Below are positions 1 through 64,000 of a stretch of DNA of 64,000 nucleotides, piece by piece. The stretch is from Tribonema minus (taxonomy: Eukaryota > Sar > Xanthophyceae > Tribonematales > Tribonemataceae). The notes under the pieces are model-generated. The model saw only the letters and a list, made by a program, of their open reading frames with translations. It searched no databases and was not told the origin of the DNA. A program made the translations under genes and the position numbers. Within the stretch, counting starts at the first letter, position 1, and the number at the start of each line of letters is the position of its first letter. The DNA lies in the NCBI GenBank assembly GCA_017506865.1, contig JAFCMP010000490.1, forward strand, positions 372,001 through 436,000, read 5' to 3'.

Positions 1-600
1 GATGATGCCCGATTAGCCCCAATCCTGACTCTAGGTCTAATCCTGATCTCAGTGCATTGCGTGCCTTGCGGGCCAGGAATAAGGCTAACCCTTACCCTAA
101 CCCTAACCCTAAGACGGCAGGACTGCTGCTTGCTTGCCGAGGTGACTCATGGGCGCTGCAGCACTGCATGACTGAGCGTTGTCTGACAAGCATGACATTT
201 GCTGAGCATCATCTTCGCCAAGGTTTTTTACGAAGGTGAGCATGTGGAAGGGGGTGCAGTCTTAGTCTTGGTCAGGCAAGATTGGGCCTGAGTAGAGTGC
301 TTGATTGCGAGGCAAAGGAACGCATGCATGTACAGTCACGTGTGCTCTGCTCCTTTGCTGTTGGCTATCATGGTGAGTGCTGTCACCTATAGGTAGGTAT
401 GTACTCTCATGTAAATACATTCTTCTTGTTCATAGCCCTAACGTGCCCACATAAAGGTGTTTGCTGGTACCCTTAAACGCAGTCTTTTCATCCGGCCTAA
501 TTGGGTAGGTATCATGCTGAGCACTGTCACCTGAGCACTGTCAACTCATCTTGACCCTAACCCTAAGCTGCTGAGCATTTGCCGAACCCTGATGCTCGAG
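1..600. other. no gene recognised; left edge, probable intron of the coiled-coil gene
   Basis: The gene to the right (minus strand) leaves its last visible exon at 889 in phase 2, so this stretch should be part of the following intron. It holds short CCCTAA tracts (about 96-114 and 553-567) and a GAGCACTGTCACC word resembling the donor side of the exon at 889-980. I found no exon-like open frame with convincing splice sites. Confidence 0.45.
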
Positions 601-860
601 CGCTGTCACCTGCTCGACACTTGTCGTCAGCCTGACTCGGCTCCACGAGCCGTTGAGCATCTGCCTCATTCTAGCCTTAGCTACATTGTCAGTACTATTA
701 CCTGAGCTCGCTGGACAGCTTGGCGTTTGTCTGGCTCAGCTCTACGAGCCGCTGTGTTCAAGCTTTACCCTGACCTCTAGCTATAACGATGAGCACTGTC
801 ACCCGAGCACGCTTGACAGATTTGTGTTGGTCTGGCTCAGCTCCGCAAGTTCAACCCTAA
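600..860 (-). repeat. donor-side exon-edge echoes of the 889-980 exon
   Basis: Three degenerate copies of the 3' end of the exon at 889-980, each with its splice donor, lie at about 603-655, 693-757 and 790-848. They keep the recognisable string CTCAGCTCCACGAGCCG (plus strand), which is coding only in the true exon. A CCCTAA tract (853-864) sits between the last copy and the exon. Only the exon copy has an acceptor, so the others look like duplicated exon edges rather than exons. Confidence 0.75.
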
Positions 861-888
861 CCCTAGATATCATAATGAGCACTGTCAC

Positions 889-3800
889 CTGAGTTCGCTG
901 GACAGCTTGGCGTTCGTCTGGCTCAGCTCCACGAGCCGCTGTGCTGCCTCCCTGTCCTTGGCACGCACGCCCTGATTGGCCTGCAACAGTGCAGCATTGC
1001 TCAGCACATCAGTGCTCAGTAGACCAGCCCAATAATTTGTTGAACTGTCCTTGGCACGCACGCCCTGGTTGGCCTGCAACAGCGCAGCATTGCTCAGCAC
1101 ATCAGTGCTCAGCAGGCCAGCTCAAAATCATGTAAACTGTTTCTCAACTGTCCTTGGCGTGCACGCCCTGATTGGCCTGCAACAGCGCAGCATCTCTCAG
1201 CACGTTGCTGCTCGGTAGGCTAACCCTAAGCCCTAAGGTGGCCGATACATGGGGGCAGCGAGGCACACGGTACAGGCCTAACCCATCCTTGCCCTAATCC
1301 TAACCCTACCCCTATCGCTTGCGGACAGGGTAGGTGCTCAGCAGCAGGCCAGCTCAAATGAGCTCCGTGCCAGCAGCAGCGGCACATCACAAGACGCAAG
1401 AGATCCGGCGTCAGTGGGTGTAAAGCACGAAAAAAGGTTCTGCGTTGTCACGTTTTTTTTTCAATCGCAATAAAAAATATGCTTCATAATCTAAGCCCTT
1501 ATCATAGATTTTCCAATGTGGCTGAGTTGTGTCTCAGCAGCACGGCACCTACAGTACTTGATATATGCGTGTTCGCTACATAGAGCGTCTTCCGCCAGGA
1601 TCGAGTGTCATTTGAGTATTTTGGAGTTGAACTTGTTATCTTCACTTCACTGAATGGGAGTGTGCGCCAATTTGTCAGCATCGCAGCATGCCGAGGCCTT
1701 CTCGCAAGGACCATGGCAATACTCATACTTGCGAGTCTGATTCAACGAGTCTCAGGCACTGCGCAGCTGGTCCAGAGCCCTCAGCAGGTTGCGTCTGAGC
1801 ACTGCCACCGTTGCATGAACACCACAGTATGTGAAATTGTTTACGCACGTTCATGACATCACTCAAATATAAACAGGAGTTTCATCCAGCTTGTACATAC
1901 CTGGTCAAGAGCCCTCTGCAAGTCGGACAGCTCTCCGCGGAGCGCTGCCACCCTGGCATCTGAGGCCTCGTTGCCCCTCCTGCTCTCCTCTAGGGCAGCC
2001 TGCTCGGTCACAGTGCGCACATTGAGCAGTCAATGATAGGTAGGTAGGGTATGTGCACCTGAGATGAGCGCTGCCGCCCTGACATCTTATGGACATGAGC
2101 ACAGTCCATGGTGTGCAATTGAAGGTGGCAGTTGAAGTAGGCAGTTGGGCAAGCGTTAACATGACGCCGCGCTGCACCTTCTGTGCTCGTCTGGGCAGCC
2201 TGTTCATGAAGAATTTTATCATGATGGTAGACAGGTATGTGTAGTTGAAGTTACCTGTTGGCACGCAGGCAGGCAGGCTTGCTTGCGCATTGTACAGCAT
2301 GGTCTATTGAGCACAAGTGCGTGGATAATCAATTGCAAGGTAGGGCGCATTCGGGGACTGTACAGGGTGCAGCTCAATGCCAAGGACAATTCAGAATAAA
2401 AAACACTTGATGCCAGAAGAGAGAGAGTATCAGTCGGAGTTCGTCCTTGCCCCTCCCCAATCCTTGTCCTGACCCTTACCCCAATTCAAACCAACATTTT
2501 TGCAATGCCGTGGACAAAGGCACTGGGAGAAGACCTGCAAATGTTATACTTCGTACCTTAAGCCCTTAACCTAGATCTGATTGTGCATCCACGTGTTATC
2601 AACCAATCCCCAGTCCCAAGTAACGCCCATCCCAGCCTGACCCAAAATTAAACTGGTTTGTATTGTGTGCTCGCTCGCATGCAGCCGTGCCAGCTGCTCC
2701 CGCTGAAGCGCCCAATTGCGCTAACCCTAACCCTAACCCTAACCCTAACCTAACCGTAGCCCTGAGAGGCAAATCCCAGCCCTATCCCTGACTTTGCACC
2801 TATCCTGAACGCCACCCTGCCAGCTGCGCCTTCTGACCTTGTAGCCCTAGCCCTGACAAGAAAAATGACCATATTATGTTTCACCCTTACATCGGCAACA
2901 CCTGCAACCTAACCCTAACCCTAACCCTAACACCCTAAGCAACCCCCCTGCTGGCCAGACCACAACCTTGAACCTACGTAGCACCCAGAGCATGCCATCT
3001 CTTGCCTGCAGCCCAGCCAGCTGCTCCCTGGCCAAAGCGAGCTCCTCTGCGGCCGCATGCGCGCGTTGCTCACTCTCGCCGCGCAGCCGTTGTTCGTCAC
3101 ACGCAGCGCTGTCCGCCGCTGCCGCAGCCGCCTGCTGCCGCTGTGCCTGGCCACACCAAAGGGAGAGTTGTGAATTGAAGTATAACGGTATGTATATGAT
3201 GGCAATACTCAGTCTTGAAGTACTTTATGAAGTAGTTCTTGAAGTATGAGTGATGATGCACGTTCAGGTGAGACATGCTCGTTGCATGCGGCGCTCTCCG
3301 CCGCGGCCGCCGCCGCCGCCTGCTGCCGCTGTGCCTGGCACACCGAGGAAATACTATCATAATAAAAGTGTAATGGTACGAAGTATACGTTGACCAAACT
3401 AATTATACAGGTACTTCTGGCGATATGAGTTACGGTGCAAGGTGAGGTGACACGTGCTGGTCACACGCGGCGCCTCCGCCGCTGCAGCCGCCGCCTGCTG
3501 CCGCTGTGCCCGGCACACCAAGGAAAAGGAGTAGCATTTGAATTGAATCATAACGCTAGGGATATGATCTGCGCCGCGGCCGCCGCCGCGTGCTGTCGCT
3601 GTGCCTGGCACGCCAAGTATGTTAATTTGGTGTATAACAAAAGAACTAGCCGTGGGCTGGTCGACGGAATGCGATGCAAGGCGCACAGAATCGATGCTGC
3701 ATGAGCACTGTGGAGCATCAGCACACAAGTGCAACAGACAGCTGAGAAACTGACAGGTGTGGTGGGGGAAAACCATCCTCACGGGGAACGCATGGCCGCA

Positions 3801-6800
3801 ACCGCGCAATGGGTTGCCGCACTAAAAGCCCGGGTGGGTGGGAGGATTTGCAAATCAATCTCTGCCCGGGTTAGCAGCTGCAAGCCCCACGTGCCACCTT
3901 GGGGCCACGTTGGTCTGCTGATTGCTGCATGTCTGCCTCCGGCTGAGACTGTACTGCCTGTGACCTATACGCCCGAACCATCGCCTTCCCCCTCCTCTGC
4001 GCCCCCGGCTGGTTCCTGGTTTTTGGCTCCATTTTGTGCCAAAATTGCCGAAAACTTTGAGTATATGATGGTGATGCTCATTCTTGGTACTTCAAAAAGC
4101 ATAAACCTAAAGATCCAAGTAAAATTCTTGGAGTACTTCTTGCAATATGAGTGATGGTGCCAGTTGAGGTGAGGCCTGCTCGTTGCACACGGCGCTCCCC
4201 ACCGCTGCTGCTGCCACCGACCTCTGCCGCTGTGCCTGGCGCGCAAGGCACCTGTAATCTTACGTATATGATGATAGGTATATGATGGTGATAATTCGCA
4301 CGACTCTCAAGGCGACCGACAGTGTTGGAGGCAGTCTAGCCCTACGCGATGGGTATACTAGGGTTTGTCACGATGCTTTCAGGAGTAGCGTAGCCCCATT
4401 TGAAAGGTGAACTTCGTAGGATGAGTGTCGGATCCCTGTTGTTGTTTTCGTTTCGGTTGACAACATATATGAATCAATACTCCGAAGTACATGAATCTGC
4501 ATGACTGCCGGCCAGAGTGGAAGCCAGTGGGCGTTCGCGCATTACTGTGAATGGAAGCAGCGCAGGGTATTGACTCGAGGCATCGGCCAACGTCACGCAT
4601 TCGAAGTGCGCACCAATTTGCCCACCAACATCGCATACAAGCCACACGCGGCGCACTTGCGGGCGGCGACTTCATAGCAGCAACACATGCATACCTCCAG
4701 CACGATGTCGTGTTTTTCGGCCTCCAGCCGGCTCACCGCCTGCCGCAGGCCGTCCAGCTCTGAGCGCTGCTGCTGAGCTGTTGACACAGCATCCTCCTGC
4801 GCAACACCACATGGTGAGTCACCAGTCACAATTGAAGCTGAGTTTTGAGGTTGGGGTTAGGGTTGTTGCTGAGCTGTTGACGCAGCGTCCTCCTGCGCGC
4901 GACACCATGCGGTGAATATCCTGAGACGCTTTCAAGTTATCACTAGACGCGTGTGGACTCTGGTGGCAAGGTGGACATCTACCATCTGGGCTTTTTCACG
5001 CCTAAACGACATTATCAATACAACTACATCTCATGTTTGAGGTCAAGGCTTGGGGGTAGGGTAAGGGTTAGGGTTAGCTGCTGAGCCATTGACACAACGT
5101 CCTCCACAGTCGCAAGTTCAACCCCAAGTAGGTTTGGTGGTGGGGTGTTGGTGGTAGTGTGAATGGTTAGGGTTAGGCTCTTTGCGGTTGAGTTTCTCTG
5201 CAGGGTTAGGGTTAGGAAAGGGTGCTGCATTGAGTGCAGATGCTCAGAGTCACGGTTGCCAGTCAGATTCAAGGGTGGGCCCAGGCAATTGAGACATTGC
5301 TCAAATTGAGCAGTCTGTTTTTAAAATGCAGCAGTGCTCAATGATTTGGACAGCGCGCACCTGATTGCGCAGCGCTCTACAGTGCTGAGACTTGACAGTT
5401 GTTGCTTTTGTTTGTGCAGCAGTGCTCAACTCAACGTTCAGAACGCCAGCGCACCTGATTGCGCAGCGCCCTGTCGCGCTCCGCCTCTGCCGCTCTGCGC
5501 AGCCCCTGCTCTTCCTTAAGCTGCCTGTCGATGGACTGCAGCTGCTCGTGCGCTGACGCAAGGGCACGCGCATCCTCTCCTCCCCTGCGTATACACGAGT
5601 AAAGTTAAGGTCAAACTGAGCACGATTGAGAACAGTGTTGCTTGTTTGTTCTGGGCAGTTGTGGCGCGTCAGAGGACAAGAAGGACAACAGCCCCCCACT
5701 CACACAGTACTGATCTGGGCTGACCCTAGTCCTAACCCTAACCCTACGCTTGTGAGTATGTAAGCAAAGATTGAAACAGAAGGGGTGTGAATGGTGTACG
5801 CCAGTACATGCGCATCCTCTGCTCCCCTGTGTAGGCACGGGGAAAGCAGTGAAATCACCCTCTGTTTGAGCACACTGTTGTTTGTTGGCATTTGGCGGTT
5901 TGCACGCTTTAATTTTGCAAGAGGACAACAACCCCGCTTCATGCGGTGCTGATCATTTAGAATGAATCGCGCCGCAGACGAGGATCGATCACAACAGGGG
6001 TGCGGATGTGTTCTCCAGACTAGGGTTTAGGTTTAAGGTCTGGGTTGGCGGGTATAAGATAACGTTTACTGGGCGTCAGAGATGCTGGTCTAGGCTACAA
6101 GCAGATACCAAGCTCTCTTGGTGCCTTAATTTGTGCATACTGCGGCAGCATAACAGCAAGAAGTTCATTGGTACCCGAGCTGCATAGCCGTGGTGAAGTT
6201 CAAGCGAGAACATGTTTGCTGCGAAGTAGCACGCTGGTTGTGTGCGCCAGGGCTCAAACACATTGCCCTGACCCTACCCCCAAGCTGAACCCTGACGGCA
6301 ACCCTCAACCCCCCCGATTCTGACCCCAAGCCCCCCCACTGCATCTACTGAGAAGCGCTGAATTTGCAGAACGATGAGCTCCATAAGGTGCCATGCCATC
6401 ATCAGCAGAACACAAAACGTGCTGTTGTGATCCAATACATATGGTCAATGACAAGCTTCATGATGTGCTGAGCCATCAACTACTCTGTCGCAACCTGTTT
6501 GGAGTCAGGGGTGGGGTTGATGTGGTTGATGGGAAAAGCCGACAAAAAAAACACTCCCTCCCCACCACAACTAATAAAAATCACAAGTGCGGTGCGACAG
6601 CACACTGACGATGATGCGGTGGTGTACCCTGCCTTAGTTTCTCTTACATACAGAGGCTACAAGCAGTAGCTAACCCTAAACCCTAACCCTGAGTGTAGCG
6701 GAAGCGCGCTCATATACATGTACATGCGCCAGCTGACAGTATTACCGGTGCTACGACGAAAATGCACAGTTTGAGACAGCACATCACTGCACTTGAAGCT

Positions 6801-9800
6801 AAAGGGTGGCTCTTCCAGTATTAACTTCAATGCGAAAGTCAGCCGCCATGTGGAGGGCGCCGGCTGAGGGCTAGGTTAGTTTAGGGTTGAGTAGTAAAAC
6901 GGTGAGCATAGGGATAAGAGTCAGGGATAGGCCTAAATTTTGAGTGTAAGTAAACAGCATGCTGCCATACCTGCGACCTCATCTAAGGTAACACGCTCAG
7001 CGGCCTTTTTGCGGTTGAACTTCAAATGGTGACTTGAAGAACTTCAGATGGTGACTCACCTGGCTTCTTTGTCTCTGGCAGCATCTGCAGCCTCCTGTGA
7101 CAGTTTCTGCGCCAGCGCCTTCAGCTCCCTGATGCCGCCCCGCACCACACAGGAGGCGCACATAGTGCTAGTCAGAAACCTCTTTTTCAAAAATAGTCTG
7201 AAATATTGAACGGCTTCCTTGGAAGGAGTTGGAGCAGGGTTGAGGTAAGGGTAAGCTGATCTCGACAATCACATTTGAGACGCCTTGACTCGCGAATTTG
7301 CATGAGCTTACATAGGGTTAGGGTTGAGCCACCTTATCCCAACTACTCCAGGAAGGGGGGGGTCTAAGTAGTGCTCGCAAGTCATGATGACGAAGTACGC
7401 TCAGGCTGTGGTCTAGGTACATGCATGCATGCATGCGCTCAAACACTTGTAAAATCAAATGCGTTCAAATTATCCTCATGGCAAGTGCGCAAAGGTCACT
7501 TTGTGCGCAAAGGTCACTTTGGTGAAGCGCCAGACTCCACAATTACACCATGACCGTGCCTTTGAGCAAATTTGTGCTGCAGGATCTAAGCCAGCGTGCA
7601 GCAGCCGAAACTGCAGCCAGACATAGCATCAGACAAGTCTTCGAGCAAAACACCAGCAGGAAAGGCAATACAGCTTATGCAATGACACACGTCAAGCACA
7701 CAGCGGAAAAGGTACCTCTGCCACTCAATGAATAATTGTTAGGGGACTCTGCATTGCTGAGCGCTGCTGTTGCACTTCTGTGCATACCGGTAGGTAGCAC
7801 TGCACTCCATACATACATACCTGTTGGCGGCATTTGCTTTGCTGCTGAGCGCTGCCTTGAGCTCCTATGCATGCCGGTGCATAGCACAGCTCTCAATACA
7901 ACATACCTGTTGGCGGCATCTGCATCGCTGAGCGCTCGCTGCCTTTGAACTTCTGTGCATACCGGTAGGTAGCACTGCCCTCAATACCTACATGCCTGTT
8001 GGTGGCATCTGCATCGCTGAGCGCTCGCTGCCTTGAACTCTTGTGTATATGGGTAGGTAGCACTGCACTCAATACATACATTCATACCTGTTGGCAGCAT
8101 CTGCATCGCTGAGCGCTGCCTTGAAGTCGTGTAACTGCCCGTCGGACCGCTCCGCCTGTGCGAGGAACGCCGCTCGTTCCGCGGAAAAGCGCTGGGACTG
8201 TTCCTCCGCGGCCGTGCGCGCCACTGCCGACACAGCACGACACAAATAGTAATCGCGCATCAGATCTCAAGTGTTTTCAGCACAGTGGCTTTACCGCATG
8301 ACTTGTTTTTCTTTTGTGGCTTTGCAGCACCTGGCATCACGGTCATTCTTGTTGTTCTTGGTGTCTTTGTAGCACCTGCAATTACTGCTGTTTCAGCAGC
8401 TTTGAAGTCCACATGTTGAAGTTAGCGCCATGCGCTCAATCTAGGGATTACAAGCAGCTTCAACGAAAACCAATCGAGCACGTTGCCTGACGCTGCTGTT
8501 ATGCGATATGAATTCTGCCTGCGGAACTCACTGCAGGACAGACATGGACATGACATAAAGTGGCAGCAGTGCTCACCATGTGTACCCTGACAACCACTAT
8601 CATACATACCCTAGCAGCAGTGCTCACCGTAGGTACCCTGGCAGCAGTGCTCACCATACATGCATGCCCTGGCAGCAGTACTCGCGATACTGCCCCTCAG
8701 CAGGGCTGGCCTACATACCCTTACAGCAGTGCTCGCCATGCTTATCCTGCCAGCACCGCTCTCGTCATTGGTGTCCAGACACACTCACAAAGACACGCCT
8801 GGCAGGCACTGACTGCACAAATCAAGCTGCCCTTCAATGTCACCCTCATTTTCACCGTTAATGTCACCCTCATTTTCACCGTTGAGTGTACTTGCCATGG
8901 TGGGTATTCCCATCATGCTCATGGCGTTCCCGAAAGGCCAAGCTACCGCTTCACGCAATAATACACTTCATAAGAGCCAAACACTCTGATGCTCTAGCCG
9001 TAGCACAAACTGTGACCCCCGCCACCTCTACATCCTCCTGTCTCGCTCCGTAAAAAGGGATGCAGAGGGAGGTGCCAGGGGACAAGCACTAACCCTAGCC
9101 CTAGTTACCTAGTTAGCTGACCTGTCAGCGCCTCCGCAGCCAGGCGCGCCTGATGATCGCCCTCTCTGAGCCTGAGGAGAGCAGCATTAAGTCGAGTCAA
9201 TGAGTCAAGTCACAAGTCACTTGTCAACGCTGTCCACTTCCGCGGATGCACACGATACGAGAAGGCTTGGCAACTGCCATGTCGACTTCAAGTGCACCTG
9301 CAGCTTCGCCCCTAAGCCATCCCGGCCCTGGTCCCAGTCTGTGCCTGCACATCATGTCAATCACGCATCACACCTGCAGCATTGACCAACGAGTCAAGTG
9401 GCGAGTCACAAGTCAATGCTGTTCACTCCACACATGCGCACAGTACACGCGTGGCAATTCAGGGCAGCAGCAGGTCTTGATGACAAGATAACTTCAACTT
9501 GAACTTCAAGTGCCACACTCGCTCCCCCCCCCCCCCCCCTGATTCCAAACGCTGTGCCTGCGCCTCATGTCCAGATGCACAGAAGCTGCAAAAGATGCGG
9601 GCGTCAGACTCACTCTGCCTCAGCAACTCCAAGGTATGACACTCCCCACACTGGCAACTTCAAGGCCTCAGCGCCCTCAAGGCGTCATCGTACTACTCAC
9701 CTTGCTCCGTTGGCCCCATGACAACTCTAAGATGTCACACTCACTGCTCACACCCTGAGCTGTGCCAACTTCAAGTCATCACAACTTGCTGGCCTCAGCA

Positions 9801-12800
9801 AGTTCAAGTGCTCCCGCGGCCTTATCCGCCCTCGCTTATGCTACTACTCGCTTTGCTCCGTTGACCTCACCTCACCTCCAGGATGCCACTCTCACCACTC
9901 ACACACTGAACTTTGCCAACTTCAACTCATCATACTCACTTGGCCTCGGCCACTTCAAGTGCGCCCGCGGCCTTGCCCACCCTGGCCTTTAGGATTACTT
10001 GCTCTGCTCGCCGTTGGCCTCAGCAACTTCAAGATAACACACTCACTACTTGGGTTTTTGCATGGTTACTCCCTGAGCTCTGTAAACTTCAAGTTGTCAC
10101 CCTCACTTGGCCTCGGCAACTTCAAGTGCGCCAGCGGCCTTGTCCGCCCTGGCCTCAGCGCGCGCCAGGTCTCGTTTGAGCTTGTCCCTGGCTTCCACGG
10201 CAGCCTGCCCCTCTCTGCTGGTTACGCCCAGTTCCGCGTGGAGCGCTGCCATTGCCGCGTGCAACTCCGAGACCTGCAGCACGACCGGCGAATGATGATG
10301 CTTATTTGTTCATGTCGCAGTATACACTATCAGGTATATGTACAATATACACATATATACACATATGTATATTGTATACACACATGTCCCTGGCCTCCAC
10401 GACAGCCTGCCGCTCTCTGCTGGCTGCGCCCAGTTCTGCATGGAGCGCTGCCATCGCTGCGCGCAACTCCGAGACCTGCAGCGTAACCGGCGAATAATGA
10501 TGCGTATGTGATTGTGATGCATGGCAATGGCGTCAAAGTGACCTGAGAGATGTACTTCTATACTTCGAAGTATATGTATTCATGGATGAACGTAGTGGTA
10601 AGCGGGCGCTGGCGTGCGAGCTGTCAGGCTCTGACAGGGGGGTGAGTAATGGCTCGTGTGGAGGGCATGTATCGTAGGTATGTATGGCCGCACCCAGCTC
10701 CACGTGGAGCGCTGCCATGGCTGCATGCAACTCGGAGACCTGCAGTACGACCGGCACACACAATGGCACACGCGTTGGCGGCGTTGGCGTCGGCGTGACC
10801 TGAGAGATGATGTGGCTGGGCATACGGCGTGGGAGCTGACGGGCTTAGATAAGGTCGTCAGTAATGGTCGTGCGCCCAGCTGCGCGTGGAGCGCTCCCAT
10901 CGCCGCGTGCAACTCGGAAACCTGCAGCACGATCAGCGAGTGGTGATGCTCACTTGCTCATGTAGACTCATGGGGCATCAGCATTGGCGTAATCTGAGAG
11001 ATGATATACACTTAGAAGCAGAGATGCCCCGTACTGCCATCATCGTACCAGTCGCGCTTAGCGCGAAATTTTTTTTAACCGGTACCGGTACCAGTACTCA
11101 ATAACTGGTACCAGCAGCTACCCGTACCAGTTTACCTGGTGCGCTGGGACAACCGGTACCAGTATACTGGTGAAACCGGTAAAAACTGGTCTGAGCGGTT
11201 TTCACCTGTGGTACCAGTTTTTTACTAGTGATGCCAGGGCTTTTCTCATATGCATAGCGTACGTAGTATACCGTGCGATCAGTACGTGCAACTACAAAGG
11301 CTACAGGAATAATGTTTGTTAGGAGCTCGAGGTTTCTAGGTTGTGCTCTCGAGAGGATTCTAGGTTGTGCAGCCGAATGGACCCAAGTGCATAGTGCGCA
11401 CAGCTCAAAGCCTTGCCCACAGCATACTAGCGCAGTATTTGCTCCTGTAAGTGACACTCAAAGTGCACCGTCACGATGCAAAGGCAGTCAGCAACATGTG
11501 TGCAGCATGCAGCCAGCAAAAGGATGGGCAGCATGCTCATATATCATTCTGCCTGCTGCCACCTGTTTCGACTTTCGCTCTGCAATTGGCACCCTTGCAC
11601 TTGTGGATCAGCAAACATCATCTGTCATATGTGTAAATCAGGTTTTCATGTTTACGCAGCTGAAGCTTGAGCGTTGGCTGCGACAGCGCATCATTGCATT
11701 CCTCAAAATGAATGCATCGCGTCCCACGTCGGTTGATGGATGCTAATGCTTTACATCCAACCTGCTATCTCAGCCTGAAGAAGCTGCTTGTGCATTCCGC
11801 GACATTCAATAGTCGCGCATCCATCAATCGGAGACTGCCACCTGTGTTCGATTTTTGCGCCACATGGACCGCTTGCATGCCATCACTAGCCGAACCCATA
11901 TGTCATTAGCAGCATCAGTAGGTCGACTCACGACCATATCTGCCAGATACACCGTCCTTACACCTGTCGTGTCGGTGTCGTGGGTCTGTGCAGCGCTGAA
12001 CTAACTTCAAGGCACGAAAGAATAAAATCGCTGAAACGGTCTAACAATTGCATTTTAACTGGTGGCGCCGGTCATCAGCTACGGCATCGGTACGTGTTTA
12101 CGGGTTGCCTCACGCGGCCAGTTACCCGTGCCGGTTAGCGAGCGGCAACCAGTCACCGGTTAAAACTGGTACAAAAACTGGTACGGGCACCGGTGCTACC
12201 AGTTAACGGGGCATCTCTGCTTAAAAGTAACTTTGAGGTATGCATATTGTATACATACACGGAAGTAGTACGCGGCATTGGCGTGAGCTGACAGGCCTTG
12301 ACAGGGGGGTGACAAATGAGGGTGTATGGAGGGCAGGCATGTAGGTATGTATGGCCGTGCCCAGCTCCGCGTCGAGAGCTGCCATCGCCGCATACAACTC
12401 GGAGACCTGTGAAGCGCAACGGCATGAGTCATCGCTTGTGCACACGATGGCCTTGGCTTGAGTTGACAGACCGTACGAGGGGCCATTGGGGAGAGTAGAA
12501 GTTGTTTGCGTGCGTGCTGCTGCTGTCCAGTGTCTATGGCAAGAGAGTCGAGTGCATACGCTGCACAGTCCTTGACCTGCACATACTTAGAAATGGTGCT
12601 TGCTGCAAGCGGAGCGCTACCGTGGCTGCATGCAGCCTCATACGCCTCCACCTGCGCGCGCCGCAATTGAAAAGTTTGAACCACTATATGACAAAATAAT
12701 TTACACAGCTACTGTGTAGTGGATATGGCCATGACACTGGTGATGCTTACACTTTAACTTGAAGTCAACTAAACATCAGCTCACTCTGAGCCCGTTGCGG

Positions 12801-15800
12801 TCACATTCAGAGACTCTAAACTTCATGTTGAAGTTCACCTCAGCAGCCAGCGCCTCCTTGCCGGCGCTGGCGGTCTCCGCAGTCTGTCAAGTCACATTCA
12901 TCTACTTGCACTATTCTGTCAGCGTCACATCACATACTCTAAACCTTAACTTGAAGTTCACCTCAGCAGCCAGTGCCTCCTTGCCGGCGCTGGCGGTCTC
13001 CGCATTCTGCCTCCACTCCATGGCATCCGCAGTCACTGCCGCGACCCTCTCCTGCAGCCGCTCGGCATCAGTCGCCGCGGCCGCCGCCGCCGCTGATGTT
13101 GAAGCGCACAGCTCCGCTCTGGCAGACTCGGCTGCGGCAAAATGTGGTAGGGTCAGGGTTAGGGTTAGGGCTAGCGGTACAATTTTGTTCATGCTGTACA
13201 CAAGCACAAGCCTGCAGTCGTTCAGCATCCGTCGCCGCGGCGGCTGATGTTGAACATCGCGCACAGCTCCACTCTGGCAGACTCGACTGCGGCGCAAAGC
13301 GTAAGGGTTAGGGTTAGGGCTAGTGGTACATTGTTGCTTCTCGTGCTGGGCACACGAATGAGTGCATCAATCGGACGCTCTCTGTCAGCGAGGTAACAGG
13401 CACTTGACAGGTTTGGTACATACATGCAGCATGTACCACTGAGCCCTCTCAGACTTGAGGGACACGATACATACACCGACGTTGAAGCGCACACCTCCGC
13501 TCTGGCAGACTCGACTGCGGCGCAATGTGGTAGGGTTAGGATTAGGGCTAGCATTAGACCTGCTCTGTTTCCGCTGAGGGCACACAAGGTTTAGGGTTAG
13601 GGCTAGTCCTACATTACTGCTATTTGTGCTGGGCGTATGAATGAGTGCGCTGTGTAGTGCGCTTTATAGACGCTCTCTGTGAGCGAGGTTTGCAGAACAC
13701 GATGGTAATAGGCACTTGACATATTCAGTACATACATTCAGCATGTACCACTGGGTTCTGTCATATATTATAATACCTGCGCCATCGGCAGCACTCATGT
13801 GTCACTGCTGCCACAGCTGATGCTGAGGTCAAAGCAGCATACCTCAGCTCAATCAGCTGCAGGTGCTGTGTTTGAGAAATGTAGGATTGGGAGGTCAGCG
13901 CAAGTGTTACGGGTAGACTCGGCACAGAGCTAACTCGATGCTCTGCGGGTGACATCAACGCGGTTGTGACACCTGGTGCGAAGTGCGCGAGCACTGAGGT
14001 GGGTGCACCACTCATGCAGACGCAGGGTGCTGTGACTTACAGTTTCTGCTCTAGCCCTATCTGTTACCTTAAAACTAGCTCTAACCCTAGCCCTACCTTC
14101 AATACTTCTGAAGTATGACCGTTACCCTGAGCACGGAGTCAGAGAAAACGACCCTGGTGGTGTGTGACTGAGCTGCCCTTTGCAACTCGTTTGTTTCGAA
14201 CAGATGCAACGTTTGGTCAGGTCTCAGGAAACAGGTGCTACGCAGGCACATGCAGTAGAGTCAAGGTGGCAGAATTACACATAGATGCATCAAGTGGCGT
14301 GGCAGGCCAGGCACTAGCTGCATCTTGCAAGCCCCAAACCCTTGCTACACCGGCCGTATTCATATACGCCATTAAGCCCTCCCCGGTGCCATGCGCATAC
14401 CTGTGGCAAGTTGACCTTAAAGTGCAAGTCCAAAACCCTAAGTTCAGGGTGAGGCCAAGGCACCTGCTCTACACCTGCTCTACACCAGCCGCGCTCTTGT
14501 ATACGCCATAAGGCCTTCTTGGCGACAAAACTATCAAGAAGTAGTAAAAAGCCCTTCTGAACGCCTCATGCATACCTGTGGCAAGTTGACCTTCAAGCCT
14601 GGCTATCCGGTCCATCATGGCGCTGCTCTCCCTCTCATGAGATTCCGCGGCTGCCTGCATATGATAATTGTGACACGTGCAGCGCTTTGAAATGCAGCAT
14701 ACTACATATAGTTCATCTGAAGCATATACACACTGCTCTGCAAAGATGTAAAAGCACAAATGAAAGCACAGAAATGAAAAGCCAGTTCCCTCTGACTTTT
14801 CTGTGCAGAGTAGCCTATCCCAAGTGTCACCAGTAACGTAACATAACATCTGGTCATACCGCGAGTTTGGTTGACCCCACGGGCCGCTCCATTGCCACCG
14901 CGCCCTCGCACAGGGCTGCCATCATCACATGGCTGCCATCATTTCACCCTGTGCACGTCAACGTCATCCCCCGCTACTCTTATGCGTTGCGACGACGTCT
15001 TACGAGATATGCACCAAATACACTCAACAGACATTCTTTGATGGAGACTGTCATCCAAATGATTTTTCCACCACGCATCGCCACACCACACCACTTATGG
15101 AATGTGCACACAAAACTCGTTAATATGCCTTTTGAGAGAAATTACTTTGCCTTGGTGCTGAGCGTCACCTGCCACAACACCAGCGCCAGAAACGAGCCTG
15201 GCCAGCGTCAACTACTTCGAAGTAAGGTACAGTTTCACAAGTTTGTGGTGAAGTAGATGCGGAGGTGCTACGTGGTGATCTTGTGACAGATCGTGCAGCT
15301 ATTTCAGAATCTGATACTTCAAGTAATAGAAAGGGAGAGTCACCTGTGCCGCCTCGCGCTCCGTCAACAGCATCCCCTGGCGCGCGGCAACCGCCCCCTC
15401 CACCTCCGCCAGCCTCGCCAGTTGCTGCGATACAAGGCCTACCGCGTCTGTCCGCAGCGTCGCATCCAGCGCTGCCACAAACCTGGCATTGCGTTTGGGA
15501 GTTGCTTAGATGGATTGTCAATGGGGAGGGCCAGCAATTGAAGTTGGATATCAGTGACGCCAGTCGCTGCAATACAAGGCTTACTGCGTCCATTTGCAGC
15601 GTGGCATCCAGGGCCGCCACAAACCTGGCATTTGTGCAGTCGCGTTGACAGTGGCCGTTTAGGTCAAGATTTGTTGAGAAGAGTCGGCATTTGAAGTTGA
15701 GTACGAGCAGCGCTAGTAGCATTTGCGGCGATACGAGGCCCGTTTGCAATGTCGCATCCAGGGTGGCCAAAAACCTAGTGTATGTTTAACGGCGCTCGAA

Positions 15801-17429
15801 GTTGCAAATTATACTAAGGCACCTATATTCAAGCTGAATATGAGTGGCGCCAGTTGCGGCAATATGAGCCCCAACGCGTCTGTTTTGCAGCGTCGCGTCC
15901 AGAGCCGCCACAAACCTGGTGCGTGTTTGTTGGCGTTTGAAGTTGCCAATCAGTCGAAGGGAGAGTCAGCATGTGAAGTTGAGTATGAGCATCTGAAGGG
16001 TCATGTTCCAAGGCTGCCGCTGATTATGTGCTCGTGATTGGCACTACACGGCGAACTTGCCAGTTGAGAGTGAGTGACACCGGAAGTGTGCTCATGCGTT
16101 GCAGCACAACACATCAGCACTCACATGAGCACTTAGGATATCCCATCAGCACACCACCAATGAGAGTGAGTGACACCGGAAGTGTGCTCATGCGCTGCAG
16201 CACAACACATCAGCACTCACATGAGCACTTAGGATATCCCAACAGCACACCACCAGTGAAAGCGAGCGTGCGCCACGCCAGCTGCCACAGCACGAGGCCC
16301 GCAGAAAGCACTTGCGCACCTGCATGCCTAAGGCTGACGTTGTGGCAGCAAGTCAGTGCTGCGCATCTCAACAGAGCCACAAGTTCACCACCAGTACCGT
16401 TGCACAAGTCCGTATATATTGATACACACACATCATGATGATGATCAACGTTGCACTCACCCGGCCATCGCAACGCGCATGTCGCTCTGGATGGCCTGCC
16501 CCTGCCTCAGTACCGCAAGCACATCCTGCCCCCCCATGACCCCCTGGCTCCCGGCTGCGTGCATGCCGTTTTGAACGCCGATGGCAGCTACCGCCGCTGC
16601 CTCCGCTCCTGCTGCGTCCTGCTGGTGATCACCAAACTGCTGCTGCTGCTGCTGCTGCTGCTGTAGTGCATGCTGGTGCTGCTGCTGCTGGTGCTGCTGT
16701 TGGGTGTGCGCCTGTCGCTGCTGCACCTGCCGCTGCAGCATCTGCTGCTGATGCGCGACCGCTTGCTGTTGCAGTGCGTGCTGCTGCTGCTGCTGCTGCA
16801 GAGCGTGCTGCTGCAATTCCTGCTGCTGCTGCCGCTGCTGTTGTAGCAGGGCGTGTTCTTGCTGTTGCTGCTGCGAGGCTGCCGTGTTGTGTACCAGACT
16901 TTCCCTGCCGCTCTCATCTAGGGTTAGGAGCTGAGCATTATCCACAGCTGCTTCGTCATCCTGCAGCCCAAGCGCTTTTAGCTCTGCTGCTATCTTGCTC
17001 GCTCTGGCTGTCTCTACATCTGTCTGTTGCCTTTGCGAGGGCTCATGTCCAGGCGCCAGCTCAAGCGGGGCTTCCTTCAACTGTTGTTGGGGATGCCGGT
17101 GGTGCTCTGGCCGGCTGCAAAAGCAAAGACACCGTCAGAGAGTTGAAGCACCATGCCGCCATCAGTTGAGTGCACAGCACATTTATGACGCATATTCTTG
17201 GTACACCAACGCTGCTTTGGCCCGTTGCCCTTGCAACACAAATCATGCCTCACAGCACTGCACACCATACCGCCAACAGTTGATTGCACAGCACATTTGT
17301 GACACGGTCTTGGCGCACTTGACACACAGATTTTGCCTCACAGCAATGTTGGTGCCTATCATTAAACGACGCAGATACGAGGAAGTGTACTCACAGGGGC
17401 GCCCTCCTGTTGGTGGCCGCAGACTTCAT
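889..17429 (-). CDS. Gln-rich, coiled-coil protein, N-terminal 687 residues (partial, at least 14 exons)
   Basis: I do not recognise the family. Exons in transcript order: 17395-17429 (first ATG), 16461-17114, 15344-15482, 14576-14654, 12962-13131, 10107-10273, 9122-9171, 8088-8223, 7060-7128, 5455-5584, 4695-4796, 3006-3146, 1901-1999, 889-980; all phases agree. After a short start, exon 2 encodes a poly-Gln/His tract (about residues 60-165) with an Ala-rich end. Exons 3-14 encode almost uninterrupted heptad-type helix rich in Ala, Glu, Arg, Leu and Gln, with hardly any Pro. A long rod or scaffold protein (cytoskeletal, centrosomal or Golgi) is the natural inference, with no conserved domain to prove it. 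The donor after exon 12 is GC (CAG|GCAAGA). Extra phase-neutral exons may have been missed, and the C-terminus lies outside the window. Confidence 0.78.
1035..1200 (-). repeat. acceptor-side echoes of the 889-980 exon
   Basis: Two copies of the splice acceptor and first part of the exon at 889-980 stand upstream of it on the coding strand, at about 1046-1090 and 1140-1193, spaced about 105 bp. Each repeats the plus-strand word CACGCCCTGATTGGCCTGCA, or a one-base variant of it, which spans the AG splice site and the first codons. They lack the downstream half of the exon and a donor. Confidence 0.8.
2700..2940. repeat. interstitial CCCTAA tracts in the intron after the 3006-3146 exon
   Basis: Perfect or near-perfect CCCTAA arrays occur at about 2718-2755 and 2910-2935, the longest in the window. 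They lie in the intron between the exons at 3006-3146 and 1901-1999, close to a degenerate copy of the exon's 3' end near 2680-2700. The hexamer is the vertebrate-type telomere repeat, also used by many algae. The tracts are only 4-6 units long. Confidence 0.8.
3285..4245 (-). repeat. acceptor-side echoes of the 3006-3146 exon (four copies)
   Basis: The first part of the exon at 3006-3146, with its acceptor, recurs at about 3286-3342, 3463-3515, 3569-3610 and 4184-4240. Each copy carries the plus-strand core GCTGCCGCTGTGCCTGGC or a close variant. Between copies are AT-richer segments with similar words around TATGATGGTGAT. Translated in the exon frame the copies begin Ala-Gln-Arg-Gln and then decay. 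Confidence 0.8.
4845..5230 (-). repeat. acceptor-side echoes of the 4695-4796 exon with TTAGGG tracts
   Basis: Copies of the acceptor and exon start recur at about 4866-4905 and 5079-5115, recognisable by GCTGAGCTGTTGAC followed by CGTCCTCC (plus strand). Each is directly preceded by a TTAGGG tract (about 4850-4863 and 5062-5078), with a further tract near 5165-5215. The unit is therefore a TTAGGG tract plus an exon edge. Confidence 0.75.
5340..5400 (-). repeat. donor-side echo of the 5455-5584 exon
   Basis: The word GCGCACCTGATTGCGCAGCG, which spans the splice donor and last codons of the exon ending at 5455, recurs exactly at about 5356-5375 with a decayed flank. A decayed acceptor-side copy lies near 5808-5835. 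Confidence 0.7.
7735..8080 (-). repeat. donor-side echoes of the 8088-8223 exon (four copies, about 80 bp unit)
   Basis: Downstream of the exon (left on the plus strand) the word CTGTTGGCGGCATCTGCATC plus GCTGAGCGCTGCCTTGA, or variants, recurs at about 7985-8035, 7905-7950, 7820-7865 and 7750-7775. Each copy is followed by a donor-like TACC context and by the filler ACCGGTAGGTAGCACTGC. This is the tightest and most regular of the arrays in this gene. Confidence 0.85.
9560..9990 (-). repeat. donor-side echoes of the 10107-10273 exon
   Basis: Copies of the exon's 3' end and donor (plus strand: ACTTGGCCTCGGCAACTTCAAGTGC and variants) recur at about 9935-9985 and 9778-9837. More decayed ones lie near 9640-9690. 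The reading of this end (Ala-Leu-Glu-Val-Ala-Glu-Ala) survives only in the true exon. A 14-base C run stands at about 9525-9538. Confidence 0.75.
10425..10930 (-). repeat. acceptor-side echoes of the 10107-10273 exon
   Basis: Three well preserved copies of acceptor plus exon start occur at about 10428-10482, 10690-10742 and 10868-10923. A fourth lies beyond the hAT-like insertion at 12352-12412. All carry GAGCGCTGCCAT and CAACTCGGAGACCTGCAG or variants on the plus strand. Their reading starts Val-Ser-Glu-Leu and Ala-Ala-Met-Ala-Ala-Leu as in the true exon. The copies have no donor. Confidence 0.85.
11019..12219. mobile_element. non-autonomous hAT-like DNA transposon
   Basis: The two ends are inverted repeats starting CAGAGATGCCCCGT, a hAT-type CAG(A/G)G terminus. 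They are flanked by 8 bp direct duplications, CTTAGAAG (11011-11018) and CTTAAAAG (12220-12227), 7 of 8 identical and fitting the hAT target pattern nTnnnnAn. Both subterminal regions are dense in ACCGGT, ACCAGT, ACTGGT and GGTACC words in both orientations, as expected of transposase binding sites. No transposase frame is present in the 1.2 kb interior. The insertion split an acceptor-side echo array within intron 5 of the coiled-coil gene, so it is younger than that array. Confidence 0.8.
12780..12895 (-). repeat. donor-side echo of the 12962-13131 exon
   Basis: The 3' end of the exon with its donor is duplicated at about 12825-12885: the plus-strand word AAGTTCACCTCAGCAGCCAG and the following CTCCTTGCCGGCGCTGGCGG are nearly identical in both places. 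The flanking sequence (TCACATTCAGAGACTCTAAA) is duplicated too, giving a unit of about 132 bp. Confidence 0.85.
13140..13640 (-). repeat. acceptor-side echoes of the 12962-13131 exon with TTAGGG tracts
   Basis: Copies of the acceptor and exon start at about 13225-13295 and 13480-13530 share GCTCTGGCAGACTCGACTGC with the exon edge (13110-13135). Each is followed by a TTAGGG tract (about 13145-13170, 13303-13320, 13532-13548, 13590-13605). The spacer between tract and next copy is shared as well (GCTAGTGGTACA and similar). Confidence 0.8.
14380..14480 (-). repeat. donor-side echo of the 14576-14654 exon
   Basis: The donor and last codons of the exon ending at 14576 (plus strand GCATACCTGTGGCAAGTTGACC) recur at about 14394-14415 in a decayed copy of the neighbourhood, 180 bp downstream on the coding strand. 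Confidence 0.75.
15555..15925 (-). repeat. acceptor-side echoes of the 15344-15482 exon (three copies)
   Basis: The exon start and acceptor (plus strand GCCACAAACCTGGCATT) recur at about 15563-15632, 15738-15782 and 15880-15922. All carry the preceding coding words GTCTGT..TGCAGCGTCGCATCCAG in progressively decayed form. The spacers share AGTTG(A)ATATGAGTGGCGCCAG. Confidence 0.8.
16066..16257. repeat. recent tandem duplication, about 96 bp x 2
   Basis: Two adjacent, nearly identical units, each starting around GAGAGTGAGTGACACCGGAA and ending with ACAGCACACCACCA, differ at only a few positions. They lie in intron 2 of the coiled-coil gene. The near-identity marks this as the youngest tandem duplication visible in the window. 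Confidence 0.9.
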
Positions 17430-17838
17430 CCTGACCTGTGCTGAGCCAGCTCAAACCTCTATCCTCACTAGCTAACAACGTTAACCCACAAGTCGTCGAA
17501 AAAACCGTTTTACACATGAAACAGAATTTGAAGTGACGTCAGGTGAAGTTGGAAGGCAAGCAAAAGCCGAAGTGTAAGTGCTGATCAGAGGGATGGCGCC
17601 GCTTCGGAGTGCAGCAGCATCCTGGCACAGCCGGTGGTGCCAGGTGCTGCTCTTTGGTGTTCTGGCTCTGCTGCAAGGTATTTAAAAGAAGACGCCGCAC
17701 ACATCTCGTGTTTCGCCTAGTGTAGTGTAGCGCACTCATGTGTTTTGCTGCATGCCTCTGGTAATGCATTCAACATCGCCACTGCCAGCCTGCAATCTGC
17801 AAGCACTGCACTGACCCGTCCGCAGAGCACCATCAATT
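17430..17838. other. 409 bp divergent intergenic region
   Basis: The first ATG of the coiled-coil gene (minus) and of the acetyltransferase gene (plus) point away from each other across these 409 bp, so it should hold both promoters. I see no convincing TATA box and no exon-edge echo or TTAGGG tract here, in contrast to the introns. Confidence 0.6.
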
Positions 17839-20800
17839 ATGGCAGCAGCACTGTGCTACAGGATGCTCGCTCGTAGCACCTGCAAGCATGCACACTCAAC
17901 CATCCCCACAGCGCAAGGTTCTGTTTTTCTGCTGACCAAGCACTGCTGCATTTGTATTTATTTTTGGTCCATATTGCTGCTGACAGGCCAGGTGCTGGCA
18001 TTTGCGGGACGGTCCGGCGTTCTGCCCCAGGCGCCACTTGCAGCCTCGAGAAGCGCTTTCCTGGGACGCTTCACCCACCAGCAAAAATGGCGACCGCCAT
18101 CATCATCAGCAGCAGCGGCGACGACATGCCGCATGATCACCATCGAGCAGGCCAGCAATGACCAGATAGAAGAGGTGTGGCCTCATTTTTACCCACAGCA
18201 ACATATGTGTGACCAGTGCACGCCCACACCGCCTGGTGCAACCGAGCGCAATGCCCTCAGTGATGTGTGGCCGTTACCACTGCCAACGAAGATCCATCAA
18301 AATAATCACAGCGCGCATGACAATGTGCAATCCTAAGACCATGCCTGCTGCTGCTGCTGCTCCTCCTCCGACAGGTGGCCTCGTTTTTCGTAGACAGCTT
18401 CTGGGGGGCGGGGACGCTGCTGAAGGAGGGGCAGAGGCGGCAGCTGCTGACGGAGCAGAGGCGGGATCTGAGGGAGCGCTATGGGGAGCTGATTGTGCCG
18501 AGAAAGGTCAGAGCGTAGTTTTTGTGAAGTGTTGGAGCGTTGGGCCGCGTGTTGTGATAGGGAGGATCGTACGAAGTCATCGGCATGCACATGCGATAGA
18601 GGAAGGCCCTTGTGGGGCATGATACGGCAGGCATGATACAACAGTGGCATTCATTTGCTGCGGCAGTGACGTGTAGCAACTGCGGCTGCGCCAGCAGCAG
18701 CACTGACTTGCTCAGTGATGCGCGCCTTGAATAGTCCTGTTCCTCACCAGAGGCTTTAAATGACCAACCCTTTTTTTGCTTGCAGCAACAGCACTCTTGA
18801 TGCGTCTGATGTAACAGCAAGTGTTCTGAACAGAGTCAAGGGCATACACGAAGCTGTGTGATACTGAATAGACTGCAAGAACATTTATCCACACCTAGAA
18901 TGACTGAGCCATGTGCACTCATACACCTGGAACGTGCTTGACAGCAAGGAGGCTGGAGCTAGAGGAGCTGGAAGCTCGCTTTCACGATGCTTGCAGAGTG
19001 TTGTGAGTATCTGTATTGTTCTTGTCCTGTTCGGATGTCCCCCTACGTCTTGCTGTGGCCGACCAAATTACGGTTAAGCGCTATGCTTAACCCTAGCCCT
19101 CATCTCAGGGAAAGGGTTAATCCTAATCCTAGCCCCTACCCTACGTACTCCTGAACTGTAACTCTCCCCCTACAGTCTTGAAACCCCGCCAGCTACAGCA
19201 CCCAGCACTGTGCGCAGTATGGTGCCAGCCTTTGCAACCACAGATTTCAGAAGAAATTGGCGGCTTGTACAGCACGGAGAAACTGAGAAAAGCAGATGCC
19301 ACCATGATGTGGTGCAGTAAATTGTCTACAGTTAGAACGTGCCGAAACATGCAAAACCTAGCCAGAACGTGCAAGGTAGCCTGTGTGGAGCGCTTCGGCT
19401 TTTACACAAAGTCTCACCAGCTGATGTGTTTGCATTGGCTGCATGCTTACGTCACCACCAGTCAGACACCCTAGGTGTCACACATATGGTGAGCCGATCA
19501 GATCGCAGCAACTTTTGTGGCTACCAAAGGCCCCATGGCCACCCCGGTGCAAGTGCAGCTGAGTCCGCCCTTCAAGTGCAGGTTTGAAAGTACGCCTCCT
19601 TTCAAATATGTATCTATTATATGTAGCCGTTCACTATTAGGTACATAGCAGCTCCAGGGGCTGTTTTTGCTCTGTGATACACGGCAAATCGACCAAACTG
19701 ATGATCGCTCATGTGCGTGCCTTCTTGCTGGTGCAGCTACCCAGCGCACTGCTCGTGGCACGCAGCGCTGGCGGGGACATGGTGGGCTGCGTGGGTGTTG
19801 AAGTTGTCGTATGCGAGGGCGAGGTGAGTCACCATTCACCTACTTCAACACTGCCTCAGAAGCGTTTTGCGAGGCTGCTAGCCCTAGTTGTGAAGTGGAT
19901 GGGGACGTCTGCTAGGGCAAGGGGCGTCGCCCCGATTTGAACTTGAACTTAAACATCAAGTGAACGCTGCGACCCCTGTCGCCACCGCTGCACTTTGCGG
20001 CGGCATCTGTGGGTTGTACCATCCCCATGCATACTATAGCTCAGCGTTCAGCTACGGGATGAGCGGAGCGGCGAAAGCTTTGGAAGCTCGCACATTTGCA
20101 TCATGCCGTGTGCAACAAAATCCACGCACCTTGGCTGCATGCGTCACACTTGCACGCTGTCACATACAGCTAGCCCAAACCTTGTTTTCTCGCTACCTGC
20201 AGAGGGTCGGCGTGAAATACAAGGGGCAGGGTGCCAATGACCCCGAACTGAGGCCCCTGCTGTCCAACCTGGCGGTTTCGCCAACAGTTCGGCGGAAGGG
20301 TATCGGACAGAAGCTGGTCAGGGCCTGCGAGGCAAAAGTCAAGGTGCGTGATGCGAAAACTATGATTTACATAAACACATGCTGGCGCGCCTATGCTCGG
20401 CACTGTTTGCAGCGCTCCGCATGGCGTACTCTGGCCGTGTCATGACACACATGGCAGAATCCAGGGGGGGGGCGCATATGGACGAGGACGTAGGGGGGGA
20501 TTTCGAGATGCCATTTGGCGGCGGCGTCATTTGAATGGTTGCATTGCGGCACTTTCAGACTCTCACACAACATGTGGATTCCGTACAGCGCTGCAAGCTT
20601 AGGTACCATTCATCTGGGCTTTTGCGCGCCCTGAACGGGTTTAATAGAAAGTACATGTGTTCATTTTCGTTGGCGCGGTGGCTTGAGGTAGTACTGTAAC
20701 GGTACGATACAGGGGTCGTGGCGCTACGTGTATGCGCAGTCAAGATGCGTGCTGGGGACGGCGCAACTTCAAAAGCGACAACTTGAAGTCGCGCCTTTCA

Positions 20801-21473
20801 CTGTGTTGCTGTAAGTACATCGTCCACCTGGGAAGGGGTTGATAGGATTGGTGGCGTGATGCTGAGAGCTTCACACATGGCATGGCCTCTGCTATGCTTC
20901 ACTGTTGACATGGCCTCGGTCAGATGGAGGAGCGCTACATCGGTTAACTTTAGGGTTAGGTTTCAAAAAGTTAGGGTTAGGGTTAGGCTTAGGGTAGCCC
21001 TGAGTAGTGCCCTGGGGCTTTCAGGCAGCGACGGACGCACTGCACGCATGGTCGATGCAGTGTTTGCCAAGATGAGCATCAGCAACATGCCAGTCATGCT
21101 GATTCGCCGATACGTGCTGTACCTGCACAGTGCCTTTGCACGTGGTGAGCCGTGATGCATACATATATATGCGACCGCCAACACATTTCAAGTGCCCACC
21201 CCATGTTCTCATTGTAACGTTGTCTGCTCTTGTGTGCGTTACTGCTATTTCTAACAGTCCTGGGGCTACGCCGAGCTGCTCCTATTGGTCAACGAGACCA
21301 ACTCACCCGCAAGAAGACTGTACTCCAAGCTCGGCTACAAGGACCTCTTCACCAACACCAGTGGTACTACAGTGGAGGTCACGTCGTTTCAGATACGCAA
21401 CTCGCCATGCACCACGGTCTGCATGCGCGCAGGCCTCGCGCCTAGGGGCCTGTTCTCCTTCTTCGCGCGATGA
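17839..21473 (+). CDS. GNAT-family N-acetyltransferase, probably organelle-targeted
   Basis: Predicted to transfer acetyl from acetyl-CoA to an amine, probably a protein N-terminus or lysine. Exons: 17839-18174, 18375-18506, about 18959-19002, 19509-19581, 19737-19823, 20203-20343, 21258-21473 (stop TGA), giving about 342 residues. The acetyl-CoA site Arg-Arg-Lys-Gly-Ile-Gly is at about 254-259, preceded by the strands Ala-Leu-Leu-Val-Ala and Val-Gly-Cys-Val-Gly-Val. The motif B-like Pro-Ala-Arg-Arg-Leu-Tyr-Ser-Lys-Leu-Gly-Tyr is at about 288-298. This layout matches chloroplast GNATs of plants and algae. Exon 1 contains a hydrophobic stretch ending Val-Leu-Ala|Phe-Ala, like stramenopile plastid signals; a possible 66-69 nt intron inside exon 1 would remove it. 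The exon 3 acceptor is uncertain: the frame needs ..GAG|CTA rather than the nearby CAG. Confidence 0.85.
20930..21040. repeat. TTAGGG tract and decayed exon edge in the last GNAT intron
   Basis: A TTAGGG-type tract (about 20950-20996) is followed by CCCTGGGGCTTTCAGG, which resembles the acceptor region of the last exon (AGTCCTGGGGCTACG at 21256). It is the only echo-like unit I see in this gene, so the phenomenon is weaker here than in the three minus-strand genes. Confidence 0.45.
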
Positions 21474-23311
21474 TCCACCAACTTCAAATTGAAGATTGCA
21501 TCTTCAGATTGAAGATTGCACCCACACATCCTGTGCTGTGGTCACGATAGAGACCGGTTTGCAGCACGTTGTGCAACAGATTTACCATGCGTTGGGCCGC
21601 CACACCATAGATGACTAGCAGGTTTTGCCTTGCCTGTGTTCAGAGGTTCTAGTCGCCAGATCTACCTACTTGGAAGGTGCAGCTGCCGAAGTTCGGCGCG
21701 CAACCTGCATCTGTTGGTGTCTCTGATGGCGTGTGATGGTGCTGGGCACACACGTACACGATCACAACAGCTTCATGGCCTGGGTCTGCTGCACTGCACT
21801 AGAGGTGCACAGCTGCGTTGCCCAATACACCACTGAAAGCGTATGAAAGCCCTCAGGATGAGGCTTGTAACGTAATTTACATCATTATGAGAAGGGGAGC
21901 AGAGGGCCAGTGTGATTGACGGGCACATGCTATTGTTGCATATGAATCGACGTTGTTGAATCCTGAGTGTCACGCGTTGCACACAGTGCCTATTGCGCAA
22001 AAACTAGCGCTGATGGCATGAATGCTTGCGCTTGATCTCCCTGTCAATTGCACACGAGTCATGTTCTTCTTTGGGTGCACTGGACGTGCTATGAGCAGGA
22101 TTGCATGCGCTGACAATGTTGTGCCCACAACCCTGTGTATGTGCCATCGTGTGCGTCGGTCCTCTGTGTGGGGTACGACTTTAAATTGAGTTTGCAAGTG
22201 GTGTTCAACGCATTGCCCGCCAGAGCTGATCAGACGCTACAGCCATGGTGTGGGGAATACAGCGTGTATTTTGTCACTGGCTGCACAATGCTTGAAATAC
22301 TTTCGTACTGCCACGGAGTCACTTCACAGAAAGTCGCCAGTGCTGGACACATTCACCAACATGCATTCACCAACATTGCCAATGCAGAGCTAGTTCCATG
22401 TCAAGCAGATGTATTTGAGAACGCAAGACACCACTGAAAACAAGTGTGAAGCACCCCTGTGTCTGAACATGGTCAAGCTTCCTCACACAAACTTTGAACA
22501 TTCGTATACCCAAGAAGGCGCGTGTGCTGCAGTGTCAATACTGCAGCAGTGAATGTACTGTATATCATTGAATGCATATGCAGTGTCAGTGGCATTCCAT
22601 GACGTCACGCATACAAAGCGCACATTTTAGTAAGTGCACGTTGGGTTGCAGTAACCCGGTTCCGAAGTTCAACTCTGTCCGCTTGTACGCCTATTACAGT
22701 TGGCACCCTCTCCAGGAACCTCCTCCAAAGTGACTGTCCGCCCACACCCACACTGCACACACCCAACCTGCAAACTTCAAGTCGCAGCTGCTTTTGAAGT
22801 CCTCAAGCCCACTGACTCTGCCATGAGGCACGGCAAAGCAGCGCAGTCGAGTATTCTAATTCAGCCCTCAAATTATGATGCGGTTCTGAGAGCACGTTGC
22901 GGCAGAGAAGCTTGCGTTCAGCACATTTCTTCTTAATTGGGCAGGAGCAGACGAGTGTGCATCATCCATTCAATTGAAGGATTCACTGCACAGGGGCCGC
23001 CAGCCCTGCGCACCGTGGCACATATGTTGTGCCCACGAACACTACATACTGTAGAGCCAACTGGAAAATTAACAGGAAAGAATTAAATGAGCATCCAGAA
23101 TACCCCGTTTCTGACAAACCCTTCACAGAGGCCAGATGGTTGGTTGTGCATACATGCAGTCAAGCCAAGTCACATGTACGCAGCAGTTTTTATCATCCAA
23201 AAAGTGCGCTGTGGACAACAGCTTGAACGCTGATGCTGATACAAGGGGGCCAGCATGCGTGTTGCCTTGCATTACAATAGTTGGAAGCTGAAGGCTGTTG
23301 GGGGGATATCC
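21474..23311. other. intergenic, no gene recognised
   Basis: Sequence downstream of the acetyltransferase gene. Open frames are short and without splice-supported neighbours. Small direct repeats of TTGAAGATTGCA (about 21490-21520) and of ACATTCACCAACATGCATTC (about 22350-22375) are present. I see nothing that supports a gene. Confidence 0.5.
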
Positions 23312-24065
23312 ATGTACTTCTATTATATTCCACTTGTGGCTGTGGAAATGCCATGTTGTAGGTGTGTCGCCTTGTTTTCACTCTTGGGTGTAGCATGCAA
23401 AGCTTGCACGCCGCACCCCGCCCCCCACATCACCCCCAACAAAGCACCCGCAAGCGACTGTCCCCCACATACTAGCAGGGATACTGAACAAAGCTACAAG
23501 ACTCTCCCCCCACAGACAGACCCGTCTTAGGGCCACCCAGCTCCACGCAGACTCCATCTCAAAGTTTTCATGCAGGCCAAGGTCACCATAATGGGCCCTG
23601 AACTGGAGATTGTGGCTGTCTACGTGAACCCCGATATCACAAAGATAAGCAGAGGGAGTCACTGGGCGCCAGGCGCTGACGCTAGAAAGAAAGGCTATAT
23701 AACTAAGCAAAGCATCGCCTCCTTGATGGGCGAGACGGTGGTTCACCGGGCCCCCCATATCACCCCCAACAAAGCATCCGCAAGCGACTGTCCCCCACAC
23801 ACTAGCAGGGATACCAAACAAAGCTGCAAGACTCTCTTCCCACAGACAGACCCGTCTTAGGGCCACCCAGCTCCACGCAGACTCCATCTCAAAGTTTTCA
23901 TGCAGGCCAAGGTCACCATAATGGGCCCTGAACTGGAGATTGTGGCTATCTTCGTGAACCCCGATATCATAGAGATAAGCAGAGGGAGTCACTGGGCGCC
24001 AGGCGCTGACGCTAGAGAGAAAGGCTATATAACTAAGTAAAGCATCGCCTCCTTGATGAGCGAGG
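23312..24065. repeat. dispersed repeat, two tandem 330 bp units
   Basis: Two tandem units of 330 bp (the word CCCCCCACATCACCCCCAAC at 23421 recurs as CCCCCCATATCACCCCCAAC at 23751) follow a unique head starting TATTATATTCCACTTG. The same arrangement recurs at 30319-30840, where its ends are defined by a target duplication. The period is a multiple of three, and a long minus-strand frame stays open through both units. That frame resembles nothing I recognise and probably reflects the period. The right end differs from the other copy, with sharing ending near 24065. Confidence 0.8.
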
Positions 24066-25759
24066 TCACGGCTCACCGCAGGCTGCAAGCCTGACAAGAT
24101 ATTGCCATTTACCGCTGCGAGTAACTTGTGGTTGGTGCCGTGGCGTGCAGCCGACTCCGCTTGCTCTCCAAGCACGCCAAGCCGCTGCCTGTCCCTCCTC
24201 CGCACGCCAGCCAGGGCTTCCGACACACCACACGTTTGAAGTTTTCTCGAAGGGGCTACGCACGCTGGCATCACCTGAGGGCCGCTGGTGCTAGCTCCTG
24301 CAAGCCCTGCAGCCCAGCCCACCCACCACACCAGCCGCATTCGCTGCCACGCCTCTCGGCGTTAACGAGCGTTGTACCGAGTATCCATGTACATGTGCAG
24401 TGGGTCAACTACATCAATTGCAGAGGCGCACCTCTTCGTGTCGACATTGAGTAAGCATCCCTGGCCAAGGTTGTGACATACCTTATCGTAAACCACTGTT
24501 TCGAACTTCAGAGAGAGTCTGACACATCACCGCCTCCCAATAGCAGCAACTTGCATGACACTGATAAACCTCAACAAGCGTTTATTCTGAAGGTGTCGCG
24601 GTTTCATCGAATCTCGACATGAAGTGTTGGCCTGCCGCCTGCGGCTGCTGCTGGTGGTCATCGAGCAGCACACAGACGTCATGTAGAACCAATAGAGACG
24701 GTGCTGTCGGTATCACCACGGCAGCAGCGTGACGTCATGCTCCCAAAAAAGCAGTGAATAATTTGGCATCGCAAACAATACGGAAGATTCCTGTGGGTGA
24801 AAATAAAAAACGGTGTCACGTCACCAAACCGCGTCCAACAACTGCACTGGTTGCCGCTCGCAGCGCCTTCCACAGCCCCCGCCGCATGCGAGTCGTGTTT
24901 TCATGTCAGATGTGCTGTGCTCTCATGCTGCACAGCGCACTGTACATGTCCGAGCGTCTAGCCATTTATAATTCTGGGTTTCCTCAGCTACGTTGTCAAG
25001 CTTTCGCTCACCAGCCAGCGCTCTCAGCATCACTGCAGTGCAGTGAGAAGCTTTTTTCCTAGTCAATGCTGGCCAGGTTAAACTAGGAGACCACAATTCA
25101 CGGAAGCCACTCACCATACACGCGCTCCCCCGTGCCGGCCAGCAGTAGCAGGATGCCTGAGCGCCGATCTCGCAAGGGCATGAGATGCTGTGTGTGTGTG
25201 CAGTGTGCTGTTGCCGCTCGTGTGCGCCTCACTGGAGCCGTCGTAAGCGCGAGCTCAACTTCAGTGGATCACATTATGTGTGCTCTTGCGTCAGCGCGAG
25301 ACTTGCTAGCGCGCGAAGATCCGACTGCCCTCCGTTGGCCAGGCGCCCTCCCATACCATCATGCCCTGTCCCCTTGCTCCATGTATCTCGCCCCATCTCG
25401 GTGGTGTTCTGTCTGTAGAATGGTTTCAATCCAGTGTCACAGAGTCGAAAGTTGAGCGTTGTTTCTCTCTGATTTCAGCGAGCGCAGCGCGGAAGCATGG
25501 GCGGTGCCTCACACACATTCGACAGCAACATCGACAGCAGCATTGGCGGCAGCAACAGCAGCAGCAACAGCACCAGCAACAGCAGCAGCGTACAGCGCAC
25601 AGTATTTACTTCAGCTTCACACCAGGGTGACACGCTTCTCATCTGCAGCGACGCACGCAGGTCCTGCGCCAACGGGACTTCCGTGTCAAGCACCGGCTTC
25701 GAACAACTGCGTGAAGGCTTTGACCCTCGCTTCTGCGGAGCCTACCACGCGTTGGCAGC
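24066..25759. other. intergenic, no gene recognised
   Basis: No frame here has convincing splice partners. A (CAG/CAA)n stretch at about 25540-25590 gives Gln, Ser or Ala runs depending on frame. It lies just upstream of the gene starting at 25760 and could be its 5' leader. An in-frame TGA (about 25720) separates it from that ATG. Confidence 0.45.
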
Positions 25760-27155
25760 ATGAAGCCTAGCAGCAACTGCCTCGGCGGCGTCATTCAAAG
25801 ACTGCTCAGGCTCTGGATTGGAGGCCTGAATGCGTGCAAGAGGGCGGGGCACTCGGTTGCCGAGCTTCTTCGGCGACTTTTTAACTGCAAGTCAACAGGT
25901 AAAGTTTGGGGGGAGGCTGTGTTGAAACACTTGCTGACTGCCAACCGCTTGCATGTCTTTGTTGAAGCTGCGTGGGGAGTGCCAAAATGTTGCAGCACTA
26001 CATTGAATGTCATCAGCAAGCGTCAACACCCAATGTCGTGCAGCATTCATGTGCGCTCGTGCGCAGCTTTGTACATCACCATGGTGCACCGCAATTCGCT
26101 TCAGTTTCTGTCCCATTTGTCGCTGAGGATTTGAGCATGCAGCGCCAACATTGCATGTTGACTTATAGCCCTGCCCCCCCCCCCCCCCCCTTTCCCGCTA
26201 CACGTGTCTGCAGGCATCAATACCGACAACAGCAGCAAGAGCATCCTCAAACGGGCGGAGTCTCAACAGTGGGACGATAACGATGGCAGCATAGATGAAG
26301 ACACTGCTAGCCTGAGCCGCCACAGCAGCAACAGCCTGAGCAGTGGGAACGGCTACGGCATGGAGGTATGTACTGCACTGTGCTGCACCACTTATTATAT
26401 GTTAGTAATGCATTGGACATGACAAGCCCGCGCGCATACCTCTGAAGTGCTTGTGTAATTCAAGCATGCTTACACAGCATTTCAGCAGATGCCATTACGG
26501 GTATGGGATGCCTCATAGATAGACAGGACACTTTTTGTGGTTGAGGTGTAGATATTTACACAGCAAGTATGGGTAAGAACTATTCATTGCGCTATCGAGT
26601 GCTTCGCGCGCTTCTGCGTTTCCCTGTCAACATCACATCAGTTCTGTGCAGGTGTCGCGGGATTTGTCGCTCCAGTAATGTGTGAAACACCGAGGCATAG
26701 AAGGTCCAGTGCAGTTTCTGTATACACAAACCACTGCTAAGATGTACTCATGATGGTGTTTCCAAGTATCAATTCCAAAGTATGCCATTATCTCACAAGT
26801 CCCCATCAGCACCATGTGTGCATGCATGCAGCACACCCTATTCCCCCCTCCCTCACCTCAGTCCCTCCCCCGCCCCCCCTTTCCCCCCACCTGCTCTGTT
26901 CCCCTTCAGGAGCAGAACAATGAGGAGCCCAAGCCACCACTGAACGCATACCAGCAATGGTGGGCCGACCACCCACCCAAGCAGTGCATCCCGCAACCCA
27001 TCATACCACGCATTCCCAAGCACCGAGAACCCTCAGAAACCCTGCGTCCCAACACCCATAGAGCCGCGCATCCTCAAGCCAAGCAGGTACAACGACTTCT
27101 TGTCAAGAACGGCAACGGCGGCAACGCCAATGCGTCGGCCGACTCTGCGACGTAA
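25760..27155 (+). CDS. unrecognised 178-residue protein with an SILK motif (three exons)
   Basis: Exons 25760-25898, 26214-26365 and 26910-27155 join in matching phases (1, then 0) and end in TAA. The ATG is the first in frame after a TGA. The N-terminal 45 residues form a basic, hydrophobic segment (Leu-Leu-Arg-Leu-Trp-Ile and Leu-Leu-Arg-Arg-Leu-Phe) that could bind membrane. The middle contains Lys-Ser-Ile-Leu-Lys-Arg (residues 55-60) followed by acidic and Ser-rich sequence. The C-terminus is Pro- and Asn-rich, with a Gln-Gln-Trp-Trp-Ala-Asp patch. Ser-Ile-Leu-Lys is the SILK docking motif known from protein phosphatase 1 partners, so a PP1-binding role is possible, but one tetrapeptide is weak evidence. 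Both introns end in C-rich pyrimidine tracts, one of them about 18 Cs. Confidence 0.65.
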
Positions 27156-27547
27156 GCTACGCCGTTCTATTTGTAAATAGAGCATGTGGGCACTGCTGCG
27201 GCGGTGTCAGCGTGCGCCTGTGATTAGTGTACATGAAGGCAGTGCAGGTGGCGTTTGAAGACGTCGATAGTGTATTGTCAGTGGCACAGCAAACGAGCAG
27301 CGAAGGCAGGCAAACACAAACAGGCTGGCACGCTACATGCATGCAGCTAGCATTCAGGCATGTTTTGACCAGTAGGAATGTAATGGAGTGAAGAGCAAGG
27401 GCGTCGGTTTACTACCGCCCCCCTTGCTGCTGCAACAATCACTCAGTCATTGTGAGGCAAAAAAATATTTATATGCCTCTACTACAGTAGTAGCACTGAC
27501 GTATTCGCAAATCCTGGCACATCACACAGAATCAGGAGGCGTAGAGG
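27156..27547. other. intergenic, downstream of the 178-residue gene
   Basis: No gene recognised. The sequence probably includes the 3' untranslated region of the preceding gene and leads into a dispersed repeat. Confidence 0.4.
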
Positions 27548-27868
27548 TATTGCAACACAGGCACAGCCGTGACCTTTGCGTTGTTGCGCATACATACTTG
27601 TCCGTACGGCCTGCGAAAGCGGTCGTGTCTATAGCAGATGGTGGGTATTCCACAGCGAGCTTCCGCTCATGTCACCAGCATAGGTTAGCTTCAACGCTGG
27701 TGCGTGCAGGCTGCACCGTCACAATAAAAGTGACTTTTGTTCCCAAAGCGTTCTGCCTGACACGAGTATTTTGCCATGCGTGTCCTGTGTGCCGTTGCTG
27801 ATGGTTGTCATGCGCGCCTGCAAATCACACTAACGCACCACAGCCTAAGTGCAATCATACTTCTTGTA
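27548..27868. repeat. dispersed 320 bp repeat, copy 1
   Basis: This segment is about 85-90% identical by eye, in the same orientation, to 34431-34757. Shared landmarks in order: TTGCAACACAGGCACAG, GCATACATACTTGTCCGTAC, GCGAAAGCGGTCGTGTCTAT, GGTGCGTGCAGGCTGCACCG, GCGTTCTGCCTGACA. No long frame is conserved between the copies, and I see no terminal inverted repeats, so it may be a non-coding interspersed element. Confidence 0.8.
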
Positions 27869-27947
27869 CGTATGGACTTGTATTTATAAAGGCCCAAGGG
27901 AGGCTGGGTTGCCTATGCAATCGAAAAGCTTGCGTCAACGCAGCAGC

Positions 27948-28890
27948 CTAGTCTGCGCTGTGCCCTAGGAGCTTGGATACCGGCGCTGCAACACAGCCCA
28001 GCATTCGCGCTCCGCGTGTGTACGCCATGACGCGCTCCGCCAACTCCCGCGCCAGCGATATGCTCAGCTCAATGAGGATCTGACGCTTAGCTAACCCGGC
28101 CTTGCGTAACACATCTGCCTTCCCCCCCCCTGAGCACAGTGCTGAGTGCATTGCCAACTCCTTGACAAAAAGACTTGTCTGCTTGCCCAGCCGTCCGTAC
28201 GACTCCTGCACGAATGGCACAAAAGCCCAAGATGACGTCAAAGTGCCGGTGTGGTGCTTGACCTTCGCGTCCTCCCCCACCCCAGCAGCATAGCCGTCCG
28301 TGTTCGAGGCATTTGTTTTGCCTGTCAGGTACGAGCTCGCTGTGGGCGCGCGCGCACTTGTGTCTAGCACTATTCCCTTGTTACGGTATGCACTGCTAAA
28401 GTGCAGACACCCTGGGGCAATGACTGTGTGTCCGCCCGATACCCCGGTACCTTGAAGACGCTAGCGTCCTCATTGCGGACAATAGAGACATGGTGCTGTC
28501 TCAAGATGCGCTGCAGGCACCGCTTTTGGGCAGTGTGTGTCGCGTTGTGCCCCCGTATGTGCTGGCTGGGGCAGCTGAACGCATGCGTGGATGTGGGGCT
28601 CACATCACTGCACCGCCATGGGCACACCTCGCCCTGTATGCCCCACCCGTCTATGAAGATCGCAACCAAAATCATCGTGGCTGCTGCCATACTGGACATG
28701 GGCGCCGCACACGGGCGGTCATTGGCAGTGGGTGGCACGCTCATCCACGCCATTGCCCCGGACGCATGCTGGCTGCGCAGCTGCGCCATGACCCGCGCGC
28801 TAGCCTGTTGGCGGCGGCGGCTGGTGTCGCGCGAGTCACCAGTAAGTGCAGCCTGCGTCGGCTTGCCCACGGCACCAGCCGAGGCAGCCT
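27948..28890 (-). pseudogene. non-LTR retroelement remnant (C-terminal part of a reverse-transcriptase polyprotein)
   Basis: Two minus-strand frames, 28370-28870 and 27948-28370, together resemble the region behind the reverse transcriptase in plant and algal LINE-type elements. In order they show Gly-Ala-Met-Ala-Trp, a Cys-Pro-Trp-Arg-Cys ... His-Ala-Phe-Ser-Cys zinc-knuckle-like cluster, an Arg-Gly-His-Asn helix, and then Phe-Val-Pro-Phe-Val ... Tyr-Gly-Arg-Leu-Gly near the end. A frameshift near 28380-28420 separates the halves. The catalytic reverse transcriptase and endonuclease parts are not visible, so this is a dead 5'-truncated copy. Assignment rests on remembered family pattern, not a search. 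Confidence 0.5.
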
Positions 28891-29811
28891 CTAGGTCCTT
28901 TACTAAGTACTAACTAACATTTTTTATATGCGAGTTAGGCTTCATGACGACTCATTGACACTCACCAACGAGCAACACATTGCAGTAAGGGGAGGGGGGG
29001 TTACATGAGGAGTCACACTGCCCTCCTCTGCTCGCAGCCAATCGGCGCTGCATTAACGCCACCATCTTGTGCAGGACACATGGGTAGCCATCACCTAGCG
29101 ATAGTTTACACTCTATCAGCACATCCTGGGGCACATTGCCTCTGAACGTGGTCCATTCAAACTACCCATGTAATTGGCGTCACAGTGGCAAAATAGTTAT
29201 TTACACAAATACTCAAAGTTTGCTGCACTGATCATTGACGTCACTGTTGATAGAGATTATGCACACACCCTCACATAACTGAGAGGTTGAAGTTAAACCT
29301 CAGGAAAAAATACAATTCGTGAAGTTTGGCTCCGTTTCATAGCCTATCTGATGGCAGCAGGACGTAATGACCAATTTATTATGGAATAACTTGTGGATGG
29401 AAGCATCACATGAAAAGTACACGGAACTGTCGGACAGCGCAATTGCATCGTGCAAGGCCGCACACACACAGGGCGACCCACAATAGTTGAAGATTTGAAG
29501 CAGGTACTAGGTAAGCATCAAGCAGCAGAAGCATTGGCGGCATGCAATCACACAGCAGCTGATGTATGCAACACGCATGCAATACTGACGGATGATGGAG
29601 AATATATTACGACATTGCTTGTATTGTGTTCGATCATCTCCCTCAAAGTCTCGTCTCAGTATTGACACGCTAAAAATTTAAGTGACATACACATCACATA
29701 GAGGTGATGCAAACAACAGTATCGCGCAGCCATGAAGCCAATTACTTCCTAACTCGGAATACCAAGTAAAGGATAGGTGTCAAAACCTCCGTTGCTTCTG
29801 CTTCCACAACC
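28891..29811. other. intergenic, no gene recognised
   Basis: A minus-strand frame at 28952-29134 could continue the retroelement remnant upstream, but I cannot assign it. The rest is AT-richer and carries no splice-supported frame. Confidence 0.4.
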
Positions 29812-30981
29812 TCACAGGTACCACATCATGGCAACCACTACCGCTGCGGCAGCGAGGCTGACATGTGAAACCTCGCTTGAATTGCAAAGCTGATCATTCG
29901 TCTTCCACACTACTGTAACGTTGGAGATGCAGGGGCTTGCGAAGTCACAGAAGATGTATAACCAGGGCTCGTATGGCCTGGCGTCTTCGAGGGTCCACAC
30001 TACACTGGTAGAAAATGGTTCCCGGACAACAACCCCTCCTGTAGTGGATGAATGGTCAGGGTTATAGGACCAGTTGTCAATGTCGCCCACCCACTCTCCT
30101 CTGGTGAACAACACCAAGAGATTACCTGCGGACACATCAACCTCCACTGTCATGATGTGTTCAGTGTCATATGCTCCTGAAATGCGACATGTATAATCGT
30201 CTAACTTTGGTGTTTCGTGATCCGTTACACTGATGTTGCAGCCGGACATGTCAACATCTGGTATGCATCCCTCGTTGTCATCAGACCCGTTGACAGCATC
30301 AACCAAAGGTCGGTACTTTTATTATATTCCACTTGTGGCTGTGGAAATGCCATGTCGTAGGTGTGTCGCCTTGTTCTCACTCTTGGATGTAGCATGCAAA
30401 GCTTGCACGCCACACCCCGCCCCCCACATCACCCCCAACAAAGCATTCGCAAGCGACTGTCCCCCACATACTAGCAGGGATACCAAACAAAGCTACAAGA
30501 CTCTCCCCCCACAGACAGACCCGTCTTAGGGCCACCCAGCTCCACGCAGACTCCATCTCAAAGTTTTCATGCAGGCCAAGGTCACCATAATGGGCACTGA
30601 ACTGGAGATTGTGGCTATCTACGTGAACCCCGATATCATAAAGATAAGCAGAGGGAGTCACTGGGCGCCAGGCGCTGACGCTAGAAAGAAAGGCTATATA
30701 ACTAAGCAAAGCATCGCCTCCTTGATGAGCGGGACGGTGGTTCACCGGGCCTCCCATATCACCCCCAACAAAGCATCCGCAAGCGACTGTCCCCCACACA
30801 CTAGCAGGGATACCAAACAAAGCTGCAAGACTCTCCCCCCAGGTCGGTACTTCTCCCCTGAGGATGAAACTGCCCCCGCAATCTCTAATGCGACATCAAC
30901 GAAAGTCTCTGCAAGATTGCCAGCCCCAGCGAACTCAAAACAAGTGCTGAGCACCAGAGCCGCCAGTAGGAACATCCTCAT
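29812..30981 (-). pseudogene. secreted, possibly GPI-anchored glycoprotein gene interrupted by an insertion
   Basis: Reading down from the ATG at 30981, the product starts with a signal peptide (Met-Arg-Met-Phe-Leu-Leu-Ala-Ala-Leu...). It continues to Gly-Glu-Lys-Tyr-Arg-Pro at about 30842. It resumes at about 30318 with Tyr-Arg-Pro-Leu-Val-Asp and runs to a TGA at 29812. The second part has several Asn-X-Ser/Thr sites, about seven Cys, and a C-terminal hydrophobic tail (Leu-Ala-Ala-Ala-Ala-Val-Val-Val-Ala-Met-Met) fitting a GPI signal or membrane anchor. The two parts are separated by 534 bp flanked by a 12 bp duplication. Read through, the frame stops within the insert. Canonical GT-AG splicing at its ends on this strand would shift the frame. 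The family is unknown, and the gene is broken as assembled unless a distant splice pair is used. Confidence 0.65.
30307..30852. mobile_element. 534 bp insertion of the dispersed 330 bp repeat, with 12 bp target duplication
   Basis: The word AGGTCGGTACTT stands at both edges (30307-30318 and 30841-30852), while the interrupted gene needs only one copy. The insert shares its head and units with 23312-24065. On the plus strand, opposite to the host gene, it reads AAAG|GTCGGT at the left and CCCCCCAG|GTCGGT at the right. It would therefore be an exactly excisable GT-AG intron in that orientation. This is the hallmark of an introner-type element, here inserted antisense to the gene. Confidence 0.7.
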
Positions 30982-31788
30982 CCGAAGGTTGGGCCTGATT
31001 GGTGAACAGAGTGTCTCTGCCTTCAGCTGTTGCAGCTGGTTGTTGAGGCCTGTAGCTGCGGCAGTGCAAAGAGGTATAGAAAGTCAGCTGTCTGGATTGA
31101 AACGGCAGTAGACTTTATCTTAAAAAAGCAGCCCGGATTATGAAATGCAACACCGCAGCTTAACTCCCTAATCTAGTTGAGGTTGCATGAACTGGAGCGA
31201 ACTTCAACGATTCGGTGCGGCTTGGTCTGCGGATGATGGTGCGAGTTTCATACTCCAAATTGAAGAAGGTTGACTTGAGATGCTACCGCACTTGCACTTT
31301 TACTTCAGGTTCATGGAAAGTGAAGTCAAACATCAAGTGTCAGCCTCAGCATCAGCCATCATCTTCAAGTTATAAAGTTGCACTGTCGGCTGCAATACCG
31401 AGAAACGACCTGTTGAAGTTCAGTCCGGTATTGTGCGATCTCCAACTTCATCATGGGTTTAATGTGCACGCTGCATGATACTATGGCAGCATAATCCGGG
31501 TTGCAAGCCAAATAATTCTTTCCTTCAAGACAATACCTACTAGTAGATCGCTTTGACATCCTGCACCGAAGCGGCAGACGCGTTTGCAGTGCACTAGGAG
31601 CGCTCGAAGCGCAGCACATTGGCGGGAAAATGATGCACTAACGTGCAAGGCGGCGGGCACAGCAGCAGAACTGTCCCAGCAGTATATTAAACGTCCAACT
31701 CATCAGAAATTGCGCACAACAACAACAACGAACACAGTACATGATCTTTGTTCAGGCACGATGGGAGGTTTACAGCAAGAGAGGTACA
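30982..31788. other. intergenic upstream of the interrupted glycoprotein gene
   Basis: No gene recognised. Several ACTTCAA/TTGAAGT words are scattered through 31200-31450. The region nearest 30981 should hold the promoter of the glycoprotein gene. Confidence 0.4.
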
Positions 31789-31796
31789 TTCAAAAC

Positions 31797-32329
31797 AAGG
31801 GGGTCTAGAAAAGAAAAGTGGGGACGCAACTGCCCGACAACCGAGGTCAGACCATCCCTACAAAAACGCTTTTGCACGCGTGTGTGGTTTATACGCCACT
31901 ATTGCCTACGCAACCTTAACAGATGTTGGAGACTGCTTATCTGGCGTTCTAACGCACCAGGTAGCACCTCATAAAGTGGCGTGTAAGACGAGCACGGCTC
32001 ATTTGTTTACTGCTGCTTGGTCGGCAGACCCCCCCAAACTCCTCCTGAAAGAGTGCTCTCGCCGACCGGGACCCCTAACCCGGAGAAAAGTTCACAGCTC
32101 CCCTTGTTGCTGCCATGCAAGGGCGCACACGAGAAATTGCAGGGTTGCACCCCTTAACGCACGCGTAGTGCTGCAGAACGTGGTTTTCGCAGTGCTGAAT
32201 GAATTTATAAAAAAAAGTCTTTTTTATATTGTGATTGCCACGCTTTTGTAGGGCTGAGTTGGCGCGCGTTTAGTACGGGGATTTGGGGAAGTTGCGACCC
32301 CCCACTTTTCTCTTTTCTAGACCCCCTTG
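31797..32329. mobile_element. hAT-like MITE
   Basis: The ends are inverted repeats of about 35-40 bp, starting (C)AAGGGGGTCTAGAAAAGA on the left and mirrored at 32292-32329. They are flanked by a perfect 8 bp duplication TTCAAAAC (31789-31796 and 32330-32337). Eight-base duplications with T at position 2 and A at position 7 are typical of hAT elements. At 533 bp and without a transposase it is a miniature non-autonomous copy. Its ends differ from those of the 11019-12219 element, so at least two hAT-like families have been active. Confidence 0.8.
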
Positions 32330-32670
32330 TTCAAAACGTTGGGACCTGCTGTGAAGGGGGTGAGAAACCTTGGCGCTTCTGCATGTGCCCTCAGCAGCAG
32401 GTAAGTAAGCGCAGCACAAACTGTGTGTTCGAGAAGTTTTAGCACAGCGTTGGATGGCGCGGATGCAGCCAGCTGGGCTCGGAGGGCAGTGAAATGAAAA
32501 GCTCCGGTTGCATGAGCCGTGTTGCCCAGACCGGCAACAAATCTCCAACGACACGAGATGTATCTGCCGGTCACGGTCACGAGCAGTGGTACCGTACAAA
32601 GGTCCAGGTCTGTGTCCAGACCAAGCTGCTTTTGCCAGCAGCGCTACAAATTTTTGACGCAAAGAAAGTA

Positions 32671-33445
32671 CCGTCTTGTCCGAATTTAAGGACACTGTCC
32701 GACTAATGCGGAATGGCAGTAACAAGGGGGGGTGACCGCCAATTTGAGATGGCCAGTTGAAAGGGTGACCTATATTTGTGGATAGGCTCAAAACGCATTG
32801 CCAGGCATCTCAGATAGCACGCCTTCAACTTCTTCCTTCAACTTCAAGCAATTTTGCCGAGAAATGTGCGCGTTGGTACTCCAGCGAACTAAGGCCATGG
32901 CCGCTGCCAAAGCAGCTGTCTTTGCTGACAAGCAACGCAAGATCAGCTTCTTCTGCATCTGTCTAGCTGCTGCAGCAAACGTGTAGCGTAGTAGAGTCAA
33001 GTAGTTCGATGTGGTCATGTGGGTACGTGCCCGGTGGCGGGGTCGATCGTCGTAAATGATGCTGACGAGGGCCCTCCGCTTCGTCATCAACGCACAGCAC
33101 CAGCAACGATAATAGAGCCTGCCGCAATCCTGCCCCTCGCAAAGATCACTATGCCAACACTGGCTCAGCCCAACAGTTGCCAGCAGGAGGTTAACTGGGC
33201 CATACAGAAGGCATATGTGCTGAAAGTGCTTGCTGCTTGCGCAACACACCTTGTACATTCACACAGTCTCATGCAGGAAGTGTCTGGTACCGTCTTGGTG
33301 AAAGCTGAGGCGATATGCGGCGAAGTGTATGTACCTCAAACCCAACAATTTGGGATGGCCAGTTAAAAGGGTGACTTATAATTTGGGTGGCTTAGTTGAA
33401 ACTGACGCATTAGTCGGACAGTGTCCTTAAAATCGGACAAGACGG
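32671..33445. mobile_element. DNA transposon with 40 bp terminal inverted repeats and TA target (Tc1/mariner-like)
   Basis: The left end CCGTCTTGTCCGAATTTAAG and the following 20 bases are repeated inverted at 33406-33445 with a single mismatch in 40. TA dinucleotides flank both sides (32669-32670 and 33446-33447), the target preference of the Tc1/mariner superfamily. Just inside each end lies a further direct copy of GATGGCCAGTT(G/A)AAAGGGTGAC (32748 and 33354). The 775 bp interior has a 156-codon minus-strand frame with no transposase motif I can recognise, so the element is probably non-autonomous. Confidence 0.8.
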
Positions 33446-33447
33446 TA

Positions 33448-34430
33448 CAGTGTATGTATCGGCTGGGATTATTACCTTAGGCGTAAAATAAGGAAGTACT
33501 TGGCTGTCTGCCGTCAGCCCACTGCTTGACAGGGCTAAGTACTCGTCTACTCAGCGTTGGCAACACAATCGTGGGAGTGAGTAAACACAGCAAGAGAGGG
33601 CGACTGCAAATCGCCCACAGCACCGGCGTCGCTTTGGCAAAACTTAGCTCATCACGATCAGCGCTTCCGATCTATCAAGAAGACACCATCAATTCAACGA
33701 GGAATGGTAACAGCCATTTTGAACACAACGACGAATCGAGTGGAGGCTGCTTGAGAGATGCCGGCAGCGCAATCGCCCTCGGCAAGCCATCGCCAGCAGC
33801 GTTTCCGATCAAGCAAAGTTGCACATTCACATCAATGAACTTCGCGAGGCCTGTTGATTGCTACTTTAACACAACGATAGAACTAGTGTAAGCCAACTTG
33901 ACACATCGCCTGCAGCGTCATCGCCCTCCGCAAGCCCTTTTGCCAGCAGCGCTCCGGTTCAATCAAGATACGAAATAACAGTAAATAGGCTTGCGTATCA
34001 GGATTATCAGCACAGCGATAAGGCAAATGGAGAGGACGTAAGGCATCGCCTGCAGCGCCGTCGCTTTGTCGACCCCAAGCTCCGGTCAATCGATATACAT
34101 AGGCACACTTCATCGACATTTCTTGCTCGCGAAAAAAGTGACTTCTCAGCTGCCCTGAAGACCAGCAGTAAACAGCCGGCTGCCGTCCACTTTGATCAGT
34201 GCACTCAGAAATCAATGGCTCTGGAGACTTGCACCAGTACCCTCCGTGGGTGACCCGTACGTACGCCTGGCACACCCGGCAAATCAAAATCATACCGTTC
34301 CCGCGGCTTCGAGCTGTTTCGGCCCGATTCTGTAGTCCTCAGTATCAGAGCATCTCCGGCCACAATTCTGGAGATGTTAGTGATTGTGCGAACACACGCC
34401 TCTAGTACAAAAGGGGTTTAAAAAGGGGAT
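33448..34430. repeat. degenerate tandem repeat region, no gene recognised
   Basis: Decayed units of about 110-140 bp recur between about 33600 and 34100, sharing CGCC(C)TC(G/C)GCAAGCC, GCCAGCAGCG and TCCG(A/G)T(C)(T)ATCAAG. They look like an old minisatellite. No open frame crosses them with splice support. Confidence 0.5.
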
Positions 34431-34757
34431 GTATTGCAACACAGGCACAGGTGCGACTTTTGCGTTGTTACGCATACATACTTGTCCGTACGGCCTGCGA
34501 AAGCGGTCGTGTCTATAGCAGATGGTGGGTGTTCCATAGTGAACTGCCACCCATGTCACCAGTGTAGTAGGTTAGAATCAAAGCTGGTGCGTGCAGGCTG
34601 CACCGTCACAATGAAAGTGACTTTTGTTTCCGAAGCGTTCTGCCTGACATGAGTCTCTTGCCATGCATGTCCTGTCTGCCGTTGCTGATGGTTCTCATGC
34701 ACGCCTGCAAACACACTCAACGGACCACAGCCGAGTGCAATGGCACACTTCTGGTAC
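34431..34757. repeat. dispersed 320 bp repeat, copy 2
   Basis: Second copy of the repeat at 27548-27868, same orientation, with scattered substitutions and one small insertion (GTAGTAGGTTAG against CATAGGTTAG). See the first copy for shared landmarks. Confidence 0.8.
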
Positions 34758-35664
34758 TTTGTGTCAGAGCATGCATGCACTTCAACAACAGTTTGGGGTA
34801 TGAGCACCCATAACGTGCAGCACAGATTTGTCTATGCATGCAACAGTGGGCAGCGCGCACAGCTGCAATTTGCATCGGCAAGTCATGCGCACATCTGGTC
34901 ATTGCTTCTGTGCTCGCTGAGCATGTGAGACCTCATTGCCACCAGTTGGCTGCGATGGCTCACACAATGACAGAAACACACTCTGTATGGCGCATGCTCA
35001 ATCGCACAGACAAAACTTGGTGACAAAATGGCACTGCTCACGTGACTCCATGGACAGAGCGAAGGAAAACGGAGTGCTGATTGACAAGTCCAACTGCACG
35101 GACTCGCATGATTGGTGACAAATGGTTGATGGGACACTGGCCACGAAACTCGACAAAGTTGGTGAGGTGCGCAGTGCTTTGTCGAATGCAGCGTTGCAAC
35201 CGACAGCATCAGCAGGAAGCGTGTTGTCACCGCATCCTGCTTGTGAGCGACAGAAGGTGCTCCTAGGCTGCATACTTTCACGTGGCTCACCATGTGCACG
35301 CAATTGCAGCATCATCAGCAGGAATGGACAAGCACTACACCTCGCTGCTGCGGAGGAACGTATTGTCAGTGGCAGTGTATACAAACAGCCATACCAGAAG
35401 TTCGAAAGGCAGGCGAAACTCAAGGCACATGCAACAACTGGTGCATAGCAAACCACACCAGCCTGCATTGTGCGACACCTGCGTACACGCGCCAGGGCCC
35501 CAGTAGGGCCGAGAGAATACATTGACGGTCACATACCTCAGTAAATGCACACACACACAGGGTGGGGGGGGGATTGGACAGAAGGGGGGGGCTCGGCAAC
35601 TCAAAGACAGTAATAAAGGGGGGAGGGGGGGGGGGGGAAGGTGCGCTGCCGCTGCGCAGCGCTG
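34758..35664. other. intergenic, downstream of the PPP4R1-like gene
   Basis: Should include the 3' untranslated region of the PPP4R1-like gene just left of 35665. A 174-codon minus-strand frame (34998-35522) has no recognisable domain, and an overlapping plus-strand frame is equally open, so I do not call either. G runs at 35560-35640 are simple sequence. Confidence 0.45.
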
Positions 35665-35898
35665 CTAGGAGCCCCCGAATGCCTCCTCTTTGCTAGCCGC
35701 CGCCCCATTTTCTCGGCTGCTGTTCTGTTCCACCTTAATGGGTGAAGCCTCAGGCACTGCCACTGCCTCCCAGTCCTCCGACGTGTTGCTGAGCGTGCGT
35801 TGCGGCGAGTGTGGCGCGTGCCGCAGCGGCGGCAGCGGCAGCTGCAGCGCGGCAGCTGCGGCGCCGCTGCTTGAATGGGACTTCTGCTGAGTCGCCGC

Positions 35899-35934
<36 letters not shown>

Positions 35935-38610
35935 GGGGCCCTCGCTGCCGGCGACATCAGCGTGCGCGCCCTCTGACTCACTCACCACCAGCTGCTCCAG
36001 GCCCAGTGCAAGAGTAGAGTCAAGAGTGGGGTCAAGAGTAGAGTCATCGGCGCTGCCAGCGGAGAGGTTGTGCCATGACTCGTCCGAGCACTCGAGGTCA
36101 TCGCAAGAGACATTCAGAGAGTCGTGACCGGCGGCGCCGCTGCCGCTGCCAAAGTACAGCCGGTCTGCTTCAATATGCAGTGCGTCAGGGCGCGGCGGCG
36201 ACAGTACTTGAGGTTCATGTTGAAGTTGAAGTTGATCCTCGTCGCTGCTCGCCACTATCGCGGCCAGCGTCGCTGCCTCCATCACGACCGCTTCCGTTGG
36301 CGCTGCCGCGTCAACATCAGCCGCCGCCGCTGCCGATGTAGTAGTAGTAGTAGTGGTGGGGGCCTGTTGAGGTGCGGGCAGCGCAACTTCAACTTCAACT
36401 TCTGGTCCAGCAGTAGCGAGCTCGGCCACTGCTACCTCAGGTTGATGGCTAGTGAGAGGTGGCGGTGGCAGTGACTGGCTGGCTCCGAGTTCGCTGATGT
36501 TTTCAGCTGGGACAGGCTGTTGCTGCTGCTGCTCCTGCTGTTGCTGTTGCAGGGGGTCGGCAGCTGCGTCGTCGTCGATCGCCAGCGATTGCAGCGCTTG
36601 CAACGCCACCTCCGGATCCACGTTGTTCGCGTCTGCAGCATAGGCACGACAAGCACCACCGCTGCATCAGTCGCTGTCGCTTGAAGTGCGCGGCAGCTTC
36701 AAGTTTGCATGCAATCTGTGACCTCGTGGCATCATCATACTGACATACTGACATTGCGCTGCGCCGGCAAACTACAACGACCTTGTGCCCATGTTCCGCG
36801 AGCGTGGACGACCGACCACACACACAAGATTGTGGACCCAGGCGCATTGCATTGCATGACATTCCAAGCACAGCCTGGTGGAAGATGACGAACTGGACGA
36901 AGCCATGAGTATGTGACAAATCACAAATATGAGAGGCGCTGCGCAAACTTCAGCAGCCTCACACAATTTCAGCTGCTAGCTGCAAAGTGCACGGCCTGCA
37001 GGTGAATGGGTGTGCGCTTTTCAAGCACAGACCATCGGATTCTTCAGAGCACATGACTTGAACTCGAAGGCAGCGCGACCGCTGCCACAGCGCAGCAAGC
37101 CCACAACTCCACTCCACCAGCTTTTAAAAACCTACACAACACAAACCATCAAACTTCAAGCAAACTTCAAGCTGGTGACTCACCCGCATCGTCATCGGGG
37201 CCAGCAGCCACGGCGGCCAGCGGCTCCAGCAGCAAATGCTCATCGTGATCGCTCAGCGACAGCGACCAGTACCGCACTCCAAGTTGCTCCACTTCAAGTT
37301 GACCCACTTCAAGTTGCTCATGTCGTTGCGCAATGGCTGCGCTGCTGCCGACCGTGGCGCTGGAAACATCATCGTCAGCGGCGGGGGCGGTGAAAGGGGG
37401 GGATGGTGGCGGCGAGCGCTGCTGTGGCAGCGTGTCAGCATGTTGAGCCGAGCTGCTGTCCCTGCAGCAGCAGCATCAGCAGCAGCAGCGCTCAGCGTGG
37501 GTGCCAAGGTCATGTCGGAATCAAGCGGCACTCAGACATTGCACGCTTGACACACAGCAGCAGCAGCAGCGGCGGCAGCAGCAGCGCCAGCGCCAAGCAC
37601 GTGTTGAACAAGGGCAGCACCGAGGCAGCACCCCTCATGTGTTGAAGACTGTGGCAGTTGGACATCGTGATGCTTGGTGAAGTAGCAATCATTGCTGTGG
37701 GCAGTTCCTTGATCGCACGTTGGGCACTGCCTTGTGAAGGTAAAAGTACATGCCTGTGCGGCAGCACATGGGTTCAAGCGCAACGCGTCTCGTTACTGAG
37801 CGGACCGTACAGTCAGATCGACACATGCCGCGCCGCCGGCCGGACGCTGCAACCACGGGTACTCCACACAGCAACTTCACAGTCAGTTGTGACAGAATCA
37901 AGGAACACGGCTGCACACCACTCGCTGCGCCATTCAAGACAGCCACCGTGGAAGCTTAACATTACCCTATCCTAACCCAAAACCTAACCCTATCCTAACC
38001 CTAGTTCTGACCTGACGGCATAAGTCTGCGCAGCAGTGGCTGACCTGTCATCCCCCGCGGTGCTGTCGGCGCCGTCACTGCTGAGCGCTGCTGCCTGCAC
38101 CGCAGCGGCAGCAGCAGCTGCGGCCGCGCTGCCGTCGCCCGCCGCGTCCGCCGCCGCTGCTGCGGCGTCCGCATCTTCACTGGCTTCCTCTGCCGCGCCG
38201 CCCCCCATGTCAGCAGCGTCAACGGCATGCGCGCCTTCGAAGGCAGCACGAATGCTGCCGCCGTTGCCATCACCGGCAACGCCGAAGTCGTGGTGGGCAG
38301 CGTCCGCAGCGCTGCTGCCGCCGCCGCCGCCGCCGCCACCGCCGCCGCCGCCGCCACCGCCGCCGCCATCGCTGTCGCCACTGCCGTCATCATAGCCATT
38401 GCCGCCGCCGCCGCTGCCGCGGTAGCCATTGCCGCCGCCGCCTCCGCCGCTGTCGTAGAGCGCGTCGTGCTCGCGCGCCGCCGACGATATGCCGAGCGCT
38501 GCCTCCATCTCCGCCAGCAGCGCGTCCTCCGCGGCGGCGCTGCTGCTGCTGCTGCTGCTGTCGTTGCTGCCGGTGCTGCCGCAGCTGCCGGCGGTCGACG
38601 CGCCGCCGCC

Positions 38611-38642
<32 letters not shown>

Positions 38643-41600
38643 CGAGGGAGATCTCGTGCAGCGCTGGGAAGTTGTCGGGGTTTTCGCGCTGCGTAGTGGC
38701 GGACCACTGCGTGCGCGTCGACTCGTCGGAGACGCACGACGACGTCTCCATCCACGCCAGGACCTGGAAAGAAGAGTCAGAGTTGAAGTTGCAGTACACG
38801 AGGAGAGTCACAGTTAAAGTGTCGCGCTGCATCGCGGCGGACCACAGCGTGCGCGTGGACTCATCGGACACGCACGACGACGTCTCCAACCCGCCAGGAC
38901 CTGGAAGAAGAGTCAGAGATGAAGTTGCAGTAAGCGAGGAGAGTCACAGTTGAAGTGTTCACGTCCACGCAGGTCCTGCAGTTGTCGTTGGGACAGCCAT
39001 CCCTTTGCACCAGCGCACTGCGCCCCATGTTCGCGTATCACGGGTGGCAGCACGCTGCATCCCTGTCCTTCAGAACTGTAGTTTTCAGCTGTCAACCTTT
39101 CTGTTGAAATGCATCAATCAGCAGCCAACATCAGCTACATGCAACAGTCAGTTTACTCGCCTGTCCCATTTCGCTCAAGAAGGCGTGAAGTGGCGTCCTT
39201 TGATCTTGGAGAGACCTGATCACTGACGTACTCAGGAGTGACCACACTGCCTGCGCGTTGCTGATCATTCGACACGACTTTGAACACTGTCATCGCGCAG
39301 GGTGAAACATCGTTGTTTGCCGCTTTCGACCACTCAGCCATCTCTCCAAACTTTATAATGTGCACTGGCTCTGGCGGGAATTCCCAAATTTGTAGGTTTT
39401 AACATATTAAATTCTAATATATAAGGTAAATGCTAGATGGCATGCAATCAGCGATAGACAAACAAATAGATAACTTTTAAAGATTACTCCAAGGCGCTGA
39501 CCTTGTATTCCAAGTGCAGCGTCCTTAGGGATTTAGTGGTTAGCCGCAAGTGTCTTCCACCAATAACTAATATTACGCAGTGCAAAATAATCGTTGTTGC
39601 TTGTTTAGAGGTAACTGACCTTGTCTTCCAAGTGCAGCGTCCTTAGGGACGTCATGTAAGTCTCCGGCAGAAAGCTCATGAAGTGCCGCACGTCGCCATT
39701 CAGGTCGGCGCTGCGGGCACGCACGAGCGAGGCAACGGATGCAGAGGACAAGCAGGTTATGAATATATAACATATGGTGGCATTATCTGACTCGTGGCCG
39801 ATTGCTGCAGCTGCGGCGACCACGGTTGTTGGTAGAAGGCATTCAATTTGACAGCTAACCATACCTGGTCACCTACTGGTAGAGCTCTACGATCTTTAGA
39901 CTTGTTCCGATGATACAGAAGCAACACGCTTTCAAGGAATGCGCATGTACACCACAGGGGGAAATAGAAAAGGAATACCCACCCACCCACTACATTGTGT
40001 GAGAGCGGAGTGATGCGGCACAAGCATGCCAACTCTCGTATCGGTGCATAGTCATCGAATACGCTTTGGACAACACCCAAGTTTTGCGACATACTGCAAA
40101 GTGTCGCAAACACTGGAAACACACAGTTCATGTTTGTCATGAGTTCACACGTGACTTCACCGTTCACATGAATTCAAACGAGTCACCACATGAATTAACA
40201 TGAACCACCAACCTGAGCAGCCGCACAGCCCTCTGCATGGGGGGCAGCCACCCCACTAAACTATGCACTCAACTGTAACATCTGTCCAGCTTGCACATGA
40301 GTTCAAATGTGAATTCAAGTGAATCACCAACCTGAGCAGGCGCACAGCCCTCTGCATGGGGGGCAAATCCAGCAGCCACCGTGGGCACCGCCCCGTGCCC
40401 AGCGTTCTCGACAGCGCAATGCGCACATTTACAACCCTGCAAAGCATGGCAAGAGCACAAAGGCGCAAGATCAACATATTTATTTATTCTGTTTTTCCGG
40501 CCGTCGCAAGGGTGAATTACAACAGGGAGAACCAATGAACTGTGTAGGTGAATGCGCATGCGGCATGCATGTGACAAGTGACGGGGTATCACACCAGATA
40601 TGTTGCTCTACACAATTTGCATGTGCCTACATGCACACTCGCTGATACATCCCTTGCCAGCGTCACAATTGCAGTGGCAGTCCCGCCAGTCCGTAAGGAG
40701 CAAACGACCATGCGTGCATGTACATACCGCGTTACTTCATCATTAACTCAGCTGACTGATGTGGCACAAGCTTGCAGAACTGCTGGACAGTGACTTGCCG
40801 CGATTGGCAAGCTTCAATAACTGCCCGCTAGCAGGATGGCCGAAACTCAGATGTTGAACCTTCCTGCCTCAGCTTGCTCGGCAGTTTCATACATGTTAAC
40901 AGCATCCTTTATGCCTGCTGACGTTTGTGAGTAGCACGGCTGCAACAGCGTGTCACTAATAGAGCCATTCTGTCAAGTCAAACACGCAATCCACTCCAGC
41001 AATGTTGGTACATGTGTCGCATGAAACAAGGCCCTCCTTACCTCAAATTGAAGTTAACCATACATGGAGTGATGCACCTGTCGGTAGCGAGCTCTGCCAA
41101 CAACGCCATGCATTCCGACACACAAAATCGTCCCGCAGAAGGTGGAATGTATGCTCGGAATCGAGCAGACTCACAACATGCCCCACACATACGCCTTTGC
41201 GCAGCATGTTATCATGTTGAGGTTTGCTCCAGACGTATTCCTAGTTGCCAAACACGCCCAAATACCCCGTATGTGTGTTGCCAAATACATTTTCGTGCAA
41301 CGCTACGCACCTGTCGGTAGCAAAAGCTCTGCCAACGACGGCATGAATTCCGACGCTTTCGTGCAACCCTACGCACCTTTTGGTAGCGAGCTCAGCCGAC
41401 GATGGCCTAAACTCCGACGTTTTCGTGCAACCCTACGCACCTGTCGGTAGCAAGCTCTGCCAATGACGGCATGAATTCCGACACAAAATCGTCCCGCGGC
41501 AGGTAGGCCTGCAGCCGCTGGCATATGTATATGTACATCTGGCGCTGTTGGTAGCTGCAAAGGGGCATAGAGAGTAAACATAGTTGGACCGTAAGAGAGA

Positions 41601-43283
41601 GATGCGTGCAGCACTGGCTGTCAGTGGCTGATGAATCTGCAGCACTGAAGCTACCTTTCCCAACGTGAAAACGGGTGTTCAGTTGCTGGCACATGTATAT
41701 GTACATATGACGCTATTGGTAGCTGCAGAGGGGCAGTCGGGGGCATAGAGAGATAACATGATTGGACGGTGAGAGAGATGCACGCAGCACTGGCTGAAGC
41801 TAATTTCACCTAGGTGCTTCGAAGTATGTAAAAATGTGTTTTCAGGTGCTGGCATATGTGTATGTCAATCTGACGCTGTTGGTAGATGCAGAGAGACAGC
41901 CAGGGGCATAAACAGGGAACCTGCTTGGACCGTGAGAGAGAGAGATGCATGCAGCACTGGTTGATGAATCTGCAGCACTGAAGCTAGATTCACCTATGTG
42001 AAAAGTGCGGTTTCTGAGTTGCTGGGGGGTAATGTGTAAGTACATCTGGCGCTGTTGGTAACTGTTGGTAACTGCGCAGGGGCAGTCGGGGGCATAGAGA
42101 GGGAACAGTATTGGACTGTGAGAGAGATGCGCACAGCACTGGCTGACGAATCTGCAGCACTGAACACACTTTCATCTACTTGCGTGAAAAATTCGTTTTC
42201 TCAGTTGCTGGGGTATGTTAATATACATCTGGCGCTGTTAGTAGCTGCAGAGGCGCAGTCCCTGTCGTACCACGGTGGCCATACTTCAGCCACAGCCACA
42301 GTCAACAAGCAGAGCCATGTAAGCCAACGTCACATTGGCAAACCGTGCATGCAACGAGTGCATGAGCAAGATGTGGTTTTGCATGTGACGTACTTGAAGT
42401 GCAAAACACATACTTCTGCTTTGAAGTATGCGCAGCGCTGCTAGACGTCAAGGTCGTGCATACTGTGCTTACAGCCTCTCTGCTCTTCCCATGCTCACAA
42501 TAACGGCGAAACGATCGTGTCGATTCACCGCTACGCTCGAATAACGCTCACTCTGCTGTGCCGACCCTCACCGTACCCTTCAGCTCGAAAAAGTGCACCT
42601 ATCTTGCGTCCTGAACTCAACCTTACACGACACTAACACTCAATCTGACCTGAAAGCTTAAATCCTACCCACATTATAAGGGGCAGCATCTGGCTGCATG
42701 TGCGAACTCGCGCACGAGTCTGACCATGCTGGCCCTCCGCTCCTTTTTTCGAACCTGACTTTAGCTCTAACCCTGACCCTAACCGTAACACAAATTCGAC
42801 CCTAACCCTAACCCTAAGATTAACCCCAGGAGCAGCACCTGGATGCATGTGCTAATTCGCGCACAAGGCTGACCACGCTGGCCCTCCACTTCTTTTTTTA
42901 AACAAATCTCTAGCTCTATAAACCTAACTCTAGCTCTAACCCTGACCCTGACGGTAATGCAAAAGCTGACCCTAACCCTAACCCTAATGCTAGGTCGAAG
43001 CACCTGGATGCGTGTGCGAACTCGCGCACAAGGCTGACCATGCTGGCCCTTCGCTCCTTCCATAACCGCCGCCCTAACCCCTGAACCTGACCTTCGATAG
43101 CTACTCGAAGCAAAGTAAAACCCGATCCTTAGTCCTAACCCTAACCCTAATGCTAGCTTAGGTGGAAGCAGCACCTGGATGCGTGTGCGAACTCGCGCAC
43201 GAGGCTGACCATGCTGGCCCTCCGCTCCTCCCCGCCCACGCTCGCAGCGACGCTCGTGTTGCCGCTGCTGCTGCTGCTGCTGC

Positions 43284-43318
<35 letters not shown>

Positions 43319-46300
43319 TTGTGGGACGCCGCCCCGTCGCCCGCCCCACCTTCCCCCTGCCCCTCGCCCTCAGCGCCCGCGGCAGGGGGGAGCGCTGCTG
43401 CCTCATTGAGCGCTGCAGTTTCGTGATGCTGAGCATCACCCGCGCTGCCGCTGTTGTTGCCACCGCCGCCGCCGCCGCTGCTGCTGCTGCCGTGTTTGGC
43501 TGCGCCCTCTCGCGCGCCGCTCCTGCTCATGGCGGCCATGAGGGGCGCTATGGCCTCAAATGCCGTCTGCGGCGGCGCGCGTAATACGACAGCAGGTTGT
43601 TGAAGTTGATTGAGCGTTGTGCTTGTCGAACGCCGTCTGCAGTGGCATGCATCATAACGACAGCATCGATATCACGGCAGCAACTCGCAAAGGTGATGGC
43701 GCATCGCTCTTCTCAAACGCTGTCTGCATTGGCACGCATTATTACAACAGCAAGGCACCAGGGGTGATGGGCGCATCGCACTTCGTCTGCAACGGGGCTA
43801 TCACAACAGCATGTTGCTCTGGGTGAATGCTTGCGTACACCAACCCTTGATGCCAGATCTCATGACACAGTATTATTACCTCGCGAACGGCGCTCACAGG
43901 GTCATCGAGCAGCTTGAGCGTCAGCGGCAGCAGCGTCGAGTGGGCGGAGTCCGGTGAGAACAGAGCGATCAGCTGTGACAGAGGCGGAAAACGGAAAAAA
44001 ACACACACACAAAACAAATGGACGCTGAGTACGCCGCGGTCTCTGCTATAAATCAAGTTCGGCACACGGATTCTGGAGTCTGCAAACTATCTGCAAGGCT
44101 GGCTACAGAGTGCTGATGCGGGTGACGTGTGGCGAGCAGACAGGCATACCTACATACCATGTTCTTCAAGTTGAAGTATGCCTTGCGCCCGCCTCTCAAG
44201 TGCCGCCTGCAGGCGCTGCTTCAGACATGCATCGATACGTACATACCCTCGTGCATACTTTACATCCATATTATTACCTGCCCACATCAATACATACATG
44301 TGCACATACTCACGCATGACTACATGCGAAGTATGAACATGGACGCTTGTGGCAATGGTATACATATACATACCTGTGGCAACTGCCCTGCGAGCAGGTC
44401 TCTCAGGCGCCAGTTGAAGGCGCTGCTGCTCTCCAGCACCTGCAAAAATGACGCGCAATCGCAAAGTGGCGAGCTGGTAAGTAAGCAAGCAAGCCGTACC
44501 TGATCATCAGTGCACTGCACTGATCACCTGTGCAGATAATTGAGCGGCAGACAGCAACAGCGATGCATGTTGAATCAGACCAGAGGCTGTACTGTAGCTG
44601 TAGTGCGCTGCATCAGAGGCAGGGCTGCGCACTGCTGCACATCAACATTTCTGCCCTGTACTGCATGGCACAAACACCAACCCTAATCCTGACCCCACGT
44701 GCTGGTGTTGATCAATGCGAGTAGCGCACGCGCTGACAAGCCATCAAATGCATGCCATGAGCTGTGGGCGGGTGGACTTGAGCAGCACCGGCTGCCGTCC
44801 GCTTGCCGCAGCCCGCACATGTGAGGAGGGGCAGGTGGCACCACACAGTTCAGGTGTAGTACAAACATAGTAAAAGATGAGTTCAACGCCACACCAAAAA
44901 GACGCTGCGCGTGCTCTGCTCAATTGAGCTGCTCTCGAGGGCACAAGACAAACGTTACATATGCATCAGGTGGGGCTTGCAGCACGCGGGCTTGGTGCGG
45001 CAGCACAGTTCAGCAGTGTACGGTTACAGTACAAAATGAGTACACCGCGACACTGCGCGCCGCCCTGCTCACTCCAGCCGCTCAAGAACCTGATTGACGC
45101 ATGATGACGCGTGCACCAATGGCAACTTCAAGTTTGAACTTGCCTGCGCGGCGCTCGGGGCACGCGGGACTCGATGCAGCAGCGCAGTTAGTTCAGTAGC
45201 GTGCAGTAACGGTACAAGTTGAGTTCACTGCGACACTACGTCCTGCCCACTCCAGCCCTTCGATAACCTGACGCGTTTCGCACGCACCAGCGGCAACCTC
45301 AAGTTTGAACTTGCCTGCGTGAGCAGCGGCAGGTGGCGCTCGCGGCACGCGGGGCTCAGGGTGGCAAACACCGCCGACAGGCGGCACACCACGCCCACGC
45401 GCACTTCCTCCACGTCGCTGAGGAAGAACTCCAGCTCCGGCAGCAGGTCCTCCTGACGGTCGGTTTCGATCGGGAGGACAGGGTGAGGGTTGAAGATGAG
45501 ACTTAGGGGTAGGGTTATGACTGTCGCGCAGAGAACTCTCGCTGAGGAGAAACTCAAGCTTCGGCAGCAGGTCCTCCTGACAGTTGGTTTGAGTTGAAGT
45601 TGGAGATCAGGGTTTAGTGTTGATCACAAGGGTCACGGATAGGATTAGATCATTGGATCAAAGAGAATTCTCCAACGCCGGCAGCGTTATCGCATTGTCG
45701 ACAAGCATCGATGGCAAGGTATGGTGTGGACGCATGTCAGTGCACACCTGGACCTGCGCTGTGCGCAAGCGCAGCGCCGCAACAGTGTTGCGCCAGGGTA
45801 AAGGCGTAACAGCGCTCACCTCGACCTGCGCGGTGCCGAGCACTCTGCCGAAATCCTGCTGTTTTGCAACCTCAACAGTGAAGTACGGTTTTGATGGCAT
45901 CAGCGTTGACCTCGACCTGCGCGGTGCCGAGCACCTTGGCGGTCTTGTGCAGGCTGTGCTGTGCGCGAGCGCCTTACTTCGACAGTGACGCACCAACTTC
46001 AAGGCATCACAGCGTCACAGAGCTCACCTCGACCTGCGCGGCGCCGAGGGCCTTGGTAATCTTGTGCAGGCTGTGCGCGAGCGCCTTACATCAACAGTGA
46101 CGCGCCAACGTCACTGCATCAGCGTCGTGTGCGCAGACGCCTTACTTGAACACTGACGCGCCAATGTGTGTCACAGCGTCGCAGCGCTCACCTCAAACTG
46201 AGTGCTGAGCACCTTGGCGACCTCTCGTGCAGGCTGTGCGCGCGAGCGCCTTACTTCAAGAGTGACGCACCAATGTGCCGTCACAGGCGCCACGGCATCA

Positions 46301-49300
46301 CAAGCGCTCACCTCGACCTGAGCGGTGCCGAGCACACTCTATTGTGCAGTTGTGCAACCTCAACAGTGACGCACCAGTGCGTATCACAGCGTCACAGCGC
46401 TCACCTCGACCTGCGCGGTGCCGAGGACCTTGGCGATCTCGTGCAGGCTGTGCGCGAGCGTCTTGCGCACGTTCCACTCCCTGTCGCGCGTGAGGCACTG
46501 GTACGCCTCGCGCAGCTCCGGCCAACGCGCGCCGCCCAACGTTACCACAACCGCCGGGAAACTGCGTGCGAGCCTCACAAGTGGGTTTGGAATGAGGGTT
46601 GCGTGGAGTAGGTTTAGGATAACTACGATTAGGACTTGCATGCATGTCAGCGCAGGCTGATTCACGCGAACAGGCAATGGAGAAGGTAACACCACCGCAA
46701 CCCTAACCTTAACCCTAACCCTAATTCTAACCCCAACCCTAACCCCTTGCCCTATCCAGCGCCGGGAAACCGCACAGGTGCAGCTGTTTTTGAAAGGCCT
46801 GCTTTGACGAGGGCTTGAGAGCAGGCGGAGGCAGGCATCTTCGGGTTACGGTCAACTCAACCTTGCCCTTAACCCCATGCCGTGGTGCACAGACACTCTA
46901 TAACAAGTGCATGTCCCATGTTCGTGTTGTGATCACCCTGCACCGGAGAGTGCTCTCACATTCAACCACTCCCCCACGCTACACACCCATACAGTATCTT
47001 CACAGAGCCTTGGTCATACACACCCCTACCCCCACTTTTCCCATTCGCCGGCAGCGACGGTACCCGAACGCGCAGTGCAGCCACAGTTCACCGGCAGTAC
47101 AGTACCTGAAGGCGCAGTACAGCCGCAGTTCACCACCAGTACAGTACCTGAATGCGCAGTACAGCCGCAGCTCCGCCTCCGCCTGCGCGTCCGCCGCCGC
47201 CGCATTGCTGTTGCCGTTGTACGCCGCGCTGTTAAACACGGGGGCGCTGGCGGCGGCGCCCTGCGCTGCCGCCGCCGCCGCCGCCGCTGCTGCCGCTGCG
47301 GCAGAATCCGCCGCGACGATTGCGCGTGTGAAGTAGCCCACCAGGTGGGGCGTCACCTTTTCGGCAGGCAGCGTGCTGATGAACGGGCCCAGGTGCTGCA
47401 AGTTGAAGTAGTCGGCGGTGTCAGCAATGCGGCAAGATGCCGCAGCAGGCTGGCAGGTCATCATTGACTCAACACAGTGTCGGGTCATCACAAAAATGCA
47501 CAAGTGCTGCAACAGGCCACGGTGGTGCAAGTTGAAGTAGTTTGCGGTTTCAGCGTTGATAGCGAGGCGATGCCGCATCGGGGTGTCGGATCATCTGTGA
47601 GTCATCCCAATATCAGGTCATGACAACGATGCACATGAACGGGCTCAGGTGCTGCACACAGGGCAGAAGGGTCACGCGGTGGTGCAAGTTGAAGTAGTTG
47701 ACTCCGGCCAACTGCTGCAGCAGCGGCGACCACGTTTGCTGGTGGGACGCATTCATTTGACGGCCAACCACACCTTGTCACCTAGAGCTCTACGATCTTT
47801 TGGTTCGTTTTCATGAAGTAGTTTGCAGTGTGTCAGTGTCGTCAGCGGGGCTATGTCGCGGGGGGCTGTCGGGTCATCAGCGACTCAACACACTGTCAGG
47901 TCGTCACAACGATGCACATGAAAGGGCCCAGGTGCTGCACACAGGGCAGAACGGCCGCGCGGTGGTGCGAGTTGAAGTAGTTTGTGATGTGTCAGCGTCA
48001 TCAGCAAGGCGATGCCGCAGCACGTTGTCGGAGCATCACAATGTCAGGTCAGCACAATGTTGCACAAGGCGGCGGCGGGCAGGCCGCGGTGTAGCCTTGC
48101 TGATGGGAAGGCCAGGTGCTGCAGAGGCAGCGGTGCCCTGATGCGAATGATCGTCATTTGTCGCAGCGCCCATGTTGGACGCCGTCCTGTGGGTCCTTCG
48201 CAATAACAGCTCTATGAGCAGCTTGTCAGTGCGCCAGCGAGTAAGGTGGTGAGTAATGGCGCATACCGAGACCTGACGTTTCGGATCAGCAGCTGGTAAG
48301 CGAGTAAACGAGTAAGCAAGTGGGTAAAGTGCATACATACCGGTACCTGAAGTCCGCAGATTTCGGACCATCAGCAGCAGGCAAGTAAGTAAACGAGCAA
48401 GTAAGTGATGCGCCACTTCGGATCGTTACGGTAGCAGCTGACAACTGAATGGTGAGAGAGTACGCAAGTAAGTGAGTAAAGCGTACCTGCAGCGCGCCAT
48501 TTCGGACGACCTTCTGCGAGTCCTCCGCTAGGCGCAAGAACACCTCTATCAGCAGCTCGTGGCTGAGGTCTGGCCCTACGGCCTTGGACACCTCCACCAG
48601 AGACTCCGTGCAAGCCTTGCGCACCCTGCATGCAGTGAGCGGATACAAAAATAAACGGCCCGATGATGAGATAGAAGATGAATGAATTGCATGAACGAAG
48701 AATGTGAGCGCTCTGCATGCAGGGCAATGCTGAGTGACTCAATGGGATGAATGATTGCCCCCGCTAATGCGTGCGAGCTGCGCGCTGGTATATACATCAT
48801 GTCAGCAATGCTCAGCTCACTGGCAAAGGAAAGCAGCGCCATCCCCCCCCCCCCTTCCCTCAAGCACTAGTCTACTGCATGTTGAGCTTTGTATCTTCAC
48901 TCCTTCCCTGCCCTCGAGCACTAAAGCACGTTGAGTGTTGTTGGTGTTATTTCCTTCCCTTCCCTCAAGCACGTATGCACCTGTACATGTCGTCCTTGCT
49001 CGGTCGGATGTACGCCGAAAGCAGCTTTTCCGATACACCCAAAATGCCCCCCTGATGAACACCTAGTTCGCAGCGGCCTCGCGTGCCAATACCACGTTGA
49101 CGTTGAGTTTTCTGTCATTCTTGCTTTCTTCTTTTCCTTGCATTCCCTCAAGCACGCATGCACCTGGACATGTCGTCCTTGCTCAGGCGGATGTACCGTA
49201 CTTATTGCACTTCCGCATTCAACTGCAACCGGCCCACAATGCCCACGGCAAGCTCAATTTGCATCCCTGTTTCCCCTTCAAACGCATACACACCGGTGCA

Positions 49301-52300
49301 TGTCGTCCTTAATCAGGCGGATGTACGCCGGCGGCAGCCCCCGAATGACGTAAAAAGTAGATTTTGTAATTATTGATACTTCCATAATCAACTGCAACTG
49401 GCCCGCATGCCCACAGCGAGTTGAACTTTCAATCCCCCATTTTTCTTCAAGCACGTATGCACCTGTACATGTCGTCCTTGGTCAGGCGGATGTACGCCGG
49501 CAGCAGCCTGTCGCGGCTGTCCGCGGCGCCGACGACGCGGCACACATTGTGCAGGTTGAGCGCTGTTGCCTTTCTGACCCGAAACACGGGGTCCTCGCCC
49601 AGCGACACCATGTCCGGCGTCACAAACTGCTTGCAGAGGTCCTGTGCAGGGGGGGGGGGGGGGGGGGGGGGTAGGTAGCGGTGAACTTCAACTGCAACTA
49701 TGCATGTTCTGTTTGTGGTCCAGGTTCGCTTGCCAAAAACTGGTTTGCGATGTTGAACTTCAACTGCAACTAGGCAAGCAAGGTTTGTTAGTCCAGGTTC
49801 AGTTGCCAAAAACTGGACCTGCGTAGGGGGGGTGGTAGGTAGCAGCGGCAAACTTCAACTGCAACTAGGAAGTACTGTTGGTTCGTCCAGAATCAGTTGC
49901 CAAAATTTGGTCCTGCGTAAAGGGGATGGTAGGTTGCGACGGCAAGCTTCAAATGCAAACCAGGCCTGCGGAGGGGGTTGGTAGGTAGGCAACGGTGAAC
50001 TTCAACTGCTTGTCCAGGATCACAGCTGCCAGCACCGCTAGCAGAGGTCCTGCGCAGGTATGTGGCAACGTAAACGGTACGCCTGGACATTTATCAGCGG
50101 TTGCTTCATGTTTCAACTTCAACTGCACTTGCTCAGACTGCTTGCACAGGTCCTGCGGAGGTAGCGGCAATGAAACAATAGGCCTTGATACGACATCAAC
50201 CAGCAGGTACCGCATTTTCCGGGCGCTGAAAACAGTCCCGGGCTGCTGCTCACAACTCGCAATGCTGCACTGGCCAACATATTCGTGCATACATACCCCA
50301 TCAGCTCAAACAACTTCAACCCCGCCCCAGCCGGTCAACACGCGACTTCTGCAGGGAGCAACGAAACACCAAATTGCAGTGTCTCCCGGCAAATGCACTT
50401 CTGCAACAAAGCGCTTCAATCAAATGCGTTTAATCTCGCTCATTGCAGCAGCTAACCAGGGCGGCAACGCGCGATTTCTGCATGGCGACAATGTGACGCT
50501 GCAAGTTTTGTGTGCTGTATTGTATATGCGTGCACGTGCTCAAGCCCACTGCCGTGTGCTAACCAGTGCACCCAACCACCGGAATAAACAACAGCCCCCC
50601 CCCCCCTCAGGTGCTGACAACATTTTCAGTAGCGCACTACGTCAACATGTTCATACTCAAACTCATACTTATACTCTGCATATGATCATATTCACGACAT
50701 GCACATATTATAAACATAGGTGTGGAGACGCTGCGACACTACGTCATCATGTTCAGAGTTACACTCAGACTCATACTCGTGAATAGAGCATGAAGAAGAC
50801 ACTGCGATGTGCACTCACGGGTCCTAGGACGTCGGCCAGGTCGTTGAGCAGCGTTGCGGCTGTCATACGCTGCAACAGCGCTCAACAGACGAAGCGACAG
50901 CCACCGCGTTTAGGGTTAGGGTTAGAAATGGGGGAGAGGCTTGCAGTCCTACAACAGCGTTCAGCAAGTTCGTTGAGCAATGTTGCGGCTGTCATACGCT
51001 GCGACAGCGCTCAACGGGGGGAGCAACAGCCACCGCATCTAGGGTTAGGGCTAGAAATGGGGGAGAGGTTGGCAGTCCTGTGCTACAGCAGCGTTCAGCA
51101 AGTTCGTTGAGCAGTGTTGTGGCTGCCATACGCTGCAACAGCGCTCAAAGAGGGGAGCAACAGCCACTGCGTCTAGGGTTAGGGCTAGAAATGGGGGAGA
51201 GGTTGGCAGTCCTGTGCTACAGCAGCATTCAGCAAGCGGAGCAGCAGCAAGCGCGCCTAAGATGTGGCGCATGTTACAGTACATGCCGATGCAAAGATGC
51301 GCATTTCAGAGGGCTACTCGCTAAGGTGACGTGAATCTCACAACTCAGGACAGTTCAGGATGAGCATTTCAGAGGACTACACCGCGAAGGTGGCGGGACT
51401 ATACGCGAAGGGGATGTGGATCTCACAGCACATGACAATACAAGAATGTGCGATCAAGAGGCCTGCATGCAACTTTATGGAGCACATGGCCCTCAGCAAG
51501 AATAAAAATGTTTGTGGCATATGTATGAGGCTGGCTGTCCCACACAGCACATGTGTGAGGACGTGTGGATGGACGTGGCATGTATGTGTATGTGCGCTCA
51601 GAGAGGGGCGATGTGCATATCACAATAAGCCGAGACTAGTCCTCTGGCCAAACACATGACGGCTCGCATACACAGCACCCGCTCGCGTGCCCGCACGCAG
51701 TGTCAACACATGTTGGCGCATCACAACAGCCGCACACAAACGCTCGGCAGCAACGCTCGGCATTAACACTGAGCAGCAACGCTCAGTGCACAGCAGCGCT
51801 CACCAACACCTCGTTGGAATCGTCACAACAACGCTCAGCTCAGCAGCGCGCAAAGCAGCAACGCTCAGCGCAAAGCAGCAGCGCTCACCAGCTCCTCATT
51901 GGAGTCGTTGTGCGCCAGCAAAACGACAGTAGCAACAACGCTCGGCAGCTGTGCAAAGCAGCAGTGCTCAACACATGGCAGCGCTCACCAGCTCCTCGTT
52001 GGAGTCGTCGTGCGCCAGCTGCAGCACGATGGTGAGCACGTACTGGCCCAGATCGCCGGGCCGCATGAGCGCTGCCACACCCCTTAGCGCCTCCCCTGCT
52101 GACTGCCGCACCTCCACCTTGGAGTCCCCCAGCAGGCGGCTCAGGACTGGTAGAATGGTCTGCACGGCGGTCAGTGTAGGTATGTATATAGGCATGCTGT
52201 GTCAGGCAGGTAAGTCTATGTAGCAGCAGTCTAGGGTATGAGGCCATGTCTGCGACAACCTGCAAAGGCAACCGGCGCATATGTTGTTCGTTTAGTACGC

Positions 52301-55300
52301 AGAGTGAGTACGCTCTGTGTGCTGAGTACCAGATCCACCTTGGAGTCTCCCAGCAGGCGGCTCAGGACTGGCAGGATGGTCTGCGCATGAAATCAGGGTA
52401 GGTACGTATCTACACGTGCGGTGTCAGGCAGGTGGGTCGATGTAGCAGCAGTTGATGGTAATATGCCATGTCTGCTGCAGCCTGCGAAGGCGACTGGTGC
52501 ATATGCAGTTCATATAGTACGCAGAGTGAGAGCACGCTGTGTGCTGAATGCCTTGGAGTCTCCCAGCAGGCGGCTCAGTACGGGCAGGAAGGTCTGCACG
52601 GCAGCCAGGGTAGGTACGTATGGTATGGTATGTTGTGTAGGTGTGCAGTGTGAATCACATGGGTCAGTGTCGCAGAAGACTGTCGTACCATGCCTTGTCT
52701 TGTACAGCCTGCAAAGTGTACACTTGATGTACTGAAAGCCAAATATTGCATTCGTGCTGAACGGTCTGATGTGGCAGATCCTGTGCACTTCGATGGAGCT
52801 TTGAGTCCCCCAGCACACGGCTCAGGACTGGCAGGATGGTCTGCATGGCGGCCAGGGTAGGTAGGTTTATAGGCGTGCAGTGTCAGACACGTGTGACCCA
52901 GTCAATGCAGCGGTGGTACTTCTGCGCCATGACTGCTACGGGCCCCTGCGAAGGCGACCAGTGCGTATGCTGTTCGTAGAGTACACAGCGAGTACACTTG
53001 ATGTACTGTGTGCCCATTATTGTATTCGTGGTGACCGGTCTGATGTGGCAGATCCTGTGCAACAATGATTGAGACGGCATCCCTGCGCCCGCTCGATTGT
53101 GGTGCCAGGCAGGTGCATCAATGCAGCGTTGGTAGGTACTTGTGCGCAATCACCATTACAGGCCTGCAACAGCAACCTGTTTGTATAGTACGCAGACTGA
53201 GTACGCTCTGCGTGCTGAACGCCAGGTGTTGTCTTGAAAGTTGAATGCCACACACACACACAAACACACACACACACAAACACACACACACAAACACACA
53301 CACATTCCGCCTCCAACCTCAGGCACGCTTTGCACTGTTGAAGTTGAAGTTGTGCACCTGCAGCTAACAGCCAGTACCTGAGCTGTCTGACGGTCACACA
53401 CAATGCATGCACCACTAGTGTATGTATACCGTGGCCATTGCGCTATCTTCTGGAGTGTGCATGGAAACCCCAAGACAAGCACCTGCTACCCCTCCCTGCA
53501 AATCCCACCCTCCCACTTCGTCAGTTGTATACTTCTATTCTAGCACATATTTCCAGCTATTGTAAGCTGGTGCAGCCACTCATGGCTGGACCTCACGCCA
53601 GTGGCCACTTTGGAAGTGACACTGTCAATGAAGGCGGCATGCAGTTGAAGTGACTGCCGTGCACAGCAGTGCTCATGAGGTGGTGCAAGCCTCATGGCTT
53701 GACCTTACGCCAGTGACCACTTGGGAAATGACACTGCCAATGAAGGCAGACATGCACTTGAAGTATGCTGTGCACAGCAGTGCTGAGCCACCGCGCCACA
53801 CGTCTACGGCGCATCAAGTTGACACTGCATACACGACTTGAGGAATGGTATGCACCGTCAACTTCTGTTGCTATGCGCACGAATTTTTTTTTTTTGCTGC
53901 ACCCTAGGCGGCGACGCCTATGCAGCGATATGCCTCTGCCCACCTACATTCTCACCCCCTTCCAATGTGTGAGCGCCGCAGCCCCGCTGAGGGTGATCAC
54001 CCACGCTGTCATGTCAATGTTGTACGCCGTGTTGCACTGGCCACGGCGCCTCAACAGGGCAGGCCGTGAGAAATGTGCAACGTGTGTGCGGGATACATGC
54101 ACAGCTTTGCTGAGTAACACGTACACGATATGATACCTTGATCTCTACATCATCTGATGGCAGAGACCGCTGCATGTACGTACATGCATACATATGTACA
54201 CACGCACATGAGTACTCACCTCAATGATGAGCCTGTAACCCCTCCCGCCCTGCGCGTGCGCGGGCGCCGTGAACGTTCACACATACATACATACATTTAT
54301 GTACGCACGCACATATGTACTCACCTCAATGATGAGTCTGTAACCCCCCCCGCTCTGCGCATGCGCGGGCGCCGTGGGGGATCCAGGGGACCCCGCCCCC
54401 CCGCCCCCTACCCCCCCCGCCGCTGCTGCTGCGCCGCCCGCCCCCATGCACACGCGCGCTATGGGCTCCATCTGTTCCGCCAGCACCTGCCGCACTACAT
54501 ACTCCTCGTCCATGCTCAGAGCTTCAAAGAGGGGGACGATGCTGCGCACTGCGGCCAGGAATGGGTGTTGGGGAGTTGGGGGGGGGGGATGCAGATGAGA
54601 TGTGGCGGGGGGGCGTGTGTCGTGATGATGGTCCACCTATGTGGTATGTGAGTGCGCGGCGATGCTGACGCGATTAAAAATGATGCGGCGTTGCGTCGCA
54701 CCACGTCCCGCAGGCCTCTTCACCTGCAGATCTCCTCATCATGGTTGTGCGCGCGGCGGGCGCAGGTGTGTGCGGATGCTCAGCCGGTGTGGTGACAAAA
54801 GGGCCTCGTACAAGAAGCGCGGTGTCGCGCGCATCATCAGGCGCGTGTGCAGGCTCTGTGCCTCCTTTGGGTTGAGGCAATTTAGGGTTGAGGCTAGGTG
54901 AGGAGATAGCGGACCGCAGACAATGCCGCGTGGTGCAGACAGCTTTGAGTGCGGGGGGCAGGGGGATAGGGGGGTGGGGGTAGGGGTACTACAAACTTGC
55001 CTCAGCACGTGCGGTCCGACCATGAGCACTGCTGCCTGGAAGCGCAGCAGTAGACTGCTTCACACTTAGATGGGAGATAAATTGACGCATTCCAATTGCG
55101 GCCTTGTGAACGCCTCTCACTTAAGAGTGCTGGCCAATGCTCCGTGCGATCTGAGAGGTGTGCATGTGCCAAGTGGCTTTGCTGTACATGACACAAGGGA
55201 GCAGGCCAGCAGCCTACATAGTGCTCTCACAATGGCCTGCAATCTTTGTGCGATCGAATGCTTGCGCGGTCATTCGGCGTGTACCGATGGCCATTACTTG

Positions 55301-56296
55301 CGTGTCTCGCCTGTGACAGCCACCTTTGCTGGATCTAGCATACCATGTGATTATACACGACACTAGAGTTGACTGCGTGCACACCAGTATACTTTTGAGG
55401 GTTCACCGTACAGGTATGTATGTATAAGGCTCACCAGTTTCCTCATACCGCAGTGCCGCAGCGGTCTCCGCCAGCATCTGCACGAATAGCATGCACCGAA
55501 GCGATGACAGTGAGCTACAGTACGGTCCAGCGTACACATATGTTACATATGTTTTGCATCAGCGGGCCACTGCATCCGGTCCCATTTGTGCGTGAATCGG
55601 CACACATACACTTTGTTGCTGCAGACGCGATTTGTATGTACGTCAAGAGTGAGCTACAGAACACGGTAGTGAGACCAAGAGGCCAGTAATCGTCATTGCC
55701 GCAGGCTTACTCGTGCTCTGTAGTGACTTTAAGCGCGCACACCGCCAAGACAAGCAGGTTGCAACAGAAACAGTTCCACTGGCTGTTGTTGTAGTCAAAA
55801 GGAGAAGCAAGGTTCAGCACCATATTGCAGCGCATCTCAGTGCGGTCTTGGGCGTCTTCCAGAGTCTTCCAGATAGCCAATGAAAAGAACTGATATAACA
55901 GCATTCATCATTCCAGATGCGCTCATTGTATGCAAATGAAAGAGTGACGGTAAGTACATCTGGTGAAAGTGTGATCGCTATGTACGTACATACATAGGGG
56001 CGATGACAACAGCAGAGCGACACCTTCGCAGAAACTCGTTGTGAACAGTTCTGATGAACACACAACTCATCTTGGTGAGCTATCTTCTTCGCCAACGCAG
56101 GCCAAAGATAAACCGCCATCAGATGCAAGTGTGCACTAAAAAAACTTGAACATCACACTTCATCACTTGCCTTGACATGAACCAGCCTTTGGAGTGCAAT
56201 GCTGCTGGTGCTGTACTTGACCACTCGCTCCAGCTGACTGAGATTGTCATCGATGGACAAGTCGTCAAATGTCGGCACCGGCCCACCCAGCTCCAT
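35665..56296 (-). CDS. PPP4R1: serine/threonine-protein phosphatase 4 regulatory subunit 1-like, complete, 19 exons
   Basis: Regulatory HEAT-repeat subunit that pairs with the PP4 catalytic subunit and selects substrates in animals. Exons in order: 56171-56296, 55435-55477, 54325-54548, 51989-52159, 50819-50869, 49463-49641, 48487-48625, 47148-47395, 46405-46561, 45315-45452, 44374-44439, 43880-43972, 43175-43566, 41441-41554, 40332-40436, 39620-39710, 38012-38763, 37184-37461, 35665-36632; phases all agree (1444 residues). Exons 3-9 hold the N-terminal HEAT block. Typical spots are Asp-Glu-Glu-Tyr-Val-Val-Arg, Phe-Arg-Val-Arg-Lys, Val-Arg-Lys-Ala-Cys, Leu-Gly-Pro-Phe-Ile-Ser-Thr-Leu and Trp-Asn-Val-Arg-Lys-Thr-Leu-Ala. 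Exons 10-16 hold the second block. Exons 17-19 add an acidic, Gly/Ala/Gln-rich tail absent from animal proteins. Ala runs (exon 8), Gly/Ser runs (exon 13) and a Gly/Pro run (exon 3) interrupt conserved parts. Introns 1 and 10 use GC donors. The start is the first ATG after an in-frame TGA. Confidence 0.93.
37265..37325 (-). repeat. TTGAAG minisatellite inside coding exon 18 of PPP4R1
   Basis: Three short units built on CAACTTGAAGTGG lie inside exon 18 and translate as Gln-Leu-Glu-Val, Gln-Leu-Glu-Val and Gln-Leu-Gly-Val. The core is the same TTGAAGT word that is scattered through introns of this window. A related in-frame run in exon 19 (about 36383-36400) reads Glu-Val-Glu-Val-Glu-Val. Confidence 0.7.
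38815..38950 (-). repeat. acceptor-side echo of PPP4R1 exon 17
   Basis: The acceptor and first about 25 codons of exon 17 recur at about 38825-38905, reading Met-Glu-Thr-Ser-Ser-Cys-Val-Ser-Asp-Glu-Ser again. The copies are so similar that one open frame runs through both, but only the inner copy continues into the Gly/Ser-rich exon. A third, short copy of the acceptor lies at about 38968-38980. Confidence 0.85.
39208..39347 (-). other. tRNA-Ser-like relic in PPP4R1 intron 16
   Basis: Minus strand from 39347 reads GGAGAGATGGCTGAGTGG, the acceptor strand, D-stem and box A of a eukaryotic tRNA-Ser. A complementary TCTCTCC closes 140 bases further on, with a weak box B (GTTCAAAGTC) between. The anticodon arm lacks a U33 and does not fold well, and the length is too great. 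I take it as a decayed tRNA gene or a tRNA-derived SINE head rather than a working tRNA. Confidence 0.35.
39498..39536 (-). repeat. donor-side echo of PPP4R1 exon 16
   Basis: The donor and last codons of exon 16 (plus strand TGACCTTGTCTTCCAAGTGC and AGCGTCCTTAGGGA) recur about 120 bp into the intron as TGACCTTGTATTCCAAGTGC and AGCGTCCTTAGGGA, with one change in 34 bases. Confidence 0.85.
39795..39900 (-). mobile_element. Ty3/gypsy-like integrase fragment, family copy 1
   Basis: Minus-strand reading gives Lys-Asp-Arg-Arg-Ala-Leu-Pro-Val-Gly-Asp-Gln-Val-Trp-Leu-Ala-Val-Lys, the Gly-Asp-x-Val-Trp-Leu pattern of gypsy integrase C-termini. Related fragments lie at 47706-47807 (minus), 61756-61836 (plus) and, shorter, 39537-39571 (plus). 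All are about 35-105 bp and decayed, with no long terminal repeats nearby. Confidence 0.45.
40203..40260 (-). repeat. donor-side echo of PPP4R1 exon 15
   Basis: The words CACCAACCTGAGCAGCCGCA and CAGCCCTCTGCATGGGGGGCA repeat the donor and last codons of exon 15 (40326-40366) about 118 bp downstream. The spacer containing TGAATTCAAACGAGTCACC is duplicated as well. Confidence 0.88.
41065..41435 (-). repeat. donor-side echoes of PPP4R1 exon 14 (four copies)
   Basis: Units with CGCACCTGTCGGTAGC and AGCTCTGCCAACGACGGCAT followed by GAATTCCGAC repeat the exon 14 3' end. They lie at about 41305-41352, 41368-41425, 41070-41120 and, decayed, 41155-41170. Spacing between neighbours is about 63-70 bp in the inner part. 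Every copy retains a GTGCGT- or GTGCAT-type donor. Confidence 0.85.
41640..42275 (-). repeat. acceptor-side echoes of PPP4R1 exon 14 (four copies, about 170 bp unit)
   Basis: Acceptor plus exon start (plus strand TGACGCTGTTGGTAGCTGCA and close variants) recurs at about 41710-41735, 41870-41895, 42045-42075 and 42228-42250. The units also share GGGGCATAGAGAG, GGACCGTGAGAGAGAGATGC and GAATCTGCAGCACTGAAGCT. This is one of the longest and most regular arrays. Confidence 0.88.
42665..43070 (-). repeat. donor-side echoes of PPP4R1 exon 13 with CCCTAA tracts (three copies, about 165 bp unit)
   Basis: Copies of the exon 13 3' end and donor (plus strand GCAGCACCTGGATGCGTGTG and CGCGCACAAGGCTGACCATG) occur at about 43000-43065, 42832-42898 and 42682-42750. 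Between consecutive copies lie CTAACCCTAACCCTAA tracts (about 42772-42785, 42798-42815, 42970-42988, 43132-43150) in similar positions. The telomere-like tract is therefore part of the repeated unit. All copies keep the GTGCTG-type donor except one with GATGCTG. Confidence 0.9.
43615..43825 (-). repeat. acceptor-side echoes of PPP4R1 exon 13
   Basis: The exon start and acceptor (plus strand GCCGTCTGCGGCGGCGCGCG, followed by a TACGACAGCA filler) recur decayed at about 43628-43665, 43715-43752 and 43775-43813. Copies are spaced about 60-90 bp. Confidence 0.7.
45120..45240 (-). repeat. donor-side echo of PPP4R1 exon 10, including its GC donor
   Basis: The non-canonical donor region of exon 10 (plus strand GAACTTGCCTGCGTGAGCAG) recurs at about 45136-45155 as GAACTTGCCTGCGCGGCG. 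The downstream stretch CAGTAACGGTACAA also has a copy near 45019. An acceptor-side copy lies at about 45545-45592 (AGCTTCGGCAGCAGGTCCTCCTGAC). Confidence 0.8.
45735..46345 (-). repeat. donor-side echoes of PPP4R1 exon 9 (six copies)
   Basis: The word GCGCTCACCTCGACCTGCGC plus GGTGCCGAG, the donor and last codons of exon 9, recurs at about 46308-46333, 46189-46213, 46021-46047, 45907-45932, 45815-45842 and 45747-45765. Several copies extend 60 bases into the exon (CTTGTGCAGGCTGTGCGCGAGCGCC). Spacers share CAACAGTGACGCACCAA and GTCACAGCG. Most copies keep an intact GTGAGC donor. This is the largest donor-side array. Confidence 0.92.
46690..46750. repeat. CCCTAA tract upstream of PPP4R1 exon 9
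   Basis: A variant CCCTAA/CCCCAACCCTAA tract of about 45 bp lies on the acceptor side of exon 9, in the intron after exon 8. Its strand is opposite to that usual for acceptor-side tracts in this window. Confidence 0.75.
47055..47147 (-). repeat. donor-side echoes of PPP4R1 exon 8 (about 48 bp unit, two copies)
   Basis: The stretch CAGTACAGTACCTGAA(T/G)GCGCAGTACAGCCGCAG is repeated at about 47094-47125 and, decayed, 47065-47088, next to the true donor at 47142-47147. Translated, each copy gives Leu-Arg-Leu-Tyr-Cys-Ala-Phe-Arg again. The frame stays open through all copies, so reading through would add repeated peptide. Confidence 0.85.
47490..47995 (-). repeat. acceptor-side echoes of PPP4R1 exon 8
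   Basis: Acceptor-side units (GGGCCCAGGTGCTGCA and GGTGGTGCAAGTTGAAGTAG) recur at about 47500-47545, 47640-47700 and 47925-47985. They share a CACAGGGCAGAA filler and the distal GGCGATGCCGCA motif. An integrase-like fragment (47706-47807) is inserted between two of them. Confidence 0.8.
47706..47807 (-). mobile_element. Ty3/gypsy-like integrase fragment, family copy 2
   Basis: Minus-strand reading has Lys-Asp-Arg-Arg-Ala-Leu-Gly-Asp-Lys-Val-Trp-Leu-Ala-Val-Lys and then a stop. It matches the fragments at 39795-39900 and 61756-61836 over most of its length. Confidence 0.45.
48240..48430 (-). repeat. donor-side echoes of PPP4R1 exon 7
   Basis: Decayed copies of the exon 7 donor region (plus strand TACCTGCAGCGCGCCATTTCGGACGACC) occur at about 48347-48380, 48262-48292 and 48405-48425. 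They share TTCGGA(C/T)(C)ATCAGCAG. Spacers share AGTAAGTGAGTAA and AACGAGTAAGCAAG words. Confidence 0.75.
48960..49340 (-). repeat. donor-side echoes of PPP4R1 exon 6 (three copies)
   Basis: The exon 6 end (plus strand GCACCTGTACATGTCGTCCT followed by TGGTCAGGCGGATGTACGCC) recurs at about 49290-49335, 49158-49197 and 48975-49015. The spacer words TTCCTT(T)CCCTCAAGCACG precede the donor in each. All copies retain a GTGCAT-type donor. The last two codons (Met-Tyr) vary. Confidence 0.9.
50872..51255 (-). repeat. acceptor-side echoes of PPP4R1 exon 5 with TTAGGG tracts (three copies, about 120 bp unit)
   Basis: Units of acceptor plus exon start (TCGTTGAGCAGCGTTGCGGC, then TGTCATACGCTGCAACAGCG) recur at about 50968-51012 and 51100-51148, with a decayed piece near 51225. 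Each is followed by GGAGCAACAGCCACCGC, a TTAGGGTTAGGG or TTAGGGCTAG tract, and AAATGGGGGAGAGG. Exon 5 is only 51 nt, so most of the exon is contained in each echo. Confidence 0.88.
51785..51920 (-). repeat. donor-side echoes of PPP4R1 exon 4
   Basis: The word GCGCTCACCAGCTCCTCGTTGGAGTCGT, the exon 4 donor and last codons, recurs at about 51880-51910 (one change, intact donor) and at 51797-51828 (decayed). The spacer is rich in CAGCAACGCTCAG. Confidence 0.88.
52325..52870 (-). repeat. acceptor-side echoes of PPP4R1 exon 4 (three copies, about 215-250 bp unit)
   Basis: Acceptor plus about 14 codons of exon 4 (plus strand TCCCAGCAGGCGGCTCAGGA, then CTGGCAGGATGGTCTGC) recur at about 52333-52385, 52551-52598 and 52800-52847. 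The spacers share AGGGTAGGTA, GTGTCAGGCAGGT, ATGCAG(T)TCATA(T)AGTACGCAGAGTGAG and GTGTGCTGAA. A further half-unit without the exon edge continues to about 53225. Confidence 0.92.
53248..53305. repeat. CA microsatellite
   Basis: Interrupted (CA)n/(ACAAAC) run of about 55 bp in PPP4R1 intron 3. Confidence 0.9.
54205..54275 (-). repeat. donor-side echo of PPP4R1 exon 3
   Basis: The 3' end of exon 3 with donor (plus strand GTACTCACCTCAATGATGAG, CTGTAACCCC, GCGCATGCGCGGGCGCCGTG) is duplicated at 54212-54270, 105 bp downstream on the coding strand, with few changes and an intact GTGAGT donor. The spacer of ACATACATAC and CACGCACATA words is duplicated as well. Confidence 0.92.
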
Positions 56297-57424
56297 GGTC
56301 TTATCTCCTCACTCCTAGCTCCCTATTTCAAAGTGCCCGCCCCCGTTCCGCTGCTCCCAACACCGCGCGCCCGACCGTGCTGTCTATCCAAGTACAAGCG
56401 ATGGCCTCGTGTCAAGGGTTCAGCCACCGTCCCTCCTTGCCTAAGCAAGCAGCGCCTCGGGAGTCGGTGTCACTATCTCTTTCGTTTCTTCCCTCTTTTT
56501 TCCTGCTGGGTGCTCAACGAACCCTGTGCGCGGGACTAGACGGCATCTGTCACGAGGCCTGACGCCACGGCCATCATGGACCGCAGCAGACAGTAGTAAG
56601 GCTGGATCGCTGGCCAGTCAAGCAGCACGCGGCCTTCTCATGAAAAAAAAAAGATGAAGGACCCGCCATACATACATACCCGTTGCCAGAAAAGTTGAAG
56701 AACCACGTTTGGCTTGATTATTGTGGTGGTGCGTCAGGTCATTTCATTTCTCACCATGTTTACAATTTTGTTATAAATAAATTCAAATCCAGGATGTTTC
56801 AAGGCATGCTTACACAACCAGGCACAACTTCAAATTTTGAGTTTTAAGAAGAGTTGAAGAAGAGTTGAATTTTAAGAAGAATCCCACGGTGGAGCTGTAG
56901 TTGGGAAAGATTTCACAACGGACAAGGCAGAGCGCAGTGTCTGCTTCTGCTCCCAAAGTAAACGAGAAAAACTGTCACTGACATTGCAGCAACATTGAAG
57001 CAGTCATTTAATCAAAAACACGCGCCCACGCCTTTGGTGAGCGAGCACATGTCAATTCAAGGCTGTTGCACACCTGGCTCAACGAAACATGCACACCATT
57101 CCAACAGCAATGGCTAAAAAAAGTGATATTATTGTGACATGCAGGAAAATGGTCCGCCGACTGACATTCAGACTCAGTGTGGGACAATGTCTGCGAGCGA
57201 GCACGGACTGAGCATTGCGGCAGTGCGCAGCGCTTGACGACAATCATCAAGACTACGCAGCGCGCCCAGTCTGCGCCCCTTCCTCTTCCAAACCCCCAGA
57301 CCGCAGCAATCTGTATAAGATGATTACAACGAGGCCAGGGCGCTCCACACATCTTCACTGCACTTTCGTCGCGGCAAGCGACCTCGCGATCAGTACACAC
57401 ACAGAGGCGAATCTACCCATCACA
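56297..57424. other. intergenic region between SLC66A2-like and PPP4R1-like genes
   Basis: Both genes are on the minus strand, so this holds the 3' end of the SLC66A2-like gene (right) and the promoter and 5' leader of PPP4R1 (left). I see no splice-supported exon. A direct repeat of AGAAGAGTTGAA lies near 56845-56880. Confidence 0.5.
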
Positions 57425-60400
57425 TCAGTCTTCGTTGTATGAGACCCTGCGGGGCGATTTGCGTGGCGAACGGCCGTTGAGCGCTGCTGCCGGCGCCGCC
57501 GCCGCCGCCGCCGATGACGATGCGCGCGGCGACCGCCGCGGCTTGAACGGGTGGCGCACGCGCCGCAGCAGCGCCTTGATGTCGTCGTTGGGGTAGAGGA
57601 CAAAGAGCTGAAGGGCGACGGAGGCGTCCAGCGCAGTTTGGACAGCTGCGCCGTAAAAGAAGACCATGGGGACCCCCTTGGCCACAAAGTAGGCCACCTG
57701 AGAGGGGGGGGGGGGGGGGGGGGGGGCAGGTAGGTAGATGTGCGTGAGTCCCCAGCAACGCAGGCTGGTGGCCGTCGGTGTGTGCGTCCAGGCACTGTCG
57801 ATACAACGCATCTCGGTGCCTGTGTTGTATTGTCGGACAACACCTGAGCGCACAGTTGGAACAGAGGCAGTCCTTCATTCATTGTGACTGCCCTTCGGGG
57901 TCCACGCGCGAGCTTACGGTGTTGAGACAAGAATGCTGGCGACAGTGATCGCAGGAACACCCCTCACCTGGTGATCTCCATGTCAGCACGCAGTGACAGC
58001 GCAGGGCGACCATAGCTGTGCCAATTTGTATGTTGATGTGGGCTACGATGTGGGTGCATGCAATGTCATTGCATCAGTTGTTGCTTGTGCGCGAATGATC
58101 ATTCACAACAGCTACGAATTTGAGTGCATGCGATGTCATTGCATCAGTTGTTGCTTGTGCGCAAATGATCACTCACAAAAAGGCACACGCTGCCTGCCGC
58201 AAATCTTGCAGCCACGTCATGTCATTGCCGTCACCTCAAGCCTTCACGCGGAACCTGGGCTCACAGCGCGCCGTGCAAGCGTGCAGGCACATAACATCTG
58301 GCAGATGCCACAATGGCTGATTAACCCCAAATCGTAGGTGTAGCACTGTTGAGTGAACTTCGTCACAATGGCTGATAACCTCAAATCGCTTGTGTAGCAC
58401 TGTTGAGTGAACTTCAATTATCTGGTGGTGTGGCGACGACCTAATGTACTGGGCCACGTCTCTTTGCTGCCACTTGGCAGGTTGTCAGTGCAGTACATCC
58501 GCCCATATACAGAGTCCACAACTTTGTAAAGTATTGGACTGTTAGTGGTGAGAGGGTGCTTCAAAAAGTGTGATGAGTAGATCCCTCTGGCGGTTCAGAT
58601 GCTCTGCATGTGCGCATCAGAGCTGGTTGGCTGCCGCTCACTCAGGCAGACATTGATGCCGCACGCAGCCGGCCCACAAGCCTCGTCGAGCCCAACCCAG
58701 TGGACAGGCCTCCCTAGTACAATTTGCGTCAGCCGCCCCCACCAACGCCCGAAATGGTGCACGAGAGCACGATGTACTATTACACTCACGTGCCGGATAT
58801 CGCGATTGCGGGCGGCGGACCAGAAGTGAGTCACATACAAGGTGTGGTGTATCTGGGGTGGATGCCAAGGAGGGCCACTCAGCGGCATGCTGTTGCTCAA
58901 AGCGTGTATTGTCGCGCTTCACTGACGTGGCAAGGCGCATCGCGTCCGCTGAAGTCGACTTCAAAGCACTCCATGCTGTGGTCAGAGTGGCCCCAATTGG
59001 CATCTACTTACTTCAGATACACCAACTTGTATGTAACTCACTTCTGGTCCGCTGCCCGCAATCGGCACGTGAGTGTGGTAGAACATGGTGCTCTCGTGCA
59101 CCATTTCCGGCGTTGGTGGAGGCGGCTGACGCAGATGGTACTCAGGAAGCCTGTCAACAGGGTCGGGCTCGACGAGACTTGTGGGCAGGTTGTTGGCAGC
59201 ATAAATGTCTACCTCAGTGAGCGGCATCCAGTCGGTTCTGGTCCGCACGTGCAGGAGCATCTGTTCCGCCAGGGGGGGATTGGGACGGATGTACTGCATG
59301 GACAACGTGCCAGCTGCAGGAAAGAGACGTGGCCAGTACATTAGGGCGTGGCGCACCATCAGGTGTTTGAAGTTCACTCAACAGTGCCACACAAGCGACT
59401 TGAGGTTGTTCAGCCATTTTGGCATCTGACGGATATGTGCCCGCCGTGCTCTTGCACTGAGTTCATTGTTAGGGTTAGGATGAGGGTTAGGGTTAGGGTA
59501 TGTCAGGGTTAGGGTTAGACGAACCATAGTCCTAACCCCGCGCCTGGTAGATGCGCCCCAGTCTCACCTTGAGGAAGTCTCCTCCTAATCACCTGCATAC
59601 CATGAACATGCTGAGACCCGTCGTGCTCTTGTGCGCTGAATTCACACTAACCCTAACCCTCGCCGTGCGTTTGGTAGATGCCCCCTAGTCTCACCTTTAA
59701 GAAGTCCCCCCCCAGCCATCCACACGCTATGGTATGCCGAGACTCGCTCTTGTGCATGGAGTTCATGGTTGGGGTTAGGTTAGGGTTTACACTAGGGTTA
59801 TGTTCAGGGTTAAGGTATGATAGGGTTAGGATTATACTAACCCTGACCCTAAGCCCCCGCCTGGTAGATGCCCCCCAATCTCACCTTGAGGAAGTCCCCC
59901 CCTAGCCATCCGCACACCATGAATATGCTGAGACCCGCCGTGCTCTTGTGCATGAAGTTGCGTGTCAGCTGCGGCAGTCCCATGACGCTCTCAAAGGACA
60001 CCGCCGCTGCTCCCAGGCCCTCCACGTACCACTGCGACAAGACAGCGCGCATTGTCAAGACAAATCAGGGGAGGACACGTGCTTGTTTTATTGTTGTGCT
60101 GATGGTTGCTGCCAGAATCCATGCAAGCACAGATCAATCGTACCATGATTTGGCGTATTGGCTTGTAAGGACACCCAAGCCCTCCACGTACCACTGCAAC
60201 AGGGCAATCAATAATGTGATGCCATTGTGATGACACGCACTGTATTGCCTGTGACTTGAGGGCCATATGCTGACGTTCTGACCACAGAACATCAACAGCA
60301 CAGTTAAATACACTTTGAAGTAATGGTTTACGCGGATGTTGCTGGGGGCCATGCAACCGCATGATATTTCTAGTAAGGGAGCATGTTCTGATGTAAAGGT

Positions 60401-63310
60401 GTTCAAAGACACGGCTGCCACCCCCCTGGAGGCCCCTCCTTGTAGCATTGTAACACATTAGCGCGCATTTCAGAAAAACGTGAAGAGGGCAAAATGCCCG
60501 GCACATGCTTCCATGCTTGTTTACGACATCAGAGAAATAGCTGATGTTGCTTGCTGGGCGGCATGTCAGCACAAAATGTGATTAGCACAGCATGTCATGG
60601 TGTACTGGCTCTAAAAAGAAACATTGCTGCAGTTTCCAGGCCACCCACTTACCACTGCAACAGCACAGTCGCGTGCCACAACTCATTCACTCACTCACTC
60701 AATGACTCACTCTGACTGCTGCCTCATCTCAAACCAGCGCCGCCACGCTCGCAAACAGCGCCGTGGCGCCCAAGTACAAAAAACACTAACAATCACTCAA
60801 TCACTGACTCATGCAAACACCTGTCAACTTACCTCAAAGCGGTACAGAAGCGGTGAGACCAGCGCCACCGCGCTCGCGAATAACGCCGTAGCACCGACGT
60901 ACATCATCAAAACCTGTCACTCACTCACTCACTCACTCACTCACTCACTCACTCATTCACTCACTCAATGAGTAATCTGAACAACCGCTGCCTCACCTCA
61001 AAGCGGTACAGAACTGACGACACCAACGCCACCACGCTCGCGAATAGTGCCGTGGCGCCCAAGTACAAGGCAAAACTGTCCCACGCCCAGAAGTCGCCTA
61101 CGGGCGACAGCGCCAGTTGACGCCCTTCGCGCTTGGCCAGCGCCCACTTGCTGCCCGCCAGCGCCTGCAGAAGGGCCAGCTGCATGCCTGCGGCGTAGCA
61201 GCGGCGGTGCGGTGCGTTGGGGCGAGAAGCGTTTGACAGGCAATACTTCGAAGTAGGTTATGAAGTTGGCTTTTGTATGCGCACTGGCTGCCCGCCAGCG
61301 CCTGCAGAAGGGCTAACTGCATGCCTGCGGCGCAGCATTTGAAAGGCGCACAGCGCGCGTGCACGCATGTATGTGGACGGTGAGTGCGGTGATAGCAGTA
61401 CTTCAAGTTCATGAAGTGCGCTGTTGTCTGCGCACTTGCTGCCCGCCAGCGCCTGCAGTAGGGCCAGTTGCATGCCTGCGGCGTAGCAGCGGCGGTGCGG
61501 TGCGTTGGGGCGAGAGACGTTCGACAGGCGCACGACGCGCGTAAGGCAGGACTGTGGGCGGTGAGTGCAGTGAGAGCAGTGCTTCAGGTCTGATAGACTA
61601 TGTTTTGACGTGCCCGCTTGCTGCCCGCTGGCACCTGCAGCAGCGCTCAGCTGCCCACCACATGCAGCAGCGCTCAGCTGCAGTGTGAGTACAGCAGTGC
61701 TCAGGTGATTCACCGCCTGCACCAGCGCTCAGCTGCTCTATAGCGAAGAATCGAAAGATTGCAGAGCTCTAGGTGACAAGGTGTGGTTAGCCGCAGATGC
61801 CTTCCACCAATAACTGTGGTCGTCGCTGCTGCGGAAATTATACCTGCAGCAATGCTTAGCTAACGCTGCCTGCAGCAGCGCTAGCGCTCAGCCGGCTGCA
61901 TGCCAATGGTGACAAGAGGCGAGTTGGGACAGTATTGAGTTTATAACAATGCATGCCCGTGCGACCCGCTTTGCGAGCGTCCAACAATCAGCAAGCGGTG
62001 AGAGGTGTCGAGGCGGAGGAGCACCCAATACATACATACATACATACACACAGATCTGATATGTGTACCTATGGATTGGGATGCACCCTCTTTACAGCTG
62101 CCACAAAGAGCAAGGTACTGCAGAGTATGTGCATGTGGCGGTGCAGCTTGCGGCACGGGGGCTGGCGAGGCCTGCCTATGAGCAGAGGCCTACTGTGCTG
62201 CGCAAGTAGCGTGTCGCTGAAGTATGTATATACATACAGGATAGGTAGACGCATTGTCAATGTATGCACAGCAAGCCCACCTATGAGCAGCAGGCTCTGC
62301 ACGAGCATCGTATTGTCGAAGCGCTTGCGGAACCAGAACGCCACGCGAAGCGTGTTGGCCACCAGTATCACCAGCGACACATTGGGGCTGAAACCCTGCG
62401 CCAGTGGGGCAAAGCACAAGACACGTGTAGAAATAGTCGAGTTGTGAATGTTTGAGAAGGGGCTGAAGCCCTGCAGACTGGAGGCAAGACATTACGCCGC
62501 ACACAGGCAGCCGGTCAATGACACTGGCGCCGTATGCGTTGTTGGCGATGCTCGTTGCTGCAAGATGCGAGGGTCGAAGCTCGGTGAGGCTACAGTGACA
62601 TGAAGTGATACAGATGAGTGTGCCGTGCGGTGGGCGCCACCATTCTAGGTGCGCTCGTGGCGAAACAGACAGTGGCTGCATGTGAGCTGCTGCTGGTGTT
62701 TGGGTATGCAGACACATTGTAGCGCAGCGGCGTGCGGGCCGCCAATGTGAGCAGTAGTGGTGGTGCGCTTGCGGCACAATTTCTGCTGATCTCATCAGCC
62801 GCGCGTCGTACTGATCTGTAATGCCCTTGTTGGTGAACATGGGGGCGCACACTATTCCCAGCGTCGACTCGACATGGATGTTGTTGACTCAGCGGCTGTG
62901 CCAGCCATGCCAAACTGTCTGGGTCATTGAAATGCTGCATCTATGCAGGCTTCGCATAGCACTGACCACAATGGTCAATTAGTCTCGTGTACAACATTTG
63001 TAAGGAGCGAGCAGTACGTATTGGTGCGAATGCCGAAGCCGTGCAAGTAAATACATGCTCGAAGAATCAAATTCTGTCTGACCAAATCTGACGATGCCAG
63101 CGAGGCTTTCGTCGAAGGTGCCAAGCCTTGACGACAGTGTAGTCTAAGCAGAAATAACTAAAAATCGATGTTTTCAGAACGTGCCATACTTGCACTCACA
63201 TCCGAGGACTTGCCGCTCCGCAAACTCAGCAGCTGAGGTATATACGGGATGATGGGCCCCGCTGCAAACTGGAGTCTCACGAGAGCATCCACGACCGTCG
63301 CGCCACGCAT
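57425..63310 (-). CDS. SLC66A2: PQ-loop membrane protein, SLC66A2/PQLC1-like, complete, five exons
   Basis: Multi-pass membrane protein of the PQ-loop family. The animal homologue sits in endosomal/trans-Golgi membranes, and related fungal proteins are linked to phospholipid asymmetry; the substrate is unsettled. Exons: 63200-63310, 62281-62395, 60997-61187, 59885-60031, 57425-57697; phases agree, 278 residues, close to the usual length. PQ motif 1 is Ile-Pro-Tyr-Ile-Pro-Gln (residues 21-26) and PQ motif 2 is Met-Gly-Leu-Pro-Gln-Leu (156-161). Strong family stretches are Ser-Leu-Val-Ile-Leu-Val-Ala-Asn (exon 2), Trp-Tyr-Val-Glu-Gly-Leu-Gly and Lys-Ser-Thr-Ala-Gly-Leu-Ser (exon 4). Exon 5 holds the last hydrophobic segments and a basic Ala/Ser-rich cytosolic tail. 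The ATG at 63310 is the first in frame. The exon 5 acceptor follows a run of about 20 Cs. Confidence 0.93.
59465..59860 (-). repeat. donor-side echoes of SLC66A2 exon 4 with TTAGGG/CCCTAA tracts (two copies)
   Basis: Copies of the exon 4 3' end and donor (plus strand CTGGTAGATGCCCCCCAATC, then TCACCTTGAGGAAGTCCCCC) occur at about 59665-59765 and 59545-59640. Each is about 95 bp long and bounded by telomere-like tracts (59467-59515, 59650-59660, 59772-59790, 59838-59852) in both orientations. All copies keep GTGAGA donors. The second PQ motif region is not included, so only the 3' two thirds of the exon are echoed. Confidence 0.92.
60170..60670 (-). repeat. acceptor-side echoes of SLC66A2 exon 4
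   Basis: The acceptor and first codons (plus strand CCCTCCACGTACCACTGCGACA) recur at about 60180-60202 as CCCTCCACGTACCACTGCAACA. They recur again, decayed, at about 60642-60664 (CCACCCACTTACCACTGCAACA). Confidence 0.8.
60715..60960 (-). repeat. donor-side echoes of SLC66A2 exon 3 and a TCAC microsatellite
   Basis: Two copies of the exon 3 3' end (plus strand CTCAAAGCGGTACAGAACTG and CACCAACGCCACCACGCTCGCGAATA) lie at about 60833-60900 and, decayed, 60727-60780. A (CACT)n microsatellite (about 60917-60966) borders the units. In the two copies the donor is present as GTAAGT-like (TTACCTC) and GATGAG-like forms. Confidence 0.88.
61262..61510 (-). repeat. acceptor-side echoes of SLC66A2 exon 3 (two copies, about 150 bp unit)
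   Basis: Acceptor plus about 13 codons (plus strand GCTGCCCGCCAGCGCCTGCA, GAAGGGCCAGCTGCATGCCT, GCGGCGTAGCAGCGGCGGTG) recur at about 61287-61335 and 61438-61505. The spacers share GAGA(A/G)(G/A)CGTT(C/T)GACAGGC and ACTTC(G/A)AGT words. Confidence 0.9.
61756..61836 (+). mobile_element. Ty3/gypsy-like integrase fragment, family copy 3
   Basis: Plus-strand match to the fragments at 39795-39900 and 47706-47807 (both minus): GCAGAGCTCTAGGTGACAAG followed by GTGTGGTTAGCC. Located in intron 2 of the SLC66A2-like gene. Confidence 0.45.
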
Positions 63311-63728
63311 GTCGTGAGCTCGTCGCGCAAGGCAACTTCGGCGTTCTTTGGTGACGACCGGGCACCGCCACAAGTACAGGCAGCACCCCCTGCTCGCCTG
63401 CTGTGCACAGCCGGCACTGCTGCTCTTGCAGCAGTTGGCACACCCTGCGACCGAGCAGGAGGTCTAGTCTATCTGCCTCTCACCTCTTGTCGATTTTCAA
63501 AAACAAAGCTCAAGTTGTTGAAGTTTGGATGGCGGGAAAGTTGCGACAAAAAAGACCTGAAGCTGCGGTGCAGTCTGCAGGTTACAAAGCTTTTATCAGC
63601 GAAAGCTAGAGCAGTACAAATTTGTCTAGCTGAAATTTGTGTCCTCTGTAGCTCATCGTAGCCGGGAATCGGTCCAGACTTTTTGGACACTGCAACGGGT
63701 AGCATTTGGAATTGGCGACTAAGGCAGG
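63311..63728. other. 418 bp divergent intergenic region
   Basis: Separates the ATG of the SLC66A2-like gene (minus) from the ATG of the last gene (plus), so it should carry both promoters. No TTAGGG tract or exon-edge echo is visible, as in the other divergent spacer at 17430-17838, which has nearly the same length. Confidence 0.6.
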
Positions 63729-63938
63729 ATGGCGTCAGGGCAGTTTCCTACAGGCAGCAGTGCAGCCAGCAAATTCAGCTTGGTGGATCCGCTAGGAGGT
63801 GCAGCAGACGATGACGAGAAGACTCTGCAGCAGGCGGTGACGGAGGAGGTCAATAACCGCATGGGCAAGGCGGTGGACGATCTCAAGGGCAAGTACGGGA
63901 GCAGCGGCAAGGGATATGAGGCTTCGCACGACAACAAC
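63729..63938 (+). CDS. first exon of an unrecognised gene (partial)
   Basis: An ATG followed by 70 open codons ends at a good donor (AACAAC|GTAAGC). The peptide is hydrophilic, with a Ser/Gly/Ala-rich start, an acidic Asp-Asp-Asp-Glu patch, and a helical stretch Thr-Glu-Glu-Val-Asn-Asn-Arg-Met-Gly-Lys-Ala-Val-Asp-Asp-Leu-Lys. No signal peptide or known motif is visible. The remaining exons lie beyond the right edge. Confidence 0.7.
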
Positions 63939-64000
63939 GTAAGCCCATAGCCTGCAGTATGTGCTGCCTGCTATGACCCTATGATAACGTGTCTGTAGTT

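Follow-up and report, generated by a model that had tools for sequence, protein, structure and literature searches.

Long introns are mostly attributed to transposons. Gao and Lynch are said to have described, in 2009, internal gene duplication, with intragenic duplications that involve both exon and intron, and Zhuo et al. reportedly linked human introns to tandem arrays in a 2007 study that, by its title, concerns intron origin. The closest described events are local duplications that touch splice sites. A tandem duplication across an intron-exon boundary is described for the potato RdRp gene in the consulted part of one report (PMC4974935), and the consulted part of a review deals with introns gained when exonic AGGT segments are duplicated in tandem (PMC3443670). 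Tandem arrays of 90-bp exons are described for Tetrahymena in the portion consulted of a third source (PMC6564038).

The stretch of DNA analysed here, referred to as the window, comprises 64,000 nucleotides of Tribonema minus (C490:372001-436000) from an assembly of 158 Mb in 554 contigs. The product of a gene on another contig (L021) agrees at 100% with a EukProt transcriptome protein, at 71% with Heterococcus, at 56% with Tribonema and at 54% with Chrysoparadoxa; on this one gene and further Heterococcus hits, the source would most likely be a yellow-green stramenopile alga (xanthophyte) close to Heterococcus. Many of its exons are accompanied by direct partial copies of their own edges, for which we use the term echo: acceptor echoes carry the acceptor and the exon start, donor echoes the exon end and the donor.

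Exons of the window and their echoes

Three minus-strand genes are considered. One, starting at about 56.3 kb and ending below 41 kb, encodes protein phosphatase 4 regulatory subunit 1 (PPP4R1), as judged by the names of its listed relatives. A second, at 0.9-15.5 kb, has the predicted translation of a coiled-coil protein, and the third, near 59-63 kb, contributes two exons to the test set. Gene models are weak at about 16-38 kb, and the echo results pertain to the window outside this region. Exons were called with a home-made gene finder and curated by reading frame and splice sites, with one exon start moved from 47389 to 47395. The PPP4R1 exon ends were additionally placed by alignment of nine homologous proteins. 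These alignments run consecutively from exon to exon, and several share the same exon ends (51989 in four homologs, 48487 in six). One Heterococcus gene model of a PPP4R1 homolog contains an extra stretch, which does not resemble an echo. Echoes were searched for with probes spanning the exon edges, compared within 2.5 kb, and a nearest echo was required to overlap the intron by at least 8 nt. The exons and arrays are as follows, with single positions denoting echo splice points.

60997..61187, minus strand, exon: acceptor echoes upstream at about 61279-61654, donor echoes downstream at about 60681-60903 (self-comparison, edge probes)
59885..60031, minus strand, exon: donor echoes at about 59476-59763; weaker acceptor echoes with splice points 60193 and 60655
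54325..54541, minus strand, PPP4R1 exon: single donor echo 54178-54271, period 105 (homologs, edge probes)
52334..53014, minus strand, acceptor-echo array of exon 52159-51989: splice points 52371, 52618, 52843
51989..52159, minus strand, PPP4R1 exon (TILPVLSRLL...NEEL): placed by frame and splice sites, with the alignments of four of the nine homologs stopping precisely at 51989
51747..51919, minus strand, donor-echo array of exon 52159-51989: splice points 51889, 51804
50819..50869, minus strand, PPP4R1 exon of 51 nt: acceptor echoes 51003 and 51137, 134-bp unit (homologs, edge probes)
49463..49641, minus strand, PPP4R1 exon: two weak acceptor echoes 50049 and 50152 (homologs, edge probes)
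48949..49339, minus strand, donor-echo array of exon 49641-49463: splice points 49294, 49164, 48981
48487..48625, minus strand, PPP4R1 exon without echoes (homologs, edge probes)
47148..47395, minus strand, PPP4R1 exon: acceptor-echo homology at about 47437-48066
47044-47170, minus strand, 42-bp donor repeat of exon 47148..47395: found with shorter probes, missed by longer ones
46405..46561, minus strand, PPP4R1 exon (homologs)
45748..46252, minus strand, donor-echo array of exon 46561-46405, five copies: splice points 46193, 46028, 45916, 45820, 45748
45315..45452, minus strand, PPP4R1 exon with a GC donor (GCAAGT): acceptor echo 45539-45590
43175..43566, minus strand, exon: donor echoes 43004, 42839
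41441..41554, minus strand, PPP4R1 exon: acceptor echoes 41721, 41903, 42244; donor echoes 41377, 41313 (homologs, edge probes)
15344..15471, minus strand, exon: acceptor echoes 15613, 15763, 15904, with AG lost in all three
12962..13131, minus strand, exon: acceptor echoes 13280, 13514; one donor echo 12839
10107..10273, minus strand, exon of the putative coiled-coil gene: acceptor echoes 10475, 10739, 10921; donor echoes 9940, 9789
8088..8223, minus strand, exon: donor echoes 8000, 7907, 7824, 88-bp unit
5455..5584, minus strand, exon: one echo per edge (5826, 5361)
4695..4796, minus strand, exon: one acceptor echo (4894)
3006..3134, minus strand, exon with a GC donor (GCAAGA): acceptor echoes 3309, 3502, 3591, 4223; weak donor echo 2679
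889..1001, minus strand, exon with uncertain 5' end (no AG): upstream repeats 1104, 1197; donor echoes 803, 702, 606

Self-comparison of the window yields 213 pairs of direct repeats, of which 136 lie less than 3 kb apart. Edge probes detect 62 echoes at 29 of 48 edges (15 acceptors and 14 donors) on 19 of 24 exons, ten of which are positive on both sides. The positive acceptor of exon 1001-889 lacks an AG at its assigned start, and the count excluding that edge is 28/47. Positive edges carry one to five copies, with six at one donor when shorter probes are used, and five exons are without echo by edge probes (48625-48487, 12651-12514, 9165-9122, 7128-7060 and 1999-1901). Exon-edge echoes, as proposed in the sequence-only reading, are thereby confirmed. 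The same reading placed them in all three minus-strand genes, which holds for PPP4R1 and the putative coiled-coil gene, and for the 59-63 kb gene in both of the two exons examined.

Several observations lie apart from these gene models. At 23414-24064 the window holds a 330-bp tandem repeat with copies 95% identical. A repeat of equal period and identity occurs at locus L027 (3914-4565), and a translated frame near-identical to that of the window repeat lies near 5628 in L014, so that the three probably represent a dispersed repeat family. Telomere-like TTAGGG words are frequent in the window (12 per 10 kb), in L011 (26) and in L026 (16), and are absent from L009, L010, L033 and L034.

Echoes in myosin and kinesin loci and their excess at exon borders

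For comparison we took the myosin loci L029-L035 and the kinesin loci L036-L037, nine of the many such loci listed in the genome, with exons placed by Pfam hits. Together with the window they form a set of ten loci with 141 edges and 72 exons. Wrong-side echo hits, three at donors and one at an acceptor, were read as mis-called exon ends, and the corresponding ends were reset (one donor in L034, two donors in L035, one acceptor in L036); one L032 exon end was also moved to 1052.

Across the ten loci, 52/141 edges and 37/72 exons are positive, with 98 echoes in total. Acceptor echoes lie upstream and donor echoes downstream in 58/58 cases in the window before any end correction, and in 98/98 cases over the ten loci after the four resets outside the window. 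All 98 are direct copies that lie within 2.5 kb of their source and span an existing splice site, while no inverted copy was found at the 140 edges examined. Nearest-copy spacing is mostly 90-230 bp, and echoes make up 9-35% of intron length in seven echo-bearing genes. The earlier propositions that arrays on opposite sides copy different halves of the exon, that each unit arose by local direct duplication with one of its breakpoints within the exon, and that both edges of one exon can seed arrays (15/72 exons) all stand.

Positive edges are distributed unevenly among loci: 29/48 in the window, 6/14 in L032, 2/10 in L033, 4/10 in L034, 5/10 in L035, 5/11 in L036 and 1/7 in L037, as opposed to 0/11 in L029, 0/10 in L030 and 0/10 in L031 under the final criteria (a weak 30-bit hit appeared once in L031 and did not recur). 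The three empty loci differ from the rest with a Fisher P of 8e-8, calculated over edges that are not independent within one gene. The notion of a genome in which many exons seed arrays is thus refined: echoes occur in six of the nine myosin and kinesin loci and are absent from three, and the genome is mixed. L029, L030 and L031 contain nearly no local repeats whatever (0-1 pairs each). Since similar pairs agree, with L030/L031 empty and L033/L034 rich, the tendency to form echoes looks like a property of the locus. CpG observed/expected does not cleanly split echo-rich from echo-free loci, at 0.96-1.06 in echo-rich myosins, 0.79-0.84 in empty ones and 0.78 in the echo-rich window.

L033 and L034 are two myosin paralogs on one contig, and self-comparison places their arrays at the same donors. 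The exon 2 array has four copies in both, the outer ones very decayed; the last-exon array has five copies in L033 and one in L034, and the exon-3 array one and two, respectively. One L034 exon-3 echo retains synonymous states that its exon has since lost, and it is 88% identical to the L033 edge, whereas the two exon edges are 79% identical to each other, which suggests expansion and contraction within the arrays.

In a rotation test on nine genes, two of them in the window, local repeats of the correct direction span 39/122 edges, where 19.4 would be expected, and 39 is reached in 0/2000 rotations; echo hits had guided the resetting of three of the 122 ends (in L034 and L035), a slight bias towards this result. 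The sequence-only reading would have been contradicted by partial copies equally common away from exon edges, and the edges instead stand two-fold above rotated positions. Single-gene P values are 0.037 for PPP4R1, 0.002 for the coiled-coil gene, 0.057 for L032, 0.66 for L033, 0.024 for L034 and 0.026 for L035, with three genes empty. Repeats internal to introns are nevertheless common, spanning 52/300 random intron points in the window. In twenty 10-kb loci that surround kinase hits or adjoin the window, where ab initio exons are unreliable, local repeats span 33/219 edges, 11/118 exon middles and 399/5700 random intron points.

The kinase searches also brought up loci of other kinds. L013 and L014 contain single-exon kinases and long open frames (in L013 one with a DUF5832 and one with a formin FH2 domain), which may be virus-derived inserts; a two-frame Pfam scan of L013 found nothing. 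L015 displays a 74% GC stretch with long reading frames around its kinase, unlike the other loci compared, and may be foreign DNA or a contaminant. On contigs C144, C223 and C278, and likewise on C90 and C179, kinase hits share identical or near-identical scores and frame lengths, which suggests duplicated regions or separately assembled haplotypes, which would be useful for comparing echo arrays between alleles.

The ratio of echo coverage to other repeat coverage in introns is 1.8 for PPP4R1, 2.5 for the coiled-coil gene, 8.7 for L032, 4.9 for L033, 10 for L034 (computed with the uncorrected exon end), 4.4 for L036 and 0.55 for L037, where other repeats exceed echoes. In L035, too, echoes fall short of other repeats, on a cruder measure and with an incomplete exon set. 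Repeats occupy 28-54% of the intron in the genes measured. The exon arm of the nearest echo is short, with a median of 47.5 nt (quartiles 37 and 67) against an exon median of 178 nt. None of 52 nearest echoes exceeds 70% of the available range, compared with 25-29% in simulations put through the identical search pipeline, and none is a whole-exon copy with both splice sites, as would be required of tandem exon duplication or mutually exclusive exons. One L032 echo (1119-1259), which overlaps the intron by less than 8 nt and stands outside the 52, has an exon arm of about 140 nt. Young and old echoes have arms of similar length (Spearman 0.03 for arm length and age, P 0.85). A gradual removal of long arms is thereby disfavoured, whereas selection acting as soon as a copy arises is possible.

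These data bear on uniform neutral tandem duplication without edge preference, in which the constrained partner would keep exon halves recognisable and short starting introns would force duplications across an edge. Under this model, introns of 80-150 bp that have grown recently reach mean simulated ratios of 1.5-7.5, and the neutral decay of the echoes (see below), the commonness of intron-internal repeats and the ratio of L037 agree with it. However, slow growth from the same introns yields 0.4-0.6, and starting introns of 300-700 bp yield means of 0.26-0.97, with single replicates from 300-bp introns reaching 2.5. In growth models that reach about 700 bp, repeats come to make up 83% of the intron, well above the observed share. 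As the rotation excess and the shortness of the exon arms also oppose it, we regard uniform duplication as unlikely.

Decay of echoes and fate of their splice sites

Echo-exon mismatch amounts to 0.089, 0.080 and 0.182 at codon positions 1, 2 and 3 (100 of 101 echoes, exon-only probes). Positions 1 and 2 differ about half as much as position 3, which would be expected if the echo mutates freely (about 0.085) and the exon changes almost only at position 3. Mismatch in the aligned intron half, in which neither copy is constrained, averages 0.176 in 42 window echoes, about twice 0.085, and the pooled values are 0.146 for acceptors and 0.189 for donors; the exon/intron divergence ratio, taken over aligned stretches only, is 0.58. 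GT is retained in 47/57 donor echoes, against 0.79 for dinucleotides of the exon part (P 0.63), and AG in 37/44 acceptor echoes, against 0.75 (P 0.17). Echo spacing modulo 3 is 34/32/32 of 98, with no frame bias. Codon pattern, loss of splice dinucleotides and spacing alike look neutral. Exon parts seemed at first to be shielded well beyond what neutral decay would allow, a view largely abandoned because simulation gave similar patterns.

The structure of the units allows a second alternative to be weighed, namely copy-paste repair of intron breaks from a nearby exon edge, or gene conversion between exon and echo, with spacers that are unrelated rather than diverged. In nine echoes the exon part is at least 91% identical to its source, in some cases 97-100%, while intron-side identity is at most 0.60, the level of unrelated sequence. 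Mean intron identity at an exon identity of at least 0.9 is 0.747, somewhat lower than the simulated 0.81-0.83, and homology about as long as the spacing is found in 10/43 young local repeats. Yet the share of such exon-alike, intron-unlike echoes (0.20) is similar to that from neutral tandem simulation (0.11-0.20). The aligned length has a median of 0.92 of the period, a figure raised by multi-copy arrays, and several arrays repeat the whole unit. Copying by repair or conversion is judged rather improbable.

Selection might instead keep echoes as spare or alternative splice sites or as decoys, roles that the sequence-only reading had entertained. Many echo sites are indeed intact, as it had claimed: 83/101 score above the 10th percentile of real splice sites, and 46/101 equal or exceed the score of their own real site. 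The splice dinucleotides are, however, kept no better than the exon part, codon pattern and spacing are neutral, and no echo-coded peptide was noticed in the nine PPP4R1 homologs, as judged on alignment tables rather than residue by residue. A splicing role is thus not borne out, the echoes resemble neutral debris, and we consider their maintenance by selection very unlikely.

An assembly artefact, to which error-prone tandem arrays are open, is hardly to be expected with most copies differing mutually by 5-30% and copy numbers differing between paralogs. Introners, intron-creating mobile elements carrying splice sites, would likewise repeat splice sites in the introns of many genes, but are least credible of all given that each echo matches its own exon and that similar introns dispersed over genes were not found (for the one block searched, 3.7 kb of PPP4R1, the rest of the genome gave only three matches, each of 31-40 nt).

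Proposed border duplication and its relation to known systems

Taken together, we consider it probable that introns are lengthened by recurrent local duplication with a preference for exon borders, while splicing can still pair the outermost sites. Repeated short duplications would each cross one exon border and arise there more often than inside introns. A duplication across a donor would leave the original exon and donor in place and add a unit of exon end, donor and intron start to the intron; one across an acceptor would add the mirror image upstream. Each event would yield a longer intron, the copy would then decay neutrally, and arrays would grow and shrink through further duplication. 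The earlier suggestion of intron growth fits this course. As the mRNA can stay unchanged, a duplication event can be tolerated. Exon definition may provide the reason: an echo is half an exon with one splice site, and exon-wise pairing would still choose the outermost pair. The lack of whole exons among the 52 nearest echoes fits such splicing, because a full copy could be spliced in. The splicing machinery appears, from the sequence, to ignore the extra sites.

The excess at borders is probably mutational. Candidate causes are breaks at sites of transcription or splicing, the edges of nucleosomes, and slippage in the C-rich tracts seen ahead of some acceptors. Several observations count against border-biased duplication: the ratio of 0.55 in L037 and the similar tendency of L035 on its cruder measure, the three echo-free loci, the simulated recent growth from 80-150 bp introns without edge preference, the exon-alike, intron-unlike echoes, and the exon arm of about 140 nt in L032. 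More tentatively, it is possible that borders are the very targets of the duplication process, that it always extends the same short way into the exon, at donors and acceptors alike, and that introns keep growing and filling with half-exons that are intact yet ignored, which would attest to exon definition.

If true, border-targeted duplication would constitute a natural genome-scale test of exon definition. Since echoes carry intact donors and acceptors beside the real ones, they offer a ready-made experiment on how the spliceosome chooses between near-identical sites. An echo that keeps synonymous states lost by its exon, as in the one paralog pair compared, implies that a gene may contain its own outgroup. 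In the seven echo-bearing genes measured, much of the intron stems from the neighbouring exons themselves.

In the literature searched, with subscription journals mostly outside its scope and hence as weak evidence of absence, we found no report of half-exon arrays seeded at both edges of many exons. Unlike internal gene duplication as attributed to Gao and Lynch, no nearest echo at the loci studied copies a whole exon. The work of Zhuo et al., compared by title only, resembles the echoes in linking tandem arrays to introns. As far as the consulted part of the source goes, Tetrahymena shares with the echoes an intragenic tandem expansion in a protist, but there whole exons of one gene class are repeated, in contrast to decaying half-exons (PMC6564038). 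Intron gain of the AGGT type, as presented in the consulted part of the review, also copies exon sequence and splice signals by tandem duplication; there, however, it is an exonic segment that is doubled, with the new intron located between the two copies, whereas an echo unit spans exon and intron across an existing splice site (PMC3443670). The potato RdRp gene, within the consulted part of its report, displays the same local tandem duplication of the 3' part of an intron with the 5' part of the next exon, yet as one event in one gene that created a new intron, while a gene with echoes records many events, at donors as well as at acceptors, that lengthen existing introns (PMC4974935). Duplication across an exon border is thus a known type of event, and its scale and geometry here are unusual.
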